Shown one piece after another: positions 1-64,000 of a DNA stretch of 64,000 nt. Position 1 is the stretch's first letter. Every line of letters starts with the position of its first letter. Source of the DNA: Apostichopus japonicus (lineage: Eukaryota > Echinodermata > Holothuroidea > Aspidochirotida > Stichopodidae); contig NC_092572.1 of the NCBI RefSeq assembly GCF_037975245.1, positions 4,671,501-4,735,500 on the forward strand, in the 5' to 3' direction. Position numbers and translations under genes: made by a program. The notes beneath the pieces were generated by a model that was not told the origin of the DNA, did not search any database, and worked only from the letters and a program-made list of their open reading frames with translations.

Positions 1-158
1 CCCATGTTAATGTTTCGGGATCAGTTTAACTGAACGAAATGGAAGAAAGGAGAAAGGTGTAATCTCTGTAATTCATATATTGTGACGTTTAATTGTGGGG
101 TCCTCCAGATAAAACACAGTTGAATCCTAACCAAAGTTATCCACCTGTCCTGGCTTAC

Positions 159-3100
159 CTGCTCATCGTTTGCTAAATTAACAAATGTCGGGATGAGGTC
201 GGACTTGAGATGCTCGAGATCTAAAACTGTCGCAAATTCTCCGATCTTTGAAGCAGCTGCTCTTCGGACCATAGGGGTATCATCTCCACAGAGGTTGCGG
301 AAATGTCTGAGGAGGAAGAAAAAATAGGGCGTGTTGATGGCACAGACGATCAGTGACACACAAACTATGGTAAAAGTGTGCATGCTTACAGGAAAAATTG
401 TCCAGGAAAATATGATTCAAAGAGTCTACAGGTGCTTCATAATTTTGCACAGCCTAAGAAGAAGTGAAACTATAGACGTAAGTCGGGCCAAGAACGTCAA
501 CATTCACATTTCTCTAGATATCGATGATCTATTTGGATGAAATATTAACTTTGAGAAACCCTTGTGCTGCAAATGTAGTCACAATGCTAGAAATGGAGCT
601 TGGCAGTCTTTCAATAAGCATGGTGGGGGAGGAAATCATTTTTTACCTGTTTTCTGTTTGTAGCTGGAACTTAACAATACCGAGTACGGGTATATACACC
701 AAACAAGATTATAACTGATCGAGCTTAGACAGCAACCTACAATAGCAACAGACCAGATGAATCATGCATGGATGTCGGCAAAAATCTTAATGGCCAGAGG
801 TTAGCATGACTGAATACAATATTTCTACTCTTAACCAAATCTACAAAAAATAAATTTAACTTAAAATAAACATAACGATTTTATAGGTTTTGCTGGGAGG
901 TGGTCTGTAGCAACCTACAGTAGTTACACTTTACAAACTGCTATTAACGCTGTCATGATATTTTACAAAGACTTTTCAGATTTTCACTCTACACCGGTTG
1001 CGAGTGAAATATCGCTTTAATTTAGGAAGCAAAATGGAGGAACAGTGACGTTTTTTTGCGCACCATTCTGGAGCTAAAATACAAGACTAAATAATTGGAA
1101 AAAATGTACAAAGTCGCTAATCAAGTAGCGAATCAAACTTACAGTGAGGTACTGTATAAGGCTTAAGACTCCCGCATGAGATAGTGTGCCTAGTACTAGG
1201 GGAGCCCTAATGCTACAGAAGCCCAGCTACCTTAGTAGGTATTTTTTGCCGATGTTTTACTTTGTCCTTACTGCACAGAAATACAATTTTCAAATGTGCA
1301 ATTACGTAGCTCACCAAGCATCTGCCTAACCTTAATTCACAGTGTGAAGTATTGATACTGTAGATTTGTACTACAAGAATGGAAACTTGAACAGCAATTC
1401 ATAGTGGCGAATGAATTCTGCATTTTGGCGAGTAGCTTGTCAGGTCAGGTTCGCAACATGGCGAGTACTTTTAAAAGTCATCGGTCGGGACTGTTATCGT
1501 GGTCGGTGTAACTCACGTTCTAAGTTCTTCTTGCAATCCGGGTGATATCCTGGTGTAAGCTACGCTGTAAAGACCACAGGCTGATGTCCGTGAGGTGAAC
1601 CAGTCTCCCGTCGACAGTCGTTTGATCATCGGAACAAAGTGGTTCTCCAGAGCCTCCACGGAGTGTTCGGCTGCTAGCTTCCGTAGAGATTCTACGGCCT
1701 TGTCTCTCACGACCGTCTCCTCAACAGCTGCTAGGCTCTCCAGGGGAGCCTGTCATAGAAAATAAACATTTACAGTACTCAACTAAAGAACAACGACTAC
1801 TGTTTCCTTTCACTTTCTCTTCCCTCAAAATAATCAACATTACTACTTTGAAATGCTATAAGTACTAGCATTTCACGCTTTGCAAGTTTGTATTTTGAAG
1901 CACTGTGGGAAAGAGTTGAATTATAAACTCAGGAGGTAGCATATATATATATATATGCATTGTTCCTGACTGTGACCTTTTCTGTACAGGTCAATTGGCA
2001 ACCATTCACTACAATGTTTTATCACTCAATAATATTTCCAATATCGAAAGTCAACGAGGGTATCGTATTTCAACTAAGTTTTTCCAACTTGGAAACAATT
2101 AAACATTTTTGTAGGTTTCGGGAAAGGAAACCTGTTGCTTACACGATCCTCCTATCCCTTGTAACATATTCAATAATAACAACTGTGCATATCAAACTAA
2201 ATTATGCTATCGATTGATAGTTCTTCCTGCATAACTTTCCATTTTGAGTGATCTGAAAGCACGTATGTGAAGTATCCACTGAAGTTACTCTCAATGTATC
2301 AGGTTGTGATAGATTTACAGTAGTGTTCCCTAACACTTATAGTGTAAATACATCACTGTATAGAGTGTAGGATGACAGATCATATAGATTTACAGTACGT
2401 GTTCCCTAACACGAGAACTAGCGAGGACAAGGTTTTATGATCATTAATATGCATGCAGCGGTATTTCTGAGAGCGATTATAGATCCATTCCCCACCCTCT
2501 AGTAGACTTTCCCTAGTTAACACCCTAATCCTGACACTTATAGAGTGTTACAAATGAAACACTACAACTAGGCAAACTGTTGTGTCCATTTTGACCTACA
2601 CTTTGTAGTAGTATCATTCACACAGGGTAAACCAAGTCAAATGCGATCCACTCAAGTCATTTCTTTTAACCAGGCTGACGACCACTCACCAGTAGACAGT
2701 GGACATTTTCAGGCCCTCCGACCAACTGTGTAAAGTCACCCAGCTGCTGAGCTAGGGCTAAGAGAACCTCATCCTCATCATAAATGGTTTCTGTGATGTA
2801 AGAGAAGATCATGTCAACGTCATGTGAATGGTGCATCAAGGATGGGGGTGAGGTGGACACATGATACGAATAAAGAAAAATGAATGAATAAAAACAGGTT
2901 TACTAATGATTTGTGTACTTTGATAAGACTCTTAACATTTATGTCAACATGTAGACAGGACGAATAAAAAGACTATTTAGTCTGTATTTGTATGTTCCTG
3001 CTTCAGTTGATAATTGGTTGCCTTGGGATCTAGAAGAGATAAGAGACTGAGAAAACAATATTTATACTTAAATTGTAAGCTCAAATTTCATCACGATTGC

Positions 3101-6100
3101 CCCTTAGATATGCTAGAATGTCACATTAATGGTAAGCCTGGCTCACAAATTCCAACAAGCATTTTACTGATAGGTATCCATGGTGAGATATTTTATTGGA
3201 TATTTTAGTAACTGTCAATGGCTGACTGAGCATACTGTGGAACCTGCCTATACGAAGGAACTAATGAAAACTTTCAACCCCTAAAGCTTCAATTTTAGAT
3301 TTCCTCTCGAAAGTATCTGTGGAGCTGTAAATAACAACACTTTTGATTCCTAGATTTAAGTTTCCTTGCTGAGTTTTCTATATATTCAGTCAATGATATG
3401 TCGATACCATAGTTGGGTCATTTACCTGTTAAAAATGGAATAAGTTCCTTCACTGTTCGTTCCACACCCAATGCCAAGGCGATGGTTGATAACTTCTTTA
3501 TGCTATTCAACCGTCTCTGTAAATGTGTAAAAAAAAAAAAAGAGAAAGTACAAAAATAAGCATCACTTGGAACATGCATCCATGGTGTTTGGTCATCTCT
3601 GTCTTGAAGTCTCTACACAAATATATGTGACTTTAGGGGGCCATGTCATTCTGCCATCGGTACTTTCTGCCATAGAAAGTGTGCTCTTTTGGCCATAAAA
3701 AAGGGGCCATTCTGCCCGCCATGGCGGTAAAGCACTATGTTTGGCGGAAAGAGCACATCATTGTGGGTGCATATTACATGCACTGTATATTGCTTCCCAC
3801 CACTCTACCTAGGCCTGCAAAATTCACAAAATCGGTCATTTAAATCGACAATCAGAATGGGACTTTCAAATAAACAAATCTGCTTAATTTAATTTATTCA
3901 ACCAACTAGTGAAGTACTATTGAAGACAGTGTATCGACTCTTAAAAACTTACAATTAAAACAATTCAATCAACCTGTACATTAAAGACTGTATCAATTCC
4001 CCAATCTTGTTCTAACTACAATTCAGTCTATCCAGCAAACTGTCACATTTGAAGACGGTGTACCTATCCTTCCACCTGAATCAAAGAAAGTTTCACTGAT
4101 CAATACATTCCTGTGTAAATTCCTTTCCTGAAATGTACCTTTCAACCATCGGTTTCCAACCTTTCCGCCATGGAGAATGGATTGTAACCTACATGGCGGA
4201 AAGATATGGCGGGTATGTACCTATGGCGGAACGGCACTAGATCCGTGTCTTAAATATCACTATGGGGCATCATAGTAATCTCATCTCAATAATTTCATCC
4301 ATCAAATTCAAGTGTTATTTGTAATGGTGGCAAATATATCACACAATTTTTGTTACAACCATAATTTACGAGGCAGATAGTAAACCCCCCCGGATGTACA
4401 CATTTAGGTGGAAATGTAACATATCAGAGTACAGAATACAAAAGTACACAAAATTTCTGACAGACAAAAGACTATATCCCACTGATTGACAGTGGATTAC
4501 CAATTATTGATCAAGGTATTTCAATATCAGTTTTGAAAAAACCTGTATTGCTAAAAATTAAAACTAAGAGTAACTTTTCGTCCTTCATTATTGGATACTC
4601 TTTTCATAAGCTATTCTTCCGTGGCTAGACACACATGATTCTGTATGCCTATAACCATAATCTGCTGTTTTGACCAATGCAAATTTTTTGCAATGTAGGC
4701 TACGGCCCGTCTTAGGCCTTAATGTTTCATTCATGAAATTTGCATAGCTACCAGCCTAGTTTAGGACCTAACTTTAGGTTACAACTAACCTTACACTAGG
4801 TTAGGAATAAGGCGCAAAATTACAAAATGCAGTCACATACTGTTTTAACACAGACTTTTGAATTGCTTAATCAAAGTGGCTATTCTTACGACTAGTCGTA
4901 ACAATAATCCCCTTCTGCGCATGCGCAATTGCTACTTTTACAACTAGGAGTACTATTTTTACGACGAGAAGCAACAATAATTTCCGGTTAGGGTTAGGTT
5001 TAGGGTTGGATTGAGGGTTAGAGTTAAGGTTAGGGTTACCCCTACGCTTACCAGTCAAAACGTCCCTTTACCAAAACGTCCCCGTACCAAAACGTCCCCG
5101 CTTTTGGTCAAAACGTCCCCGTTGGTCAAAACGTCCCCGTAAGTCAAAACGTCCCCGTCTATCACATTCATTCACAGTTGTGAATATATATTAATTTTAA
5201 GTTATAATTTGGCTAAGTTATCGGCATGCAAGTTGCATTACAGGCGCTAAATAAATAATGAAGGACTATATCGTTTAATTATATTTGGTATGAAAAAGGT
5301 ACACGCTATATGTTTTTCAGTGAATTAACGAATTAAGGAAAACAAAAAATATTATACAAGAGGAATTAAAAAAGAATTTGGATGCGTATACTGTACAATA
5401 TATATATATCTATATAATATTTTAAATTGAGTGAAATCACTTATCGTTTATTTTTACGAAGTAAAATTTTGTCACGGGTACGTGCCCCTGTTGATATTTG
5501 ACATTTTGAAATATAGAATATATCTGTGTTTTCAACCTAAAATAAACTTATCCTTACTGCACTCTAATACTCTTTGATTTGAACTAAGAACATCCACACT
5601 TGCATTCCAACTGATTATAAAAAGCGGGGACGTTTTGACTAACGGGGACGTTTTGACTGCGGGGACGATTTGGTAAAAAGCGGGGACGTTTTGGTCTTAA
5701 AAAAGCGGGGACGTTTTGGTAAAGGGACGTTTTGACTGGATACCACCCCTACTACATGCGCAGTTGCTTTATTTACTTCGAATTCGCATTAATTCGCCGA
5801 TGTCGTAAGAATAGTTTATAAATAATTGTTACGACTAGTCGTAAGAATAGCCACGGCCTTGCTTAATTGATACACATATACCGGAATATGCCTAAAACTT
5901 CCAGTGTAAATAGTCACCCTATATTATGGACATAACACTCAGTCATAAACTCACACAGAGGACCTGGCATAGGCCTAGTACATACTAGTTAGGCCTAGGC
6001 TACTTAGGCCTAGGGCTTACGCTAGGCTTAAATCCGGATAGTCTTCCAAATAGGGTCAGCCTACTGTGGCAGTAAACTTAATTCTAAGTTAGTATACTAC

Positions 6101-6465
6101 ATATTCTAGCAAAACTTGAACACCACCATCAATCTTCAATTAAACTTATAAGTTGTCCTGCCATTTACTATTCATGCACACAAGCCTAGGGTTTAATCAT
6201 CATAATCCCACAAGTTGAACTGGGGATAGGACTATCGTTAGGCTAGGCTGCACAGCAAACAAATTGACAACACTATTGTAAACACAAAATAGCGCAAATC
6301 ATAACGGTCAAGGCGTTCCAAGGCTTAACATTATATCCAGAATAAACACAACCAAAAGCAAAGTTTACTTGGTCGCATTCCTACCTGAACATCTTCATTC
6401 CGCAATTCATCTACAAGAACAGCAATGGGATAAAGGCTTTCGTCTCCGCTTTCTCCGGTAGCCAT
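159..6465 (-). CDS. PPP2R1A: PP2A 65-kDa scaffold subunit A, 5' half (5 exons, partial)
   Basis: HEAT-repeat scaffold of protein phosphatase 2A, which holds the catalytic C and regulatory B subunits in cytosol and nucleus. Coding exons on the minus strand: 6465-6385, 3516-3426, 2790-2690, 1749-1517 and 306-159. All have GT-AG borders and join in phase to 218 residues. Exon 1 gives [18 protein letters not shown], exon 2 [17 protein letters not shown], exon 3 [19 protein letters not shown], exon 4 RDKAVESLR and [13 protein letters not shown], exon 5 [17 protein letters not shown]; these match the vertebrate A subunit almost residue for residue. The start ATG at 6465 sits in GAAAATGG, a good initiation context, and gives the family's usual N-terminus. 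The last exon stops after NLANDEQ in phase 0; the remaining 370 or so residues are beyond the left edge. Invertebrates generally have one gene co-orthologous to vertebrate PPP2R1A and PPP2R1B, so the symbol is nominal. Introns are 0.7-2.9 kb. Confidence 0.96.
3644..4236. mobile_element. Possible old MITE in PPP2R1 intron 1
   Basis: Degenerate inverted ends, about 20 bp and roughly 80% alike: TGTCATTCTGCCATCGGTAC on the left and the reverse complement of GTACCTATGGCGGAACGGCAC on the right. Both ends also carry repeated TGGCGG or CCGCCA motifs nearby (3719-3760 and 4167-4226). There is no coding capacity in the 590 bp. I could not see a convincing target duplication, so the exact borders and superfamily are open. 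Confidence 0.45.
4985..5040. repeat. Degenerate GGGTTA-rich stretch
   Basis: About ten imperfect GGTTAGGG or GGGTTAGGTTTA units inside the outer transposon, just left of the inner insertion. It resembles a short telomere-like tract, but it is part of the mobile element's left arm. Confidence 0.7.
5046..5744. mobile_element. Inner nested MITE with arrays of GGGGACGTTTTG at both ends
   Basis: The ends match as inverted repeats, CCAGTCAAAACGTCCCTTTA on the left and its complement on the right. Each arm is itself a tandem array of five or six AAAACGTCCCCG units about 18-22 bp apart (5058-5158 and 5626-5735). The direct repeat ACCCCTAC stands at 5038-5045 and 5745-5752, an 8-bp target duplication typical of hAT. 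The roughly 460-bp core is AT-rich and non-coding. It lies within the outer transposon, so it is the younger of the two. Confidence 0.85.
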
Positions 6466-8079
6466 TTTCAGCAGGAACTAAGGAAATATTGCATATGCCT
6501 AGACGCAGTGTCGTACGAGAGTGATGTCATATGTAATGTATAATTAATACAGTACATGGTTAATACAGCGCTGTCTACGGTCTCGTGCACTACATAGTAA
6601 CGTTGAACTACAGTGAGATGTGAGTGAGATGACGGGTGTCCGCTGTTGGAGCTCAGGGGTTGAACGACTGTTATTAAAAGCCTAAGCTTACTTATGACAT
6701 AGTTCGCTCTCGATTTCCAAGGGACGCCATACGATATGCCGTATACGAATATATTGTGTTGTTGATTTCAGGAAAACAATTGAGTGCACTTGAAGTCGTA
6801 TGGCAGTATCCCAGCCTAGGCTTCATTGTTGGACATAACACATATATGGCGTGAAATTCTGAATTCTCTATATTCCTTCTATTTTCTTCTTTCTATTTAT
6901 AAATTTCTAACCAAAGATATGGATGTTCAAAGCCGCATTTTAATATTTTAACACTGGTATGAAACTTTGCATCGAGTCAACCACGAAATATATAACATTG
7001 CTTGGATTTAGCCGAGAACACTTGAAACGGGGTGGGAGTCACTTTTTAGTGACCCCCATTACAAAGAGTGATCTACGAGTGCAATGTCTCATTCGTGATT
7101 CATCAACCACACAATGTACAGTTACAGAGTGCCAATAAGAGAGAGCATACTCTCTACAAAAACTCGTTTTAGACTTATACAATAAAGCCAAAGTATATAG
7201 CCTAATGTGGCGTGTGTCTCGATCGATCCTTGCTTAACTTTTCACTGGGTTATATAGGCTATACTATGCCCTCACAGGAAAGGTGAAACGACGGTAGGCG
7301 TTTAGGGCATATTCAATTTCCCGTATCATAACCATGCAGATTTCAGTTATGTGACTGAGCTGCAAGTTAGAAACATATCCCTAGTTTCAAACGGTCGAAT
7401 TCAACTTATCAACAGTAGGCTTAATTAAACAGTAAGGTCTTCCGATAATTGTTTAAAGGTCTTAATTGCATGGTCTATATAACATTGCATCAAGTTGACC
7501 AAGATTTCGAACCACATTTATGCTACATTCATTCTCTTCAACATATAAGCCACAAAAGGTAACCTATTTGCTTAGTTAAGGATATCTATCAATGTTCTCA
7601 TATGGCTTCCTCGGAATGGGAGAACAATCGACAGAACGGCATCGGCTCTTCGTTAATTAAGTATGCAACATATGCTTATGGAACGCGAAAAGTGTAATAT
7701 ATACAGACGCCCTTAAAATAAATAAAGTTGACCTCATATGGCATGTTCATAATGCATTACAATTCTTTTTCAGTGACAAAAGTTTTCCATTGTCATCCTA
7801 GGTTGTTGGCTCTTTATATGAAGAGGAAGGAACGTGTTTTGTCGAGTTATTGGAATTGATCAAACAATGGAATAACGGTAACATTCGTCCGTCGGATGGG
7901 GACGTTAAATGGCGATCCCGGGAGCAGGAATGGGAGCGAATTCACACCCTGCATCGTTATATATCCTCTGAACACTTATCGAAAAGAGAAGGCTTGAAAT
8001 AAGCCGGTGTCCATCCACGATCTAACACGGATTGGGTCTCAAATAAGTAACTGCAAGTCTTCCTGATCCTTGGGTCTCT
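6466..8079. other. PPP2R1 upstream flank, no gene seen
   Basis: The 5' flank of the PP2A scaffold gene, with AT-rich sequence beyond. I see no convincing exon, RNA gene or long repeat. The only structure is a short hairpin-like pair near 7036-7056 (GTCACTTTTTAGTGAC). Confidence 0.5.
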
Positions 8080-8288
8080 AAACTAAACTAGACTAAATTA
8101 AACTAAACTGAACTGAACTGAACTGAACTGAACTGAACTGAACTGAACTGAACTAAACTAAACTAAACTAAACTAAAGAAAACTGAACTAAACTAAACTA
8201 AACTAAACTAAACTAAACTAAAGAAAACTGAACTGAACTGAACTGAACTAAACTAAACTAAAGAAAACTGAACTGAACTGAACTAAAC
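8080..8288. repeat. AACTA/AACTG pentanucleotide satellite
   Basis: About 40 units of a 5-bp repeat. Blocks of AACTG (8108-8152, 8228-8248 and 8269-8282) alternate with blocks of AACTA, and AAAGAAAACTG joints recur at 8176, 8221 and 8261. The block structure suggests that an array of mixed units was itself duplicated. Confidence 0.95.
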
Positions 8289-9514
8289 GTTAACAAGTAG
8301 ATCTGTACAAGAAGAACCGTCGTCATCACCTTAAAAGGAGCATTGCTGGATATATGAATCAGTGGGAAACTGGATTATTTATAATAATAATAATAAAACT
8401 AATACTAACAGCATTAATATTAATAGTAACGACAACAACACGAGCCAGTTGTCGTTGAACACGAAACGATGAACATAACGAAGAGAAATATCGACAGCTA
8501 AGCAAAATCAATACATGGCGGAAAGAAGTTCAAATTGTCAAATAATACATTTGTCACGTTCAGCCTTTCATAACGATTACGAAATGCAAATTGATGATAA
8601 TATCAAACCGGGTTTTTTTTCCAAATCCTGCTTAGCATCTATTTTATCTTTGGAGTTACTATATAGACGATCAATATTTGTAGCCTACTCAATGAACTAC
8701 TACTAATGAAGCTTGTGATTTAAGTGTCTTTTATTGATTTTTCTTTTGAATAACAAGAATATTATCCTTTATATCTCCCGGTTGATCATTTACAATGGGT
8801 TCAATCTGTAATTTATAAACAAGTCTCGGTTTCAAACCAAACAAACACAAGTACTCGCCGATGTTCGTGGTCTTGTATAGTGTCGTTAGGCTACATTATC
8901 TGAGCATTTACCTCTCATTTACATTTCATTATTTTCGCCCAATCATCTTAAAAGTATAAGTACGAAGGAACGTTCACCTTACACACTGCAGTGTAGGCAC
9001 AAAAGTTAAAAATGTAAAGCACGCAGATGCAGGTAGTACAATTTTAATTGTGAGCGGATTTTTTTTATTATAGGTACTACAGCTGTTGTTTGGCAATATT
9101 GTTTTCAATGTCTTCACAGGAACATATACTGTTTGTATCATTGTTCTTTTTGTTACAAAGTAAAAATTGCAAAGGAATGTAGCAGAATTGAAGTATATTC
9201 TACTTGTCGATGGAACCTACAAATGAAGTGTTATCTTTTTAACGACAATGTTTCACTGTCCTTTATATACTTAACGCTATGCTGCGCTCGTTTATTACCA
9301 TCGTATAACCATTTCAAGTAATTGTGTCATTTTTGTACAGCACGGAAGATATAGCAAATACATTTTGTCAGATTCGGGAAAATCCCTTCATGATAACTTG
9401 TGATAATTTTACTAATTGGATATTTATAACTTCGGAATTGCTGTTAAGTACAACATATACGTTTTTCTTACTCTATGAAATCGTCACATTGGTCGGGAAC
9501 ACATTGAAACTGGC
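8289..9514. other. Non-coding stretch upstream of the lectin gene
   Basis: AT-rich sequence with a short TAA run near 8385. Open frames in this stretch are short and show no domain, splice pattern or family likeness that I recognise. It would contain the lectin gene's regulatory region if the start at 9547 is right. Confidence 0.4.
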
Positions 9515-9522
9515 TATATATA
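9515..9522 (+). promoter_or_regulatory. TATA-like box before lectin exon 1
   Basis: TATATATA lies 32 bp before the ATG at 9547. If it is used, transcription would begin almost at the start codon, leaving a very short leader, so it may equally be a chance AT run with a true leader exon further upstream. Confidence 0.3.
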
Positions 9523-9546
9523 GAGAGAGTGAGGGGATACACCAAG

Positions 9547-12500
9547 ATGGGGTCAACTTGTCACCTTGGACTCGTTACAATGCTAACGATTCCTTGCGGT
9601 TTGTTTTCGTATTTTGCTTTTTATTATAGTTACAAAATACAAATATTCTTTAAAGAGGGCACAAACCCAACACTAAGTTCATCTCATATTATACAGAAAT
9701 CTTTTATGAAGAGCAATTCTCCCAAACAGATTGTCTGACACCAATTTCTCATAGAAATATCAACAGAAATTGGTTACGGTTTTCAACAGTTCATCAGCCA
9801 TTTCTGGGTTGTTGAACAGACATTGTAAACCATGGCACGGTTTTTACAGTAATGACAGACTGTAAAGATGTTAAACCCAATTTAGAAAAGGCAGAGAAAA
9901 TCAAGAGCTGCTAGTGATTTAAGGCAATATTATGTTGATTTAATGCAATATTATGTTGATTTAAGGCAATATTATGTTCGTTATGAAAGCAATCGAATGG
10001 TAATAGCTTGACACTTTATTTGTGTTTATTCTAAATGAGAAAAGGGAAGACAAACGTTAAAACGAACTGTAACGAAACATAACTTTAAAGCTGTTAAACA
10101 CAGCCAAGCAATAACTGAGAAACGTTGCAAACATATAAGTCTTTACAGTTTCTACTGATAACTCGGAGAATCGTGTGGATTTGCAGCGGGCAAAAGCTCT
10201 CTCATGTGAATGAATGCCAGTCACTCCAAACATAACTAACATATTTAAGCTCTGCAATGGATTACCTTTATTTAAATTTCATCCTTTTAGATGTGTTTGT
10301 TCCTGTTTGATTTCTTTAATTATACCATAATCAGGCGCGTATCCAGGATTTTCTAACCCGGGGGGCGCGAATTACTATCTAAGCGGAGCGCCACCATCGG
10401 TTGGCGCGGAGCGTACAAGAAAATTTTTGGTTTTGATACCCCCCAGATCACCGGAAATGGCACTTCTCGGGCTTGAAAATGAGCAACCAGATATACACTT
10501 TTGCCTGAGAACCAAGTATTTCCCAAAAGTTTTTTTCCATCCCTAACCTTTTTGAAGATTGTCACCAGTCACACATCATGTTCGACCTGATTGCATGTCC
10601 TATGGATCATTGCTTTTGTAGGTGATTCTACGTCACGGCCCACAATATCCGAAAGCCCCACTTTTCAAGGTTTTAAGCCCATTATTTGTTGAGAATTTGA
10701 AAATTCACATTTCTCGTGAATAAAATCACTTCAAAACATACCCATAATGTTGCAGAAAATTCAATCTATGGATAACCAATATAGAAAAACCTCCTTGAAC
10801 CCCTAACAGACAGGTCAAAATTGCACGAGTAGAGGAAAGTATGATGAATAATGTTGGTGAGGAAATTTTGGAAAATTCCGACACAGTTAATTTATTGGTG
10901 TAGAAATATTGCAACCTCTTATAATGGCTATTATAAAACTTGGTTGAAGGAACAGAAAAATAGCAGATATTTCCGATATCAGGTATATCGAAACCGAACA
11001 CTACACACATAGGCGTAGGTCCCGTAGGAGGCGGGGGCTGCAGCCCCCCCCCCCCCCCGCAACCAAATTTTTTCCAATTTTTTTCGGACACCTACTGAAA
11101 GAAAAATAAATAGCAATGAATAGCTTAAAAATGATCTTCGTGGTAATTAAAATAAAGTTGTAAGCTTGGCCGATATTACTACTGTAAAAGAGAGTTTTGA
11201 CATAAATGGATCTGTATGCTTTTTCTCCATCTACATAAGATATTTCGTTGTTTACATTAGCATTTGGCGGTATACTGTGCAACATTCACGGACCGTGCGG
11301 TACACGATGCCATGCAATATAATGACCGATGTTTGCTTATATGATATTGGCATCGATATGTTGAACGCGCGCTTAGCGCGCGAAAAATTTTGGCTTTTTT
11401 TTTGGGCAAGTCATTACAGCCCCCAAATCCAATTGAGCTCCTACGCCTTTGACTACACACATAGACAGTTTTTGAGGCTGTTCATCGTGGAAAATGCATT
11501 TCAATGCTCACTGATATGATGTTATATCTGCTATTTGCATTACAAATTCGAACAGGCGTGTAGCGAGTAATTGCCTGCAGGCAAACTATCTAAGCGAAGC
11601 GCCACCATGAGTTGGCGCGAAGCGTACAAGAAAAAATTTGGCCGAAAATGCCTCCCAGATCGCTGGAAATGACACTTCCCAGGCCTTGTAAGTTGCATCT
11701 AAGCATTGTCTATTTTGAAATTACTAGCGATGTCATAAAGAAAATTTGCTCGGGGGAGGGGGGGGGGCGGTCGCCCCCTTCCCGAAATGTTCCCCGACGA
11801 CTCGGTCGAGTTCAAGACCAGCCACAGTTGGTTCCATATAGCACAATTCTACAATTGTTTAAGGCGTCCATACACACACACGCGTTGTATATAGTATTTA
11901 TATAGATACATTAGTGAGAGAGGAAAAATGGAAACGTCAAAAATGGAGTTGTCGATGTAAGGGGTAGGGTGAGGCGCACACCCCTTCCGTAATCCTTGAT
12001 CTGTCACTGGCTACCTGTGTATATAATAGGGATCAGTGCTTTAACTATGACTGTTCCTCTTTCTATTCCCGAGGTCTTGGCTATCTTCTACTCCCTCCTT
12101 TCTCCTTTTTCCCTCTTTTTTTCTTTTTCTTTTCCCTTCCTTCCTCTCCTCCTTTTCTTTTTTTCCCCCTCCTGTTCCCTTTTTTCTCCTCTTTTTTTCT
12201 CTCCTCTTTTCCTTACCCGGGGGGCGCGCGCCCCCAACGCCCCCCCCTGGATACGCACCTGATAATTAGCCCAAACTTTATTCGTAAGAGGTATAGGTAT
12301 AGGCTAAGTCTGGCAGCTACGTATTTTCACAGCTTGTATGAATATATTTTTGATATAGCTGTTTGTACAAATGTGGTGGATCTTCCAAATCATGTATATA
12401 GCTATAAGCCCAAAAGAATAACCTTTTAGTGAAAATACCCGGTGTTGGTATTGGTGTTGTTGTTGCTGATATTGGTGTTGGTGGTATTGGTGCTGTTGTT

Positions 12501-15500
12501 GGTATTGGTCTTGTTGTTGTTAGTGTTGGAGTTTCTGTTGGTATTGTTGTTGGTATTGGAGTTGTTGTTGGTATTGGAGTTGTTGTTGGTATTGGTGTTG
12601 TTGTTGTTGGTATCGGTGTTGTTATTGGTATTGGTGTTGTTGTTGGTATTGCTATTGTTGGTGGTATTGGTATTGGTGTTATTGTTGGTATTGGTGCTGT
12701 TGTTGGTATTCGTCTTGTTGTTGTTAGTGTTGGAGTTTCTGTTGGTATTGTTGTTGTTGTTGTTGGTATTGGAGTTGTTGTTGGTATTGGTGTTGTTGTT
12801 GGTATTGGAGTTGTTGTTAGCATTGGTGTTGTTGGTATCGGTGTTGTTATTGGTATTGGTGTTGTTGTTGGTATTGTTATTGTTGGTGGTATTGATATTG
12901 GTGTTATTGTTGGCATTGGTGTTGTTGTTGGTATTTGTGTTGTTGTTGTTCCGTGCCCGATAGTTTGAGTTTTGCCTTGTGTATGCGTCAGCCTCTTTCG
13001 ATCGATGTGGTGTGATGGTAGGGGTGGGGGTGAGGCTGGGAGAGTAATTACGACAAAGATCGACTAACTGACACTAAGAACCATTGGAACAATTCATACT
13101 TTATTGACTGACCCATACGTATTCTTCACACAGTAATTAGCCTGTCTATTGCTGGATTGTCAACAAGCAAACTCCAGGAAGTGACCAAAGGGACATTCAA
13201 ATGCACGAAGATCTCTCTGGATTCCCAGTCAACTACCTCAGGTAATGATGGTGAACTGAAGTAATACACTTTTGGTATTGTGCTACAATGACCCAATTCC
13301 ATTTGTCGTGCGTTTCACTATATCATTTTCTTAACATATCATTGTGTAACGACTCCTTGCTTTAACATCTAAATCCGTATCGTGCACTGATATGATTATG
13401 ATTTACCATAGATGTAGCTTTATTATTTTTACCATTTACGAACAATATCTCTTCCTGCTATTCGTTATATGTTTAGTAAACATTCGTTGAAAGGACAACG
13501 GTTAGCACTAGTTTAGTATGTTAACTGTTTGAAATACCAATAGCGCCAAACAAAACCTTACTGTACTATATTCATATCATGTAGTTTATTAAAGTGGTCA
13601 TGCCAAGGGGTATAAAACTTTTGAAGATATATTATTTGGCATATTTGATTTCCAAAATGTCACTTTCGACGTATATAACGCAACCGTTTGCGAGAAATCG
13701 TAAAAAACAAAGATCGGGTTTTCGGTGACCTCCACGAAAAACCCCGAAATGAGCCTCAGTACGTGATGACGACATAAAAGGGACGTAAGCTTTGTCGACA
13801 AAGCTGCTGTGTGTCAGCTCCGTGCACACAGTCAATAGGAGTTTCGTGATGTGTACTGGCTACTTTCGTCTTTCTTTTGTACGATTTCCGTCTTTTAGAA
13901 GCAACTCATAATTATTATGCCGCATCGGTGTGTAATCGGGAGGTGTAGTAACACAAATTCGAAAGATATAAGTTGTCGTTTGTGGCCAAAAGATAACAAA
14001 ACAAGGCGATTATGGACGCGTTTTGTTCAGTTGACAAGAGCAGATTTCCATCGGTCTACCGAGTACAGCGTTATTTGCAGCCAACATTTCTCAGCAGAAT
14101 GCTACCCTGCATCTCATCGACTTCAACAGCAATTTGGATTAGGAAAAAGAAAGAAAGTTGATCTTATACCTGGTTCCGTGCCAACGATAAAATATCCGCA
14201 AAATATTCCAGAGACAGCCGAATCAGCATCGGTATCAGGTGAACCTAGCGTTACAAGTTGTAGTGGAACTGATAATAGCAACACCCTTGTAATGGCCCAA
14301 CACAGAATATCAGTGACAGTAGATTATTCAAGCAGCATTCCCGTTTCGAGCGATGGGCGTACTGGTAGTACAACTGTTGCAAGTACGGTTATAGACACTA
14401 TACCAGCAGAATTCATCCCTCCAAGGAAAAAGGTCAGGTTATCATCAGAACGTCGTGTCAGGAAGAAGGTTAGTAGACTTAGCCTAAATTTTGTCTGGTG
14501 GGGTGGTGGTTTGAAACAAAGAATATATTTCTATTATTCATTTGCACAGAAGATCTTCCACGTATACTTTCCTAGCTAGGCTAACGTTAGTTCGTAACGT
14601 TTGGCTTGCTGTAGTCAGGTAGTGTAGGCCTACAGACTACTCCACACCGTGTACAGTAAAACATCATGAAAATGTTACTTGAACATAATAAGAATGTCAA
14701 TTACGAGTAAAAAACTCCAAATACTAATATAGAAGACCGTAAACGTTTAATTTCTGGGGCCTAAAGTTACGGAATGTTCAAGTAAAGAAATAAGTTCACC
14801 ATTGCAATCCCTGCAAGCGTTCCTGGCGTTCATCCTGGTTGTCCACTTCATTTTCCGCTTCGTTTTCGTCGGCAAGCGGCTCGAACTGGTAAGGAATAAT
14901 ATCTCCAGCATTTTGATCTTCGTTGATTTCGTTGTCTTCCAAATCATTTTCATCATAACTGGAGCTAGAATATGACAAATTAACATCCGAAGAGCCGGAG
15001 GAACTCTCACTGTCAGAAGCCATTTCGTGCAGTCTACGTACTGTAAAAATCACTGACTGTATCATTGATTCCTGGGATGACGTAGTTAACCGTCGTGACG
15101 TCATCAGTTACCGTTCCTTTTTTTTTTTTTGAGAACCCCAATAAATATTGATTTCAAAGTTGATTTTTGTCATGAAAATGGCTTTATTTCCAGAAATTTC
15201 TGTTGGATTATTGAATTCAGGGATATCAAAAAGCTATTTCAGGTAAAATCTCATTTTTTTTGGGAGGCTTGGCATGACCACTTTAACTATAAAGTTAAGT
15301 TGTGTCTCTTGCGAACAGTACTGGGCACGTAAGTATCTATGTGATCAAGAAGAATTGAATGATATGTTTGACAATTTCCCAAAGTCCCGAATAATGTAAT
15401 AATATAAAGTTCAATAAATTCATTAATGGACGTTAATTAATTTATATTGTTTCTTCATTTAAATGCTATAAGCCTGTTATTTGCCTATTTTAGCTTGTAG

Positions 15501-18500
15501 GCAAATTTTGCCAAGTGAAATGAATGGGTTTTCATTAGGCGGTAGTGTAAAATGGGTTTTCCTTAGGCGGTAATTTCAACATACTGTTTAAGCTTAAGTC
15601 ATTTAATAAACTAGAATGAATTAATAGGCATTCTTACATTGTTGTCTTGAGAATGTACATTCTATATTTCCGTCGCAGTCCAAATGGTAACAGGTTCCCA
15701 AGCTACGGAAGATACCACGTACGTAACATCGAAGGTATCAAAGCATATAGATGACAGTACACCAGAAACTAGTGTAATCCATGACCCTACTACGACCAGG
15801 GGGGCAGTTTGTGAGTATTTTATTCCCAACTTTAGAAATTTAATTTGATTGGTATTTCATGCTTTCATCGTATGGAATTCAACACAGCCCTTATACTTGA
15901 GCTGAACATTTCATACGCCATACGGTCGGCGTTGATGTCCTAAATATGTCCATATTTCTGTTGCAGTCAAAATGACAACTGATTCTAAACCAGCGAAAGA
16001 GACCACATACTTAACGTCTAAGGTATCTACTTATGCAGATGACAGTACATTAGAAGCTACTACAATTCCTGACTCCACTACGAAAACGACAGTTCGTAAG
16101 TATTTTTTTTTTCCAATTTTAGAAATTTAATTTGATTGGTATTTCATTTCTTTTATCGTATGGAATTCAACACGGCCCTTATACTTGAGCTGAACATTTC
16201 ATACGCCATACGGTCGGCGTTGATGTCCTAAATATGTCCATATTTCTGTTGCAGTCAAAATGACAACTGATTCTAAACCAGCGAAAGAGACCACATACTT
16301 AACGTCTAAGGTATCTACTTATGCAGATGGCAGTACATCAAAAGCTACAACAATTCCTGACTCCACTACGAAAACGACAATTCGTGAGTATTTTATTTCC
16401 AATTTTAGAAATTCGATTTCATTGGTATTTCATTCCTTTTATCATATGGAATTCAACACAGCCTTATGTTTGAGCTTAAGATTTCATACGGTTGCCGTGG
16501 ATGTCTTGAATTAGTGATGTCCATATTTCTGCTGCAGTCAAAATGACAACTGTCTCTAAATCCCTGACCTTACTACGTTCGTGAGTATTTTGTTCCAACG
16601 AAGTTTATAAATGTTTAGTTTGATTGGGAGGCCTGTTTTATTTGTTTTATCGTAAGGAACTCAACACAACCCGTATATTTGAGCTGAACATTTCATACAA
16701 TTGTCATTGATGTCTTGAATATGTGATGTCCATATTTCAATTGCAGTCAAAATGACAACTGATTCTAAGCCAGCGAAAGAGACCACATACTTAACGTCTA
16801 AGGTATCTACTTATGCAGATGGCAGTACATTAGAAACTACAACAGTTCCTGAATCCACTACGAAAACGACAGTTCGTAAGTATTTTAATTCCAATTTTAG
16901 AGATATGATATGATTGGTAGTTAATATCGTTTATCGTAAGGAATTAAACGAAGGCCTATACTATATCAACGTAAGATTTAATACGGTAGCCAAAAAGCTT
17001 TATTAGTCGTTAGTATGGCATTTCCATATTTCCTTATATTTCATTTCGTTGGAATGTTACAACTGATGATAAATCTGAGAAAGAAAATAAAACTGTCAAC
17101 ATTAGTCTTTTTTCTCTTTTAAAATTATCGTTCATCATAGTTAATTTCGCTTAAAAAAGGATAAAATGAGTGTTAATTTACATTGATATTTTTTCGTTGA
17201 CATACGGTAACGTCAGAATACATGGAATGTGCGGTTACCAACGATTTAGTATTGAACGAATTTGAATTACACCCATCAAATATAATGTAACATTATGCGC
17301 ATTAATACTTTGCACCCATGTAATATCTATGTTTTTTACGTTGCAGTAAAACTTTCGACGAATATCGTAACTACGGAAGATAACACAGACGTAACTCCAA
17401 GTGCATATACATCTGATTGGAAAGTAATTTTAAGAATAAACTATACACTCATTTAACCTTAGTAGGACCTGATTGTGGGGCAACGGTGTCTTTACATTTA
17501 CATATATGTTTGTTTATATTCTCCGTTACAGAGGAAATTTCGACAATATTCATAACTACGGAAGATCCGTCAGACCTTACTACGATCATGTCAACATACG
17601 TAGCTGACAGTACAACAGAAACTGATGGAATCTCTGAACTAACTACGAAAACGGCAGTTCGTAAGTATTTTAATTCCAACGGTAGAAATATGATTTGATT
17701 GAGAAGTGATAATTAAGAATTAAACTGCCGATCTAAATCTCATTTATCCAAAGCTATGTTGGCATAATATTGTATTCGTTAGCATTTGATATATTTATTT
17801 GTTATTCTATTATTACTCTTACAATATCACGCACCATAGGTCTAACTTTGCGTAATGATACTGAAACATATCCCATTTTACTATGAAGTTTTTGGTTTGG
17901 TTTGCTTTTCTCACAAAGCCTGTCCGACTTGGATCGACATTGGTGATGACCAATACTGTTTGAGCGATATCGAACTTAATTGGACTGAAGCAGCCGAATG
18001 TTGTCGCCTGCCACCAAACAATGGACATCTCGTTTACATAGAAAGTGAAGACGAGAGAGACCAAATAGAGAGTTTTCGTGATGCCCTCAATACATATGTA
18101 AATCGTTGTTGGATAGGTATCGAAGACTCGATTAATGAAGGTAACATTAATAACCCACCCGATACTCATAGCTAGTACAGTAACTACTGTTCATGTTCCA
18201 CAACCGTGCACCAGCAACTACTGCGCTGTGTTTGTAGCACGGTAACATGTGTTACAGGTGGCACAGTAATTACTGCATGTTACCGTGTTGCAAACACAGC
18301 GCAGTAGTTACTTATGCACGGTTGTGGAACATGAACGGTAGTTACTGTACTAGCTATGAGTATCGGGGACATAAACCAGTATCACATATATTTATAAGTA
18401 ACGATGTTGGACAGGTGTTGAAGGTCCAATGACTGAAAGTATAATATTCATATCCGTAGAGCATTTTAAAACCACACGTGGTGTTTATCAGTAGCCGTGT

Positions 18501-19132
18501 TGGAAATTGTCGAAGACACCATGAATGAAGGTATCATTTATCACAGGCAACGTATTAAAAATCAGATGGTTTTGTTAAGTTAAGGTGTGGGATAGGTGTC
18601 GACAACGGAATGTATGAAGATATCTTTTTTTAACTGGTATCGTAATTTTTAAATCCACGTGTATTTGTTAGTAACGGTGTTGGATTGGTGTCGACTACCG
18701 AATGAAAGAAGACAATATTAACTGGTACCGTATATATATAACTGCCATGCATTTATCAGTAACGGTGCTGGATAGGTGTCGATGACGGCAAGAAGGAAGA
18801 TGGATTGACAGCATATATGTTTCCACAATTTACAGCATATCAGTATTAATATTGTGCTTTTTGTTATCATGTAAGTCATTAGTTCCATACCTAACACCGG
18901 TGTGGTCATAACACTGCATACTGTGTATTGTATTAACGAGTCTTTTTCAATTATTTAAGGAGAATGGACGTACGAGGACGGGAGATCCCCAGCATTTGTC
19001 AACTGGGAATATGGGGAACCGGATGGTAACACAGGTAACAGAGGAGACCAAGACTGCGCATTTATAAATTCTGATGGTTATTACCACGATGCCCCTTGCC
19101 ATAGAGACTTGCATTTCATCTGTGAACGTTGA
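9547..19132 (+). CDS. Secreted mucin-stalk C-type lectin, multi-exon
   Basis: Predicted secreted or surface lectin. Exons chosen by splice sites, all joining in phase 1: 9547-9598 (signal peptide MGSTCHLGLVTMLTIPCG), 13134-13241 (36 residues, one Cys, Ser/Thr-rich), stalk exons 15679-15810, 15967-16095, 16255-16383, 16747-16875, 17347-17400 (weak donor) and 17532-17660, then the lectin domain in 17919-18140 and 18960-19132. The domain shows CPTW, DDQYC, WTEAAECC, RCWIGIED, WEYGEPD, DCAFI and FICER before TGA. These are family landmarks: the paired Cys, WIG in strand beta-2, and the C-terminal FICE. The calcium site is altered: EPD stands where EPN or QPD is usual and there is no WND, so calcium-dependent sugar binding is doubtful. 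There are extra cysteines (ECC). About 400 residues in all. The join of the first two exons to the rest is inferred from phase and position only. Introns carry many transposons. Confidence 0.75.
9915..9980. repeat. Three-copy 21-bp tandem repeat
   Basis: Three near-identical units of GATTTAAGGCAATATTATGTT in the first lectin intron. The middle copy has AATGC in place of AAGGC. Confidence 0.85.
10332..12261. mobile_element. hAT-like composite element (about 1.9 kb)
   Basis: The left end CAGGCGCGTATCCAGG and right end CCTGGATACGCACCTG are inverted repeats with one mismatch, followed inward by CCCGGGGGGCGCG on both sides. The flanks share only ATAAT (10327-10331 and 12262-12266), so the two ends may come from different copies. 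Inside, a segment beginning CTATCTAAGCGGAGCGCCAC (10376) recurs at 11588 in the same orientation, beside a second possible terminus CAGGCGTGTAGCGAG near 11555; this suggests one family member inserted in or joined to another. A pyrimidine-rich tract fills 12110-12215. There is no transposase frame. Confidence 0.65.
11008..11451. mobile_element. Nested hAT-like MITE (444 bp), 8-bp duplication
   Basis: It starts CATAGGCGTAGG and ends CCTACGCCTTTG, so 11 of 12 terminal bases are inverted-repeat matches. The flanking direct repeat is ACTACACA at 11000-11007 and 11452-11459; chance likeness extends it to 13 bp. Next to the left end is a poly-C run (11044-11058). It is non-coding and lies within the hAT-like composite at 10332-12261, so it is younger than that element. 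Confidence 0.85.
12262..12435. other. Short spacer between hAT-like element and minisatellite
   Basis: AT-rich intron sequence without recognisable features; it separates the hAT-like right end from the GTT-rich array. Confidence 0.4.
12436..12954. repeat. GTTGTTGGTATTG minisatellite with 204-bp higher-order unit
   Basis: An imperfect tandem repeat of a 12-18 bp unit. A distinctive block starting CTTGTTGTTGTTAGTGTTGG at 12510 returns at 12714, exactly 204 bp later, and a GATATTGGTGTTATTG block at 12894 marks a third partial copy. All variants keep multiples of 3, so both strands stay open for 500 bp: Val/Gly/Ile repeats on plus, Thr/Pro/Ile on minus. I treat this as a satellite in a lectin intron because no splice signals or start context support translation. 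Confidence 0.85.
13917..14467 (+). CDS. THAP zinc-finger protein of the Kolobok-like element
   Basis: Predicted DNA-binding protein that would recognise transposon ends or host sites. Residues 1-90 form a THAP domain (C2CH zinc finger): MPHRCVIGRC supplies Cys5 and Cys10, a Trp follows in RRLWTRF, the second zinc pair is in CSQHF, and the closing GSVPTIK stands for the AVPTIF box. A Ser/Thr-rich linker follows, then a basic nuclear-localisation-like tail (PPRKKVRLSSERRVRKK). I end the exon at 14467 because AAG is followed by GTTAGT, a plausible donor; the open frame runs on to 14579 but becomes low-complexity. A start at 13917 is the natural THAP start. A downstream exon is not visible. Confidence 0.8.
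14800..15023 (-). CDS. Acidic N-terminal exon with PYQFEP motif, P2X7-ballast-like
   Basis: It starts MASDSESSSGSSD, continues as a strongly acidic Ser/Asp/Glu-rich stretch, then IIPYQFEPLADENE, more acid, and RLQGLQ before a donor (TG|GTGAAC at 14800/14799) that splits a Trp codon. From memory this order (acidic head, P-Y-x-F-E-P, acidic linker, then W followed by CxCGxC in the next exon) is that of the uncharacterised invertebrate proteins related to the cytoplasmic ballast domain of P2X7 receptors. The Cys-rich exon that should follow is absent from the transposon's remaining 200 bp, so this copy is incomplete. The exon runs toward the THAP frame, convergently. Confidence 0.5.
15679..17660 (+). 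repeat. Tandemly duplicated stalk exons of the lectin gene
   Basis: Six exon-like units of the same Thr-rich sequence, typically 129 bp, phase 1 to phase 1: starts 15679, 15967, 16255, 16747, 17347 and 17532, plus a decayed one at 16538. The repeated peptide is KMTTDSKPAKETTYLTSKVS followed by TYADDSTLEATTIPDSTTKT, likely O-glycosylated. The units at 15967 and 16255 are almost identical through exon and intron (unit length 288 bp), so that duplication is recent; the outer units are diverged. Symmetric phase means copies can be gained or skipped without changing frame. Confidence 0.85.
16538..16580 (+). pseudogene. Decayed stalk exon (43 bp)
   Basis: It keeps the acceptor (GCTGCAG), the opening TCAAAATGACAACTG and the donor (TTC|GTGAGT) of the stalk exons, but most of the middle is gone. 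At 43 bp it would shift phase if included, so it is presumably skipped or marks an allele in decay. Confidence 0.75.
18161..18364. repeat. Near-perfect fold-back palindrome in lectin-domain intron
   Basis: Two arms of about 95 bp are inverted copies with only a few mismatches: the left begins GATACTCATAGCTAGTACAG and the right ends with its complement; a loop of about 10 bp lies near 18257. It is probably a short fold-back transposon. It starts 20 bp after the donor of the first lectin-domain exon, so the pre-mRNA could form a long stem immediately after the splice site. Confidence 0.9.
18397..18805 (+). repeat. Tandem decayed copies of the lectin exon's 3' end
   Basis: About five diverged units, 90-110 bp apart (near 18400, 18492, 18576, 18671 and 18760). 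Each resembles the true exon-intron border at 18102-18150: GT(T)GTTGGATAGGTGTCGA..., then AATGAATGAAGGTATCATT in place of the exon's ATTAATGAAG|GTAACATT. They appear to be tandem amplifications of the last 45 or so coding bases plus the donor and early intron of the first lectin-domain exon. Confidence 0.7.
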
Positions 19133-21252
19133 TGTTATATGGAACTGTGAGCTGTTATCGAAAATACTTTCTCCAAAAATCAGACCTAGTATCAAAGTGA
19201 ATGTGGTTGGATTTATGATCATAATGTATGACGAAATCCAGCTTCAAAAATAGTCAGTCAGGAAACATTGTTATAATCCATAGTTTAACTACTAAGATAA
19301 ATGTGTACAACGAAACATTATTCTTTCCCTCCATGAAATGCATCTTTTTAGCAGATAAACCACTTTATCGATGACTTTGTCAGCAATGTAATTGTACATA
19401 ACTCCCCCCCCCCCCCATCCTTATGTTTAATGGCTATGATCCCAGATAACTGGACATATACATAAAGTGTGTCTATGTATAAAGTGCAATCGCTGATATC
19501 TTTTTTCATTAAGTGATGGTTGTCCATGAGGAATTCAAGTTAAAGTTGACCAGTATTAGATATACTAAAAAAACAAATATTCAAAGTATTCAACGTGCGG
19601 GTCAAGAATCATTCTACGGATACAAATATTTTGGAGGTCCCCCCCCCAAAAAAAGGTGAAATAATCATTAAGTAACATTACAAATTCACCACCATTTTGC
19701 AACTTTACTCAGCCTTAATCATATAAAATGTTGTGAAAGGCGAAAAGGGCTAAGGTGATGAACGGTTCTGGTCACCAAGGAAAAAGCCAATATATTATCC
19801 AGAGTATACTTTACCAATTTAAACTGTTCGATTACATATCAATATTAATTGTTGCGGTCGTTGACTTTTGTCGTGTAAAATTGCGCACACAATTTGGGAG
19901 AATGTGAAGCCGTCCCCCTCCCCCTCTCCTTTTACTTTTCTGCAAAATGCTTTACTTGATTGGCCCCACTGTTTGGGGATCTTGTTTTGATATCTCTTAG
20001 CTATTTCAAAAGTATAGATGGGCAGAAATACTTCTCTAAGGGGATGTTTGGAGTTTCTTGAAAAGTATCAGCCATTTTGAGTGCACTTTTTAAAGCAAAC
20101 CAAGGTTAAACCGGAAACTCTTCTCCACTCATCCCCCAACCACCGCCGAATAAAAAATAAAAAATATGAAACATCTACTTCTCATTCATATTTATCACAC
20201 GGAAATAAAGGCTATAGAATACAGTTAAAAGTATTTCCCGGTGGCTAAAGGTGATTGCTGAACAATATTGATGAAACTTTTATGAATCTAACTGAGAAAA
20301 CCACATTCTCGTAGCACTTTGTACTACCAAGGTATGAATATTTAGAAGCAAGTTAGTGATATTTTGGCATCTGGCAACAGCAGAATGGATGCTATCATCA
20401 GGGCACTTTAACTGAAACTTTCTTTGTTTATCTTTATAACTTGTTAATCGTTAATTCACAAACAAAAATGATATTTATACAAAAAAAGTTACATTTTCAT
20501 GAAATTCTAAGAACTGAGAACTTTGATAGCTATGAAAACATTCTTAATGTATCAGGTTTCAAAGATAATTCAACAAGGAGATTATTATAGTCTAATTAAA
20601 GCTTTCAAAGAGCTCAACTGACATCACAGACCTCCTACTGTGATACAACTTCCTGGAGTAGACTAGCCAATCAAAATAGGTTACATTAAATCAACCATAT
20701 CTCGAATTAGGAGTATGATCTTGATATCTCTTCAGTATAAGTTTCAAATTGATTGAAAAATCCAGAAAATCCCTTTAAATTATGATTCTTGAAAATGTTT
20801 AATCTAATCGGCTTTTCTTACATAGCAGCAAAACAATGAAATGCACTACCAAAAAGATTTAAAACTGCAAACAACTGACAAAGTTTTAATTAAGTTATGT
20901 CATGCTTTATGTACTTTTCGAGCATTTCGTCATATGAAAGTTTGACACCATTTATCGTTCATGTACATTGCACTTTTGAGTTCTTTTTCCTTAATCATAT
21001 GAAAACGAAAATTTGAAAAATTGAAAAAGGGAAAGACTTGTTGGTAAAATACATGTCACTTCGGAAATCACTTCACATACCTATGAATGTTACTTTAACT
21101 GCTTGTTATTGCTGTATATTTGCGTATATGTCCTAAATGTTCTGTTTTTGAGTTTCTCTGAAGTTCTCCTTTGTGATATAATGATTCGCCAAACAGCTTA
21201 CAATTTGCTTCAATCCTCAAGATAATCCCAAGGTTGGGAAATATCATCATTA
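19133..21252. other. Intergenic, nothing recognised
   Basis: The 3' flank of the lectin. I see poly-C runs at 19404 and 19639 and AT-rich unique-looking sequence, with no splice-supported exon, RNA gene or clear transposon end. Confidence 0.4.
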
Positions 21253-21330
21253 TTAAGCACTTTCATAATAATTAAAACAGCGTTATTACTTTTAAGAAGA
21301 ATCTGCTCAAATACTTACTATGTATATGGA
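21253..21330 (+). pseudogene. Relic of the 60.8-kb leader/signal-peptide exon
   Basis: CACTTTCATAATAATT followed by AACAGCGTTATTACT and AAGAATCTGC...TCAAATACT matches 60810-60868 with roughly 85% identity by eye, over about 65 bp. The ATG and hydrophobic codons that follow at 60871 are not preserved here. It looks like a dead duplicate of the leader of the secreted-protein gene at the right end. Confidence 0.6.
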
Positions 21331-21569
21331 ACATTGTGGCTAAAAAACAATGCTGCACCCACCCTAGAGACCTATTGACTGAAAGTGGAAAGAAATAGAA
21401 ATAAATTAATATACTCTTTGATTGTATGTTTCATTAAAACTACAACGTATTGCGTGGCAAAATGGAACTTAGTTGAGTGTCTGGCAGTGGAATTCATACA
21501 GAACATACAATTGATAACAATTACAACAATACTTGAAGGAACATTCAAGCTAATTAAATGTAATTATAC

Positions 21570-24500
21570 ATCCCTGGTGGAAATTCCAGTTGAACTTTTG
21601 AACTGGGTTCAACTGGAATTTTCTATACGGAAATTGGCCCAAATATGAACTAGGTTGAAATGGGTGAACTGGGGTTCCCAACTGGTTCAACTATGTTTTA
21701 CTGGGTCCAACTGGTTCAACTATGTTTTACTGGGTCCAACTGGTTAAAGTTCAACTATGTTTTACTGGGTCCAACTGGTTCAACTATGTTTACCGGGTCC
21801 AACTGGTTCAACTATGTTTACTGGGTCCAACTGGTTCAACTATGTTTTACTGGGTTCAACTATGTTTTACTGGGTCCATCTGGTTCAACTATGTTTTAAT
21901 GGGTCAACTATGTTTTACTGGGTTCAACTATGTTTTACTGGGTCAACTATGTTTTACTGGGTTCAACTGGGTCAACTATGTTTTGCTAGGTTAAACTGGG
22001 TGAACTATGTTTTACTGCTTATATTTTTAAATAGTTTGAACTGGGATTCTCAACTGGTGTTATCTACACTTATATAGTAACACCACACTATAAGAAGTTT
22101 TCATTTTTAACAGTAGATCTATACTGTATGTAAGGGTGTTAGCCACTGAAAATAAATTTGGTGTGATGACCTAACACAGAGCAAGACACATAAAAAAATG
22201 GAGAAATCAACTGGATTGGATCAAAAGAAATTATAATTATGAATAACAAACAATGTACAGCTGATCTGGGCCCAGTCAAAGAATTAAATGAAACAACTTA
22301 CAGTCGTGAGGTGCGCACCCAAAATATAAAGAAATACACTTAATTTAAAAGTCTGTTCTGGTGAGTTGGCCTGCTGGTGACATTGAAGTATTCTACGACC
22401 TCAGATCTTCCACGACATCAGATATTCTACGACATCAGTATAGTTGAACCCAATAAATGGTATTACGAATGTCCGATCCCATCAAAAAAGTATCCTTTAA
22501 TTTATATGTGTTCCAGGGTATCCTTTCAGTAAAATAATGTCAATATCCTTTGTAGTAAAATAATGTCCTTTATAAGTGATGGTGTCCTGGAATATCCTTT
22601 ATTGTAAAATAATATCCTTTATAGTAAATAGTATCCTTAATAATAAATAGTGTCCCAGACTGTCAGTTGAATATCACAACTTCCATAAAATAATAAGGTC
22701 TACAGTAACCTGAACTACTGTATGTAAATTAAGGTTTAAAACAAACTATCCAGCCATTAAACTAAACTATCTTTCTCTTCTTTTACAACTGCCTTGCGCA
22801 GATACTCATAGCCAACTGCCAACTCCCTTTACCCTCACTAAACTCCTTTGTTCCTAAAATATATACACACAGACCCCATTTCCTGTGAGGGCTAATTTCC
22901 AGGAAGAACAAGATAGTTGCCTAGCAACCCAGAAGAGAGACAGAACTTTGTTATTAAATCAACCCTTATGCTGCCACAAGACAACATACACATATACTGT
23001 ACAAATGTATAGCCCTCTGTACAGTGTCAGTGAGCACTGCACAGTGCACTAATAACAAGTAAAACTATGGTACAAAACAAAACTTTATGTAAGAGCTGAC
23101 CATCTTACACTGTACAAATGAAGCCTCACTTTAAATTAGATTGATAGTTTAATCATATTTTCATGATGTTCAGTGTAGGGCATCCTCACATTTGTAGCAT
23201 ATACGTGTATGCTTTACACTTCACTAGGCTAATGAATTTTGCAAAGTATGTTATTATGCCGGCAATAGGACACTTCATGTTTAAAACAACAATCAAGGCA
23301 ATTGCGTAAATTTTGAAAATTGCTATTATATTTGCTAGTTGACGATAACTTTCCTAAAATCATCCGGCTAAATATATGTGTTAACTTGAGTATAACTAGG
23401 TTAGGTCCCTATAGCTACTGTAGGCAACTATAACGTTAGGATATGTCTAACGTTAGCAATTGCACCATGTGGTATACCTAGTAGGGAACCGGTTTGTTAG
23501 GCCTAGCCTATACTATAGTCCTAGGTCACTATAGTATAAGTTTCTGTTCAATTCAAATATTTATGATAAAGAGCACGTTTACAATCAATTATAATGTTAC
23601 AAGTATGTGTCAATAATATAAAGATACTGCAAAAGATCACAAAGGAGGGAACTTAGCCGCGGTAATAATTTAAAATTGTTGGCAAAATCGGTTACAAATG
23701 CGATAATTCTGCGAAGCTTCTGTTGGCGTATGTGGTTTGCGGATTCGGAATTTATAAATTTAGCGCTAACGCAAGGGACAAATGTCAAAGTTCAAATTTA
23801 GTCGGATCATACTATTTTCCACTAGGAAGGCATTTTGCCTACCAGTTGTTCAAATCGACGAACAAAGTATAACATAATTTTTTCAAAATTATTTTATAGT
23901 AAATATTTAGCATTTTTAATCATTGCGGTACAAAAATGTAATCGTTTAATCATAACTGTGATAAATATGACAAAGATTTATTTTACACCCCTCATAAGTT
24001 GGCTAATTTAGCATTTTCAATATATCACGATACGGTTACCGCTTACGAACTTACATTATAATATTCTTGATAATTACGCCTAAAATAAAAGCAGTCAACA
24101 TAGTCCAAACCCAGTTGGACCAGTGTGAAACCTAGTTCAACCCCAATAGGGCAAGCTCACCAGTAAACATAGTTCAAACCCAGTTGGGCTTGTGCAAACC
24201 AGTGAAACCTAGTTAAACCCCAGCTGGGCCAGTTCACCAGCCAATAATCCAAACCCAGTTGGGCCAGTGCAAAACCAGTTGAAACCTAGTTCAACCCCAA
24301 CAGGGCAAGTTCACCAGTCAACATAGTTCAAACCCAGTTGGGCTAGTGCAAAAACCAGTGAAACCTAGTTGAAGCCCAACTGGATCAGTTCAAACATAGT
24401 TCAAAGTCAGTTGGGTCTGAACAAAACCAGTTGAACATTGTGTAAACCCAGTTGAACCTAGCTCATGTTCAGCATAGCCCAGTTGGAACCCAGTAAGACC

Positions 24501-24596
24501 CAGTTAAACACAGTTAAAAACCAGTTAAACATAGTAGGCCCTAGTAGAACCTAGTTGATTTTTTAACTGGGTTCTACTGGAATTTCTACCAGGGAT
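21570..24596. mobile_element. 3-kb element with long inverted arms of subterminal repeats
   Basis: The ends are inverted copies (ATCCCTGGTGGAAATTCCAG on the left; the right ends CTGGAATTTCTACCAGGGAT). Each arm is a 450-500 bp array of variants of CCAACTGGTTCAACTATG spaced 20-30 bp (21600-22050, and inverted at 24100-24590). The flanks AATTATAC and ATTTAAAC agree at 6 of 8 positions, perhaps an aged 8-bp duplication. The 2-kb interior has no transposase frame and contains a small direct-repeat zone (22488-22660). Confidence 0.75.
22488..22660. repeat. Short tandem zone of TATCCTTTATAGTAAA units
   Basis: About six irregular units of ATCCTTTA(T/G)AGTAAA with ATAATGTCC or GTGTCC linkers, within the interior of the 21570-24596 element. 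Confidence 0.7.
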
Positions 24597-26420
24597 ATTT
24601 AAACAGCCAGTTATTTATAGCAATTACGGACAAAGGGTAACTATACGAATATATAAATTTACGTTTTATAGAAATTGCCGCAACGCGCAAGCTTAAAACT
24701 CAGAGGTCATTTTCTTAAGAATCATGCACTTTGTTAATACTGCAATTGGAAAAATTAATATACCCAAAGGGGTACAAATGTAATATGCTTTCATAATTAT
24801 TGTTTTCAACTGTTTATAGTAAAAAGATCATTATCAATTATTGATCACGTTCTTTTTCAACAACGTATAGACGTATATAGTCATTTAATCATTTAATATG
24901 ATGACTTTGTTTCTTAGTATATACGTTGTCAATACGTTCATTCCAGCTATTCAAATAGCTCGCTAATGACTTGTACGTAATGTATTATAAAGTAGGCTTC
25001 CCTCCTTACTTCTTATATTTGAAACTTCTGCTGCCGTTTATTAAAGCTTTGTATTGTGTTAGACAAAGGATCTTCTACCAGCGAGATTGCTTCAATTAAA
25101 TATATCAGACTAATGAATTGGAAAGGATGTAGTGTCCGCCAAAAAAGTAATATACTGCTTTCTTTCATTTCAAAATCAAATGCCCAATTTCATCACTTGT
25201 TTTGCATATTTTGTGGATCACGGAAAGGTTTCACGTTTTAAGCCTTCATTGTTAACACCAATAAACCGAACCGTAACTATACACATGTTTGCGTGTTTGC
25301 ACTAGTGTGTAGTAAATAATCTTAAAACTATAAAGATGTATTTTTGTGTGCAAAGTTTGACAAAATAACAAAAACATCGTCGTGATTGCTTTATAGTTTA
25401 CAATATAGTTACAATCTCCTAGACCGTCGCTAATGGTTACATAATATACATGTTATAATGCTTTAATATACATGATATTTTATGCAAATGATTATGTAAG
25501 TTCAGTATACTCCCAGTTGCCTTGGGAATTCAACTATCAATGCGTTTTTAAGAGGAATAGTGGTCAAATTGCTACACACGCAACATAAATTAATGTTTCG
25601 TTTTAATAAGAGCTGTCGGTTAAAGAGAATTAAATAAAATATCAATATGATATGGAGAGGGTGTTTGCTCATATGTCATCATCCTAATCTCAATCAGAGA
25701 ACAGTTTCGTGAAGTAACCAATTGTTTTTCTTCAAAATGGCGTTCTTGCAAATAATATTGACAGAAGTTTAAAATGAGAGATATAAATTAAAAGAGACTA
25801 GGAAACATTTGGGTAATTAAGGAAATATGACTTTTCACTTTTTCTCCAAGTAAAAGCTGAAAAATGAAAGATGTACGAGTGAATTCAACCATTTTACGTT
25901 GAAATGTGGTCTGTTAACCAAGGCCTGGTTTTTGCATTGTATAAGTACATGAAAAATATGACATATGAAATATGTTGCGTATTTTCTCATTTATTTGCAT
26001 GTAACATTTCTTATTTGTAAAATTCTGTAAATATACATTTATTCAAAAATGCAGGATAAATAGCCATTTAAATGGAATAATTTTACACAACAGTGTTGCC
26101 TTGTTAATTCATAGTAAAACGAGCAGACATAAACATTTTATCTCAATTCTGGTGGATTAGATGTCTTAAAAGAGTTTGCTGTTACAGATACTAACAAATT
26201 AAGCAATTTAGCCATAACATTCACTGAATTTTGAATAAACCATCACTTACTAACAAAAGCAAAGACTTTTATCAATCAAGTTGACAAAATATAGCAAAAA
26301 TTTAATATATGATTATTTTTGGTATGATTTTCCCAAAGCGAACATAAAATGCAAGTATTTTTTGATAAATAGTCATTTTGGGGCAAAATGGATATATTGT
26401 ACAATATTTTTTGTATCTTT
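24597..26420. other. AT-rich intergenic stretch
   Basis: No coding exon, RNA gene or terminal repeat recognised between the 3-kb element and the 70-bp satellite. Confidence 0.4.
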
Positions 26421-27445
26421 GGGGCGTTCCAATACACCCCAACCAGTTAAGTGTAGCAATACACCACTATGATAAATTTTATATATCTTTGGGGCGTACC
26501 AGTACGCCTCAACCAGTTAAGTGTAGAAATGCACCTCTATGATAAATTGTATTTATCTTTGGGGCGTACCAGTACGCCCCAACCAGTTAAGTGTAGCAAT
26601 ACACCACTATGATTAATTATATATATCTTTGGGGCGTACCAGTACGCCCCAACCAGTTAAGTGTAGAAATATACCTCTACGATAAATTGTATATATCTTT
26701 GGGGCGTACCAGTACGCCCCAACCAGTTAAGTGTAGCAATAGACCACTATGATAAATTGTATAAATCTTTGGGGCGTACCAGTACGCCCCAACCAGTTAA
26801 GTGTAGAAATGCACCTCTATGATATATTGTATTTATCTTTGGGGCGTACCAGTACGCAACCAGTTAAGTGTAGCAATAGACCACTATGATAAATTGTATA
26901 TATCTTTGGGGCGTACCAGTACGCCCCAACCAGTTAAGTGTAGAAATATACCTCTATGATAAATTGTATATATCTTTGGGGCGTACCAGTACGCCCCAAC
27001 CAGTTAAAGTGTAGCAATAGACCACTATGATAGATTGTATATATCTTTGGGGCGTACCAGTACGCCCCAACCAGTTAAGTGTAGCAATACACCACTATGA
27101 TTAATTATATATATCTTTGGGGCGTACCAGTACGCCCCAACCAGTTAAATGTTGAAATATACCACTATGATAAATTGTATATATCTTTGGGGCGTACCAG
27201 TACGCCCCAACCAGTTAAGTGTAGAAATATACCTCTATGATAAATTGTATATATCTTTGGGGCGTACCAGTACGCCCCAACCAGTTAAGTGTAGCAATAG
27301 ACCACTATGATAAATTGTATATATCTTTGGGGCATACCAGTACGCCCCAACCAGTTTAGAGTAGAAATACACCCCTATGATAAATTGTATATATCTTTGG
27401 GGCGTACCAGTACGCCCCAACCAGTTAAGTGTAGCAATACACCAA
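26415..27445. repeat. 70-bp satellite with palindromic core, 15 copies
   Basis: The unit starts at GGGG positions 26421, 26491, 26561, 26631, 26701, 26771, 26841, 26908, 26978, 27049, 27119, 27189, 27259, 27329 and 27399. The core GGGGCGTACCAGTACGCCCC is an inverted repeat around CCAG; the rest of the unit is AACCAGTTAAGTGTAGAAAT, CACCTCTATGATAAATTGTA and TATCTT. Units alternate loosely between a GCAATACACCACT and a GAAATACACCTCT form, so the real period may be a 140-bp dimer. The first copy is the most diverged. The palindrome is kept in nearly all copies. Confidence 0.95.
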
Positions 27446-27637
27446 GAAAATTGTGTGTGTTTCTCAAAACTACATATCTTCTTTTACACAAGTTGTTGCA
27501 AGAAAATAAGAGTACACACTGCCCAATCAATAGTATGTGTAAAACATAAGGTTTCCTAGTTATTCAGCTCAAATTCTTGATCTATAGCTGCATATCTTTC
27601 TTTCAAGTCACAGACTTCCCTCTTTGGAAGGCGATTT

Positions 27638-28163
27638 TTATGGGTTAAATTTTAAGTCCCAGAACATTAAGGAATGGAAAGAAACTGATGGTGTGTATGG
27701 CTGCTTATTTCTTCCTTGGCCACAGTCTAGCAGTTTCCAGTCTCCAGTCCAGGATCCCTTCATCCAATGTAAAATAACCTCATCCTTTTCAATTTTAGTG
27801 ACTTCTCCAAAGTATGGTCGTGTGCTTGAATCAATGAGGTTTACGGCTGCTATATTCCCAACTTTAATATAGTCAGATACTTCAATAACTTCTTTCGCAA
27901 AGTTATAACATTTATATATATCACCACTTTGAAGATCTTCAACTCTAAAAGCAAGGAGCAGAAGGGCAGAAGGACAGAAGATAGCGGTTCTTATTCTCCC
28001 TGTAACAATTATCCATTTGCAAAAACAGATCCTTCCCAAGAGTATCCTTGTGCTTCACTAGTGTCCACAAATTGCATGTAATGGTCATGTTTGAATCATG
28101 TTGGATATGCTTCAGATCAGTCATAACATATATGCAAACTTGTCACATGGACCTTTAGTGTGA
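27638..28163 (-). pseudogene. C-terminal exon of a DUF7869-like element gene
   Basis: A strong acceptor (CTCTTTCTTTTCAG, ending at 28164) opens an exon with GPCDKFAYML. Further on it has MDNCYRENKNRYLLSF (27972-28012 region), the DNxxRENKNR signature of a widespread RNase-H-like family I know as DUF7869. A last open segment is VGNIAAVNLIDSSTRPYFGE and VILHWMKGSWTGDW, a small barrel-like (chromo or BAH-type) tail common in the same proteins. The reading frame is not continuous, so this copy is broken, with a few breaks. Such proteins occur as repeat-borne genes in many marine invertebrates. The likely N-terminal part is at 35430-37350 on the same strand. Confidence 0.6.
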
Positions 28164-28164
28164 A

Positions 28165-29023
28165 TTAGACCACCTGAAAAGAAAGAGAAGAATGAATATA
28201 TATATACTACTTCATTGACATGTATGATAAAGAGGTTGTTATTACTTGTTTTCTGCTGTTAAATAAAGTTTGATAATTAACCTACTATGTGCTTTAACAA
28301 ACAAAACAAAACAGTCACATAATATTTGATGGATACTAAGGCCATTATCTTTATCAGAACAACAAATAAAGAACAGAATTGATTTGACCTCAACCAAAAC
28401 AATAGGAACACTAGACTTCTTGTAACCTTAGGTGTCCATCCTTATACTATTTATGAAGATAATCAAACTTCCCCTCTTGAGACATTGTGTTGTAAAACAA
28501 GGCATCATACAAACAAACACCCTGTATAAACACCCACACACACATGCTGCTCACGCACATACATACTGTACTATACACCAACATGACATTACAATTTCAT
28601 ACTGTAGGATTACAATTTCTCGGAAACCAGAAAACATGATGGTTACACTTATAATGACATAAACACTTTCCGTCTTGTGCACTCTTAGGTCACTTCACAA
28701 TACCATGGAGGTAAAACAGACCTCCATGATAATACTGACCTGTTATGTGGATGTGGATGTTTTACATCCTTATCACTCTGGACAAAATGTGGCAGATCAG
28801 TCTTTGATTGGTCCATTCCATCGACTATAAGGGTATTCAGTTCCAAAGAAACCTGGCACGCCTTAGTGCGGGCAAGATGTTACTGCTCTCCTTTTGACCT
28901 AGTAAAAATAGAATATATAATGATACAAAATAAACTCTTAACTGATACAGGGTTTACTATATCAGATAAGAAATATTGATTTGAGTTTTGATCCAATATC
29001 ATTTGAGAAATAATGTAAATGAT
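28165..29023. other. Non-coding, with a small palindrome
   Basis: Mostly unique AT-rich sequence with a (CA)-rich patch near 28530. At 28704-28730 lies ATGGAGGTAAAACAGACCTC, the core of a 26-bp palindrome also found in tandem near 43210. Confidence 0.5.
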
Positions 29024-29870
29024 ATATGGGTCAATCCATGCCAAATCAACAGATTTTTGGGTCGATTCCACGTCGACCCTTTTAGAATCGCCTGGAACTG
29101 ATATGGTGTCCTGCCATATGTCTCAAAGGATGAAATTGGGCAAAAAAAAGATTTGAAAACTTTTTCGTTGCTAGGTTACGACCCCGCCTAGCAACCAACT
29201 TAAAGTGGCGAAAATGAGAGTTACATCAGCCATGCTAACAACATTAAAAACTATTGAAATGTATTAAAAGGGTTCTGTCTAATACTCTTTGACTCCAACC
29301 CCCCCCCCACACCCTCCCCATAGTGCACTATGCATATTTGTATACATGCATACAGTATGTGACTGACTTTTACTGCAAAGAGACTGCATAAACATGCATT
29401 CAAGGTATACTGAATTATTGGTATGGTCCACAGTGTGCACTATATATGTGTGTACATGTTCAGTACAGTGTTATTTTACACCAAGTACTATTAAATACAC
29501 ACTGTCCAAAATAATGAACAGTATACACACTGTACATGTATTTACTGGTTAAACATTCCTTTTAAATTATTGAAAGTCTTTTAATTTATTGAATTAGCAA
29601 ACGAATTATACACTACATTGCAAATATTTAAAAAGACATTGAAATATGCACTATGCACTATATATGTGTGTACAAAATTAAGGGCTCTTAAAATGCAATC
29701 TGGATTTGGTTGCTAGGCGGGGCCGTATCCTAGCAAGGAAAACTTAAAAAAAAAAATTTTTGCCCAATTTCATCCTTTGAGACATATGGCAAGACACCAT
29801 ATCAATTTCAGGCGATTCTGAGAGGGTCGACGTGGAGGCCACTGTTGATTTGGCATGGATTGACCCATAT
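29024..29870. mobile_element. DNA transposon copy with about 175-bp inverted ends
   Basis: The left end ATATGGGTCAATCCATGCCA and the right end TGGCATGGATTGACCCATAT are mirror copies, and the match continues inward about 175 bp through GTCGACGTGG, CATATGTCTCAAAGGATGAA and GCCTAGCAACC (to about 29200, and from about 29708). The interior holds a GTGTGTACATG-rich module related to the neighbouring composite repeats. There is no transposase frame. Confidence 0.8.
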
Positions 29871-32800
29871 GTGTGTAAATGTTCAGTACAGTGTTATTTT
29901 TACACCAAGCACTAAAATACACACTGTCCACAATCATGTACAGTACACACTGTGTACTGGTCATTCCATTCAATACTGTGCATATTTCAATATCATTTTA
30001 AATATTTGCAATTTAGTGTATGCTTTTGCTAATTCAATAATTAAAAGACTTTCAATAATTTAAAAGGAATGTTTAACCAGTACATAAATGTGCAGTGTGT
30101 ACTGTACATGTTTTTGGACAGTGTTTATTTAAAAGTGCTTGGTCAAAAATAACACTGTACTGAACATGTACACACATATATAGTGCACACTGCATAGTGC
30201 ATACTGTGCATGTATTTCAATGTCTTTTTAAATATTTGCAATGAAGTGTATGCATTTGCTAATTCACTAAATTAAAAGACTTTTAATATTTTAAAAGGAA
30301 TTTTTAACCAGTACATACATGTACAGTGTGTATACTGTACATGATTTTGGACAGTGTGTATTTAAATAGTACTTGGTGTAAAATAACACTGTACAGAACA
30401 TGTACACACATATATAGTGCACACTGTACGCACTGGTTCACATTCATTTTCTATTCTGATATAGGGTTGGGTAGAGGATGTGGGTGGGAGGGGTGGGTTA
30501 CAAGCATACAGACAATTTGAAGCAGAAGATTACCATACCAAATAATTCAGTATACCTTGAATGCATGTTTATGCAGTCTCTATGCAGTAAAAGTCAGTCA
30601 CATACTGTGTGTATACAAATCTGCATAGTGCACTATGGGGAGGGTGCTGGGGGGGTGGGGGTGAGAGGGAGTCAAAGAGTATTAGACAGAACACTTTGAA
30701 TAAATACATTTCAATAGTTTCTAATGTTGTTTAACATCTCCTTGAATGAAGATACAATTTTACCACTGTTTGCCCTCGCAAGCATGTTTCTGTAGAGCTG
30801 ATGTAACTCTCATATACGCCACTTTAAGCTGCTCATCAGAGCATTAATAACTAATATAAAAGATGTTTTAGCTCATTCTGTGCATCATAACTATACATAT
30901 CTTACTAATTTTGTATTAAAAACCGAAAAAAAAACTTTTAATTGTGACCAAATTTGACCTTGAAATGCCCAAAATAGCCCAAAATATTGGTAAAATGTGA
31001 TGTTTGAGGGCGCTGTTCACAGGCATCGTTGAGCATATGACCCTGAAAATGCAGTTTATGTGTAGTCCTTATGCTAGTGGACCACCCTCCTAATTGTTAA
31101 GCACCTGTATGCTAATGCTAAGAAGTTGTTGTCATTTGAATTACTCAAATCGGCTTGTGCAAGCATTTTCATACATATGAACGAAGTGATTTTCGCAATT
31201 TTTGAGTCGTAAATTTGACTAGATAACACAAAATACACAACTTTTTGACTTGAGTTTTTAAAAATAGGGTCAATACACTCCTGAAAAATGCTATTTAAAA
31301 AAAAAAAAAAAATACCCACAGGCCCAAAATGGACCCCCAATTAGGGCCAGAAGTGAGATTTCTTAAGTTTGAGGGCGCTGTTCGTAAAACGTACGACCCG
31401 CTTGACTTTTTTTTTGCACTTTTCCCGTACAACTACCACTGGAAAAGGATCCTATGGAAATTAAAACTCAAACATGCCTCTGCTTGTGAATATAGAGCAC
31501 ACTCAAAGTAGGGCCAGAAAAGACCCCTATCTCATTTTCTGCCATTTTAATTACCTGTTACGAAAAATTGAGACCGTAAATTTTCCTCAAAATTAGCTAA
31601 ATTCGAAGACTGGCCACATGTCTTCCACAATATCTGCAATATCAGACATAAAATACTTTACATTTATGCAAAAAATGCCTCCAAACTTGACACAAATTAA
31701 GTGCTCTTAAAATGCAATCTGGATTTGGTTGCTAGGCGGGGCCGTATCCTAGCAACGAAAATTTAAAAAAAAAATTTTTTGCCCAATTTCATCCTTTGAG
31801 ACATATGGCAAGACACCATATCAATTTCAGGCGATTCTGAGAGGGTCGACGTGGAATCGACCCAAAAATCTGTTGATTTGGCATGGATTGACCCAAAAGT
31901 GTTCTGTCTAATACTCTTTGACTCCCTCTCACCCCCACCCCCCCCAACACCCTCCCCATAGTGCACTATGCAGATTTGTATACATACAGTATGTGACTGA
32001 CTTTTACTGCATAGAGACTGCATAAACATGCATATACTGAATGTTTTGGTATGGTAATCTTCTGCTTAAAATTGTCTGTATGCATGTAACCCACCCCTCC
32101 CACCCACATCCTCTACCCAACCCTATATCAGAATAGAAAATGAATGTGAACCAGTGCGTACAGTGTGCACTATATACTGTATGTGTGTACATGTATGTTC
32201 TGTACAGTGTTATTTTACACCAAGTACTATTTAAATACACACTGTCCAAAATCATGTACAGTATACACACTGTACATGTATGTACTGGTTAAAAATTCCT
32301 TTTAAAATATTAAAAGTCTTTTAATTTAGTGAATTAGAAAATGCATACACTTCATTGCAAATATTTAAAAAGACATTGAAATATGCACAGTATGCACTAT
32401 GCAGTGAGCACTATATATGTGTGTACATGTTCAGTACAGTGTTATTTTTCACCAAGCACTTTTAAATAAACACTGTCCAAAATCATGTACAGTATACACA
32501 CTGCACATTTATGTACAAGTTAAACATTCCTTTTAAATTATTGAAAGTCTTTTAATTCATTGAATTAGCAAAAGCATACACTACATTTCAAATATTTAAA
32601 ATGACATTGATATATGCACAGTATTGAATGGAATGACCAGTACACAGTGTGTACTGTACATGATTGTGGACAGTGTGTATTTTATTTGCTTGGTGTAAAA
32701 TAACACACATACTGAACATGTACACACATATATAGTGCACACTGTACGCACTGGTTCACAATTTTCTATTCTGATATAGGGTTGGGTAGAGGATGTGGGT

Positions 32801-33892
32801 GGGAGGGGTGGGTTACATGCATACAGACAATTTGAAGCAGAAGATTACCATACCAAAACATTCAGTATACCTTGAATGCATGTTTATGCAGTCTCTATGC
32901 AGTAAAAGTCAGTCACATACTGTGTGTATACAAATCTGCTTAGTGCACTATGGGGAGGGTGCTGGGGGTGGGGGTGAGAGGGAGTCAAAGAGTATTAGAC
33001 AGAACACTTTTAATAAATACATTTCAATAGTTTCTAATGTTGTTTAACATCTCCTTGAATGAAGATACTACGTTACCACTGTTTGCCCTCGCAAGCATGT
33101 TTCTGTAGAGCTGATGTAACTCTCATACGCCACTTTAAGCTGCTCATCAGAGCATTAATAACTAATATAAAAGATGTTTAGCTCATTCTTTGCATCATAA
33201 CTATACATATATCTTACTAGTTTTGTATTAAAAACCAAAAAAAAAATTTTTAATTGTGACCAAATTTGACCTTGAAATGCCCAAAATAGCCCAACATATT
33301 GGTAAAATGTGATGTTTAAGGGTGCTGTTCACAGACATCGTTCAACATATGACCCTGGAAATGCAGTTTACTTGTGGTCCTTATGCTAGTAGACCACCCT
33401 CTTAATTGTTAAGCACCTGTATGCTAATGCTAAGAAGTTGTTGTCATTTGAATTACTCAAATCGGCTTGTGCAAGCATTTTCATACATATGAACGAGGTG
33501 ATTTTCGCAATTTTCGAGTCAGAAATTTGAGTAGATAACACAAAATACACAACTTTTTTACTTGAGTTTCTAAAAATAGGGTCAATACGCTCCTGAAAAA
33601 TGGTATTTAAAAAAAAAAATTGTAATATACCCACAGGCCCAAAATGGACCCCCAATTAGGGCCAGAAGTGAGATTTCTTAAGTTTGAGGGCGCTGTTCAT
33701 AAAACGTACCACCCACTTGACTTTTTTTTGCACTTTTCCCGTACAACTACTACTGGGCAAGGATCCTATGGAAATTAAAACTCAACCATGCCTTTGCTTG
33801 TGAATATAGAGCACACTCAGAGTAGGGCCAGAAAAGGCCCCTATCTCATTTTCTGCCATTTTAATTACTTGTTACGAAAAATTGAGACCGAT
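29871..33892. repeat. Composite of repeat modules in alternating orientation
   Basis: About 30300-31573 and 32630-33892 are direct copies about 2.31 kb apart, close to 95% identical by eye, including a 1.1-kb block from GATATAGGGTTGGGTAGAGG to CGAAAAATTGAGACCG. Between them 31895-32640 is an inverted copy of about 29880-30720, and 31697-31894 is a second right arm of the GGGTCAATCC element at 29024-29870. Short ACAGTGTGTACTGTACATG units are repeated throughout. Successive insertion and duplication of one element family would explain this; open frames here are shared by the copies only because the DNA is. Confidence 0.75.
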
Positions 33893-35429
33893 CCAATGAC
33901 CTTTCTCTGAACTTTAGGGTTTGTCATCTTAGTTAGGGCTACTATATCCAATTTGTAGTTCAAGCAAGTTTTTGAAAGAGATAAGTGTTAACTAGGAGCA
34001 TCACTGACACACCCACACATATAGAGGACTTGAAGGAATAGATAGTCTTTCTATTGCTTTTGACTTCTGCAAGGATTCAAAAAGGAAAGCAGACATCAAC
34101 TTTTAATTCTAAATTAGTAAAATATTTTGACTCACTTAAGATGATTAAGATGAACTTCTTGCAATTGTCGGCATTCTTCATTTTCCTTTCCACTCCTTGT
34201 TCTTTCCGCTACCTCTTTCAAGTACCACCCACAGTAAACTCAGTCGTCTAGAAAAATATAATGTTGAAATACTTTAATTAAGCATTTAAAGTATAAGTTT
34301 TACTTCACACAATGGTGTAAAATTGAACTGCTTAACCTAATCAAGAAAAAGTTATGTAGTGATTAGTGATAGAGTTTTATTGTGTCAATTTGAACCATGT
34401 TGTTTTTATGAATACCCATAGAATAATGCAATGAGCATGTTGAAATTGTTTACTAATTATAACTGAAGTTAAGCATTCTTTTAGGTACTTTAGAGAATTC
34501 CTTTAAAGGAGTATAGGGTGTTGAGAGTAGCTAATTGAGAAAAGAACAAGTAAAGCTGTACAACATCTTCTCATGTTATTTATTAGACCAATTGATAGGG
34601 ATGTTTGGAAATAAGACCCTAATCATTTTCCCAGACAGTTGAGGTAAATGTCCTCAAAGGTGGAAATTAAAACAATTAAAGAAGTTTGACCAAAGGTAAG
34701 CATATTTCAATTTCTGGCATATTTGGGGGAACTTTCTGAAAATGTCACTATCTAAGGGAGTTGTTCATTGACATTTCAGCAGAAAGCACTTTTACTCCTG
34801 ATTTGAGTGGAGGTTGCAATCAAACTTATGTCACATGTTCTTTAGAACTTCTTTAAATCAAAATTTTTGACAATAATTCTAATGTTTTTAAGGAATGATA
34901 ATGCAGCTTTAGTGGCACACTAGCTGTGAGGTGTATTCTCTCCAGTATGTACAGTACAGTCTTTGTGCTTGCTGAAGCTGAAGCTAACAATAGAGACACA
35001 TGAATTTTTCTGAAGAAATGTTTAATGGACTGCACATGTAGTTAACTAAACAGATTAAATGTCACTGGATTGTATGAAGTTAAAGCCTCCATAGTCAGCA
35101 AAGATAAATGGATGCAATGCCTGTGGTTTTGACACCCCGGGCTATAACCCACCAATTGTGATTGATCAGCAGACCATGTACAGTACTTGAAAGTTATCAT
35201 TTGTAATGTACACAGCTATTGTTTGTGTGATAATTCTGGCAAAACAGTCTTACAACAACACTTTCGACCTCACAAGTTTCAGTTTACTTTATCAATGTCT
35301 TCATGCTAGTTAATCAATTTAAAGCTACTAGGCTAGCTATGAGGAATTTGAAATTTTATTCCCCTTTTCCCATGCAATGTATGCAACAATAACTGTCATA
35401 AATCCATGCACATTCACAAGATAAAATAA
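33893..35429. other. Non-coding stretch
   Basis: AT-rich; it may be intron of the minus-strand gene whose parts lie on either side. No repeat array or exon recognised. Confidence 0.35.
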
Positions 35430-37350
35430 TTAGGAATCTTGAACTCTTCTAAAGATTTCCATAAAGTATTCCTTGGAAATGATGCTTTGTTCACCAATGC
35501 CAATTTCTATCATTTCCTTCTTCATGCGTGCATGGAGAGAAGTCTTTGTGTATGACACTGGAAGGTGCACTTCTGTTTTGTGGGGCATGTAATCTCCAAT
35601 ATGTTCAAATAAACACCTCATCCAAGCTAGTGCAAATGGGGTTTTTGTTCTCATCCTTTTCTTGCCTTTATTGCCATGAATTGCATTTTTCTTGCCAACT
35701 TGAAATTATTTCAGACAATCTTTGAATAACTTGCTACTAATACCAAAGAACATACAAAATGCTTTCTCACATACAATCTTCCCACAAATTACATAAATAG
35801 AACAAGATTTGTCTCAGGTGTGACATGATCTTTCCTGATGAATCCAAATCTTGTCCAGAGTGAATTGCTTTAGCTAAGTTTCCCTCACTTCACTAACCTC
35901 TAGAAAAGACTGTTCTAGGTCATCGTAAGAAAGCGATTTGATACAGCTACCATCACAGCAATCAGATTGGAACATAGGCAGTGGATCAAGTGCTTGATTG
36001 GGTCTCCTTCATTTTTTCTCACTCCTGGTAAAAAAAAAAGGTTTTGATCACATGAAGAAATTGATGCAGAAAATTCTCTGGCAATACCAAAGCTACTGCT
36101 ACTACTTCCATTTGAACTTATGTCAAGGTACAACCACAGCGAATCATTTGTTGTATCTGGAGAAATAGTACTGATGTTGTGACTCACAGTGACTGCCCCA
36201 TTCAAACGGCAGTGAAAGTTTTGTTTTAGTATGATTATTTAAAGTTGGTTCCTCTTCCAAATTTTCCATTTCATTATCCATGCTCACGTTCCTTTTAAGT
36301 GTATTAGGTAGGGATGTATTTCCCTTGCTTTTGTGTGGAGATAAGAAAAGAGTTGGCTCAATGTCCAATTTGTCAGGATCATCCTCTTTACATTCTGACA
36401 GAAAACTGGTAATTTGTTAAAATTTGTAAGGGTTCCTTCACACATTTTGTTTCCCATGTAAGTGGAGCACAATGACAAATGAGCACAACTAAATCTTCAT
36501 TTACTCAGCTGCACACCACAATAATATGAGCCATGAATGTGAAACAGTATCCAAAGGCATGCATTGAAAGAGTAAGTCCTCACAGCATGACCACTGCTCA
36601 ACAGTTTTACTCCCTTTCTGTGGTTAACCCTGCTTTTGAAGACTATATATTCACTGTTGGTTGCTGCAGTATAGACTGCCTTACACTGTGATATGAACTG
36701 GCTAGGTGTCATATGATCCTTTATTGACACACTGTTTGACCACAACCAAAGAGGCAAAGTTTTCAGGTTTTATTTCCACAATGGAGTTGCAATCAGGCAA
36801 GACAATATTGTTGTGATTGATTGCTTCTGAGGTTAGTACTTTATGCAGACTGTGTAGCCCTGTTATGAAATCTTGCACATCTGTGAGGTAATGTGGTTGT
36901 ATGGAGGGAGAGGACTTCTCCAATGTCAGTATCAATGCTGCAATGTTGAAAAGTGAATTTTTAGTTGACAATATTTTGTCGAAATGGTAGTGTTCTACCA
37001 AACTTCAGTACAACTTGTAAAAAAGGACAAAACTCATTAACTTCAATAAAATAGCCTGACCTTCAATAATTTTCCTAGCCATTGGGACACAGTCCCTAGT
37101 TCCCACAATCACACATAGTGAGAGCAACAAATGTGAGTAAAAATCTGCACACTGGACCATGCAGGGACATATATATATGCCAAAACTGTTATTTATGTTT
37201 TGTTATTTTTTTCTTGGGGGAGGGGCATGTTTGTAACTGGAAAAGCCTGAAATAAATTATAGCAATTTGCACCATGTACAGTATGCAATAATGAAGTATA
37301 TGAGCACATTTGCTGCTATAAAGATTAAATTTGAAAATTAGCACTTACCT
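35430..37350 (-). pseudogene. N-terminal exons of a DUF7869-like element gene (fragments)
   Basis: Minus-strand pieces in order: a possible first exon ending at a good donor (TTAG|GTAAGT, about 37345); 36720-36965 with TDVQDFITGLHSLHKVL; 36550-36740 with FISQCKAVYTAATNSEY; 36144-36368, Ser/Lys/Glu-rich; 35915-36030 with LDPLPMFQSDCCDG; and 35430-35690 with HGNKGKK, ALAWMRCLFEHIGDYMPHKT, VHLPVSYTK and SKEYFMEIFRR. The HGN-x-G motif followed by a helical domain and an L-P-x-x-T-K element is the usual front half of proteins whose back half has the DNxxRENKNR signature, which occurs at 27638-28163. I infer one gene interrupted by the repeat composite. It appears broken in several places; whether any copy is expressed is unknown. 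Confidence 0.45.
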
Positions 37351-37658
37351 AAGTTCTTAAATCTGTTCTTGGACTTGTGCTTTTATACAAGATCCAGATC
37401 AGATCCTCTGATTTTATCAGACGATCATCTCTCCACGGGGTAAACTGATGCATTGATCCAGTCGCATTTGCACTCGAGCCGTACTATGGATCTGATCCTT
37501 GCCCGGGCCGGTAAAAAATTCGGATTGGAAATGTGTCACTCGCAGCCGGAAATCGCGTACTAGTAGTACATTTGGTCCAAAACTCGTTTTCAAGGTTCAT
37601 GGCCTAGAGTGACAATGCTACGTAAGATTCATAGGTCAGTTATGATTATTATGTTGTA

Positions 37659-37919
37659 TTGTATCGACGATGGTCAGGAATTCAGGATGCAAGCTTTTTA
37701 CGAAAAACACCCGATTTCGAAGAAGAGTTGACGATAAAAATCGTGTCAGTATGGACGCTAGCAACAAGTGTAGAATTTAAAACGATAGGCTCAATATTCG
37801 GAGTTGCCCTGGGACAGGGAGTACAACGTATGTGTCATAACACACGATGTTTTTGTGCGATTACACTTACAGTATCTACTGTACTACCAGGGAGTTGTAA
37901 TGGGTTGCGGCACAGCTGA
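37659..37919 (+). pseudogene. Harbinger (PIF/HARBI1-like) transposase fragment
   Basis: An 86-codon open frame contains TPDFEEELTIKIVSVWTLAT, then EFKTIGSIFGVALGQGVQRM and RCFCAI. This is the N-terminal helical segment of Harbinger transposases (the part resembling 'LATG...I...FGV...TV...C.AI'), which precedes the DDE core. The DDE part is not present nearby, so it is a fragment of a PIF/Harbinger DNA transposon. Confidence 0.6.
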
Positions 37920-37984
37920 TCTGTCAATCACTTAAAACTAGTACGGGGTGGCCAAAGGTCATTTACGGTTAGCATAATAATAAT

Positions 37985-38463
37985 CAGGGTTACCAGCGAC
38001 AAGTAACAAAAAAACGTTAGATTTGCCAAAATAAAACCCCAGAAAACGCTAGATAATCAGTTTCACTCACTTGTTATGTGTTGTTTTCAATAATTCGTTG
38101 ACTGTTCGTTGCACTGATTCATATCATAGGCAGTCTAGTGATTATTTTAACAAGTTAAAACGGTTAATAACAATCAGGAAATAATACAAGAAAATTAACT
38201 GTGGATTTTAAACCCAAGTATGAAAAACCCATTAATATTAAAGCAGTTCACGCGGTATTATAGTGTAAAAGCCACGGAAGCCTATAAATATATTTTATTG
38301 GGTTGCCAAGTGGTAATTTGGTCTCAAAGTTTCAGAAAACAAAGTAATTATTTTGTGAATTACCGATTTGGTGCGATTTTTGATAAAACGTATGCTGGAA
38401 CCCTAGAAAGGTGAAAAAAAATACGCTAGATCTATTGTGTGAAAAGGCTAACTCTGGTAACCT
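37985..38463. mobile_element. Possible 480-bp MITE ending in GGTTACCAG
   Basis: The left end AGGGTTACCAGCG and the right end CTCTGGTAACCTT are inverted repeats of about 11 bp with one or two mismatches. The interior is AT-rich without coding capacity. No clear target duplication, so borders are tentative. Confidence 0.45.
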
Positions 38464-40060
38464 TTATAATAGTACTGTAGTAGACTTGTTTAGTTGTACT
38501 GTGTAAAAATATGCACTATGCGGAGTTCTCATCAGTATTACTTGTCAAACACACATGCATATAGTCTTATTTGTGTTAGGTTAGCCTTTCTGTAGAAGTA
38601 TTCATTTGTGGTTTACATGGATACATTTGGAAAATGTCGCTTTCACTTGTGTAAACAGTAGCACGGTGGGGTATGGGGGCAGGGGCATGGAGATCTGCCC
38701 CACATCGATGCTAACCCCAGCTCCCAACGACTTTGCTGATGCTATATAAACAACGGTCGACCTGACCACCTCCCCTCCCCCCTCCCCACCCAAAAAAAAA
38801 TAGCTGCATACTTGTAAGATAAATTATGGTATATTTTTTCAGCCAGCTTGTGATCATAACATTAAAATCACTTGCTATAAAGAATATCATTATATCCCCA
38901 CCCCCCCCCCGCCTCACCTATACACATACACATACACATTTCTGTTGCGACAAGTCCATTACAATATAGTCCTAGCCTACGGCGCTCAACCCATAGCTAT
39001 TTTCACTTAATTAATCGCACTAACATTGACAATACATTTAAAGCCTCCTAATGTGGCAAAATACATCAAACTTCCATGATAATTTTGGAAAACAGTAAAA
39101 TGCTTGTGTCTAATTGATAGGGTTATTTTAATTTTGTTTGGAGTATAATTATACAAATTTACCAATTTACTCTGTGCATTGTGATCAACTCCTAGCTGAA
39201 TAATGTTACTATATAAAGGAAAATACCTAGTCTCCACAAAAGAGGGAAAAAACACATTTTAGCAACAAGATGGAATAGAGGGCGTACTTTTTTGCGACGT
39301 GGAAAACACACATATCTCTGGATCTAAAGGTGTTACAAAATCCTCCTTTACATATGTCATTGTCATTAACACAATTAAAAAGATGGGTAAAATTCAAGGT
39401 CATATGTATCAATTTGAGAAAAATATCATGTATATATTTTACAACCAAAATTGTTTATTCGCCGACTCTAGGCATATACTCTCATTTAGGATTTGTTCAT
39501 ATTCAGCACTTCTTATTGATTAATATTTTCGGAAATAAGATTGGAAACTGATATGCAGAAGTTATACACAAAATCTATCACATTTAGGGTTGGGGATCTC
39601 GCCACCACCTATAGTTAGTGATGTATTGAATTCGTATAGATTATGCCCGCACGTCATTGAGGTTTAAATTTTGTAATTTTTGTGAAATAATATGTGATAC
39701 GGAAAAACAGATGTACTTCGGGTTCTTCATCCATCATTACTGTCCTCTTTCATGTAGTAAAGGGGGGGGGGCACATCACTTACTTATGGAGGCACAATGT
39801 GTATTGTTAAATGCCGTCCAGGGGGAGGGGTGATAGGGGAGAGTTCTCCCTTCCACTTTGTGAATTTTGGATCAATTTTAAGGGTCCTCAGATGCAATCT
39901 GGTGCTATATTTAGAAACTTGAAGTAATTTTCGGGCTTGCATCTGTCCAATATTGATGTTTTTAATTTAGGCAAATAAAGATTTTTTTCTGAGTATTTTT
40001 TTTTTAACACTACAACCGCATCTGAAGAGGAAGGGCACCTGGGGCACGATTTTTTTCAGG
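38464..40060. other. Non-coding, low-complexity patches
   Basis: Contains poly-C and poly-A tracts near 38770-38910 and a G-run at 39762. At 39890-39930 the phrase CAGATGCAATCTGGTGC, also present in each unit of the 44914-45781 element, marks a relic of that hAT-like family. Confidence 0.5.
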
Positions 40061-40097
40061 CCCCAGCCCCCCCCCCCCCTTCGGCGACGCCACTGAT
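40060..40097. mobile_element. Solo hAT-like right terminus
   Basis: Poly-C followed by TTCGGCGACGCCACTG, the complement of the CAGTGGCGTCGCCGAA start typical of this group. A matching left end is not visible upstream, so the copy is truncated; 39750-40060 may be its body. Confidence 0.5.
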
Positions 40098-40896
40098 GGG
40101 TACGTGAATGGTACTTAATGGTAACTGGTTTCTTACTATCATAGGAGGCACCCCATACTATAGCCCATCTATCAAAACGGGAAAAAGACATTACGATTAA
40201 CATATATACATAGACAACATATGTACTGCACGCAGCCGCGTACACTACACATATACATATTGGTTAACATGCATGTGTGCCCACGCTTTCTTGTGCCCAC
40301 GCTTAGGCATTGTCCCCACGCTTGAGAAAGTATGACTGAAATATAGTAGTCTTCACAGAAACTGTTTGAAAATTAAGCGATTTAGAAGGCATTAAAACCC
40401 AATACAAACGAGTAGACCCTTTAGGAACTGCACTATTTAAGAAGCCTATATATTACAAACTTTCTTGAATCCTCTTTCCGACCCCCCCCCCCCCCGCGCC
40501 TCTTTATTTTTCAAAGGTGTTGCATACGGGGAAGTTTTGGTCTCCAGTTAGGTTCAAACCTTGTTATATGCAACTACAATAGGTTATTTCGAAGGCTTAA
40601 AGTTATGATGTATTGGCCCCATATATGCTACATATTAAAATATGGTCACCTTTGGGTAAAATTCTTAAACCGTTTGATTACCATCTAGGAGGAATTTTAC
40701 CTCACTGGGAAATTCAGTCATCTATAGGTGCCTATGACATACCGATCTTGAGAGACATTTACATATTGGTATACGTTGTCGTATGTATCCGTGTCGGTTT
40801 CTTGAAAAATATACGAACTCAGAAGTTCAATGGTAATGCAGGACACTGCGAGTTTCGCCCGTGTATTATTCGACGTGCCGTGTGTATGCGTACACT

Positions 40897-42116
40897 CAGG
40901 GACGTCGCTAGAGGGGTGGGGGTGTCTCACACCCACCCCCAATCTTTGTAAAACTGATGATAGTTGGAAAATTTGAGTGCGACAGTCCGAATTTCCGACT
41001 GTCTCACTCTAATTTTTCCGACTGTCGCACTCTAATTTCATATATTCTTGTAATTTGTGAGTGACCTACAATTTTCGGTCAAAATTGACCTTTAATCAGT
41101 CATATTTACCACGTTTTCCTTGTCACATTTAGAAATTGTATCTCGCGATCTTTCTACTCCACCATACAAAACTTCGTGCGATTTTGAATACTGTAAAAAG
41201 AAATGCCTAATAAAATTACTGTACAACGTATACGATAAAAACGCTCAATGCTTATCTACGGAAGCTTTAAAGTGCCATCAACATGAGAAAAACTTTGCCC
41301 CATAGGGTGAAATTTTTCAGTAAATTGTTTAGATAACAAGATAAAATCTTATAAAAAAAATAAAAAAATGTTGGATTGCTTAGTTGCTTTAACTGAGCAA
41401 TTGAACAATTTTCTACAAAATGATTAATTGACAACTTATCATATCTCGTGAATTGGACATTTTGCTGCAAAATGTTCAGTTGTTCACTTCATTCCATCTG
41501 AGCAATGAAAAATTTTCTGCAAAATGTTTAATTGACAACATATCTTATCTTGTCAATTGGACATGTTTTGGCAAAATGTTCAATTGTTCACTTCATTCCA
41601 ATGGAGCAATTGAAAAATTTCTGCAAAATGTTTAATTGATTAGTAACTTATCGTATCAGTCGTCAACTCAACATTTTCCTGCAAAATGTTTAAGTGTTCA
41701 TTTCATTCCATAATGCTCAGTTGGAATGATGTGAACAATTGAAATTGTTTTCATGCAAGTGATAAATAGCCCCCCCCCCCCCCAAGAAAATAATATTAAG
41801 CGCGCTAGGAAAAAGCACTGTATTTTGGGGTAATTCACTATGTCGTCGAATATAATTTGTTGAAAAATGGTTTTCCCCTTTGTTACATTAACATAGCTTT
41901 TGTAGTTAGTAGTCTATGTAGCCTATCAAAATTGCAGTCGCGAAAGATGGGATGTCTGACTAACACTCACCGTATCGTTCACGAGTAGTGCGGGTTTGGG
42001 GGGGGGGGGGATACAAGGCAGCAGTCGGAATTTTCTGGCTCCAAAACCCATCCAGTTGGAATTTCAGCCACTGCCTCCCCCCCCCCCCCCAACTTCAGGC
42101 CTTAGCTACGTCCCTG
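40897..42116. mobile_element. hAT-like non-autonomous element (1220 bp), exact 8-bp duplication
   Basis: It starts CAGGGACGTCGCTAG and ends CTTAGCTACGTCCCTG, inverted repeats of about 15 bp with two mismatches. The direct repeat CGTACACT flanks it at 40889-40896 and 42117-42124. The exact 8-bp duplication and CAGGG terminus support hAT. The interior contains about four tandem units of about 108 bp (41390-41720), each with GTTCACTTCATTCCA and CTGCAAAATGTTTAATTG, and three GACTGTCGCACTCTAATTT-type units near 40975-41040. G/C homopolymers lie at 41770, 41998 and 42077. No transposase. Confidence 0.92.
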
Positions 42117-42124
42117 CGTACACT

Positions 42125-42928
42125 CACTTTAAAATTGCAAGGGACAACCTAAATGTATACAACCCTGTTGAATACTAAAAATATCCTAGTGGGAATGTGT
42201 GATAGTGAGTAATGATGTAAAATTTGTTGTACACATAGGTTAACGTTTCATTTATCTGTTCTTCAGGAATCACGCAATAACAGAAATTCAATGATATTTA
42301 ACGGTAACGGGTCTAAGACTATAGTCAACTATCCCCATTCCCTCTTTTGTGGTATGTTATTTACATTTTCTATTGTGTACTTTGCAAAGAGGGCAATTAT
42401 GTACGTGAACAGGCTCCCGGTTCCGCTTACGTTTTAGTAATCACAAATAGTATATTTCGTGATAATTTGATCAGATTCCCCGTTTCCGAACATTTCAATC
42501 TTCATAGACATTCTCTCAAAAACTAAAAATGTATTTTAATTGCCTCGAACTTCAAATTCGCTACTGAACGTAAACGTAAAGAAATCGATTGGATCTTTCG
42601 TATTAAGTCACCGGCCTCGACAAAGACTTGGGACCCCTTAAGTGCCTTAACAACTATCAGTTCTACAAACATGTTATCCGTTCTTTGCTCATTCATCCGC
42701 TTCCTGTATAGTCATGGTTTATTTGGTTTTTAATTCCATCAATGCAACTTACACTTATCTAGCGTCAAAATTTCATTGTGTTAGTATATTTTGTACTTTT
42801 CATTCGACTGCCAAGTATTGCTAACGAAGGCCCCAAGGGGACCGAAATTCTAATATATTTTCTAAAACTTTACTCCTTATTTGTCAATTATGAGTCATAT
42901 CTTATTTCTCTGGTTTTCTATAATAATA
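42125..42928. other. Intergenic, nothing recognised
   Basis: Unique-looking sequence between the hAT-like element and the microsatellite, with no supported exon. Confidence 0.35.
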
Positions 42929-42931
42929 ATG

Positions 42932-42962
<31 letters not shown>

Positions 42963-43017
42963 TATATATATATGTATATATATATATGTATATAGAAATA
43001 TATATTTATGTATATAT

Positions 43018-43073
<56 letters not shown>

Positions 43074-43076
43074 TAT
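42922..43076. repeat. TAA and TA microsatellite
   Basis: A run of (AAT)n to about 42960, then alternating TATATATA and TATATGTA to 43075. It keeps several frames open, but these are spurious. Confidence 0.98.
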
Positions 43077-43206
43077 TGCAGCCTTATTTTCAATGAAATG
43101 CATCATATATTTGTTTAATGCAGCTTCTTTGTTATTCCCATCCATCCATACCTATACACGTACATGCATTGCATACATACACTCACGCATGCACACATGC
43201 ATACAC

Positions 43207-43300
43207 CATGGAGGGAAAACTGTTTTTACCTCCATGGAGGTTAAACTGTTTTTACCTCCATTTTACCTGGTTTTTTTACCTGTTTTTGACCTCCATGCAT
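43207..43300. repeat. Tandem palindromic ACCTCCATGGAGGT units
   Basis: CCATGGAGG and ACCTCCAT arms alternate with GTTTTTACC or CTGTTTTTAC spacers about four times. It shares the ATGGAGGTAAAACAG hairpin with 28704-28730. Confidence 0.7.
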
Positions 43301-43763
43301 ACACATACTGGTAGGTATATAAATGATCCTATTCGCCAAACACACTGTTTTCATTATTTACAACAATAGTTCTAATTAAAGGCTAAGGCCATGGCATGTC
43401 GTCAACTTAAAAAACGTTAACCTTCATTTCCTGTGTGAGAGAACGCAACGTGATAGGAATGATTACGTAATATCATCTTTCATCGGCCCTCTCGATGTTG
43501 ACCGCAAACGTGGAGATGTTCAACCAGACTTTGTTGTCTTTTTTCTACCACAAACATCCGCACTATTATTTGATATCGTTAATTTTCACTGTGGTAGTTG
43601 CATACACATACGTATACGTTTGTTAGACCAGGGAGTTGTTCAGACCGCCAACGTATTTATACCCTGACAAGGTTAGACTGCTCATGCACGGATGCACCAA
43701 ACGCAAAATCGTAGAGCCGAAGTTGCGAAAAAGTTCGAAACGCCTAAATAATAATTTTATAAA

Positions 43764-43915
43764 ATGACGAGACCAAGAAATTGGTGTGTGGCAGAGGAAG
43801 ACTCAAGATTTTTCTTTTTTTCGGACTTGTCCGGACTCTACTTTTGGAACCAAAGAGCCCTTGTCACCAATTACATGAAGATTCGAAATATACCGCCGAT
43901 CCCAAACAGCATTAA
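43764..43915 (+). CDS. Candidate first exon, unknown protein
   Basis: An ATG-started frame gives MTRPRNWCVAEEDSR and later YFWNQRALVTNYMKIRNIPP before ATTAAG|GTGAGG, a strong donor at 43916. The sequence is not low-complexity and its composition looks coding, with a hydrophobic and aromatic middle. I do not recognise the protein, see no matching next exon, and the region might be unrelated to any gene. Confidence 0.25.
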
Positions 43916-44905
43916 GGTGAGGAAAATTTTTGGACTTATTTCCGTATAATGAAATATATTTTGTGTTAAGAATAACCAAGTGGAGTTTTTGGTTCTTGCA
44001 TGTATATGGGTATGCTTTTAAAATAAATTGAAAGTGCATAGCCAATCGCCCCAAATCATAGCACGCTAAAATTGCTAGGCGTTTTCAAAGAGTACTTTCC
44101 TGGAAGCATTCACTCTCCATTTGTTCTCAAATATTCTAAATGAACACCCAAAGCCTTTCTTACCAAGGAAGTGATACTTCCCATGTTCGTACACTACTTG
44201 CAAGTACAACTTTCTCAGACAAATTATTCCATAACCCTCTGAGAATAAAAAGGAGTTTTGACAAATATATGGTACTTATAACTTCTGGAGTTTAAGACAT
44301 TGATCTCTGGTAATTCTGCTTGGCAAACCTGAAAATGTCAGTGAAGGATAAAATGTCTAAACCATACCATTCTTGAAAAACCGAATCAAGTCACCGCGTA
44401 ATTAACCGACCTATAACCTCCATTGTGGTGGGTGGGTTAACTGTCAGAATGCACATTATCAGTGTTTTTTATCTTCATACAGAACTGACATCAACAGTGA
44501 ATACTATTGTTCTCTGACTCGAGTCAAAGGACGCTTGAACCGCAGTGTGCTAATGTAACTGCCAAGCGTAACTTATTTGTGATTGCAGGTGTCCAACCGC
44601 AGTGTAGACTAGCATTTAACGTTATACATTGAATTCGAACTTCTTCATGATCTGTCGTCATATTTTGTGTATTACTATTTTTAAGTTGTTGATGCAAGCA
44701 CATAATGGACACCCTATACATTGCTCTAGACTGACTTTGACGAAAAAAACGTCCGTGTCATGTAGTGTGGCTTGTCTACAACCCAAACTGATTAGAAAGA
44801 TATTTCAATCAATTCTGACTTGATTGTGAGTGAAAAAATGCTACTTGAAGCAAGTGCAATAACAAGCAAAGCTGACAGCCATTTAACAAGTCAACGAGTG
44901 ACACT
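43916..44905. other. Non-coding stretch
   Basis: Nothing recognised apart from a short direct repeat, AACCGCAGTGT, at 44538 and 44597. Confidence 0.35.
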
Positions 44906-44913
44906 CCTGACGG

Positions 44914-45781
44914 CAGGGGCGTAGCGAAGGGGTTTTTGTTGGGGGGTGTGGAGAATTTGATTTGCCGACGGATCTGGAAGTGGTGACTGAAATGGGGGGT
45001 CTAAGGGGAGGGGGTGTCCCCCTCCCCTTTGGCAATTTTTTAGTTTTGAAACGTCCTTAGATGCAATCTGGTGCATATTTTAAGTCAAATTTGATTTGCC
45101 GACGGATCTGGAAGTGGTGACTGAAATGGGGGAGGGGTCTAAGGGGAGGGGGTGTCCCCCTCCCCTTTGGAAAATTTTTAGTTTTGAAACGTCCTTAGAT
45201 GCAATCTGGTGTATATTTTAAGTCAAATTTGATTTGCCGACGGATCTGGAAGAGGTGACTGAAATGGGGGAGGGGTCTAATTTTTAGTTTTGAAACGTCC
45301 TTAGATGCAATCTGATGTATATTTTAAGTCAAATTTGATTTGTCGACGGATCTGGAAGTGGTGACTGAAATGGGGGAGGGGTCTAAGGGGAGGGGGTGTC
45401 CCCCTCCCCTTTGGAAAGGTTTTAGTTTGAAACGTCCTTAGATGCAATCTGGTGCATATTTTAAGTCAAATTTGATTTGCCGACGGATCTGGAAGTGGTG
45501 ACTGAAATGGGGGAGGGGTCTAAGGGGAGGGGGTGTCCCCCTCCCCTTTGGAAAGGTTTTAGTTTGAACGTCCTTAGATGCAATCTGGTGCATATTTTAA
45601 GTCAAATTTGGCACGGAAGAAGCTCCCGTTCTCCTTTTTCTATTCAGCTTTCCTTCTTTCTTCCCCTTCCGCTCTCTTCACCTTTTCTCCTTTTGCCGAC
45701 AGACCCAAAATTTGCCGACAGCGACCAAATTATTGGGGGGTGTGACACCCCCCACACCCCCCCCCGCTCGCTACGCCCCTG
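44914..45781. mobile_element. hAT-like non-autonomous element (868 bp) with internal tandem units
   Basis: It starts CAGGGGCGTAGCGA and ends TCGCTACGCCCCTG, perfect inverted repeats of 14 bp, flanked by CCTGACGG at 44906-44913 and 45782-45789. Inside are five tandem units (starts about 44959, 45093, 45231, 45337 and 45473; about 135 bp each, one shortened to 106 bp), each with TTGCCGACGGATCTGG, a GGGGAGGGGGTGTCCCCCTC palindrome and TTAGATGCAATCTGGTG. The exact duplication indicates an intact insertion; the transposase must have come from elsewhere. Confidence 0.95.
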
Positions 45782-46189
45782 CCTGACGGTTTCTACTACT
45801 ACAATCTGTTTCTGTGATATTTTCCGACGAACAAGAAAACGGCGACCACAGTCGCGTAGTAACATACAAGTGCTACCTCCTTAAGCTTATATTATGTACG
45901 TACGTGAATTTGACATAAAACTTGAGGGTCAAAGGTGAACAAGTGAAGTACACTTCATGATGTGAGTTAGTATTAAACGTTAGGCCTACTTCAAGTTGAT
46001 TCAATGACTAGGATATACCGGCATATTAAATTTATTAGTCCTCTCGACAATTTACGGTACAATTAAAGGCAGGAGCCCAGGAAGTTATTGACCATGCGAT
46101 TTTGCCAATTTTTCTGACAAGTTCGGTTCGTTGTAATACGCCTCAAATAGAACTTAGAAGAAAAGGGGCCTCTACGGGCTCTAACTTCT

Positions 46190-46249
46190 AGGTAGCGTGC
46201 ACACTATTTCCAGATTGAAGTCTGTGTAGGCTAGGTCACAACATCAAAG
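46190..46249 (+). other. Candidate 5' untranslated exon end
   Basis: ACAACATCAAAG|GTGAGTCC is a strong donor at 46249/46250 with no coding frame before it. It could be the leader of the gene whose coding exon lies at 46816; the exon's start is not defined. Confidence 0.3.
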
Positions 46250-47230
46250 GTGAGTCCTAATTTCGTGCAGCTATTTGATTAATTCGATTGATGCTTCACG
46301 TTCCTTAACCTTCAGCTTTCATTTAAAAAAAAAACAACGTGTGTCTTTGTTGTTTGCACCTACAAATCTGTTAAAATTTCGTAGAAAATAACATTGTCAC
46401 GTCCAACTCCAACTTAGCAAGAGCTAGGCCCTAAGCCTATTTAATCAGTGAAGCCAGGATAGTGTTAACATATCAAAATTGTTAAAACGTGAAGTGCTCC
46501 TAAATCCTAATTTCGTTCCTGTTGTCGGCTACTCCAAAATCCTAAAATTTTATTGCAACTATATAATTAGTTTTGAATCAATATGATATAGTAACAAGGA
46601 ATATTATTGCTTCAGAGACTGACATGCACCAGTGCAGTAAAATGTTTACAGTCTTCAATTTCATGGGGGTGAAAGCCTCATGTGTACCCCTTCTCCCCTC
46701 TGGGTCAGACATTGGGCCAAGATTGGGGTTGAGATATTGGAGTCCAAGGAGTCAAAGGACACTAGCATATTATCATATTCAGGTTTACTAACTGCTCTTT
46801 TCCACTTTAAAACAGACCCTCAACATCAGGAAGTAAAGAGAAAAGAAAGGCTCAGCACAAGTTACCTGTGCTTCACAAAAAGAGGAAGAGTAATAAGGAT
46901 CAGCCAGTTGTCAGCCCTTTAGAATTCATCAAGAAGGAAGTTAATGCAGCATTCTTAGGTGAGAACCCTTAGAAGCTGTCAGGTACGGTAGCAGTACAAT
47001 ATACTGCCTCAGGAATTGGAACTGTTGTGGTTTTAGAACAGGGGGCCCCTACTAGCCAGATTGAGCATGCCAGACAATCTAATCTGGCCCACCAAAAAAC
47101 AAAGGGAAAAAAAAAAACAAACCTTTTGGTTCACCAATTTACTGGACAAAAAGAAAAATTGAAGAGAATTTGAATAAGCATTAATTTTCAACACGAAAAA
47201 ACATTGGTAAAAGTTTGTCCTAGATGCTAA

Positions 47231-47979
47231 TGTTATGAAATAGTGATACCATCTCTTTGATGTTACCGAAAAACTCCATCGAGACACCTTACGGGCCTCT
47301 TATGTATTTATCTAGGTCATGGATTCAGTTTTCCCACGAGAAGTTTTTAACTATCTTATTGAATCTTGGTACAGGGCCTTTTCCCAAAATAGATTCCATT
47401 ATGTCTGTGGAACATTCGAGAAGGTTCTCTCACGTGGTATGGAAGTTTCCATAGAAAGGGGATGGACTTCCAAACTCCCAACCAATCAGGGCAGATCAGT
47501 GCCAGTGCACTTATTTTTATATCATTAAGCTAATACAGGATGGTCAGGTCATTGGCTGCCTACTGATTGTGCGCAGTGAGATTTTATGGAAGTAAGGTAT
47601 AAAAGAAAAATGCGGCGGAAAGTTTTATCACTTGATCAGCAAATTTATCACTCCGTCAGCGCTCCGTGATCAGTTCGTCATTGCTTCGTTACTATTTCAT
47701 CACTCCTAATTGTTTAATTGACGGAGTCAAGTCAAGTCAAGTCAAATCATTGTAATTTAGTTTTATTTGTAAAGAGAATCGACAGAGAAGAAATTATACC
47801 GAATCATTAATCAAATCCTATCTCGTCAAATTGTTTTTTGTGTGAAGTCATTGTTTTCTTCCGTTCGAGACATCTCCTGAAGAAGCGTAAATACGGCATC
47901 AAGATATCCCAGTACCTTTCTATCGCGAGTCCCGATATAGTTTTACTATCGGAGGAGCCGGGCTCGTCACAATATTACA
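47231..47979 (+). repeat. Left LTR (749 bp)
   Basis: Contains a TATA box (TATAAAA at 47598) and a short (AAGTC)n run near 47726, consistent with promoter-bearing LTR structure. Confidence 0.93.
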
Positions 47980-48849
47980 CGGTAAAATTGCGGGGCATCA
48001 CTTTAATAAATCTTTGGTTATATGTAACCAAAAATGTTTTGTTTTATGATTTCCCCCCACACAAATGGTAGTGTATGAATGAACGGGTGTTAATGCTATC
48101 GCTGGATGCACTCGGGCTCCGCCCTCGTGCATCGCTTGCATTATCCCCCGATCGTGCATTTGTGAGTAACGCACGCTAGACCGTTGATTAACCCCTTATT
48201 GTTAAATGTTATCATAATAACAATGACTTGCTGCCTACCGTTAAACCATTGATTGTGTTACTCAAAATCATACTAAAACATTGTCTTAGAGATGACACTA
48301 ATTGATAACAATGACATGTTTTGTTTTTAATCCAGTTTTTGTTCCATTATTTTGTTCTCTAATGATGTTGCTTTAAAGACAATAGGAACATGTGACTTTG
48401 ACATATTATAGTAAGACTTTAACATATTAGTAACGAAGATAATGTTCTGTATATTTAACATTAACCCTAAATGCGATGATCGGCTCTCCATACATATCTT
48501 TCATTCTTCTTGTATCATTATTTTGCTTCCTCTTATTAATGGTACTGATTGATGATTAATGAATATCCATGATCTATTCATTGTAATTCAGTTTTTTTTG
48601 TCGTATTTGCATTAACGCAATTAGATGTTATGAAGCCATAAAGTTTACCAATATTACTCAACCCCCGTCCCGCATAACTGAATATAGGTACATTTACTAT
48701 ACCAACACCGACATGCAGACCATTTATGGAAGTCAATGAATATTAGTGAATGTGCTTACAGTACTCTACCTTCTTGAGATAATGATAAGTTAAAGCAGTA
48801 TGATGTTAAAATTTTGGAGTATCCAAAAATTTTAAAAGATTGAGGGGGA

Positions 48850-49598
48850 TGTTATGAAATAGTGATACCATCTCTTTGATGTTACCGAAAAACTCCATCG
48901 AGACACCTTACGGGCCTCTTATGTATTTATCTAGGTCATGGATTCAGTTTTCCCACGAGAAGTTTTTAACTATCTTATTGAATCTTGGTACAGGGCCTTT
49001 TCCCAAAATAGATTCCATTATGTCTGTGGAACATTCGAGAAGGTTCTCTCACGTGGTATGGAAGTTTCCATAGAAAGGGGATGGACTTCCAAACTCCCAA
49101 CCAATCAGGGCAGATCAGTGCCAGTGCACTTATTTTTATATCATTAAGCTAATACAGGATGGTCAGGTCATTGGCTGCCTACTGATTGTGCGCAGTGAGA
49201 TTTTATGGAAGTAAGGTATAAAAGAAAAATGCGGCGGAAAGTTTTATCACTTGATCAGCAAATTTATCACTCCGTCAGCGCTCCGTGATCAGTTCGTCAT
49301 TGCTTCGTTACTATTTCATCACTCCTAATTGTTTAATTGACGGAGTCAAGTCAAGTCAAGTCAAATCATTGTAATTTAGTTTTATTTGTAAAGAGAATCG
49401 ACAGAGAAGAAATTATACCGAATCATTAATCAAATCCTATCTCGTCAAATTGTTTTTTGTGTGAAGTCATTGTTTTCTTCCGTTCGAGACATCTCCTGAA
49501 GAAGCGTAAATACGGCATCAAGATATCCCAGTACCTTTCTATCGCGAGTCCCGATATAGTTTTACTATCGGAGGAGCCGGGCTCGTCACAATATTACA
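48850..49598 (+). repeat. Right LTR (749 bp)
   Basis: A copy of the left LTR with the same length and the same TATA box 1619 bp further on; I saw no difference between the two when reading them side by side. Confidence 0.93.
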
Positions 49599-50399
49599 CT
49601 AAAACAATCATCTTCCATTTTCAGCAATCTATTTTTGGCCTTTTGTTAGTCAAAATTTTCTCCTGTGGCTACCATGGTGGGCCCGCATACTGTATGAGTA
49701 ATATTCAGCAACCCACAACTAAAAGGACAGTAGGCAGCTGTTAAATTCATTTTACATCAGTTTCTGTGCAGTGTCCTTCATACTGAGCCATCTGTATGCC
49801 TCCTACTGCATGCCCATTAAGAACTGCCTCAACTGTTGACTTTTCACCAGAAATTTACAACATCAATAGAAGTATCAGTTTTTATTTGAGTGTTATCATG
49901 GAGGGGTCAGAACCCCATTAATAATGTATTCATTAATTGAACATTGCTTTTCAACATACTTTAACAATCACTATAGTCACTGTGTTCATTTGGTTTGAAT
50001 AGTATTTTTAGCTTTACAAAGTTTACGGAAAACCTTTTGCATACCTACAGTATGGCATTTCCCTGTCAGTTGATGTTAGCTTTGCAGAAATTTACTTACC
50101 ATCGTTTTTACTTCTCCACAGGTGTTGCAAATATTGACATAGAAAATCTAGAAGTTGGTCGGAAGTTGAGAGAAGTGAATGTGTAATTTCTCACCAAACT
50201 AAAAGAGGCTATGTTAGAATTTAACAACCACAATATCAACCACTGACTGTTATAGCAACAACTTTGGAAAACTTGGAGAATTTTTCAGAACCCACGGTGA
50301 GTAATCAGCACTTGATTATAAAGTGATTTTTATAATGGAGCTTCATAATTGTTTATCAAAAACCATGCAGCAGTGACTGCTTGTGTGTGCATATGTGAG

Positions 50400-51250
50400 A
50401 GAGAGATGCCTTAGCTCAAATTTTGAAAACTTTGATAATTCAACAAGTGCAATATGCATGAAGTTCATACTTGGTAGAAAGCTACCCCTTAGCAAATTCT
50501 CAGCTGCAATTGTTATTTAATTGCCAGTGGTCAAACCCTATAAATGACCTTACTGAAGTAAAGGTTAAGTGAAATTAGTATGCTTATCCCTCAATCGAGT
50601 GCTTACCACTTGCTGTTACTTAGTACGTCAAAAATTGTTTGAGGTCCACACCACCTAAAAATCTGAAACTTTGTTAACAGGTTATCTCACCATGTACAGC
50701 TTACATATAGTTCACACTTTGAACAATTAGAAGAATGTATTCGGTATCTACCACCTTAGTAAATTCTTCACTGTTATTGCTTTGGGAGGGGCCAAAGGTC
50801 ATATGAGATAACCAATGGTCTAAACCTGAAAACTTTGTGAATGAGCTAACTCAAAGAATAAAGCTACATAGAATGTCAAATTTGTTCCTCTGATTGAATA
50901 CTTGCCATCTACAGTATAATGTTAACTTTTTTGAGGTCAAATGTCATTTGAGGTAAATTTTAGTTAAATTCTGAAAACATATCTCACTAAGTACAGCTTG
51001 CATGAAGTTAATGCTCAGTATGAAGACACTCTTAGTAAATACTCAGCTGATAGTGTGTTGGGAGAAGTCAAGGTCATTTGAGGTCACTAGTGGTCAACAA
51101 CTGACAACTTTTCTAGCTGAAGAAGTGAAGTTTTGGTAAATTTCAAATTTGATAGGAATTAAGCATTTGTCTTCTTTTTTTTTTGGCTGTTTCGGTCAAG
51201 GTCACTCAAGGTCAGTTAATTTCAGTCTGAAAAACTTCTTGAACATGGTA
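50400..51250. repeat. Degenerate tandem repeat with AAGGTCATTTGAGGTCA motif
   Basis: About five diverged units of 140-190 bp in an intron of the ParB-like gene. Each has a version of GGTCAAAGGTCAT, ACTGGTGGTCAA, GAAAACTTTGT and TCTCACCAAGTACAGC (for example near 50520, 50793, 50933, 51068 and 51195). One further GGTCAAAGGTCATTTGGGG lies at 52889. The paired GGTCA half-sites look like nuclear-receptor sites but are part of the repeat. Confidence 0.6.
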
Positions 51251-52693
51251 CCTCACCATGCACATGGCAATATTAGCCCTAGACAAGAAGAACAACATGA
51301 ACAGATCTTTTACTTGACATGTGGATTCCTACATACATCATAATATTAAAAACCTTTGAAAACATGATAACTCAGGGTTGTCCACACCATATCTTTGAGT
51401 ACACATTTAGTTCTCCTTTGCTAATAGTTGCAAGAGATTTTTTTTTCCATTTCACTGTGGATCCCAAGTACTCAGTAGAACTCTCCCCTCCAATGCCCTA
51501 CAATAACAATAGGCAAAGGAATCACTAAGCCCTGTGGCTTTCTGTTTGCATGTCAATTACACCTGATCTTTGAGGACAAAAGTCTGACATTACGCTACTT
51601 TGACTTAAGTTACTGATATATTCATTTTCACATTTTGTAACAAATTTTTCTTTCAGGCAAATGGATACCATTATGAAGTTATTGGTGGCATCCACAATCT
51701 GACAGCCTGTAAGGAGCTGAGAGAGAGAAATCCAGACAAGAATGTAAAGATACAAAACTTTGGTTAGCAAACAAGCACATCAAAATAGGGGAAACCAGGC
51801 ATCATATGAGCATTGAGGTAAAGGTGACTACTATGAATGTTGTTTTTATAGAAGAATTTTTGCCGAGCAGTTATTCATCTCATTCCTCCATATTGTATAT
51901 TCAGGTTGCAATGACCTATGCATTAAGACATTGAAAGTGTGTATGGAAAAGTCCTTGTCTACACATAACACATAACTTTGTGTTGTGCACACAGAATCGC
52001 TCTCTTACAGTATGTGAATTTTCAAATAATTGTTATTTAATCACTCTGATAGGAAGGATTAGGTACAATATTGTAGTTCCTTTGCCAGTTGGACCATTAA
52101 CAGTATTATGCAACAGTTGCCATGGTAGTGGTTAGTTTTCCCAATAGGGGTCATTCATTGTGGGGTATTGCATGGTCACTGGAAGTGTTTGACTGAGGGA
52201 GGGGTAAAAGTTGTCTGTGTGGGGTGTCCAATTTTATGTCAAACAGTCCTCTTCAATGACTGGCTTGATTTTCTTAAAACTTGGTATGAAGGTGTTTTAG
52301 GGTGAAAGTCTATGTCTAGCAGACCCCCCCCCCCCCCCCAGAAACAGGGGTCAAATGTCACATCAAATTAAATTCAATGTTTTAATTCAATATTACTCCA
52401 AGGGGACACATTACATTCAAATGGAATCTTCACTTGTATAATGGGAACAACATGTAGGCAACTAATACAGGCAGAAATGTGACCTCTGTCATAGTATTAC
52501 TCAGATTGTAGAGGACAGCAGAGTGATAGCACTGCAATCATATGACAGTATAGTCCTGCTAACTTATCATATCAAAAAACATTTGCAGTCTTTGTTCATT
52601 TGTTTTTTTACTATCAATGCAACAGATAAAAAATAAATAAAATGGTTAGACTGTCAGTGTAGAATAAAGTTTTATTTCTCTTTTTTTCTGAAG

Positions 52694-52870
52694 ATGACAC
52701 AGAAATGCTCACACTGAGTCTGTTTAGTCTGGCCATTGCGTTCAAGAGGAAAACCATTGCAAGGAAACTTTGATGGGATGATGGCACAGAACTTAATGTG
52801 ACTATTGTTGCTAGGGATGATCCTAGATCACAGAGGATGAAAAAAATGTGTATAGCACTGATTAAAAGAA
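52694..52870 (+). other. Possible further exon of the ParB-like gene
   Basis: A pyrimidine-rich acceptor (CTCTTTTTTTCTGAAG) is followed by DDTEMLTLSLFSLAIAFKRK in plus-strand translation. Related proteins often continue the ParB-like domain with an 'L-x-D-x-E-x-L-x-L' helix. The frame does not stay open, so this is weak. Confidence 0.2.
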
Positions 52871-53229
52871 GTGTATTGATTTTGGTGAAGGTCAAAGGTC
52901 ATTTGGGGACAACAGGGAGGTTAATTGTCTTGTAGGGTATATGTGTTCATGTTCAGAAAGTGGCAACACTGAAACAGCCACATGGTCTTCTACTCTGCAA
53001 ATCCTAAAATGCTTGTTTTAAGTGTGTGTGAAATAAAAAGGGGGGGGGGGGGAGGGGGTAAGGTTACAGTGACTTTCTCTTATTATTGTATTTTTTTGGT
53101 GAAAAATTATTAGTAGGGGTATCAGTATGCCCATTAGAGCAATCTGAGGGTCTGAATAGTACATCCTTCAGAACTGCATTGTAAGCCACTTATTGTTGTT
53201 ATTAATGATGTAATTTCTTATTGCTAACT

Positions 53230-54320
53230 GACACTCCGAGCAGTAGGGGGTGTATCGGTCTTCAGAACTGCATTCTTAGCCACCTAATGGTGTTATTATG
53301 TTATTTCAGAACTAATGGTGTAACTTCTTGGTGCTAAATGACTCTCCAACCATTAGCGGGGCGTTTTGGTACACCTCTCAGAACTGCTTTGCAAGCCACT
53401 AAATTTTGTTACTTCTTGGTGCTAAATGACACTCCAACCAGCAGCGGGGCGTATTGGTACGCCCCTTAATGGTGTTAGTTCTTGGTGCTAAATGACACTC
53501 CAACCATTAGCGGGGCGTATTGGTACGCCCCTTAGAACTGTATTGCAAGCCACTAAATTTTGTTACTTCTTGGTGCTAAATGACACTCCAACCAGTAGCG
53601 GGGCGTATTGGTACGCCCCTTAATGGTGTTAGTTCTTGGTGCTAAATGACACTCCAACCATTAGCGGGGCGTATTGGTACGCCCCTTAGAACTGTATTGC
53701 AAGCCACTAAATTTTGTTACTTCTTGGTGCTAAATGACACTCCATCCAGTAGCGGGGCGTATTGGTACGCCCCTTAATGGTGTTAGTTCTTGGTGCTAAA
53801 TGACACTCCAACCATTAGCGGGGCGTATTGGTACGCCCCTTAGAACTGTATTGCAAGCCACTAAATTTTGTTACTTCTTGGTGCTAAATGACACTCCAAC
53901 CAGTAGCGGGGCGTATTGGTACGCCCCTTAATGGTGTTAGTTCTTGGTGCTAAATGACACTCCAACCAGTAGCGGGGCGTATTGGTACGCCCATTAGAAC
54001 TGTATTGCAAGCCACTAAATTTTGTTACTTCTTGGTGCTAAATGACACTCCAACCAGTAGCGGGGCATATTGGTACGCCCCTCAGAACTGTATTGTAAGC
54101 CATTAATGGTGTTTCTTCTTGGTGCTAAATGACACTCCAACCAGTAGTGGGGCGTATTGGTACGCCCCTCAGAACTGTATTGCAAGCCACTAAATGTTGT
54201 TACTTCTTGGTGCTAAATGACACTCCAACCAGTAGCGGGGCGTATTGGTACGCCCCTCAGAACTGTATTGTAAGCCATTAGTGGTGTTTCTTCTTGGTGC
54301 TAAATGACACTCCCTTGCAG
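53230..54320. repeat. 154-bp dimeric satellite with palindromic GGGGCGTA core
   Basis: Alternating 88- and 66-bp monomers. Both share TTCTTGGTGCTAAATGACAC, TCCAACCAGTAGC and the palindrome GGGGCGTATTGGTACGCCCC; the longer monomer adds AGAACTGTATTGCAAGCCAC, the shorter TTAATGGTGTTAG. Core starts include 53358, 53446, 53512 and 53600 (154 bp from 53446). About 13 cores in total, the first and last diverged. The later copies (54060 onward) use only the long type. Confidence 0.95.
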
Positions 54321-57300
54321 TTGTGGGGTGTATTTGTTTCACTGATTCACTTTTGTACAGGGACAAGAGGTATTTTTCTTCCTTTATTCATGTAAGAAAT
54401 TAACCTTCTAAATTTCAGTTTATGGTCATGTAGATAAAATATAACATGAAATACATAAGTTGGTACAAACAAAGAATAATTTTCTCATTGTGTTATTTTT
54501 TGTCTCAAATTTATGTATCTGCAGTATGATTACAATGCATTTGCCTTTTTAACTCACATTTTGAAGGTTTAAAGACAATGACAGTCATAGCGTAGATTTT
54601 TCCCTTATATATACCATATTTTTATACCCGAGTGCAAACGTCAATAAAAGCAATATAATTTCTGGTAAATTTATCAATGTTGAACAAAAAGTTTTTTTTT
54701 TCTTGGATAAAAGTCAGGTTTAAATAGTTCCTAGAAACCCTAAATGTTTCCTAGCCTCTTTTAATTTAATTTCATTGTATTTCTTTAGGAGCAATCTCTA
54801 TGACCATCAAACACCTTTATTCTAGTTATCCCTAATTTCATATCTCATAGTAACATATTGTTCTTTAAGTTTTCAATAAAATACTGCAAGTGATTCAATG
54901 GTAATAAAAGTTCCTAATTGTCATGAAAAATCATTGATTACTTTCAATAAAAGACCAATGCAGAAGAAATTGAAATGTTCTTTTATGATGTAATAATAAA
55001 GTATATATGTTATAATTAATTGTACACCAGCTTTTTTTTTAAATTATAATTTAACCCCCAGGACGATGTAGCATCTTGGCTCCCATAACAACAATGATGG
55101 TTGGTGCCCTGTCTAGTGATTAACTATGATCACACTGATTGCAACCTTAAACGTCCTTTCCGCTTACATCAAATATGAGATACATATAGTCGCAGATATG
55201 CTACAGAGGCTATACATCATTGTCAAAAATTAGTATTTTGATTATAAACATCATTTATCTCTTTAGCTAGTTATTTCTTTAACATCGGTTTCGCCCTTCA
55301 CTTAATTAGGTAGGGTATGTCTAGGGCCGACATATTGAATTGTGAGGACTTATTGAATTACAAGTCAAAAAATCCTAACACAAGTATTCCGCTTGTGCCC
55401 AAATACAACTCATCCATATGGGAACTATCAAACGGTCAATCTGTAGGAGAATGGTTTCAGGTACCCCAATACTAGCTTTCCGTCAACACCCTAACCTTCG
55501 ATTCACTGACTTTCTCCAGACTTCCCAACCCAGATTCTACTTCAGCAAGCAATTTCCGTCGCGAAAAACCTCGCTGCTTACATATACCCTCATATTTCCC
55601 CTGACACTATGGTCAAATTCTCAGTGTCGACTATGGTCTCTTGTGATTCTGAATTCATTCAGTTCTCTAGTAGTCTGATGTGAGTAAATATCTCATCTTG
55701 TTAGGATAGAACGGTTGGATATGGTAATTTTCGATTTTTCTTTCATTTTTTTTTTTTATATTTGTGTATGAAGAATAATTCCAGGTTTTCCTTTCACCGG
55801 AATTATAACAAAAACAACATTCCAAGAAATAGATGCCAGAGTTTGGTAAAAGAGTAATTACCTGTCAGGGAAAGAGTCATTGTTAAAACAGAGGTACTAA
55901 ACCAACTTTGTGGAAAGTAACACTAAATCAATTGTTCTCTGAATAAAAAACCCAATAGGGTTTATAGAGGAAACACCAGACCATGGTTGCAACAACTCAG
56001 TTTTGATGAAACACGAAAAGTGGGTATCACTCTTAACCTATCCGAGGAAATACAAATATTCGTCCCAGAAACTTTCTAACATTTGCCAGTAAATTTGGCA
56101 GATTTGTTTACAGTGTACACCATGATTTTTACTCCATTCTCTGAAATGTCGTTCTTTATTCGAGTGCCTTGAAACAAACTGAGTTAGCAAAAATGAAGGA
56201 GACCATGATAAATGCATCCACTCCATTTCCTGTCTGGATTTCAATCATTTATTCAGTTGTGTTAGCCTGTACAAACGTTATGAAACTGAAGGGATTCTAT
56301 CTAGCCACAGGAGGTATGTGACAGTATGTGACACTAGAAATATATGTTTCATCGCCATTTCTGTTTTCACATCCGGTTAAAAGGAAGTAAAACAAGATTT
56401 TTGATAACCTATACCAAACATAATTATTTGAAAAAATAATCTTATCATATTAACAATGCTGCTGGAAAATGCTATTCAATGTACATTCACTAATTTGATG
56501 AGTCTGGAATAAACAATGATTTTTGCAATAGAAATGATATTGGACATTGAATTATACATTGATGGCAATTAGAAATATATCGTTGTCATGCAGAACAAAC
56601 CACTGTTTGTTGGGTGCTACAAAACATCCTTATTTTCAGGCTCATAGGTTTACAGCAACTCTCACAAAGAAAAGTTTAAAAATCGCGTTACAATAATTAT
56701 TTTTCTACGACACCAAAGGACACAAATCACCCCCTCAATTGGACCAAACAATGGTAAACAAAGAGAATTAAGGAATTTCAACTAAACATCTAGGTCAGTT
56801 GTTTTATGACGGCAAGACAAAATAACATGCAGTTGAAAATTGAGAAACTTGATTAATTTCCAACCAATCACGGAACTATTGGCGAAAGGCCTTTATTTGA
56901 ATTCTCCAGCCTTTACCACTAACTATAATTACTAAAGGGATGGATATCATATAAAGAGTCACCTAAGTTAAAGATACAGGATATAACCTGCAAAAATGGT
57001 TCACTGGGGATGAAGCACCTAGCTATAATACAATTCACAACTTTTTCATACCACATGTACCACGAAATTGATAAACTCTATCTTGTGTTTCAATATGATA
57101 CTTTCAAAATAACTGCAAATTGGCCTAGTTTAAGGCTAGGTGAACAATAAGTGAATTCAGTCAGACAATCTTTTCCTTTGGCGCATGCAATTTTAGGATT
57201 ATATCCCAATGTTGGATTAGTGAGAAACCAATTCGAAATAAGTATCTTATGGATACCTGTACTTAATAACACGAAAAGTCAATACGTTTACTTACATACG

Positions 57301-57849
57301 TTTTATGCATATGTGGGGATATCATTTCTCATTAAACCAAAAATAAAACAACACAGAGATCTAGGCGCACATTTTGTATATGTTGGTGAAATTTGATTAA
57401 TTCTTCTGTTTGAATGTTTTTCATAGTTGCCATGGGAACTGATGGAACAATTTTCATATCAATGGCTACAACAACAAAAGAAGGGGGAAATATCGTGAAG
57501 AAAACATCGATAACTTCTCAATGAAATCTGCTAATAATTAAACATACTATTGTTGACGCACACGTTTTAATATCTTCTAAGACTCTTCTATCCTGCTTGC
57601 TATTGTCATTATTGCTTTCATATCAGTTTTTTAATATCACACAAAAGACTATTTAGACGATTGCAGAAGGTTTTTTTTTGTTCTTTCAAACGAGATCCTA
57701 TTTTTTGATGAGTCTAATAATGAGTTTTATATATTTTTTTCATTTATTTTTGATATATAAACGTGTTGTAAAGCATGCAGTACATCGTTGTAAGTTTCGG
57801 TGTAATCATTTCAACATATATTTACATCAATAGGTGTCCCACTAACAAG
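54321..57849. other. Intergenic, nothing recognised
   Basis: AT-rich unique-looking DNA. Open frames such as those at 55418 and 56038 have no domain, splice support or family likeness. Confidence 0.4.
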
Positions 57850-57901
57850 ATGACGAGGACCTGCTACTTACCTCTGATTGTCATTCTAGTGATCCCAGCA
57901 G
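57850..57901 (+). CDS. Signal-peptide exon, secreted protein A
   Basis: MTRTCYLPLIVILVIPAG has a short basic start, a hydrophobic core and a small-residue end, the shape of a signal peptide. The ATG lies in AACAAGATGA. The exon ends GCA G|GTTTGT, phase 1 with a GTTTGT donor, the same as lectin exon 1 (TGC G|GTTTGT) and the 60871 exon; at 52 bp it matches lectin exon 1 in length exactly. It is thus probably the first exon of a related secreted gene; its following exons are not identified. Confidence 0.55.
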
Positions 57902-60870
57902 GTTTGTGTTATTTTGTCCAGTTACAAAAATGCAGAATTTAATTTCACCTGATTAGTGTTTCTAAGCTTGAAGTATCCTGAAAGAGGTTGATATCCTTAT
58001 ATTAACATAATATTTAGGAAGACTACCAAACCATTACGGGCAATTTACTGCATGGAATTAGAAAGATGGTTAATGTTACGGATTTAAGTTGTTGTATCGT
58101 CGGTACCCGTAGGTCAAAATGTATATCCTCTAATAAACGTGGTTAGGTTATAGGGCGAAAATGATTATATTCAATTTCTTATAAATTTCATCTCAAAGTT
58201 GTATTGTACAGTTGACATTAAAGTTGATAACAGTTTTAAAAATTCAGCATATATATATATATATATATATATATAGCATATACAATAATAACACACTTGA
58301 TAGTTGTACTTCAAGTTAATCTAAATGAAACGGAAGATCACTTAGCAAGAATACTTTAATGAGAGTCGATGCGGACAATTTACTTGTTTTAAAAGAAAAG
58401 TTGTATTGCCAAAGAAATATCAGTTTATTGATGTTACGTATGTATTTATTTATTGAAGTGTAAAATGTGCTTTGCAATGTCGTGTATAAACAAAGCGTGG
58501 TAACAAATAATGAATTGTTTGCTTAACGATGCACGGAAACTTCGTGAACACAATACAACGTTCAGTGGAAGAAATATGTATTGTGTGAAATGTTGCTACA
58601 AATAATTACATAGTGATTCTGCAAATGAGTACAGATATGACTACCAATGTTCGTAACAGTAGATTAGGTGGGCAGGTGCATAATATTGTGAAGACAAGAT
58701 CATACACCTATATTAACTCTTATCATCGTGTTATACTTACATATAAGTATGAAATAGTATGAAATTAAAAGTAGTGTGTTACTATTTGCATTGTACACTC
58801 TAAGGAAAAAAAGGAGATTTCGAAATGGCGGCCTGCTGAACTAATGGCTCCCAGAGTCCGGCCTGATTTCGAAGCCACTGTTCAGAACCTCACAATATCA
58901 CGTTTTTCGAATTTGTCAAATTTTGATTTAGATGTCAGTAAATAAACAATGAAAAGCTGAATAAGAAATTACAAAAAACGAAAAAGGGTAAAAAGTATTT
59001 GAGTATATCCCATTCGGTCTAGCTATTTCACAGTTGCAATTTCTGCCCACCACCAAGTGTTTACAATACAAACATTCAGATCACTCCAAAAACAAACAAC
59101 TGCAAGGATATACGCTGTGTCGATGTATATTGTGTATCTTTTCAAATTTTCAAACATCCAATGTAAATGATATGATTGATGCGAACCTAAAATATTGTGC
59201 CATTAATTTTAAAGCGCGTTGGTTTTATGAACTGTTCGCAAAACCAACAAAATAAAGCATTTGCCATATGCTCTGTGTTCTTTAAATTCACAGGTTTTAA
59301 TTTACAGGCTGGAAGCAAAGCAATGCCCTAGTTTTGACAGGAAGAGTATAAATATTAGGTTAAATACGTAGTTTGGGAAATAATTTATAAATACACACAT
59401 TTCATACCAAGTTTAGACTTCAAATAATTTGTGATGATTGCAGCAGCTAATAGGCATTGATAGACTCTATAGCAGCAAAATCTCTCGTTGAATATAATTC
59501 ATATTTAACCTGCATTTGTCTTCTTATTGCCATTACTCCCGACCCTTAATGTTTTCTTAAAAATGAATGACTAAATTATAATTTCCCTTTATTTCCCCTC
59601 GTATCGGTACAAGGGCCTTAATGCAAAGCTTGGCAGATTATATGTATTTACCATCAATAAAAACATTTAAACTTATCTGTCGCTAACAAAAGATCCAAAA
59701 ACAACAAAGATTATAATCCAGTCGTTCGGCAGGCCATGTGACGTCATAAGGCTCGGATGTGTCTACGAGATGGAGTCTGACTTTATAATTGTAAACACAT
59801 GAATGTCTGTAACATGTCTTTGTCACAACAATACTAACGTTTTAGGAACTGACTTTAAAATAGTCAAATCAAGCAAAAGCTAAACGGAGGAAAGCGAGGA
59901 AGAAAAAATATTGAATTTTCATACTTTTCTAGATTAGAATATTTCGATATTTTCGATTTCCAGGTGTGTTTATTTCACTTGCACTGGCTTATATATAGTA
60001 CCGGTAACCTATCGATGCAAAGCTTTCGTAGTAGTGCATGCTCTCCCTACACATGTAATAAACAGTTTATAAGCTATTCTATTCTGGCTTTAACTAAGGT
60101 TAGTTTTTAATGATTTGAAAGAAGGTTCATATGTACGTCTGGTTTTCAAGAGAAAAATAAGAATTTAGAGCTGTAATATTTCGTTATATATGTTACAATA
60201 TTTTTTATTATGCGGGGCTTGAGGGTTTTTAGGGGATTTTCATCGGTTTTCCTGCATTTAAATAGATTTAAGAATCAGTCCAGCAGGAAGGGAGGGGGGG
60301 GGGGGGTGGTGCGATAACCCTTTATAGATAGCAGCCATATAGATGGTTTTGTCTTTTCCTGCTTTGGTGAACCACAGTTTAAAAGGCTCAATATGATTAT
60401 TTGCCTTTTAAAAGAAAGACCTGTATGTTAAACTACATACGTTGTATGCGTATTATGAAATGCATTTACTCATTGAGCTAAAGAGACGTATAAAAACCAT
60501 TATATACGTCAAATCATTCGGCTGGTAATTGTAAGCGAAAGCTACGTCTTTTGTATTGTTTGGATATTTTTATGATAGGTTAAGGTTGTTATAGCAACGG
60601 AAAGAAATAAAATGTTTGAAGTAAGTATAATGACAATGGTAGCCGATTGACATATTTCAATTGGGGAAACAGGGAACCAAAAGATTACAGAGAAAGTGAA
60701 GATTACGCGGTAAAATAACAGGATATGGTCGTTATAACATTCTGTTTTTGTTGTGAATATTACTTTGATATTTAATGAAAGACAGAACTGACCAAGAAGG
60801 CAAGGAACACTTTCATAATAATTACAACAGCGTTATTACTATTAAAGAAGAATCTGCATCAAATACTAAG
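57902..60870. other. Intron or intergenic stretch with a TA microsatellite
   Basis: Contains (AT)n at 58249-58276 and a G-run at 60294-60305; otherwise nothing recognised. Confidence 0.4.
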
Positions 60871-62031
60871 ATGGAGATAGTACTCACTGTAATACTACTG
60901 ATCCTATACGGTTTGTACTGCTTTCTTGTTCGTTCTTTCGTTCTTGCATCACCTTCAATGTTCAAAACTTAAAATAACTGCATGCACTAACATTGACTAC
61001 TAGCTAAGGTTTATTTGAACTGCTCCCGCATTTCTATAAGTTTAGTTCGGACAAGGGTAATTTTGTCTTCGGTCGAGATAAACATTGTTTTGTAATGTTT
61101 TGATCGTTAATATATACAGGGCCTTAGTCACTGGGAGCACGCTTACATGTGCTTCCTGCTGCTTTCCCCTCCAGAAGAAATTAGAAGAACCCTTCCGTTA
61201 TCCTCCAAACGATGTCGAATCCGTAGCATAAATAGGTATATATATATGCTATGTATAATTTTAATAGCAAAATTATCTCTTCGATTGGGCACAAATATCG
61301 TAGTTCAATTGATTAACACTAATATTGTGGTAACTGGTGATATGTCCACAATTTATACCTATTGAACATGGAAGTATTCCAAGCATATCAGAAAACAATT
61401 GAACTATATTAAATCATGTTTTTGGCAGCCTCCATCAGGAATAGCAAAATGCACAAGATTAACTAGTTCTATGAATTACAATAATAGCATGTATTATATA
61501 TAATTAGATCAACCTTTAGGCTTGTAACAGATTATCAATCAAAACTATTTCAAATAAGGTAATACCTCTGCAAAAAGGTATGCTCAGAATAAACACATTA
61601 TCTTGTTGTTAAGTCACTCTGTATACTCCTTAAATCAGTTAATCTCTACTTGTATTATGATATATATTGTTTCTAGTCTGAGGTTTGTTACATTGTAAGA
61701 TCAGATGTATAAAGAAGACAAAATGGTTTAAAGTGGCAGCAGTTACATTATGTTTGACGTTCTAACGGTACTACTCGTTATTTCGTGAATCGAAAACCAA
61801 GTTTGTCTGCGGATAAGCGCTTAACAAGGCGCGGATCCAGGGACCAGGTGTAAAGGTTGTACATCGCTTTTGGTCAACAAGCTAGGATGCCCAAAGATCC
61901 TCAATAGTTGTATTCATCTTACCCAGGTCAACATGTAGTTGGTGTATTATTCATTACATTTGTTCTAAATTCATATTTAGGTTTCATATCAACGGAAGGT
62001 GCCCCTACACACCAAACTGTGGAAAATAAAG
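60871..62031 (+). CDS. Secreted protein B, first two exons (partial)
   Basis: Exon 60871-60910: MEIVLTVILLILYG, an almost entirely hydrophobic signal peptide, ending TAC G|GTTTGT in phase 1. An in-frame upstream ATG at 60775 would add 32 mostly polar residues; I prefer 60871 because the hydrophobic core then begins at the N-terminus as in the other two genes. Exon 61981-62031: acceptor TTCATATTTAG, coding FISTEGAPTHQTVENK, then G|GTGAGT; 51 bp, phase 1 to phase 1, Thr-containing like the start of a stalk. The rest lies off the right edge. Exon joining is inferred from phase. It might be another stalked lectin or a short secreted peptide. Confidence 0.5.
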
Positions 62032-64000
62032 GTGAGTAGTAAAGGAACTAACGCCTTGCATTATTGTGTCCGTTTTTCGATCTTGGTGGATTGCACCCTG
62101 AAATTGTCTTGCGAATGTCGATACATTCTTCTTATAATATTTAACAAGGTTGATGCGTGGTCGCGGGATCATTTCACCATATAATTCCCTGTACTGAAGC
62201 GGTACTGTGGAACTTTATGGGTTATTCCTTTGTGACATAATATCTTGTTAATAACTGTTACTGTGATTTTTGCTTGGCTGCCAACATACATCAGTCGTGA
62301 CATGATGTATTGTAATTGATATTTTGTGTCATTAAATTATGTAATATAGCAATAAATGTAACACTAACACGTCATAGGCAACTATATTAAAACTAATTGA
62401 GCTCAGCTAACTGATTGTCTTCTCTATTTTCGGTCTGCAAAGTTTTCACCTTCAAACCATTTTTAAAGTTTGGTTTACTCCTTATACCATGAAATAAATG
62501 ATGGTATCAACGTCTAGTCAACACAAATTGGCAAATGCTAACATACCCTGTTTTACCCATTAATACTTAATCTACCAAATATTTCCTTGAAATTTATTTT
62601 ACCGACGAGTGTCCGCAGATTAACTAAAATGCAAAATGTCTAACACTATTTTTCCAGCAAGTTGGAACAATTCTAATACCACAACATACTGTCCTCTCAT
62701 ATCATGCTTCAACGTAGTTTGCTGACAGTATGAATAGTTCTTAAGCTGTCTCTGATAGTAACATTATATTTATACTGCTCATTCTCTCAGTTACAGTGCT
62801 TTGAAGCTTGACATTAAAGTAGAGATAATTATAAAGAACGTGTCCAATTGATGTTTTCGAGATACATTTCTATTTTCATCAACTCAAAAAGTCTGGATTG
62901 TCAGCATTGCTCACCATCTGGTTGTATTCATTTCTGTATTTATTTCTGTACATTGTTTATTTGTTAGTATTTAGGACAACAATTTCTCTTCAAATTCATC
63001 CATTGCTGTTTTCTGGATTTGCTATTTAGATGTAAGTGAATGGAATCTTTATTCGGAAGGTATCGTTTGTATAAAACAACCTTCCTATTAGTTGATATGC
63101 GCAACGGGGACTAAAGGGAAAAGGGAGTGGAGGGGCATAAATATGTTACACAATAGTCTATTATATTTCACGAAAAATGTTACAGTTATTACCAGAACGA
63201 TCAGACTATATTGTAGATCAGGTTGAAGTGGCTCTTTTGTCTGATTTAGTGGTTATACCTCATATAGTCTCTGATCGTTTATTGGCCTATTAGAGACAAT
63301 CTAAGAGTTTAAGATACAGCAACACAGCTCTGTTGAATCAATCATTTCTAGGATGTTAAATAAGGGTGTTGGTTTATATCGTGCCTCATGATTATGAATA
63401 GTGATTCGGTGAATATTGTTATGATGCAGCATGTTACTTTAAAGGTTTACTACGCTAATTGATGTTATGCAATGCTTAAATGGTGTATTATTATGCTAAT
63501 TTGTAAACGTAGAGCACAATCAGTGCAGTTCTAAGCTACGGTCGAGTAACTTCACCGAATGTCATGTAAATTAGTTTTCAAGGAGTGGCTCGGTCTCTTC
63601 TCCCAGTGGCACCAACCTGTACGTCACGCCACGTAAAACAACTATGTCTGCCTAGCACTTACAAAAACCCACCTTTTCCGTTCCGGCCTTTCTTCACCAT
63701 GCCAACCACTCTGTGTGTGACTTTCTCTTAATTCTCTTTTGGATACCATTCTTCTGGACTTATCATTTACCTTACCTGGTCCTGTTCTCTACCGGAACTG
63801 TTATTTACGTAAAGCGCCTTCCGGAAGCTTCCAGACACACCCGCACTGTTACTTAATCAACACCGACTACCCTGGAATTTGACACCCCGACGGAGAACCC
63901 AGCGGTAGCCGAGGTACCTTGCGTGCGCGCTAAGTTAACTTTAAGTATTAAGGTATGTAATGTATTTATGCTAAGTTATATATTTTTGTTACCAAAAGAC
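62032..64000. other. Right-edge sequence, nothing assigned
   Basis: Presumably intron of the secreted gene. The last 400 bp are GC-richer (CGCCTTCCGGAAGCTTCCAG, then GACACCCCGACGGAGAACCC) and unlike their surroundings; they could be the start of a repeat or an exon cut by the window edge. Confidence 0.35.

Follow-up and report, generated by a model that had tools for sequence, protein, structure and literature searches.

DNA transposons of animals are usually a few kb long. Sola elements, likewise a few kb long, generate 4-bp target-site duplications (TSDs) without a fixed sequence; the TSD of Polintons measures 6 bp, and that of the piggyBac-type Teratorn is TTAA. In the CACTA (En/Spm) group, the protein TnpA binds a subterminal motif. 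Polintons are described as 15–25 kb and up to 40 kb in length, and transposition is reported in the same source to be less efficient above about 6 kb of cargo (PMC6431247). In Chenopodium, a coding fragment of the CACTA transposon Jozin is described as seeding satellite arrays (PMC7320549), and the species table given for the KolobokP transposons includes Apostichopus japonicus (PMC9587614). The locus considered here lies in a 64,000-nucleotide stretch of the A. japonicus genome, analysed as a whole and referred to as the window, and carries two satellites at the two ends of a much larger element.

Two satellites as the end zones of one transposon

The original prediction, made from the window, held that two arrays of different unit length share one palindromic core, and the arrays bear this out. 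TRF places a 70-bp array at 26414–27444 and a 154-bp (88+66) array at 53313–54082, with a 308-bp row extending to 54257. Of 15 cores in the left array 11 are exact, as are 9 of 12 in the right array, and the core is absent from 100 shuffles of the window. The two satellites, which are inverted relative to each other, are firmly established as the subterminal arrays of a single giant transposon that is bounded by terminal inverted repeats (TIRs). They provide an actual example of "two satellites" that prove to be the terminal regions of a single mobile element. The copy in the window, assigned to family 1, occupies 25792–54760 (28,969 bp) with TTAA on both sides, and its terminal sequences are AAGAGRCTAGGAAACATTT. 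Its parts are as follows:

25788–25791, no strand: left TSD, TTAA (the left flank ends in TTAA and the right flank begins with TTAA)
25792–54760, plus strand: complete family 1 transposon copy (end positions, beyond which homology with the other copies ceases; both ends are present in 33 copies)
25792–25855, plus strand: left TIR, AAGAGACTAGGAAACATTTGGG... (inner limit approximate)
26414–27444, plus strand: left subterminal array, 15 units of 70 bp, core GGGGCGTACCAGTACGCCCC (TRF and core counts)
29231–32998, no strand: stretch with long inverted repeats, absent from the copy at C16:2.38 Mb (alignment gap)
53313–54257, plus strand: right subterminal array, 12 cores in 88/66-bp units, core GGGGCGTATTGGTACGCCCC, inverted with respect to the left array (TRF and core counts)
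54697–54760, minus strand: right TIR, AAGAGGCTAGGAAACATTTAGGG... on the minus strand (inner limit approximate)
54761–54764, no strand: right TSD, TTAA (read from the flanks)

The stretch at 29231–32998 is probably a secondary insertion. The core itself possesses perfect 8-bp arms around a 4-base centre, and in the left units a second small inverted repeat lies beside it. Read in opposite directions, the left and right cores agree at 19 of 20 bases, and a block of 32 bp has 29 identical positions. The original prediction also saw a shared neighbour, CCAGTT/CTGGTT followed by AGTGT, beside the core in both arrays. This part is weaker than proposed, since the neighbours stripped of the core give an alignment score that is equalled or exceeded by 1253 of 2000 shuffles. 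Genome-wide, the exact core pattern is found 695 times in the forward and 634 times in the reverse direction (control, 0 and 0), and among the 100 matches listed for the exact core, 96 are on C1 and 4 on C2, all at array positions. A scan of viral contigs for the core gives 0 matches, and a scan of genome contigs gives nothing useful, its five stretches being in bacterial records.

The A. japonicus genome contains at least 33 copies that have a left and a right end, arranged in one order and one orientation. A right-end partner is assigned to 34 of 40 left-array pieces, using 33 of 40 distinct right ends, with two neighbours in the wrong order, and the left–right span is 21.7–44.5 kb in 32 of the 34 pairings. 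One copy measures 124 kb, and the copy at C1:3.18–3.31 Mb carries an extra 100 kb. With about 40 loci for each end as a lower bound, the core is not confined to two arrays descended from one locus. The TIRs lie at sharp boundaries common to the family 1 copies. Exact 4-bp TSDs flank 12 of the 14 copies with both ends read, and the TSDs of the remaining two match at 3 of 4 bases; TTAA accounts for 1 of the 12 exact TSDs, and the target is not restricted to this sequence. The first left core is located 628–630 bp from the left end at all 28 sites examined, and in 14 copies the last right core lies 504–507 bp from the right end. Furthermore, a 2.7-kb deletion derivative still has its TIR and its array at each end, and CTGG flanks it on either side (read by eye). 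The mean pairwise divergence among 28 left ends is 1.6%, which points to recent activity.

A second family with the same design

The same design is found in two copies of a second family, on C17 and C16, with satellites of 93 bp and 83 bp. These satellites share a different palindromic core, GGGTTYACYAGCGAACC, inverted between the two ends, and the 4-bp TSDs are CTTC and ACTA (2 of 2, read by eye). The termini of the elements are AAGAG/AACGT. Family 2 is an independent replicate of the paired-array design. The similarity between the units of the two families is marginal (31 of 2000 shuffles), and none is claimed; within family 2, the units can also be aligned with their opposite strand (11 of 500 shuffles), as expected of a palindrome.

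The DUF7869 gene and a putative transposase

A multi-exon gene in the family 1 element codes for a protein with Pfam DUF7869 (PF25273), a domain of unknown function, and is situated about 0.5 kb from the left array. In the window, the following parts are recognized:

27641–28054, minus strand: C-terminal exon region of the DUF7869 protein gene (reading frame; C-terminal motif at 27737–27808)
27966–28136, minus strand: DUF7869 profile positions 23–81 with the second acidic motif DNCYRENKNR (profile match G000:C12:4699466-4699636, minus strand)
28787–28822, minus strand: first acidic motif of the putative DDE domain, DGMDQSKTDLPH (motif scan)
35445–35705, minus strand: N-terminal exon of the DUF7869 gene (match G000:C12:4706945-4707205, minus strand)
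35918–36238, minus strand: frame region with a more N-terminal cysteine motif, CDGSCIKSLS (motif at 35928–35957)

A Pfam search of 90 frames of at least 62 residues from 27450–54800, a length at which shorter exons are missed, gives no significant match; over all the profile searches, including those of exons from other copies, only DUF7869 among the matches listed lies above a curated cut-off (26 bits for this profile). In these 90 frames of the possibly decayed window copy, polymerase, capsid and strong integrase give no significant match (rve_2 at E 0.1), and Rep/helicase gives none. In the C22 and C17 copies, the three exons score 95.1, 53.2 and 38.9 bits, and 99.5, 52.5 and 34.5 bits, respectively. 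Across the whole genome, 42 of 53 DUF7869 matches are within 15 kb of a family 1 left array, and of the others 6 belong to family 2, 2 lie close to an unpaired right end and 3 are elsewhere. The 47 matches of the N-terminal exon are similarly distributed: 41 by family 1 left arrays, 2 in family 2, 3 near an unpaired right end and 1 elsewhere. A viral-contig relative of a DUF7869 exon (L076, 1 of 28 candidate stretches) was judged to be a chance match, the other frames being phage-like by eye.

The DUF7869 protein shows the D-D-(E/D) motif order, and the acidic motifs D1, D2 and D3 stand in the expected order at C22:19.56 Mb and C17:24.71 Mb. We infer that the protein is a cut-and-paste DDE-type transposase, a testable role for DUF7869. 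Of 30 left-array loci, 27 have D2 and the C-terminal motif without D3; D2 is separated from the C-terminal motif by 175 bp in the window copy and in locus L059, and by about 3.8 kb in C22. Because most of the copies scanned do not contain the third acidic motif, they were probably mobilized in trans. The C22 copy keeps all motif exons, and the matches listed include no right end for it. An 875-residue DUF7869 frame is present in C20.

The palindromic core as a probable binding site

The palindrome is most likely a site that an element protein recognizes in duplex DNA, repeated along each array. We consider it probable, with good confidence, that the DUF7869 protein of this giant TIR transposon is its DDE transposase, and that this protein, or another element protein, binds the core as a dimer along both arrays. 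A dense group of such sites close to either terminus would label the ends and assist the pairing of termini 20–45 kb apart, and most of the copies scanned, which have no third acidic motif, were probably moved in trans by copies keeping it. Such movement in trans could explain why the gene decays and the cis sites (TIRs and arrays) are retained. Simultaneously, unequal exchange would lengthen and shorten the arrays, and selection for recognized sites would keep the core as the spacers drift. A young family of 22–45 kb elements shows that there is a natural way round the cargo-size limit, and the paired arrays suggest how. The original prediction of a mobile or selected module is sustained with regard to a constrained core in a mobile element; that both arrays belong to one element, lying close to its two ends in inverted orientation, was unforeseen.

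Palindromic sites also suit many dimeric DNA-binding proteins of the host, and the core may instead bind a transcription factor, insulator or silencer acting in expression or chromatin. The arrays begin 0.5–0.8 kb inside the element ends, which fits such a factor and counts against a transposase site; most known transposase sites lie closer to the ends. However, two families with different cores in one genome are easier to explain by element-encoded, co-evolving binders, and inverted arrays at both ends suit end recognition. A host factor is accordingly regarded as unlikely.

The expectation that the palindrome is kept as the spacers vary agrees with the window arrays, in which the mismatches to the consensus amount on the left to 8/300 for core positions and 48/750 for the remainder, and on the right to 5/240 and 115/912, the last figure being raised by the presence of two unit types. 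In family 1, stem change is 1.5% on the left against 3.1–11.7% in three of four other segments, and 3.0% on the right against 7.5% upstream; in family 2, it is 0–0.7% against 3.1–6.7% elsewhere in the units. In each type of array examined, the core is thus more stable than most of the sequence around it, as had been proposed, although the five-base flank TCTTT in the left units changes even less (0.5%), the units being located by a tolerant core match, which biases the core rate downwards, and within-array homogenization inflating the apparent conservation. Passive tandem expansion of non-coding subterminal DNA by slippage or unequal exchange, with the core kept by recent common descent and homogenization, would account for the well-kept flank, for the youth of the copies and for the freely varying array length (12–30 left cores by a loose count, 12–42 right cores). 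Nevertheless, this explanation is quite unlikely, since 19 of 20 core bases are kept between left and right units that are unalignable outside the core, and family 2 shows the same pattern built from a different sequence.

The perfect arms and the second small inverted repeat might fold into a hairpin or cruciform, either as RNA or as single-stranded DNA, such as a rolling-circle origin, a Helitron end or a structured RNA. In 442 units, however, the stem differs at 105 pairs, of which 1 is compensatory, 17 are G-T and 87 are broken; 26 units of one inherited edge type contribute most of the broken pairs, and without them the 51 changes comprise 1 compensatory, 17 G-T and 33 broken pairs. Since stem changes are almost never compensatory, a duplex-DNA site is favoured over the selected hairpin or cruciform that had been suggested. 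The Helitron or rolling-circle version is contradicted by the TIRs and 4-bp TSDs, and an Rfam search of the window gives no match, leaving a structured hairpin very improbable. Finally, two independent satellites that gained the same module by gene conversion or chance, as the differing unit lengths and unalignable flanks might suggest, are refuted by the fixed order and orientation in 33 copies and the fixed distances from the ends, and scarcely deserve any credence.

Comparison with known systems

The preferred reading, a giant TIR transposon with an element protein bound along both arrays, resembles CACTA (En/Spm) in that TIR transposons with subterminal repeats at both ends are present. 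CACTA elements, however, have a 3-bp TSD, CACTA termini and Transposase_21, whereas here the TSD is 4 bp, the termini are AAGAG/AACGT and the protein is DUF7869; on termini and TSD length, the CACTA assignment was rejected. Unlike CACTA subterminal repeats, the arrays here are satellites of roughly 0.8–3.5 kb with a palindromic core of 17–20 bp. Sola shares 4-bp TSDs without fixed sequence, but its elements are a few kb long compared with 22–45 kb here. Polintons/Mavericks and Teratorn are likewise giant animal DNA elements. Polintons differ in the 6-bp TSD and in PolB, integrase and capsid genes; the window copy has a 4-bp TSD, and the assignment was rejected with no significant PolB, retroviral-type integrase or capsid match in the 90 frames of at least 62 residues. 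Teratorn has the TTAA TSD, to which the TSD here is not fixed. Kolobok TSDs are TTAA-specific, and with TTAA in 1 of 12 exact TSDs, assignment to piggyBac or Kolobok fails.

Kolobok/KolobokP shares a 4-bp TSD and termini starting with two purines, and is described as having a DDD/E transposase, to which the putative DDE protein here would correspond (PMC9587614). The same source gives KolobokP long terminal direct repeats, of which none were seen at the element ends here, and autonomous families of 4.0–4.7 kb, against 22–45 kb (PMC9587614). Amphioxus "mirage" minisatellites, which duplicate exon–intron boundaries, were rejected as a counterpart. Jozin is similar in that part of a transposon becomes a tandem array, but its seed is coding, whereas the present arrays are non-coding and lie inside the element near both ends. 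From these sequence features, the two families might, as a tentative and somewhat doubtful proposal, represent an unnamed superfamily of giant animal transposons with a DUF7869 transposase, a free 4-bp TSD and family-specific inverted palindromic satellite arrays that act as synapsis platforms for elements of 20–45 kb.

Two satellite arrays with a common core in one transposon

Both arrays and the palindromic core that the original prediction assigned to them are present where it placed them, and they belong to a single giant transposon (family 1), bounded by terminal inverted repeats (TIRs). In window coordinates, the features are as follows (C numbers denote contigs of the assembly).

13899–14579 and 17819–19129, outside the transposon: THAP-like frame and C-type-lectin-like frames (by eye)
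21678–22017 and 24125–24380, left of the transposon: further tandem arrays rich in CAACTGGGTT/CCCAGTTGGG, apparently unrelated to the core
25792–54760: family-1 copy
26414–27444: left array, 70-bp satellite
Minus strand, about 0.5 kb inward of the left array: DUF7869 match
47.2–49.6 kb: duplicated 1.6-kb stretch, with frames at 47239 and 48858 reading alike; the corresponding ~2.4 kb is missing from the copy at C16:2.38 Mb
53313–54257: right array, 88/66-bp satellite, core inverted relative to the left

The exact core occupies 11 of the 15 left units and 9 of the 12 right units in the window, and is absent from 100 shuffles of the window sequence. Measured against its own consensus, the left array differs at 8/300 core positions and 48/750 positions elsewhere; the right array differs at 5/240 and 115/912, respectively, the last figure being inflated by the presence of two unit types. 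The window corresponds to C12:4671501–4735500 of a genome of 671,581,487 bases (35 contigs). Exact matches to the core number 695 in forward and 634 in reverse orientation genome-wide (control, 0 and 0); the 100 places listed all fall into five arrays, four of them on C1 and the fifth on C2. The core variant GGGGCGTTCCAATACACCCC (e.g., 26421–26440), found in 24 of 442 left units from 28 arrays, opens each of the three left arrays inspected and is an edge unit escaping homogenisation.

Ends, copies and target sites

Homology among the array neighborhoods of different loci begins abruptly near 25.79 kb and ends abruptly near 54.76 kb, and these two limits are mutual inverted repeats. Genome searches yielded at least 66 left-array matches from 40 of 43 candidates, merged by eye into 40 pieces, and at least 550 right-end matches from 40 of 58 candidates, giving 40 right ends, so that all array, end and copy counts are lower bounds. 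For 34 of the 40 left pieces, a correctly ordered and oriented right end lies within 150 kb, giving at least 33 distinct copies with both ends, as two C14 left pieces use one right end; six left pieces and seven right ends are unpaired, and two neighbors are in the wrong order. The median distance from left array to right end is 27.0 kb, with 32 of the 34 pairings between 21.7 and 44.5 kb and the outliers at 2.1 and 124 kb. On C14, a copy shortened to 2.7 kb by internal deletion still has its two TIRs and two arrays and is flanked on each side by CTGG (by eye). The copies are young: over 600 bp external to the array, 28 left ends show a mean divergence of 1.6% and a maximum of 5.5%. At C22:17150905–17181939, left and right ends lie 31 kb apart with the right end inverted, which suggests an inversion.

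Exact 4-bp target-site duplications (TSDs) flank 12 of the 14 copies for which the two ends were retrieved: TTAA, ATAT, ATAC, TTAG, GTTA, CTAG, ATAC, TAAT, GTAT, TAAC, ACAG and GTTG, of which ATAT sits within an AT repeat and may be longer than 4 bp. In the other two, three of four bases match (CTAT/ATAT, TTAT/TTAG). The 124-kb copy (C1:3183873–3307783) carries a matching TAAC pair at its far ends and is therefore probably a single element enlarged by about 100 kb, either of nested insertions or of cargo.

C16 (46.0 Mb; 46,036,110 bases) carries 13 of the 40 left pieces against 2.7 expected (binomial P = 1.5e-6; P = 3e-5 after removal of two pieces resembling segmental duplication). This excess may reflect local hopping, a chromosome that is permissive or sex-linked, or segmental duplication. 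The region at 15.98–17.01 Mb of this contig looks segmentally duplicated, since its 15.98- and 17.01-Mb copies have an identical outer left flank and those at 15.98, 16.62 and 17.01 Mb all contain one TAG stop in DUF7869 with equal score.

The DUF7869 gene

Comparison of 90 frames of at least 62 residues in 27450–54800 with Pfam gives a single strong hit, DUF7869 (E = 2.4e-17). Of 53 DUF7869 matches genome-wide, 42 lie no more than 15 kb from a left array of family 1, six in a second family (family 2) and two no more than 50 kb from an unpaired right end of family 1; the remaining three are weak (C12:32587140; C20:9563474, an 875-residue frame; C17:7458637) and perhaps represent other transposon families. 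The N-terminal exon has 47 matches, distributed as 41 near family-1 left arrays, two in family 2, three near unpaired right ends and one elsewhere. At C22:19.56 Mb (locus L041) and C17:24.71 Mb, a DGMDQSKT motif, a DNC.RENKN motif and PVGHTHEDVDQMF precede the next exon in that order, and the profile-covered exons exceed the Pfam cut-off. The acidic motifs follow the order seen in DDE transposases, which makes the protein a putative member of that group. The C22 copy has no right end among those listed.

At 27 of 30 left-array loci (28 sites, two pairs overlapping), the second and C-terminal motifs are present and the third was not found, while three loci (L022, L033, L041) lack the second and/or the C-terminal motif. 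The third motif appears in none of the 30, which extend just 1.5 kb inward, L041 stopping short of its own third motif. The second and C-terminal motifs are 175 bp apart in the window and at locus L059, versus ~3.8 kb in C22, and the remainder of the profile is matched by three family-1 loci (C22:19.56, C12:24.98 and C8:11.10 Mb). Most copies thus have in common a deletion of the catalytic end, and were presumably mobilised in trans. A frame at 669–920 (plus strand) of locus L060 resembles by eye a piece of a PIF/Harbinger transposase, with no Pfam match at E 1.

Conservation and role of the core

Since units were found by a tolerant core match, substitution rates lean toward the core; in left units (442 units, 28 arrays), they are 1.5% in the stem, 2.5% in the center, 3.1% in the right neighbor, 11.7% in the next segment and 3.8% in the AT-rich rest. 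The right stem (239 cores, 14 copies) shows 3.0% versus 7.5% upstream, and the four family-2 arrays (16, 9, 16 and 27 units) show 0–0.7% in the core versus 3.1–6.7%. The expectation that the core evolves more slowly than its spacers thus holds for the left stem against most segments, the right stem and family 2, but the five-base TCTTT flank of left units is kept better still (0.5%), and therefore the conserved block extends beyond the palindrome. Less exposed to the matching bias is the comparison within family 1, whose left and right units agree at 19 of 20 core bases but have flanks that match each other no better than shuffled sequence does (1253 of 2000 shuffles reach the score), contrary to the predicted shared neighbor sequence.

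A hairpin or cruciform, also proposed originally, is disfavored by the changed stem pairs: 87 are broken, 17 are G-T and one is compensatory; 26 edge units of one type account for 54 of the broken pairs, and without them the counts are 33, 17 and one. Such a pattern would be expected of a site in duplex DNA, and the palindromic symmetry of a duplex site suggests that a dimeric protein would bind it. Recognition by the element's own protein, most simply its transposase, seems the likelier reading, because the arrays lie near both ends, are inverted, differ between families, and persist both in copies whose gene is incomplete and in the 2.7-kb derivative.

A second family with other satellites

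The predicted pattern of two satellites around one palindromic core recurs with other letters in family 2, represented by two copies (C17:24.71 Mb and C16:42.32 Mb) with all motif exons. The GGGGCGTA core was not found at up to three mismatches in five fetched stretches of these copies. An array of 93-bp units lies past the gene's 3′ end, with an inverted array of 83-bp units 22–25 kb off. The two units are 64–67% identical in matched stretches. Around GGGTTYACYAGCGAACC, the arrays have a common block of 32 bp in which 29 bases are identical; their alignment score was reached by 0 of 2000 shuffles. Both copies end in inverted repeats (AACGTGGTTGC/AACGTAGTTGC), and flanking CTTC and ACTA duplications were read from the end sequences.

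Comparison with known elements

No description of such an element appears in the titles or opening lines of the papers listed by searches of mostly open-access literature. Polintons do not fit the gene content of the window copy, and Kolobok and piggyBac are ruled out by their TTAA target, which accounts for one of the 12 exact TSDs. Sola elements generate 4-bp TSDs. CACTA identity is ruled out by the termini, TSD and transposase; nevertheless, CACTA transposons, which combine TIRs with subterminal repeats and mirrored tandem zones (PMC8978399), are the nearest in plan.
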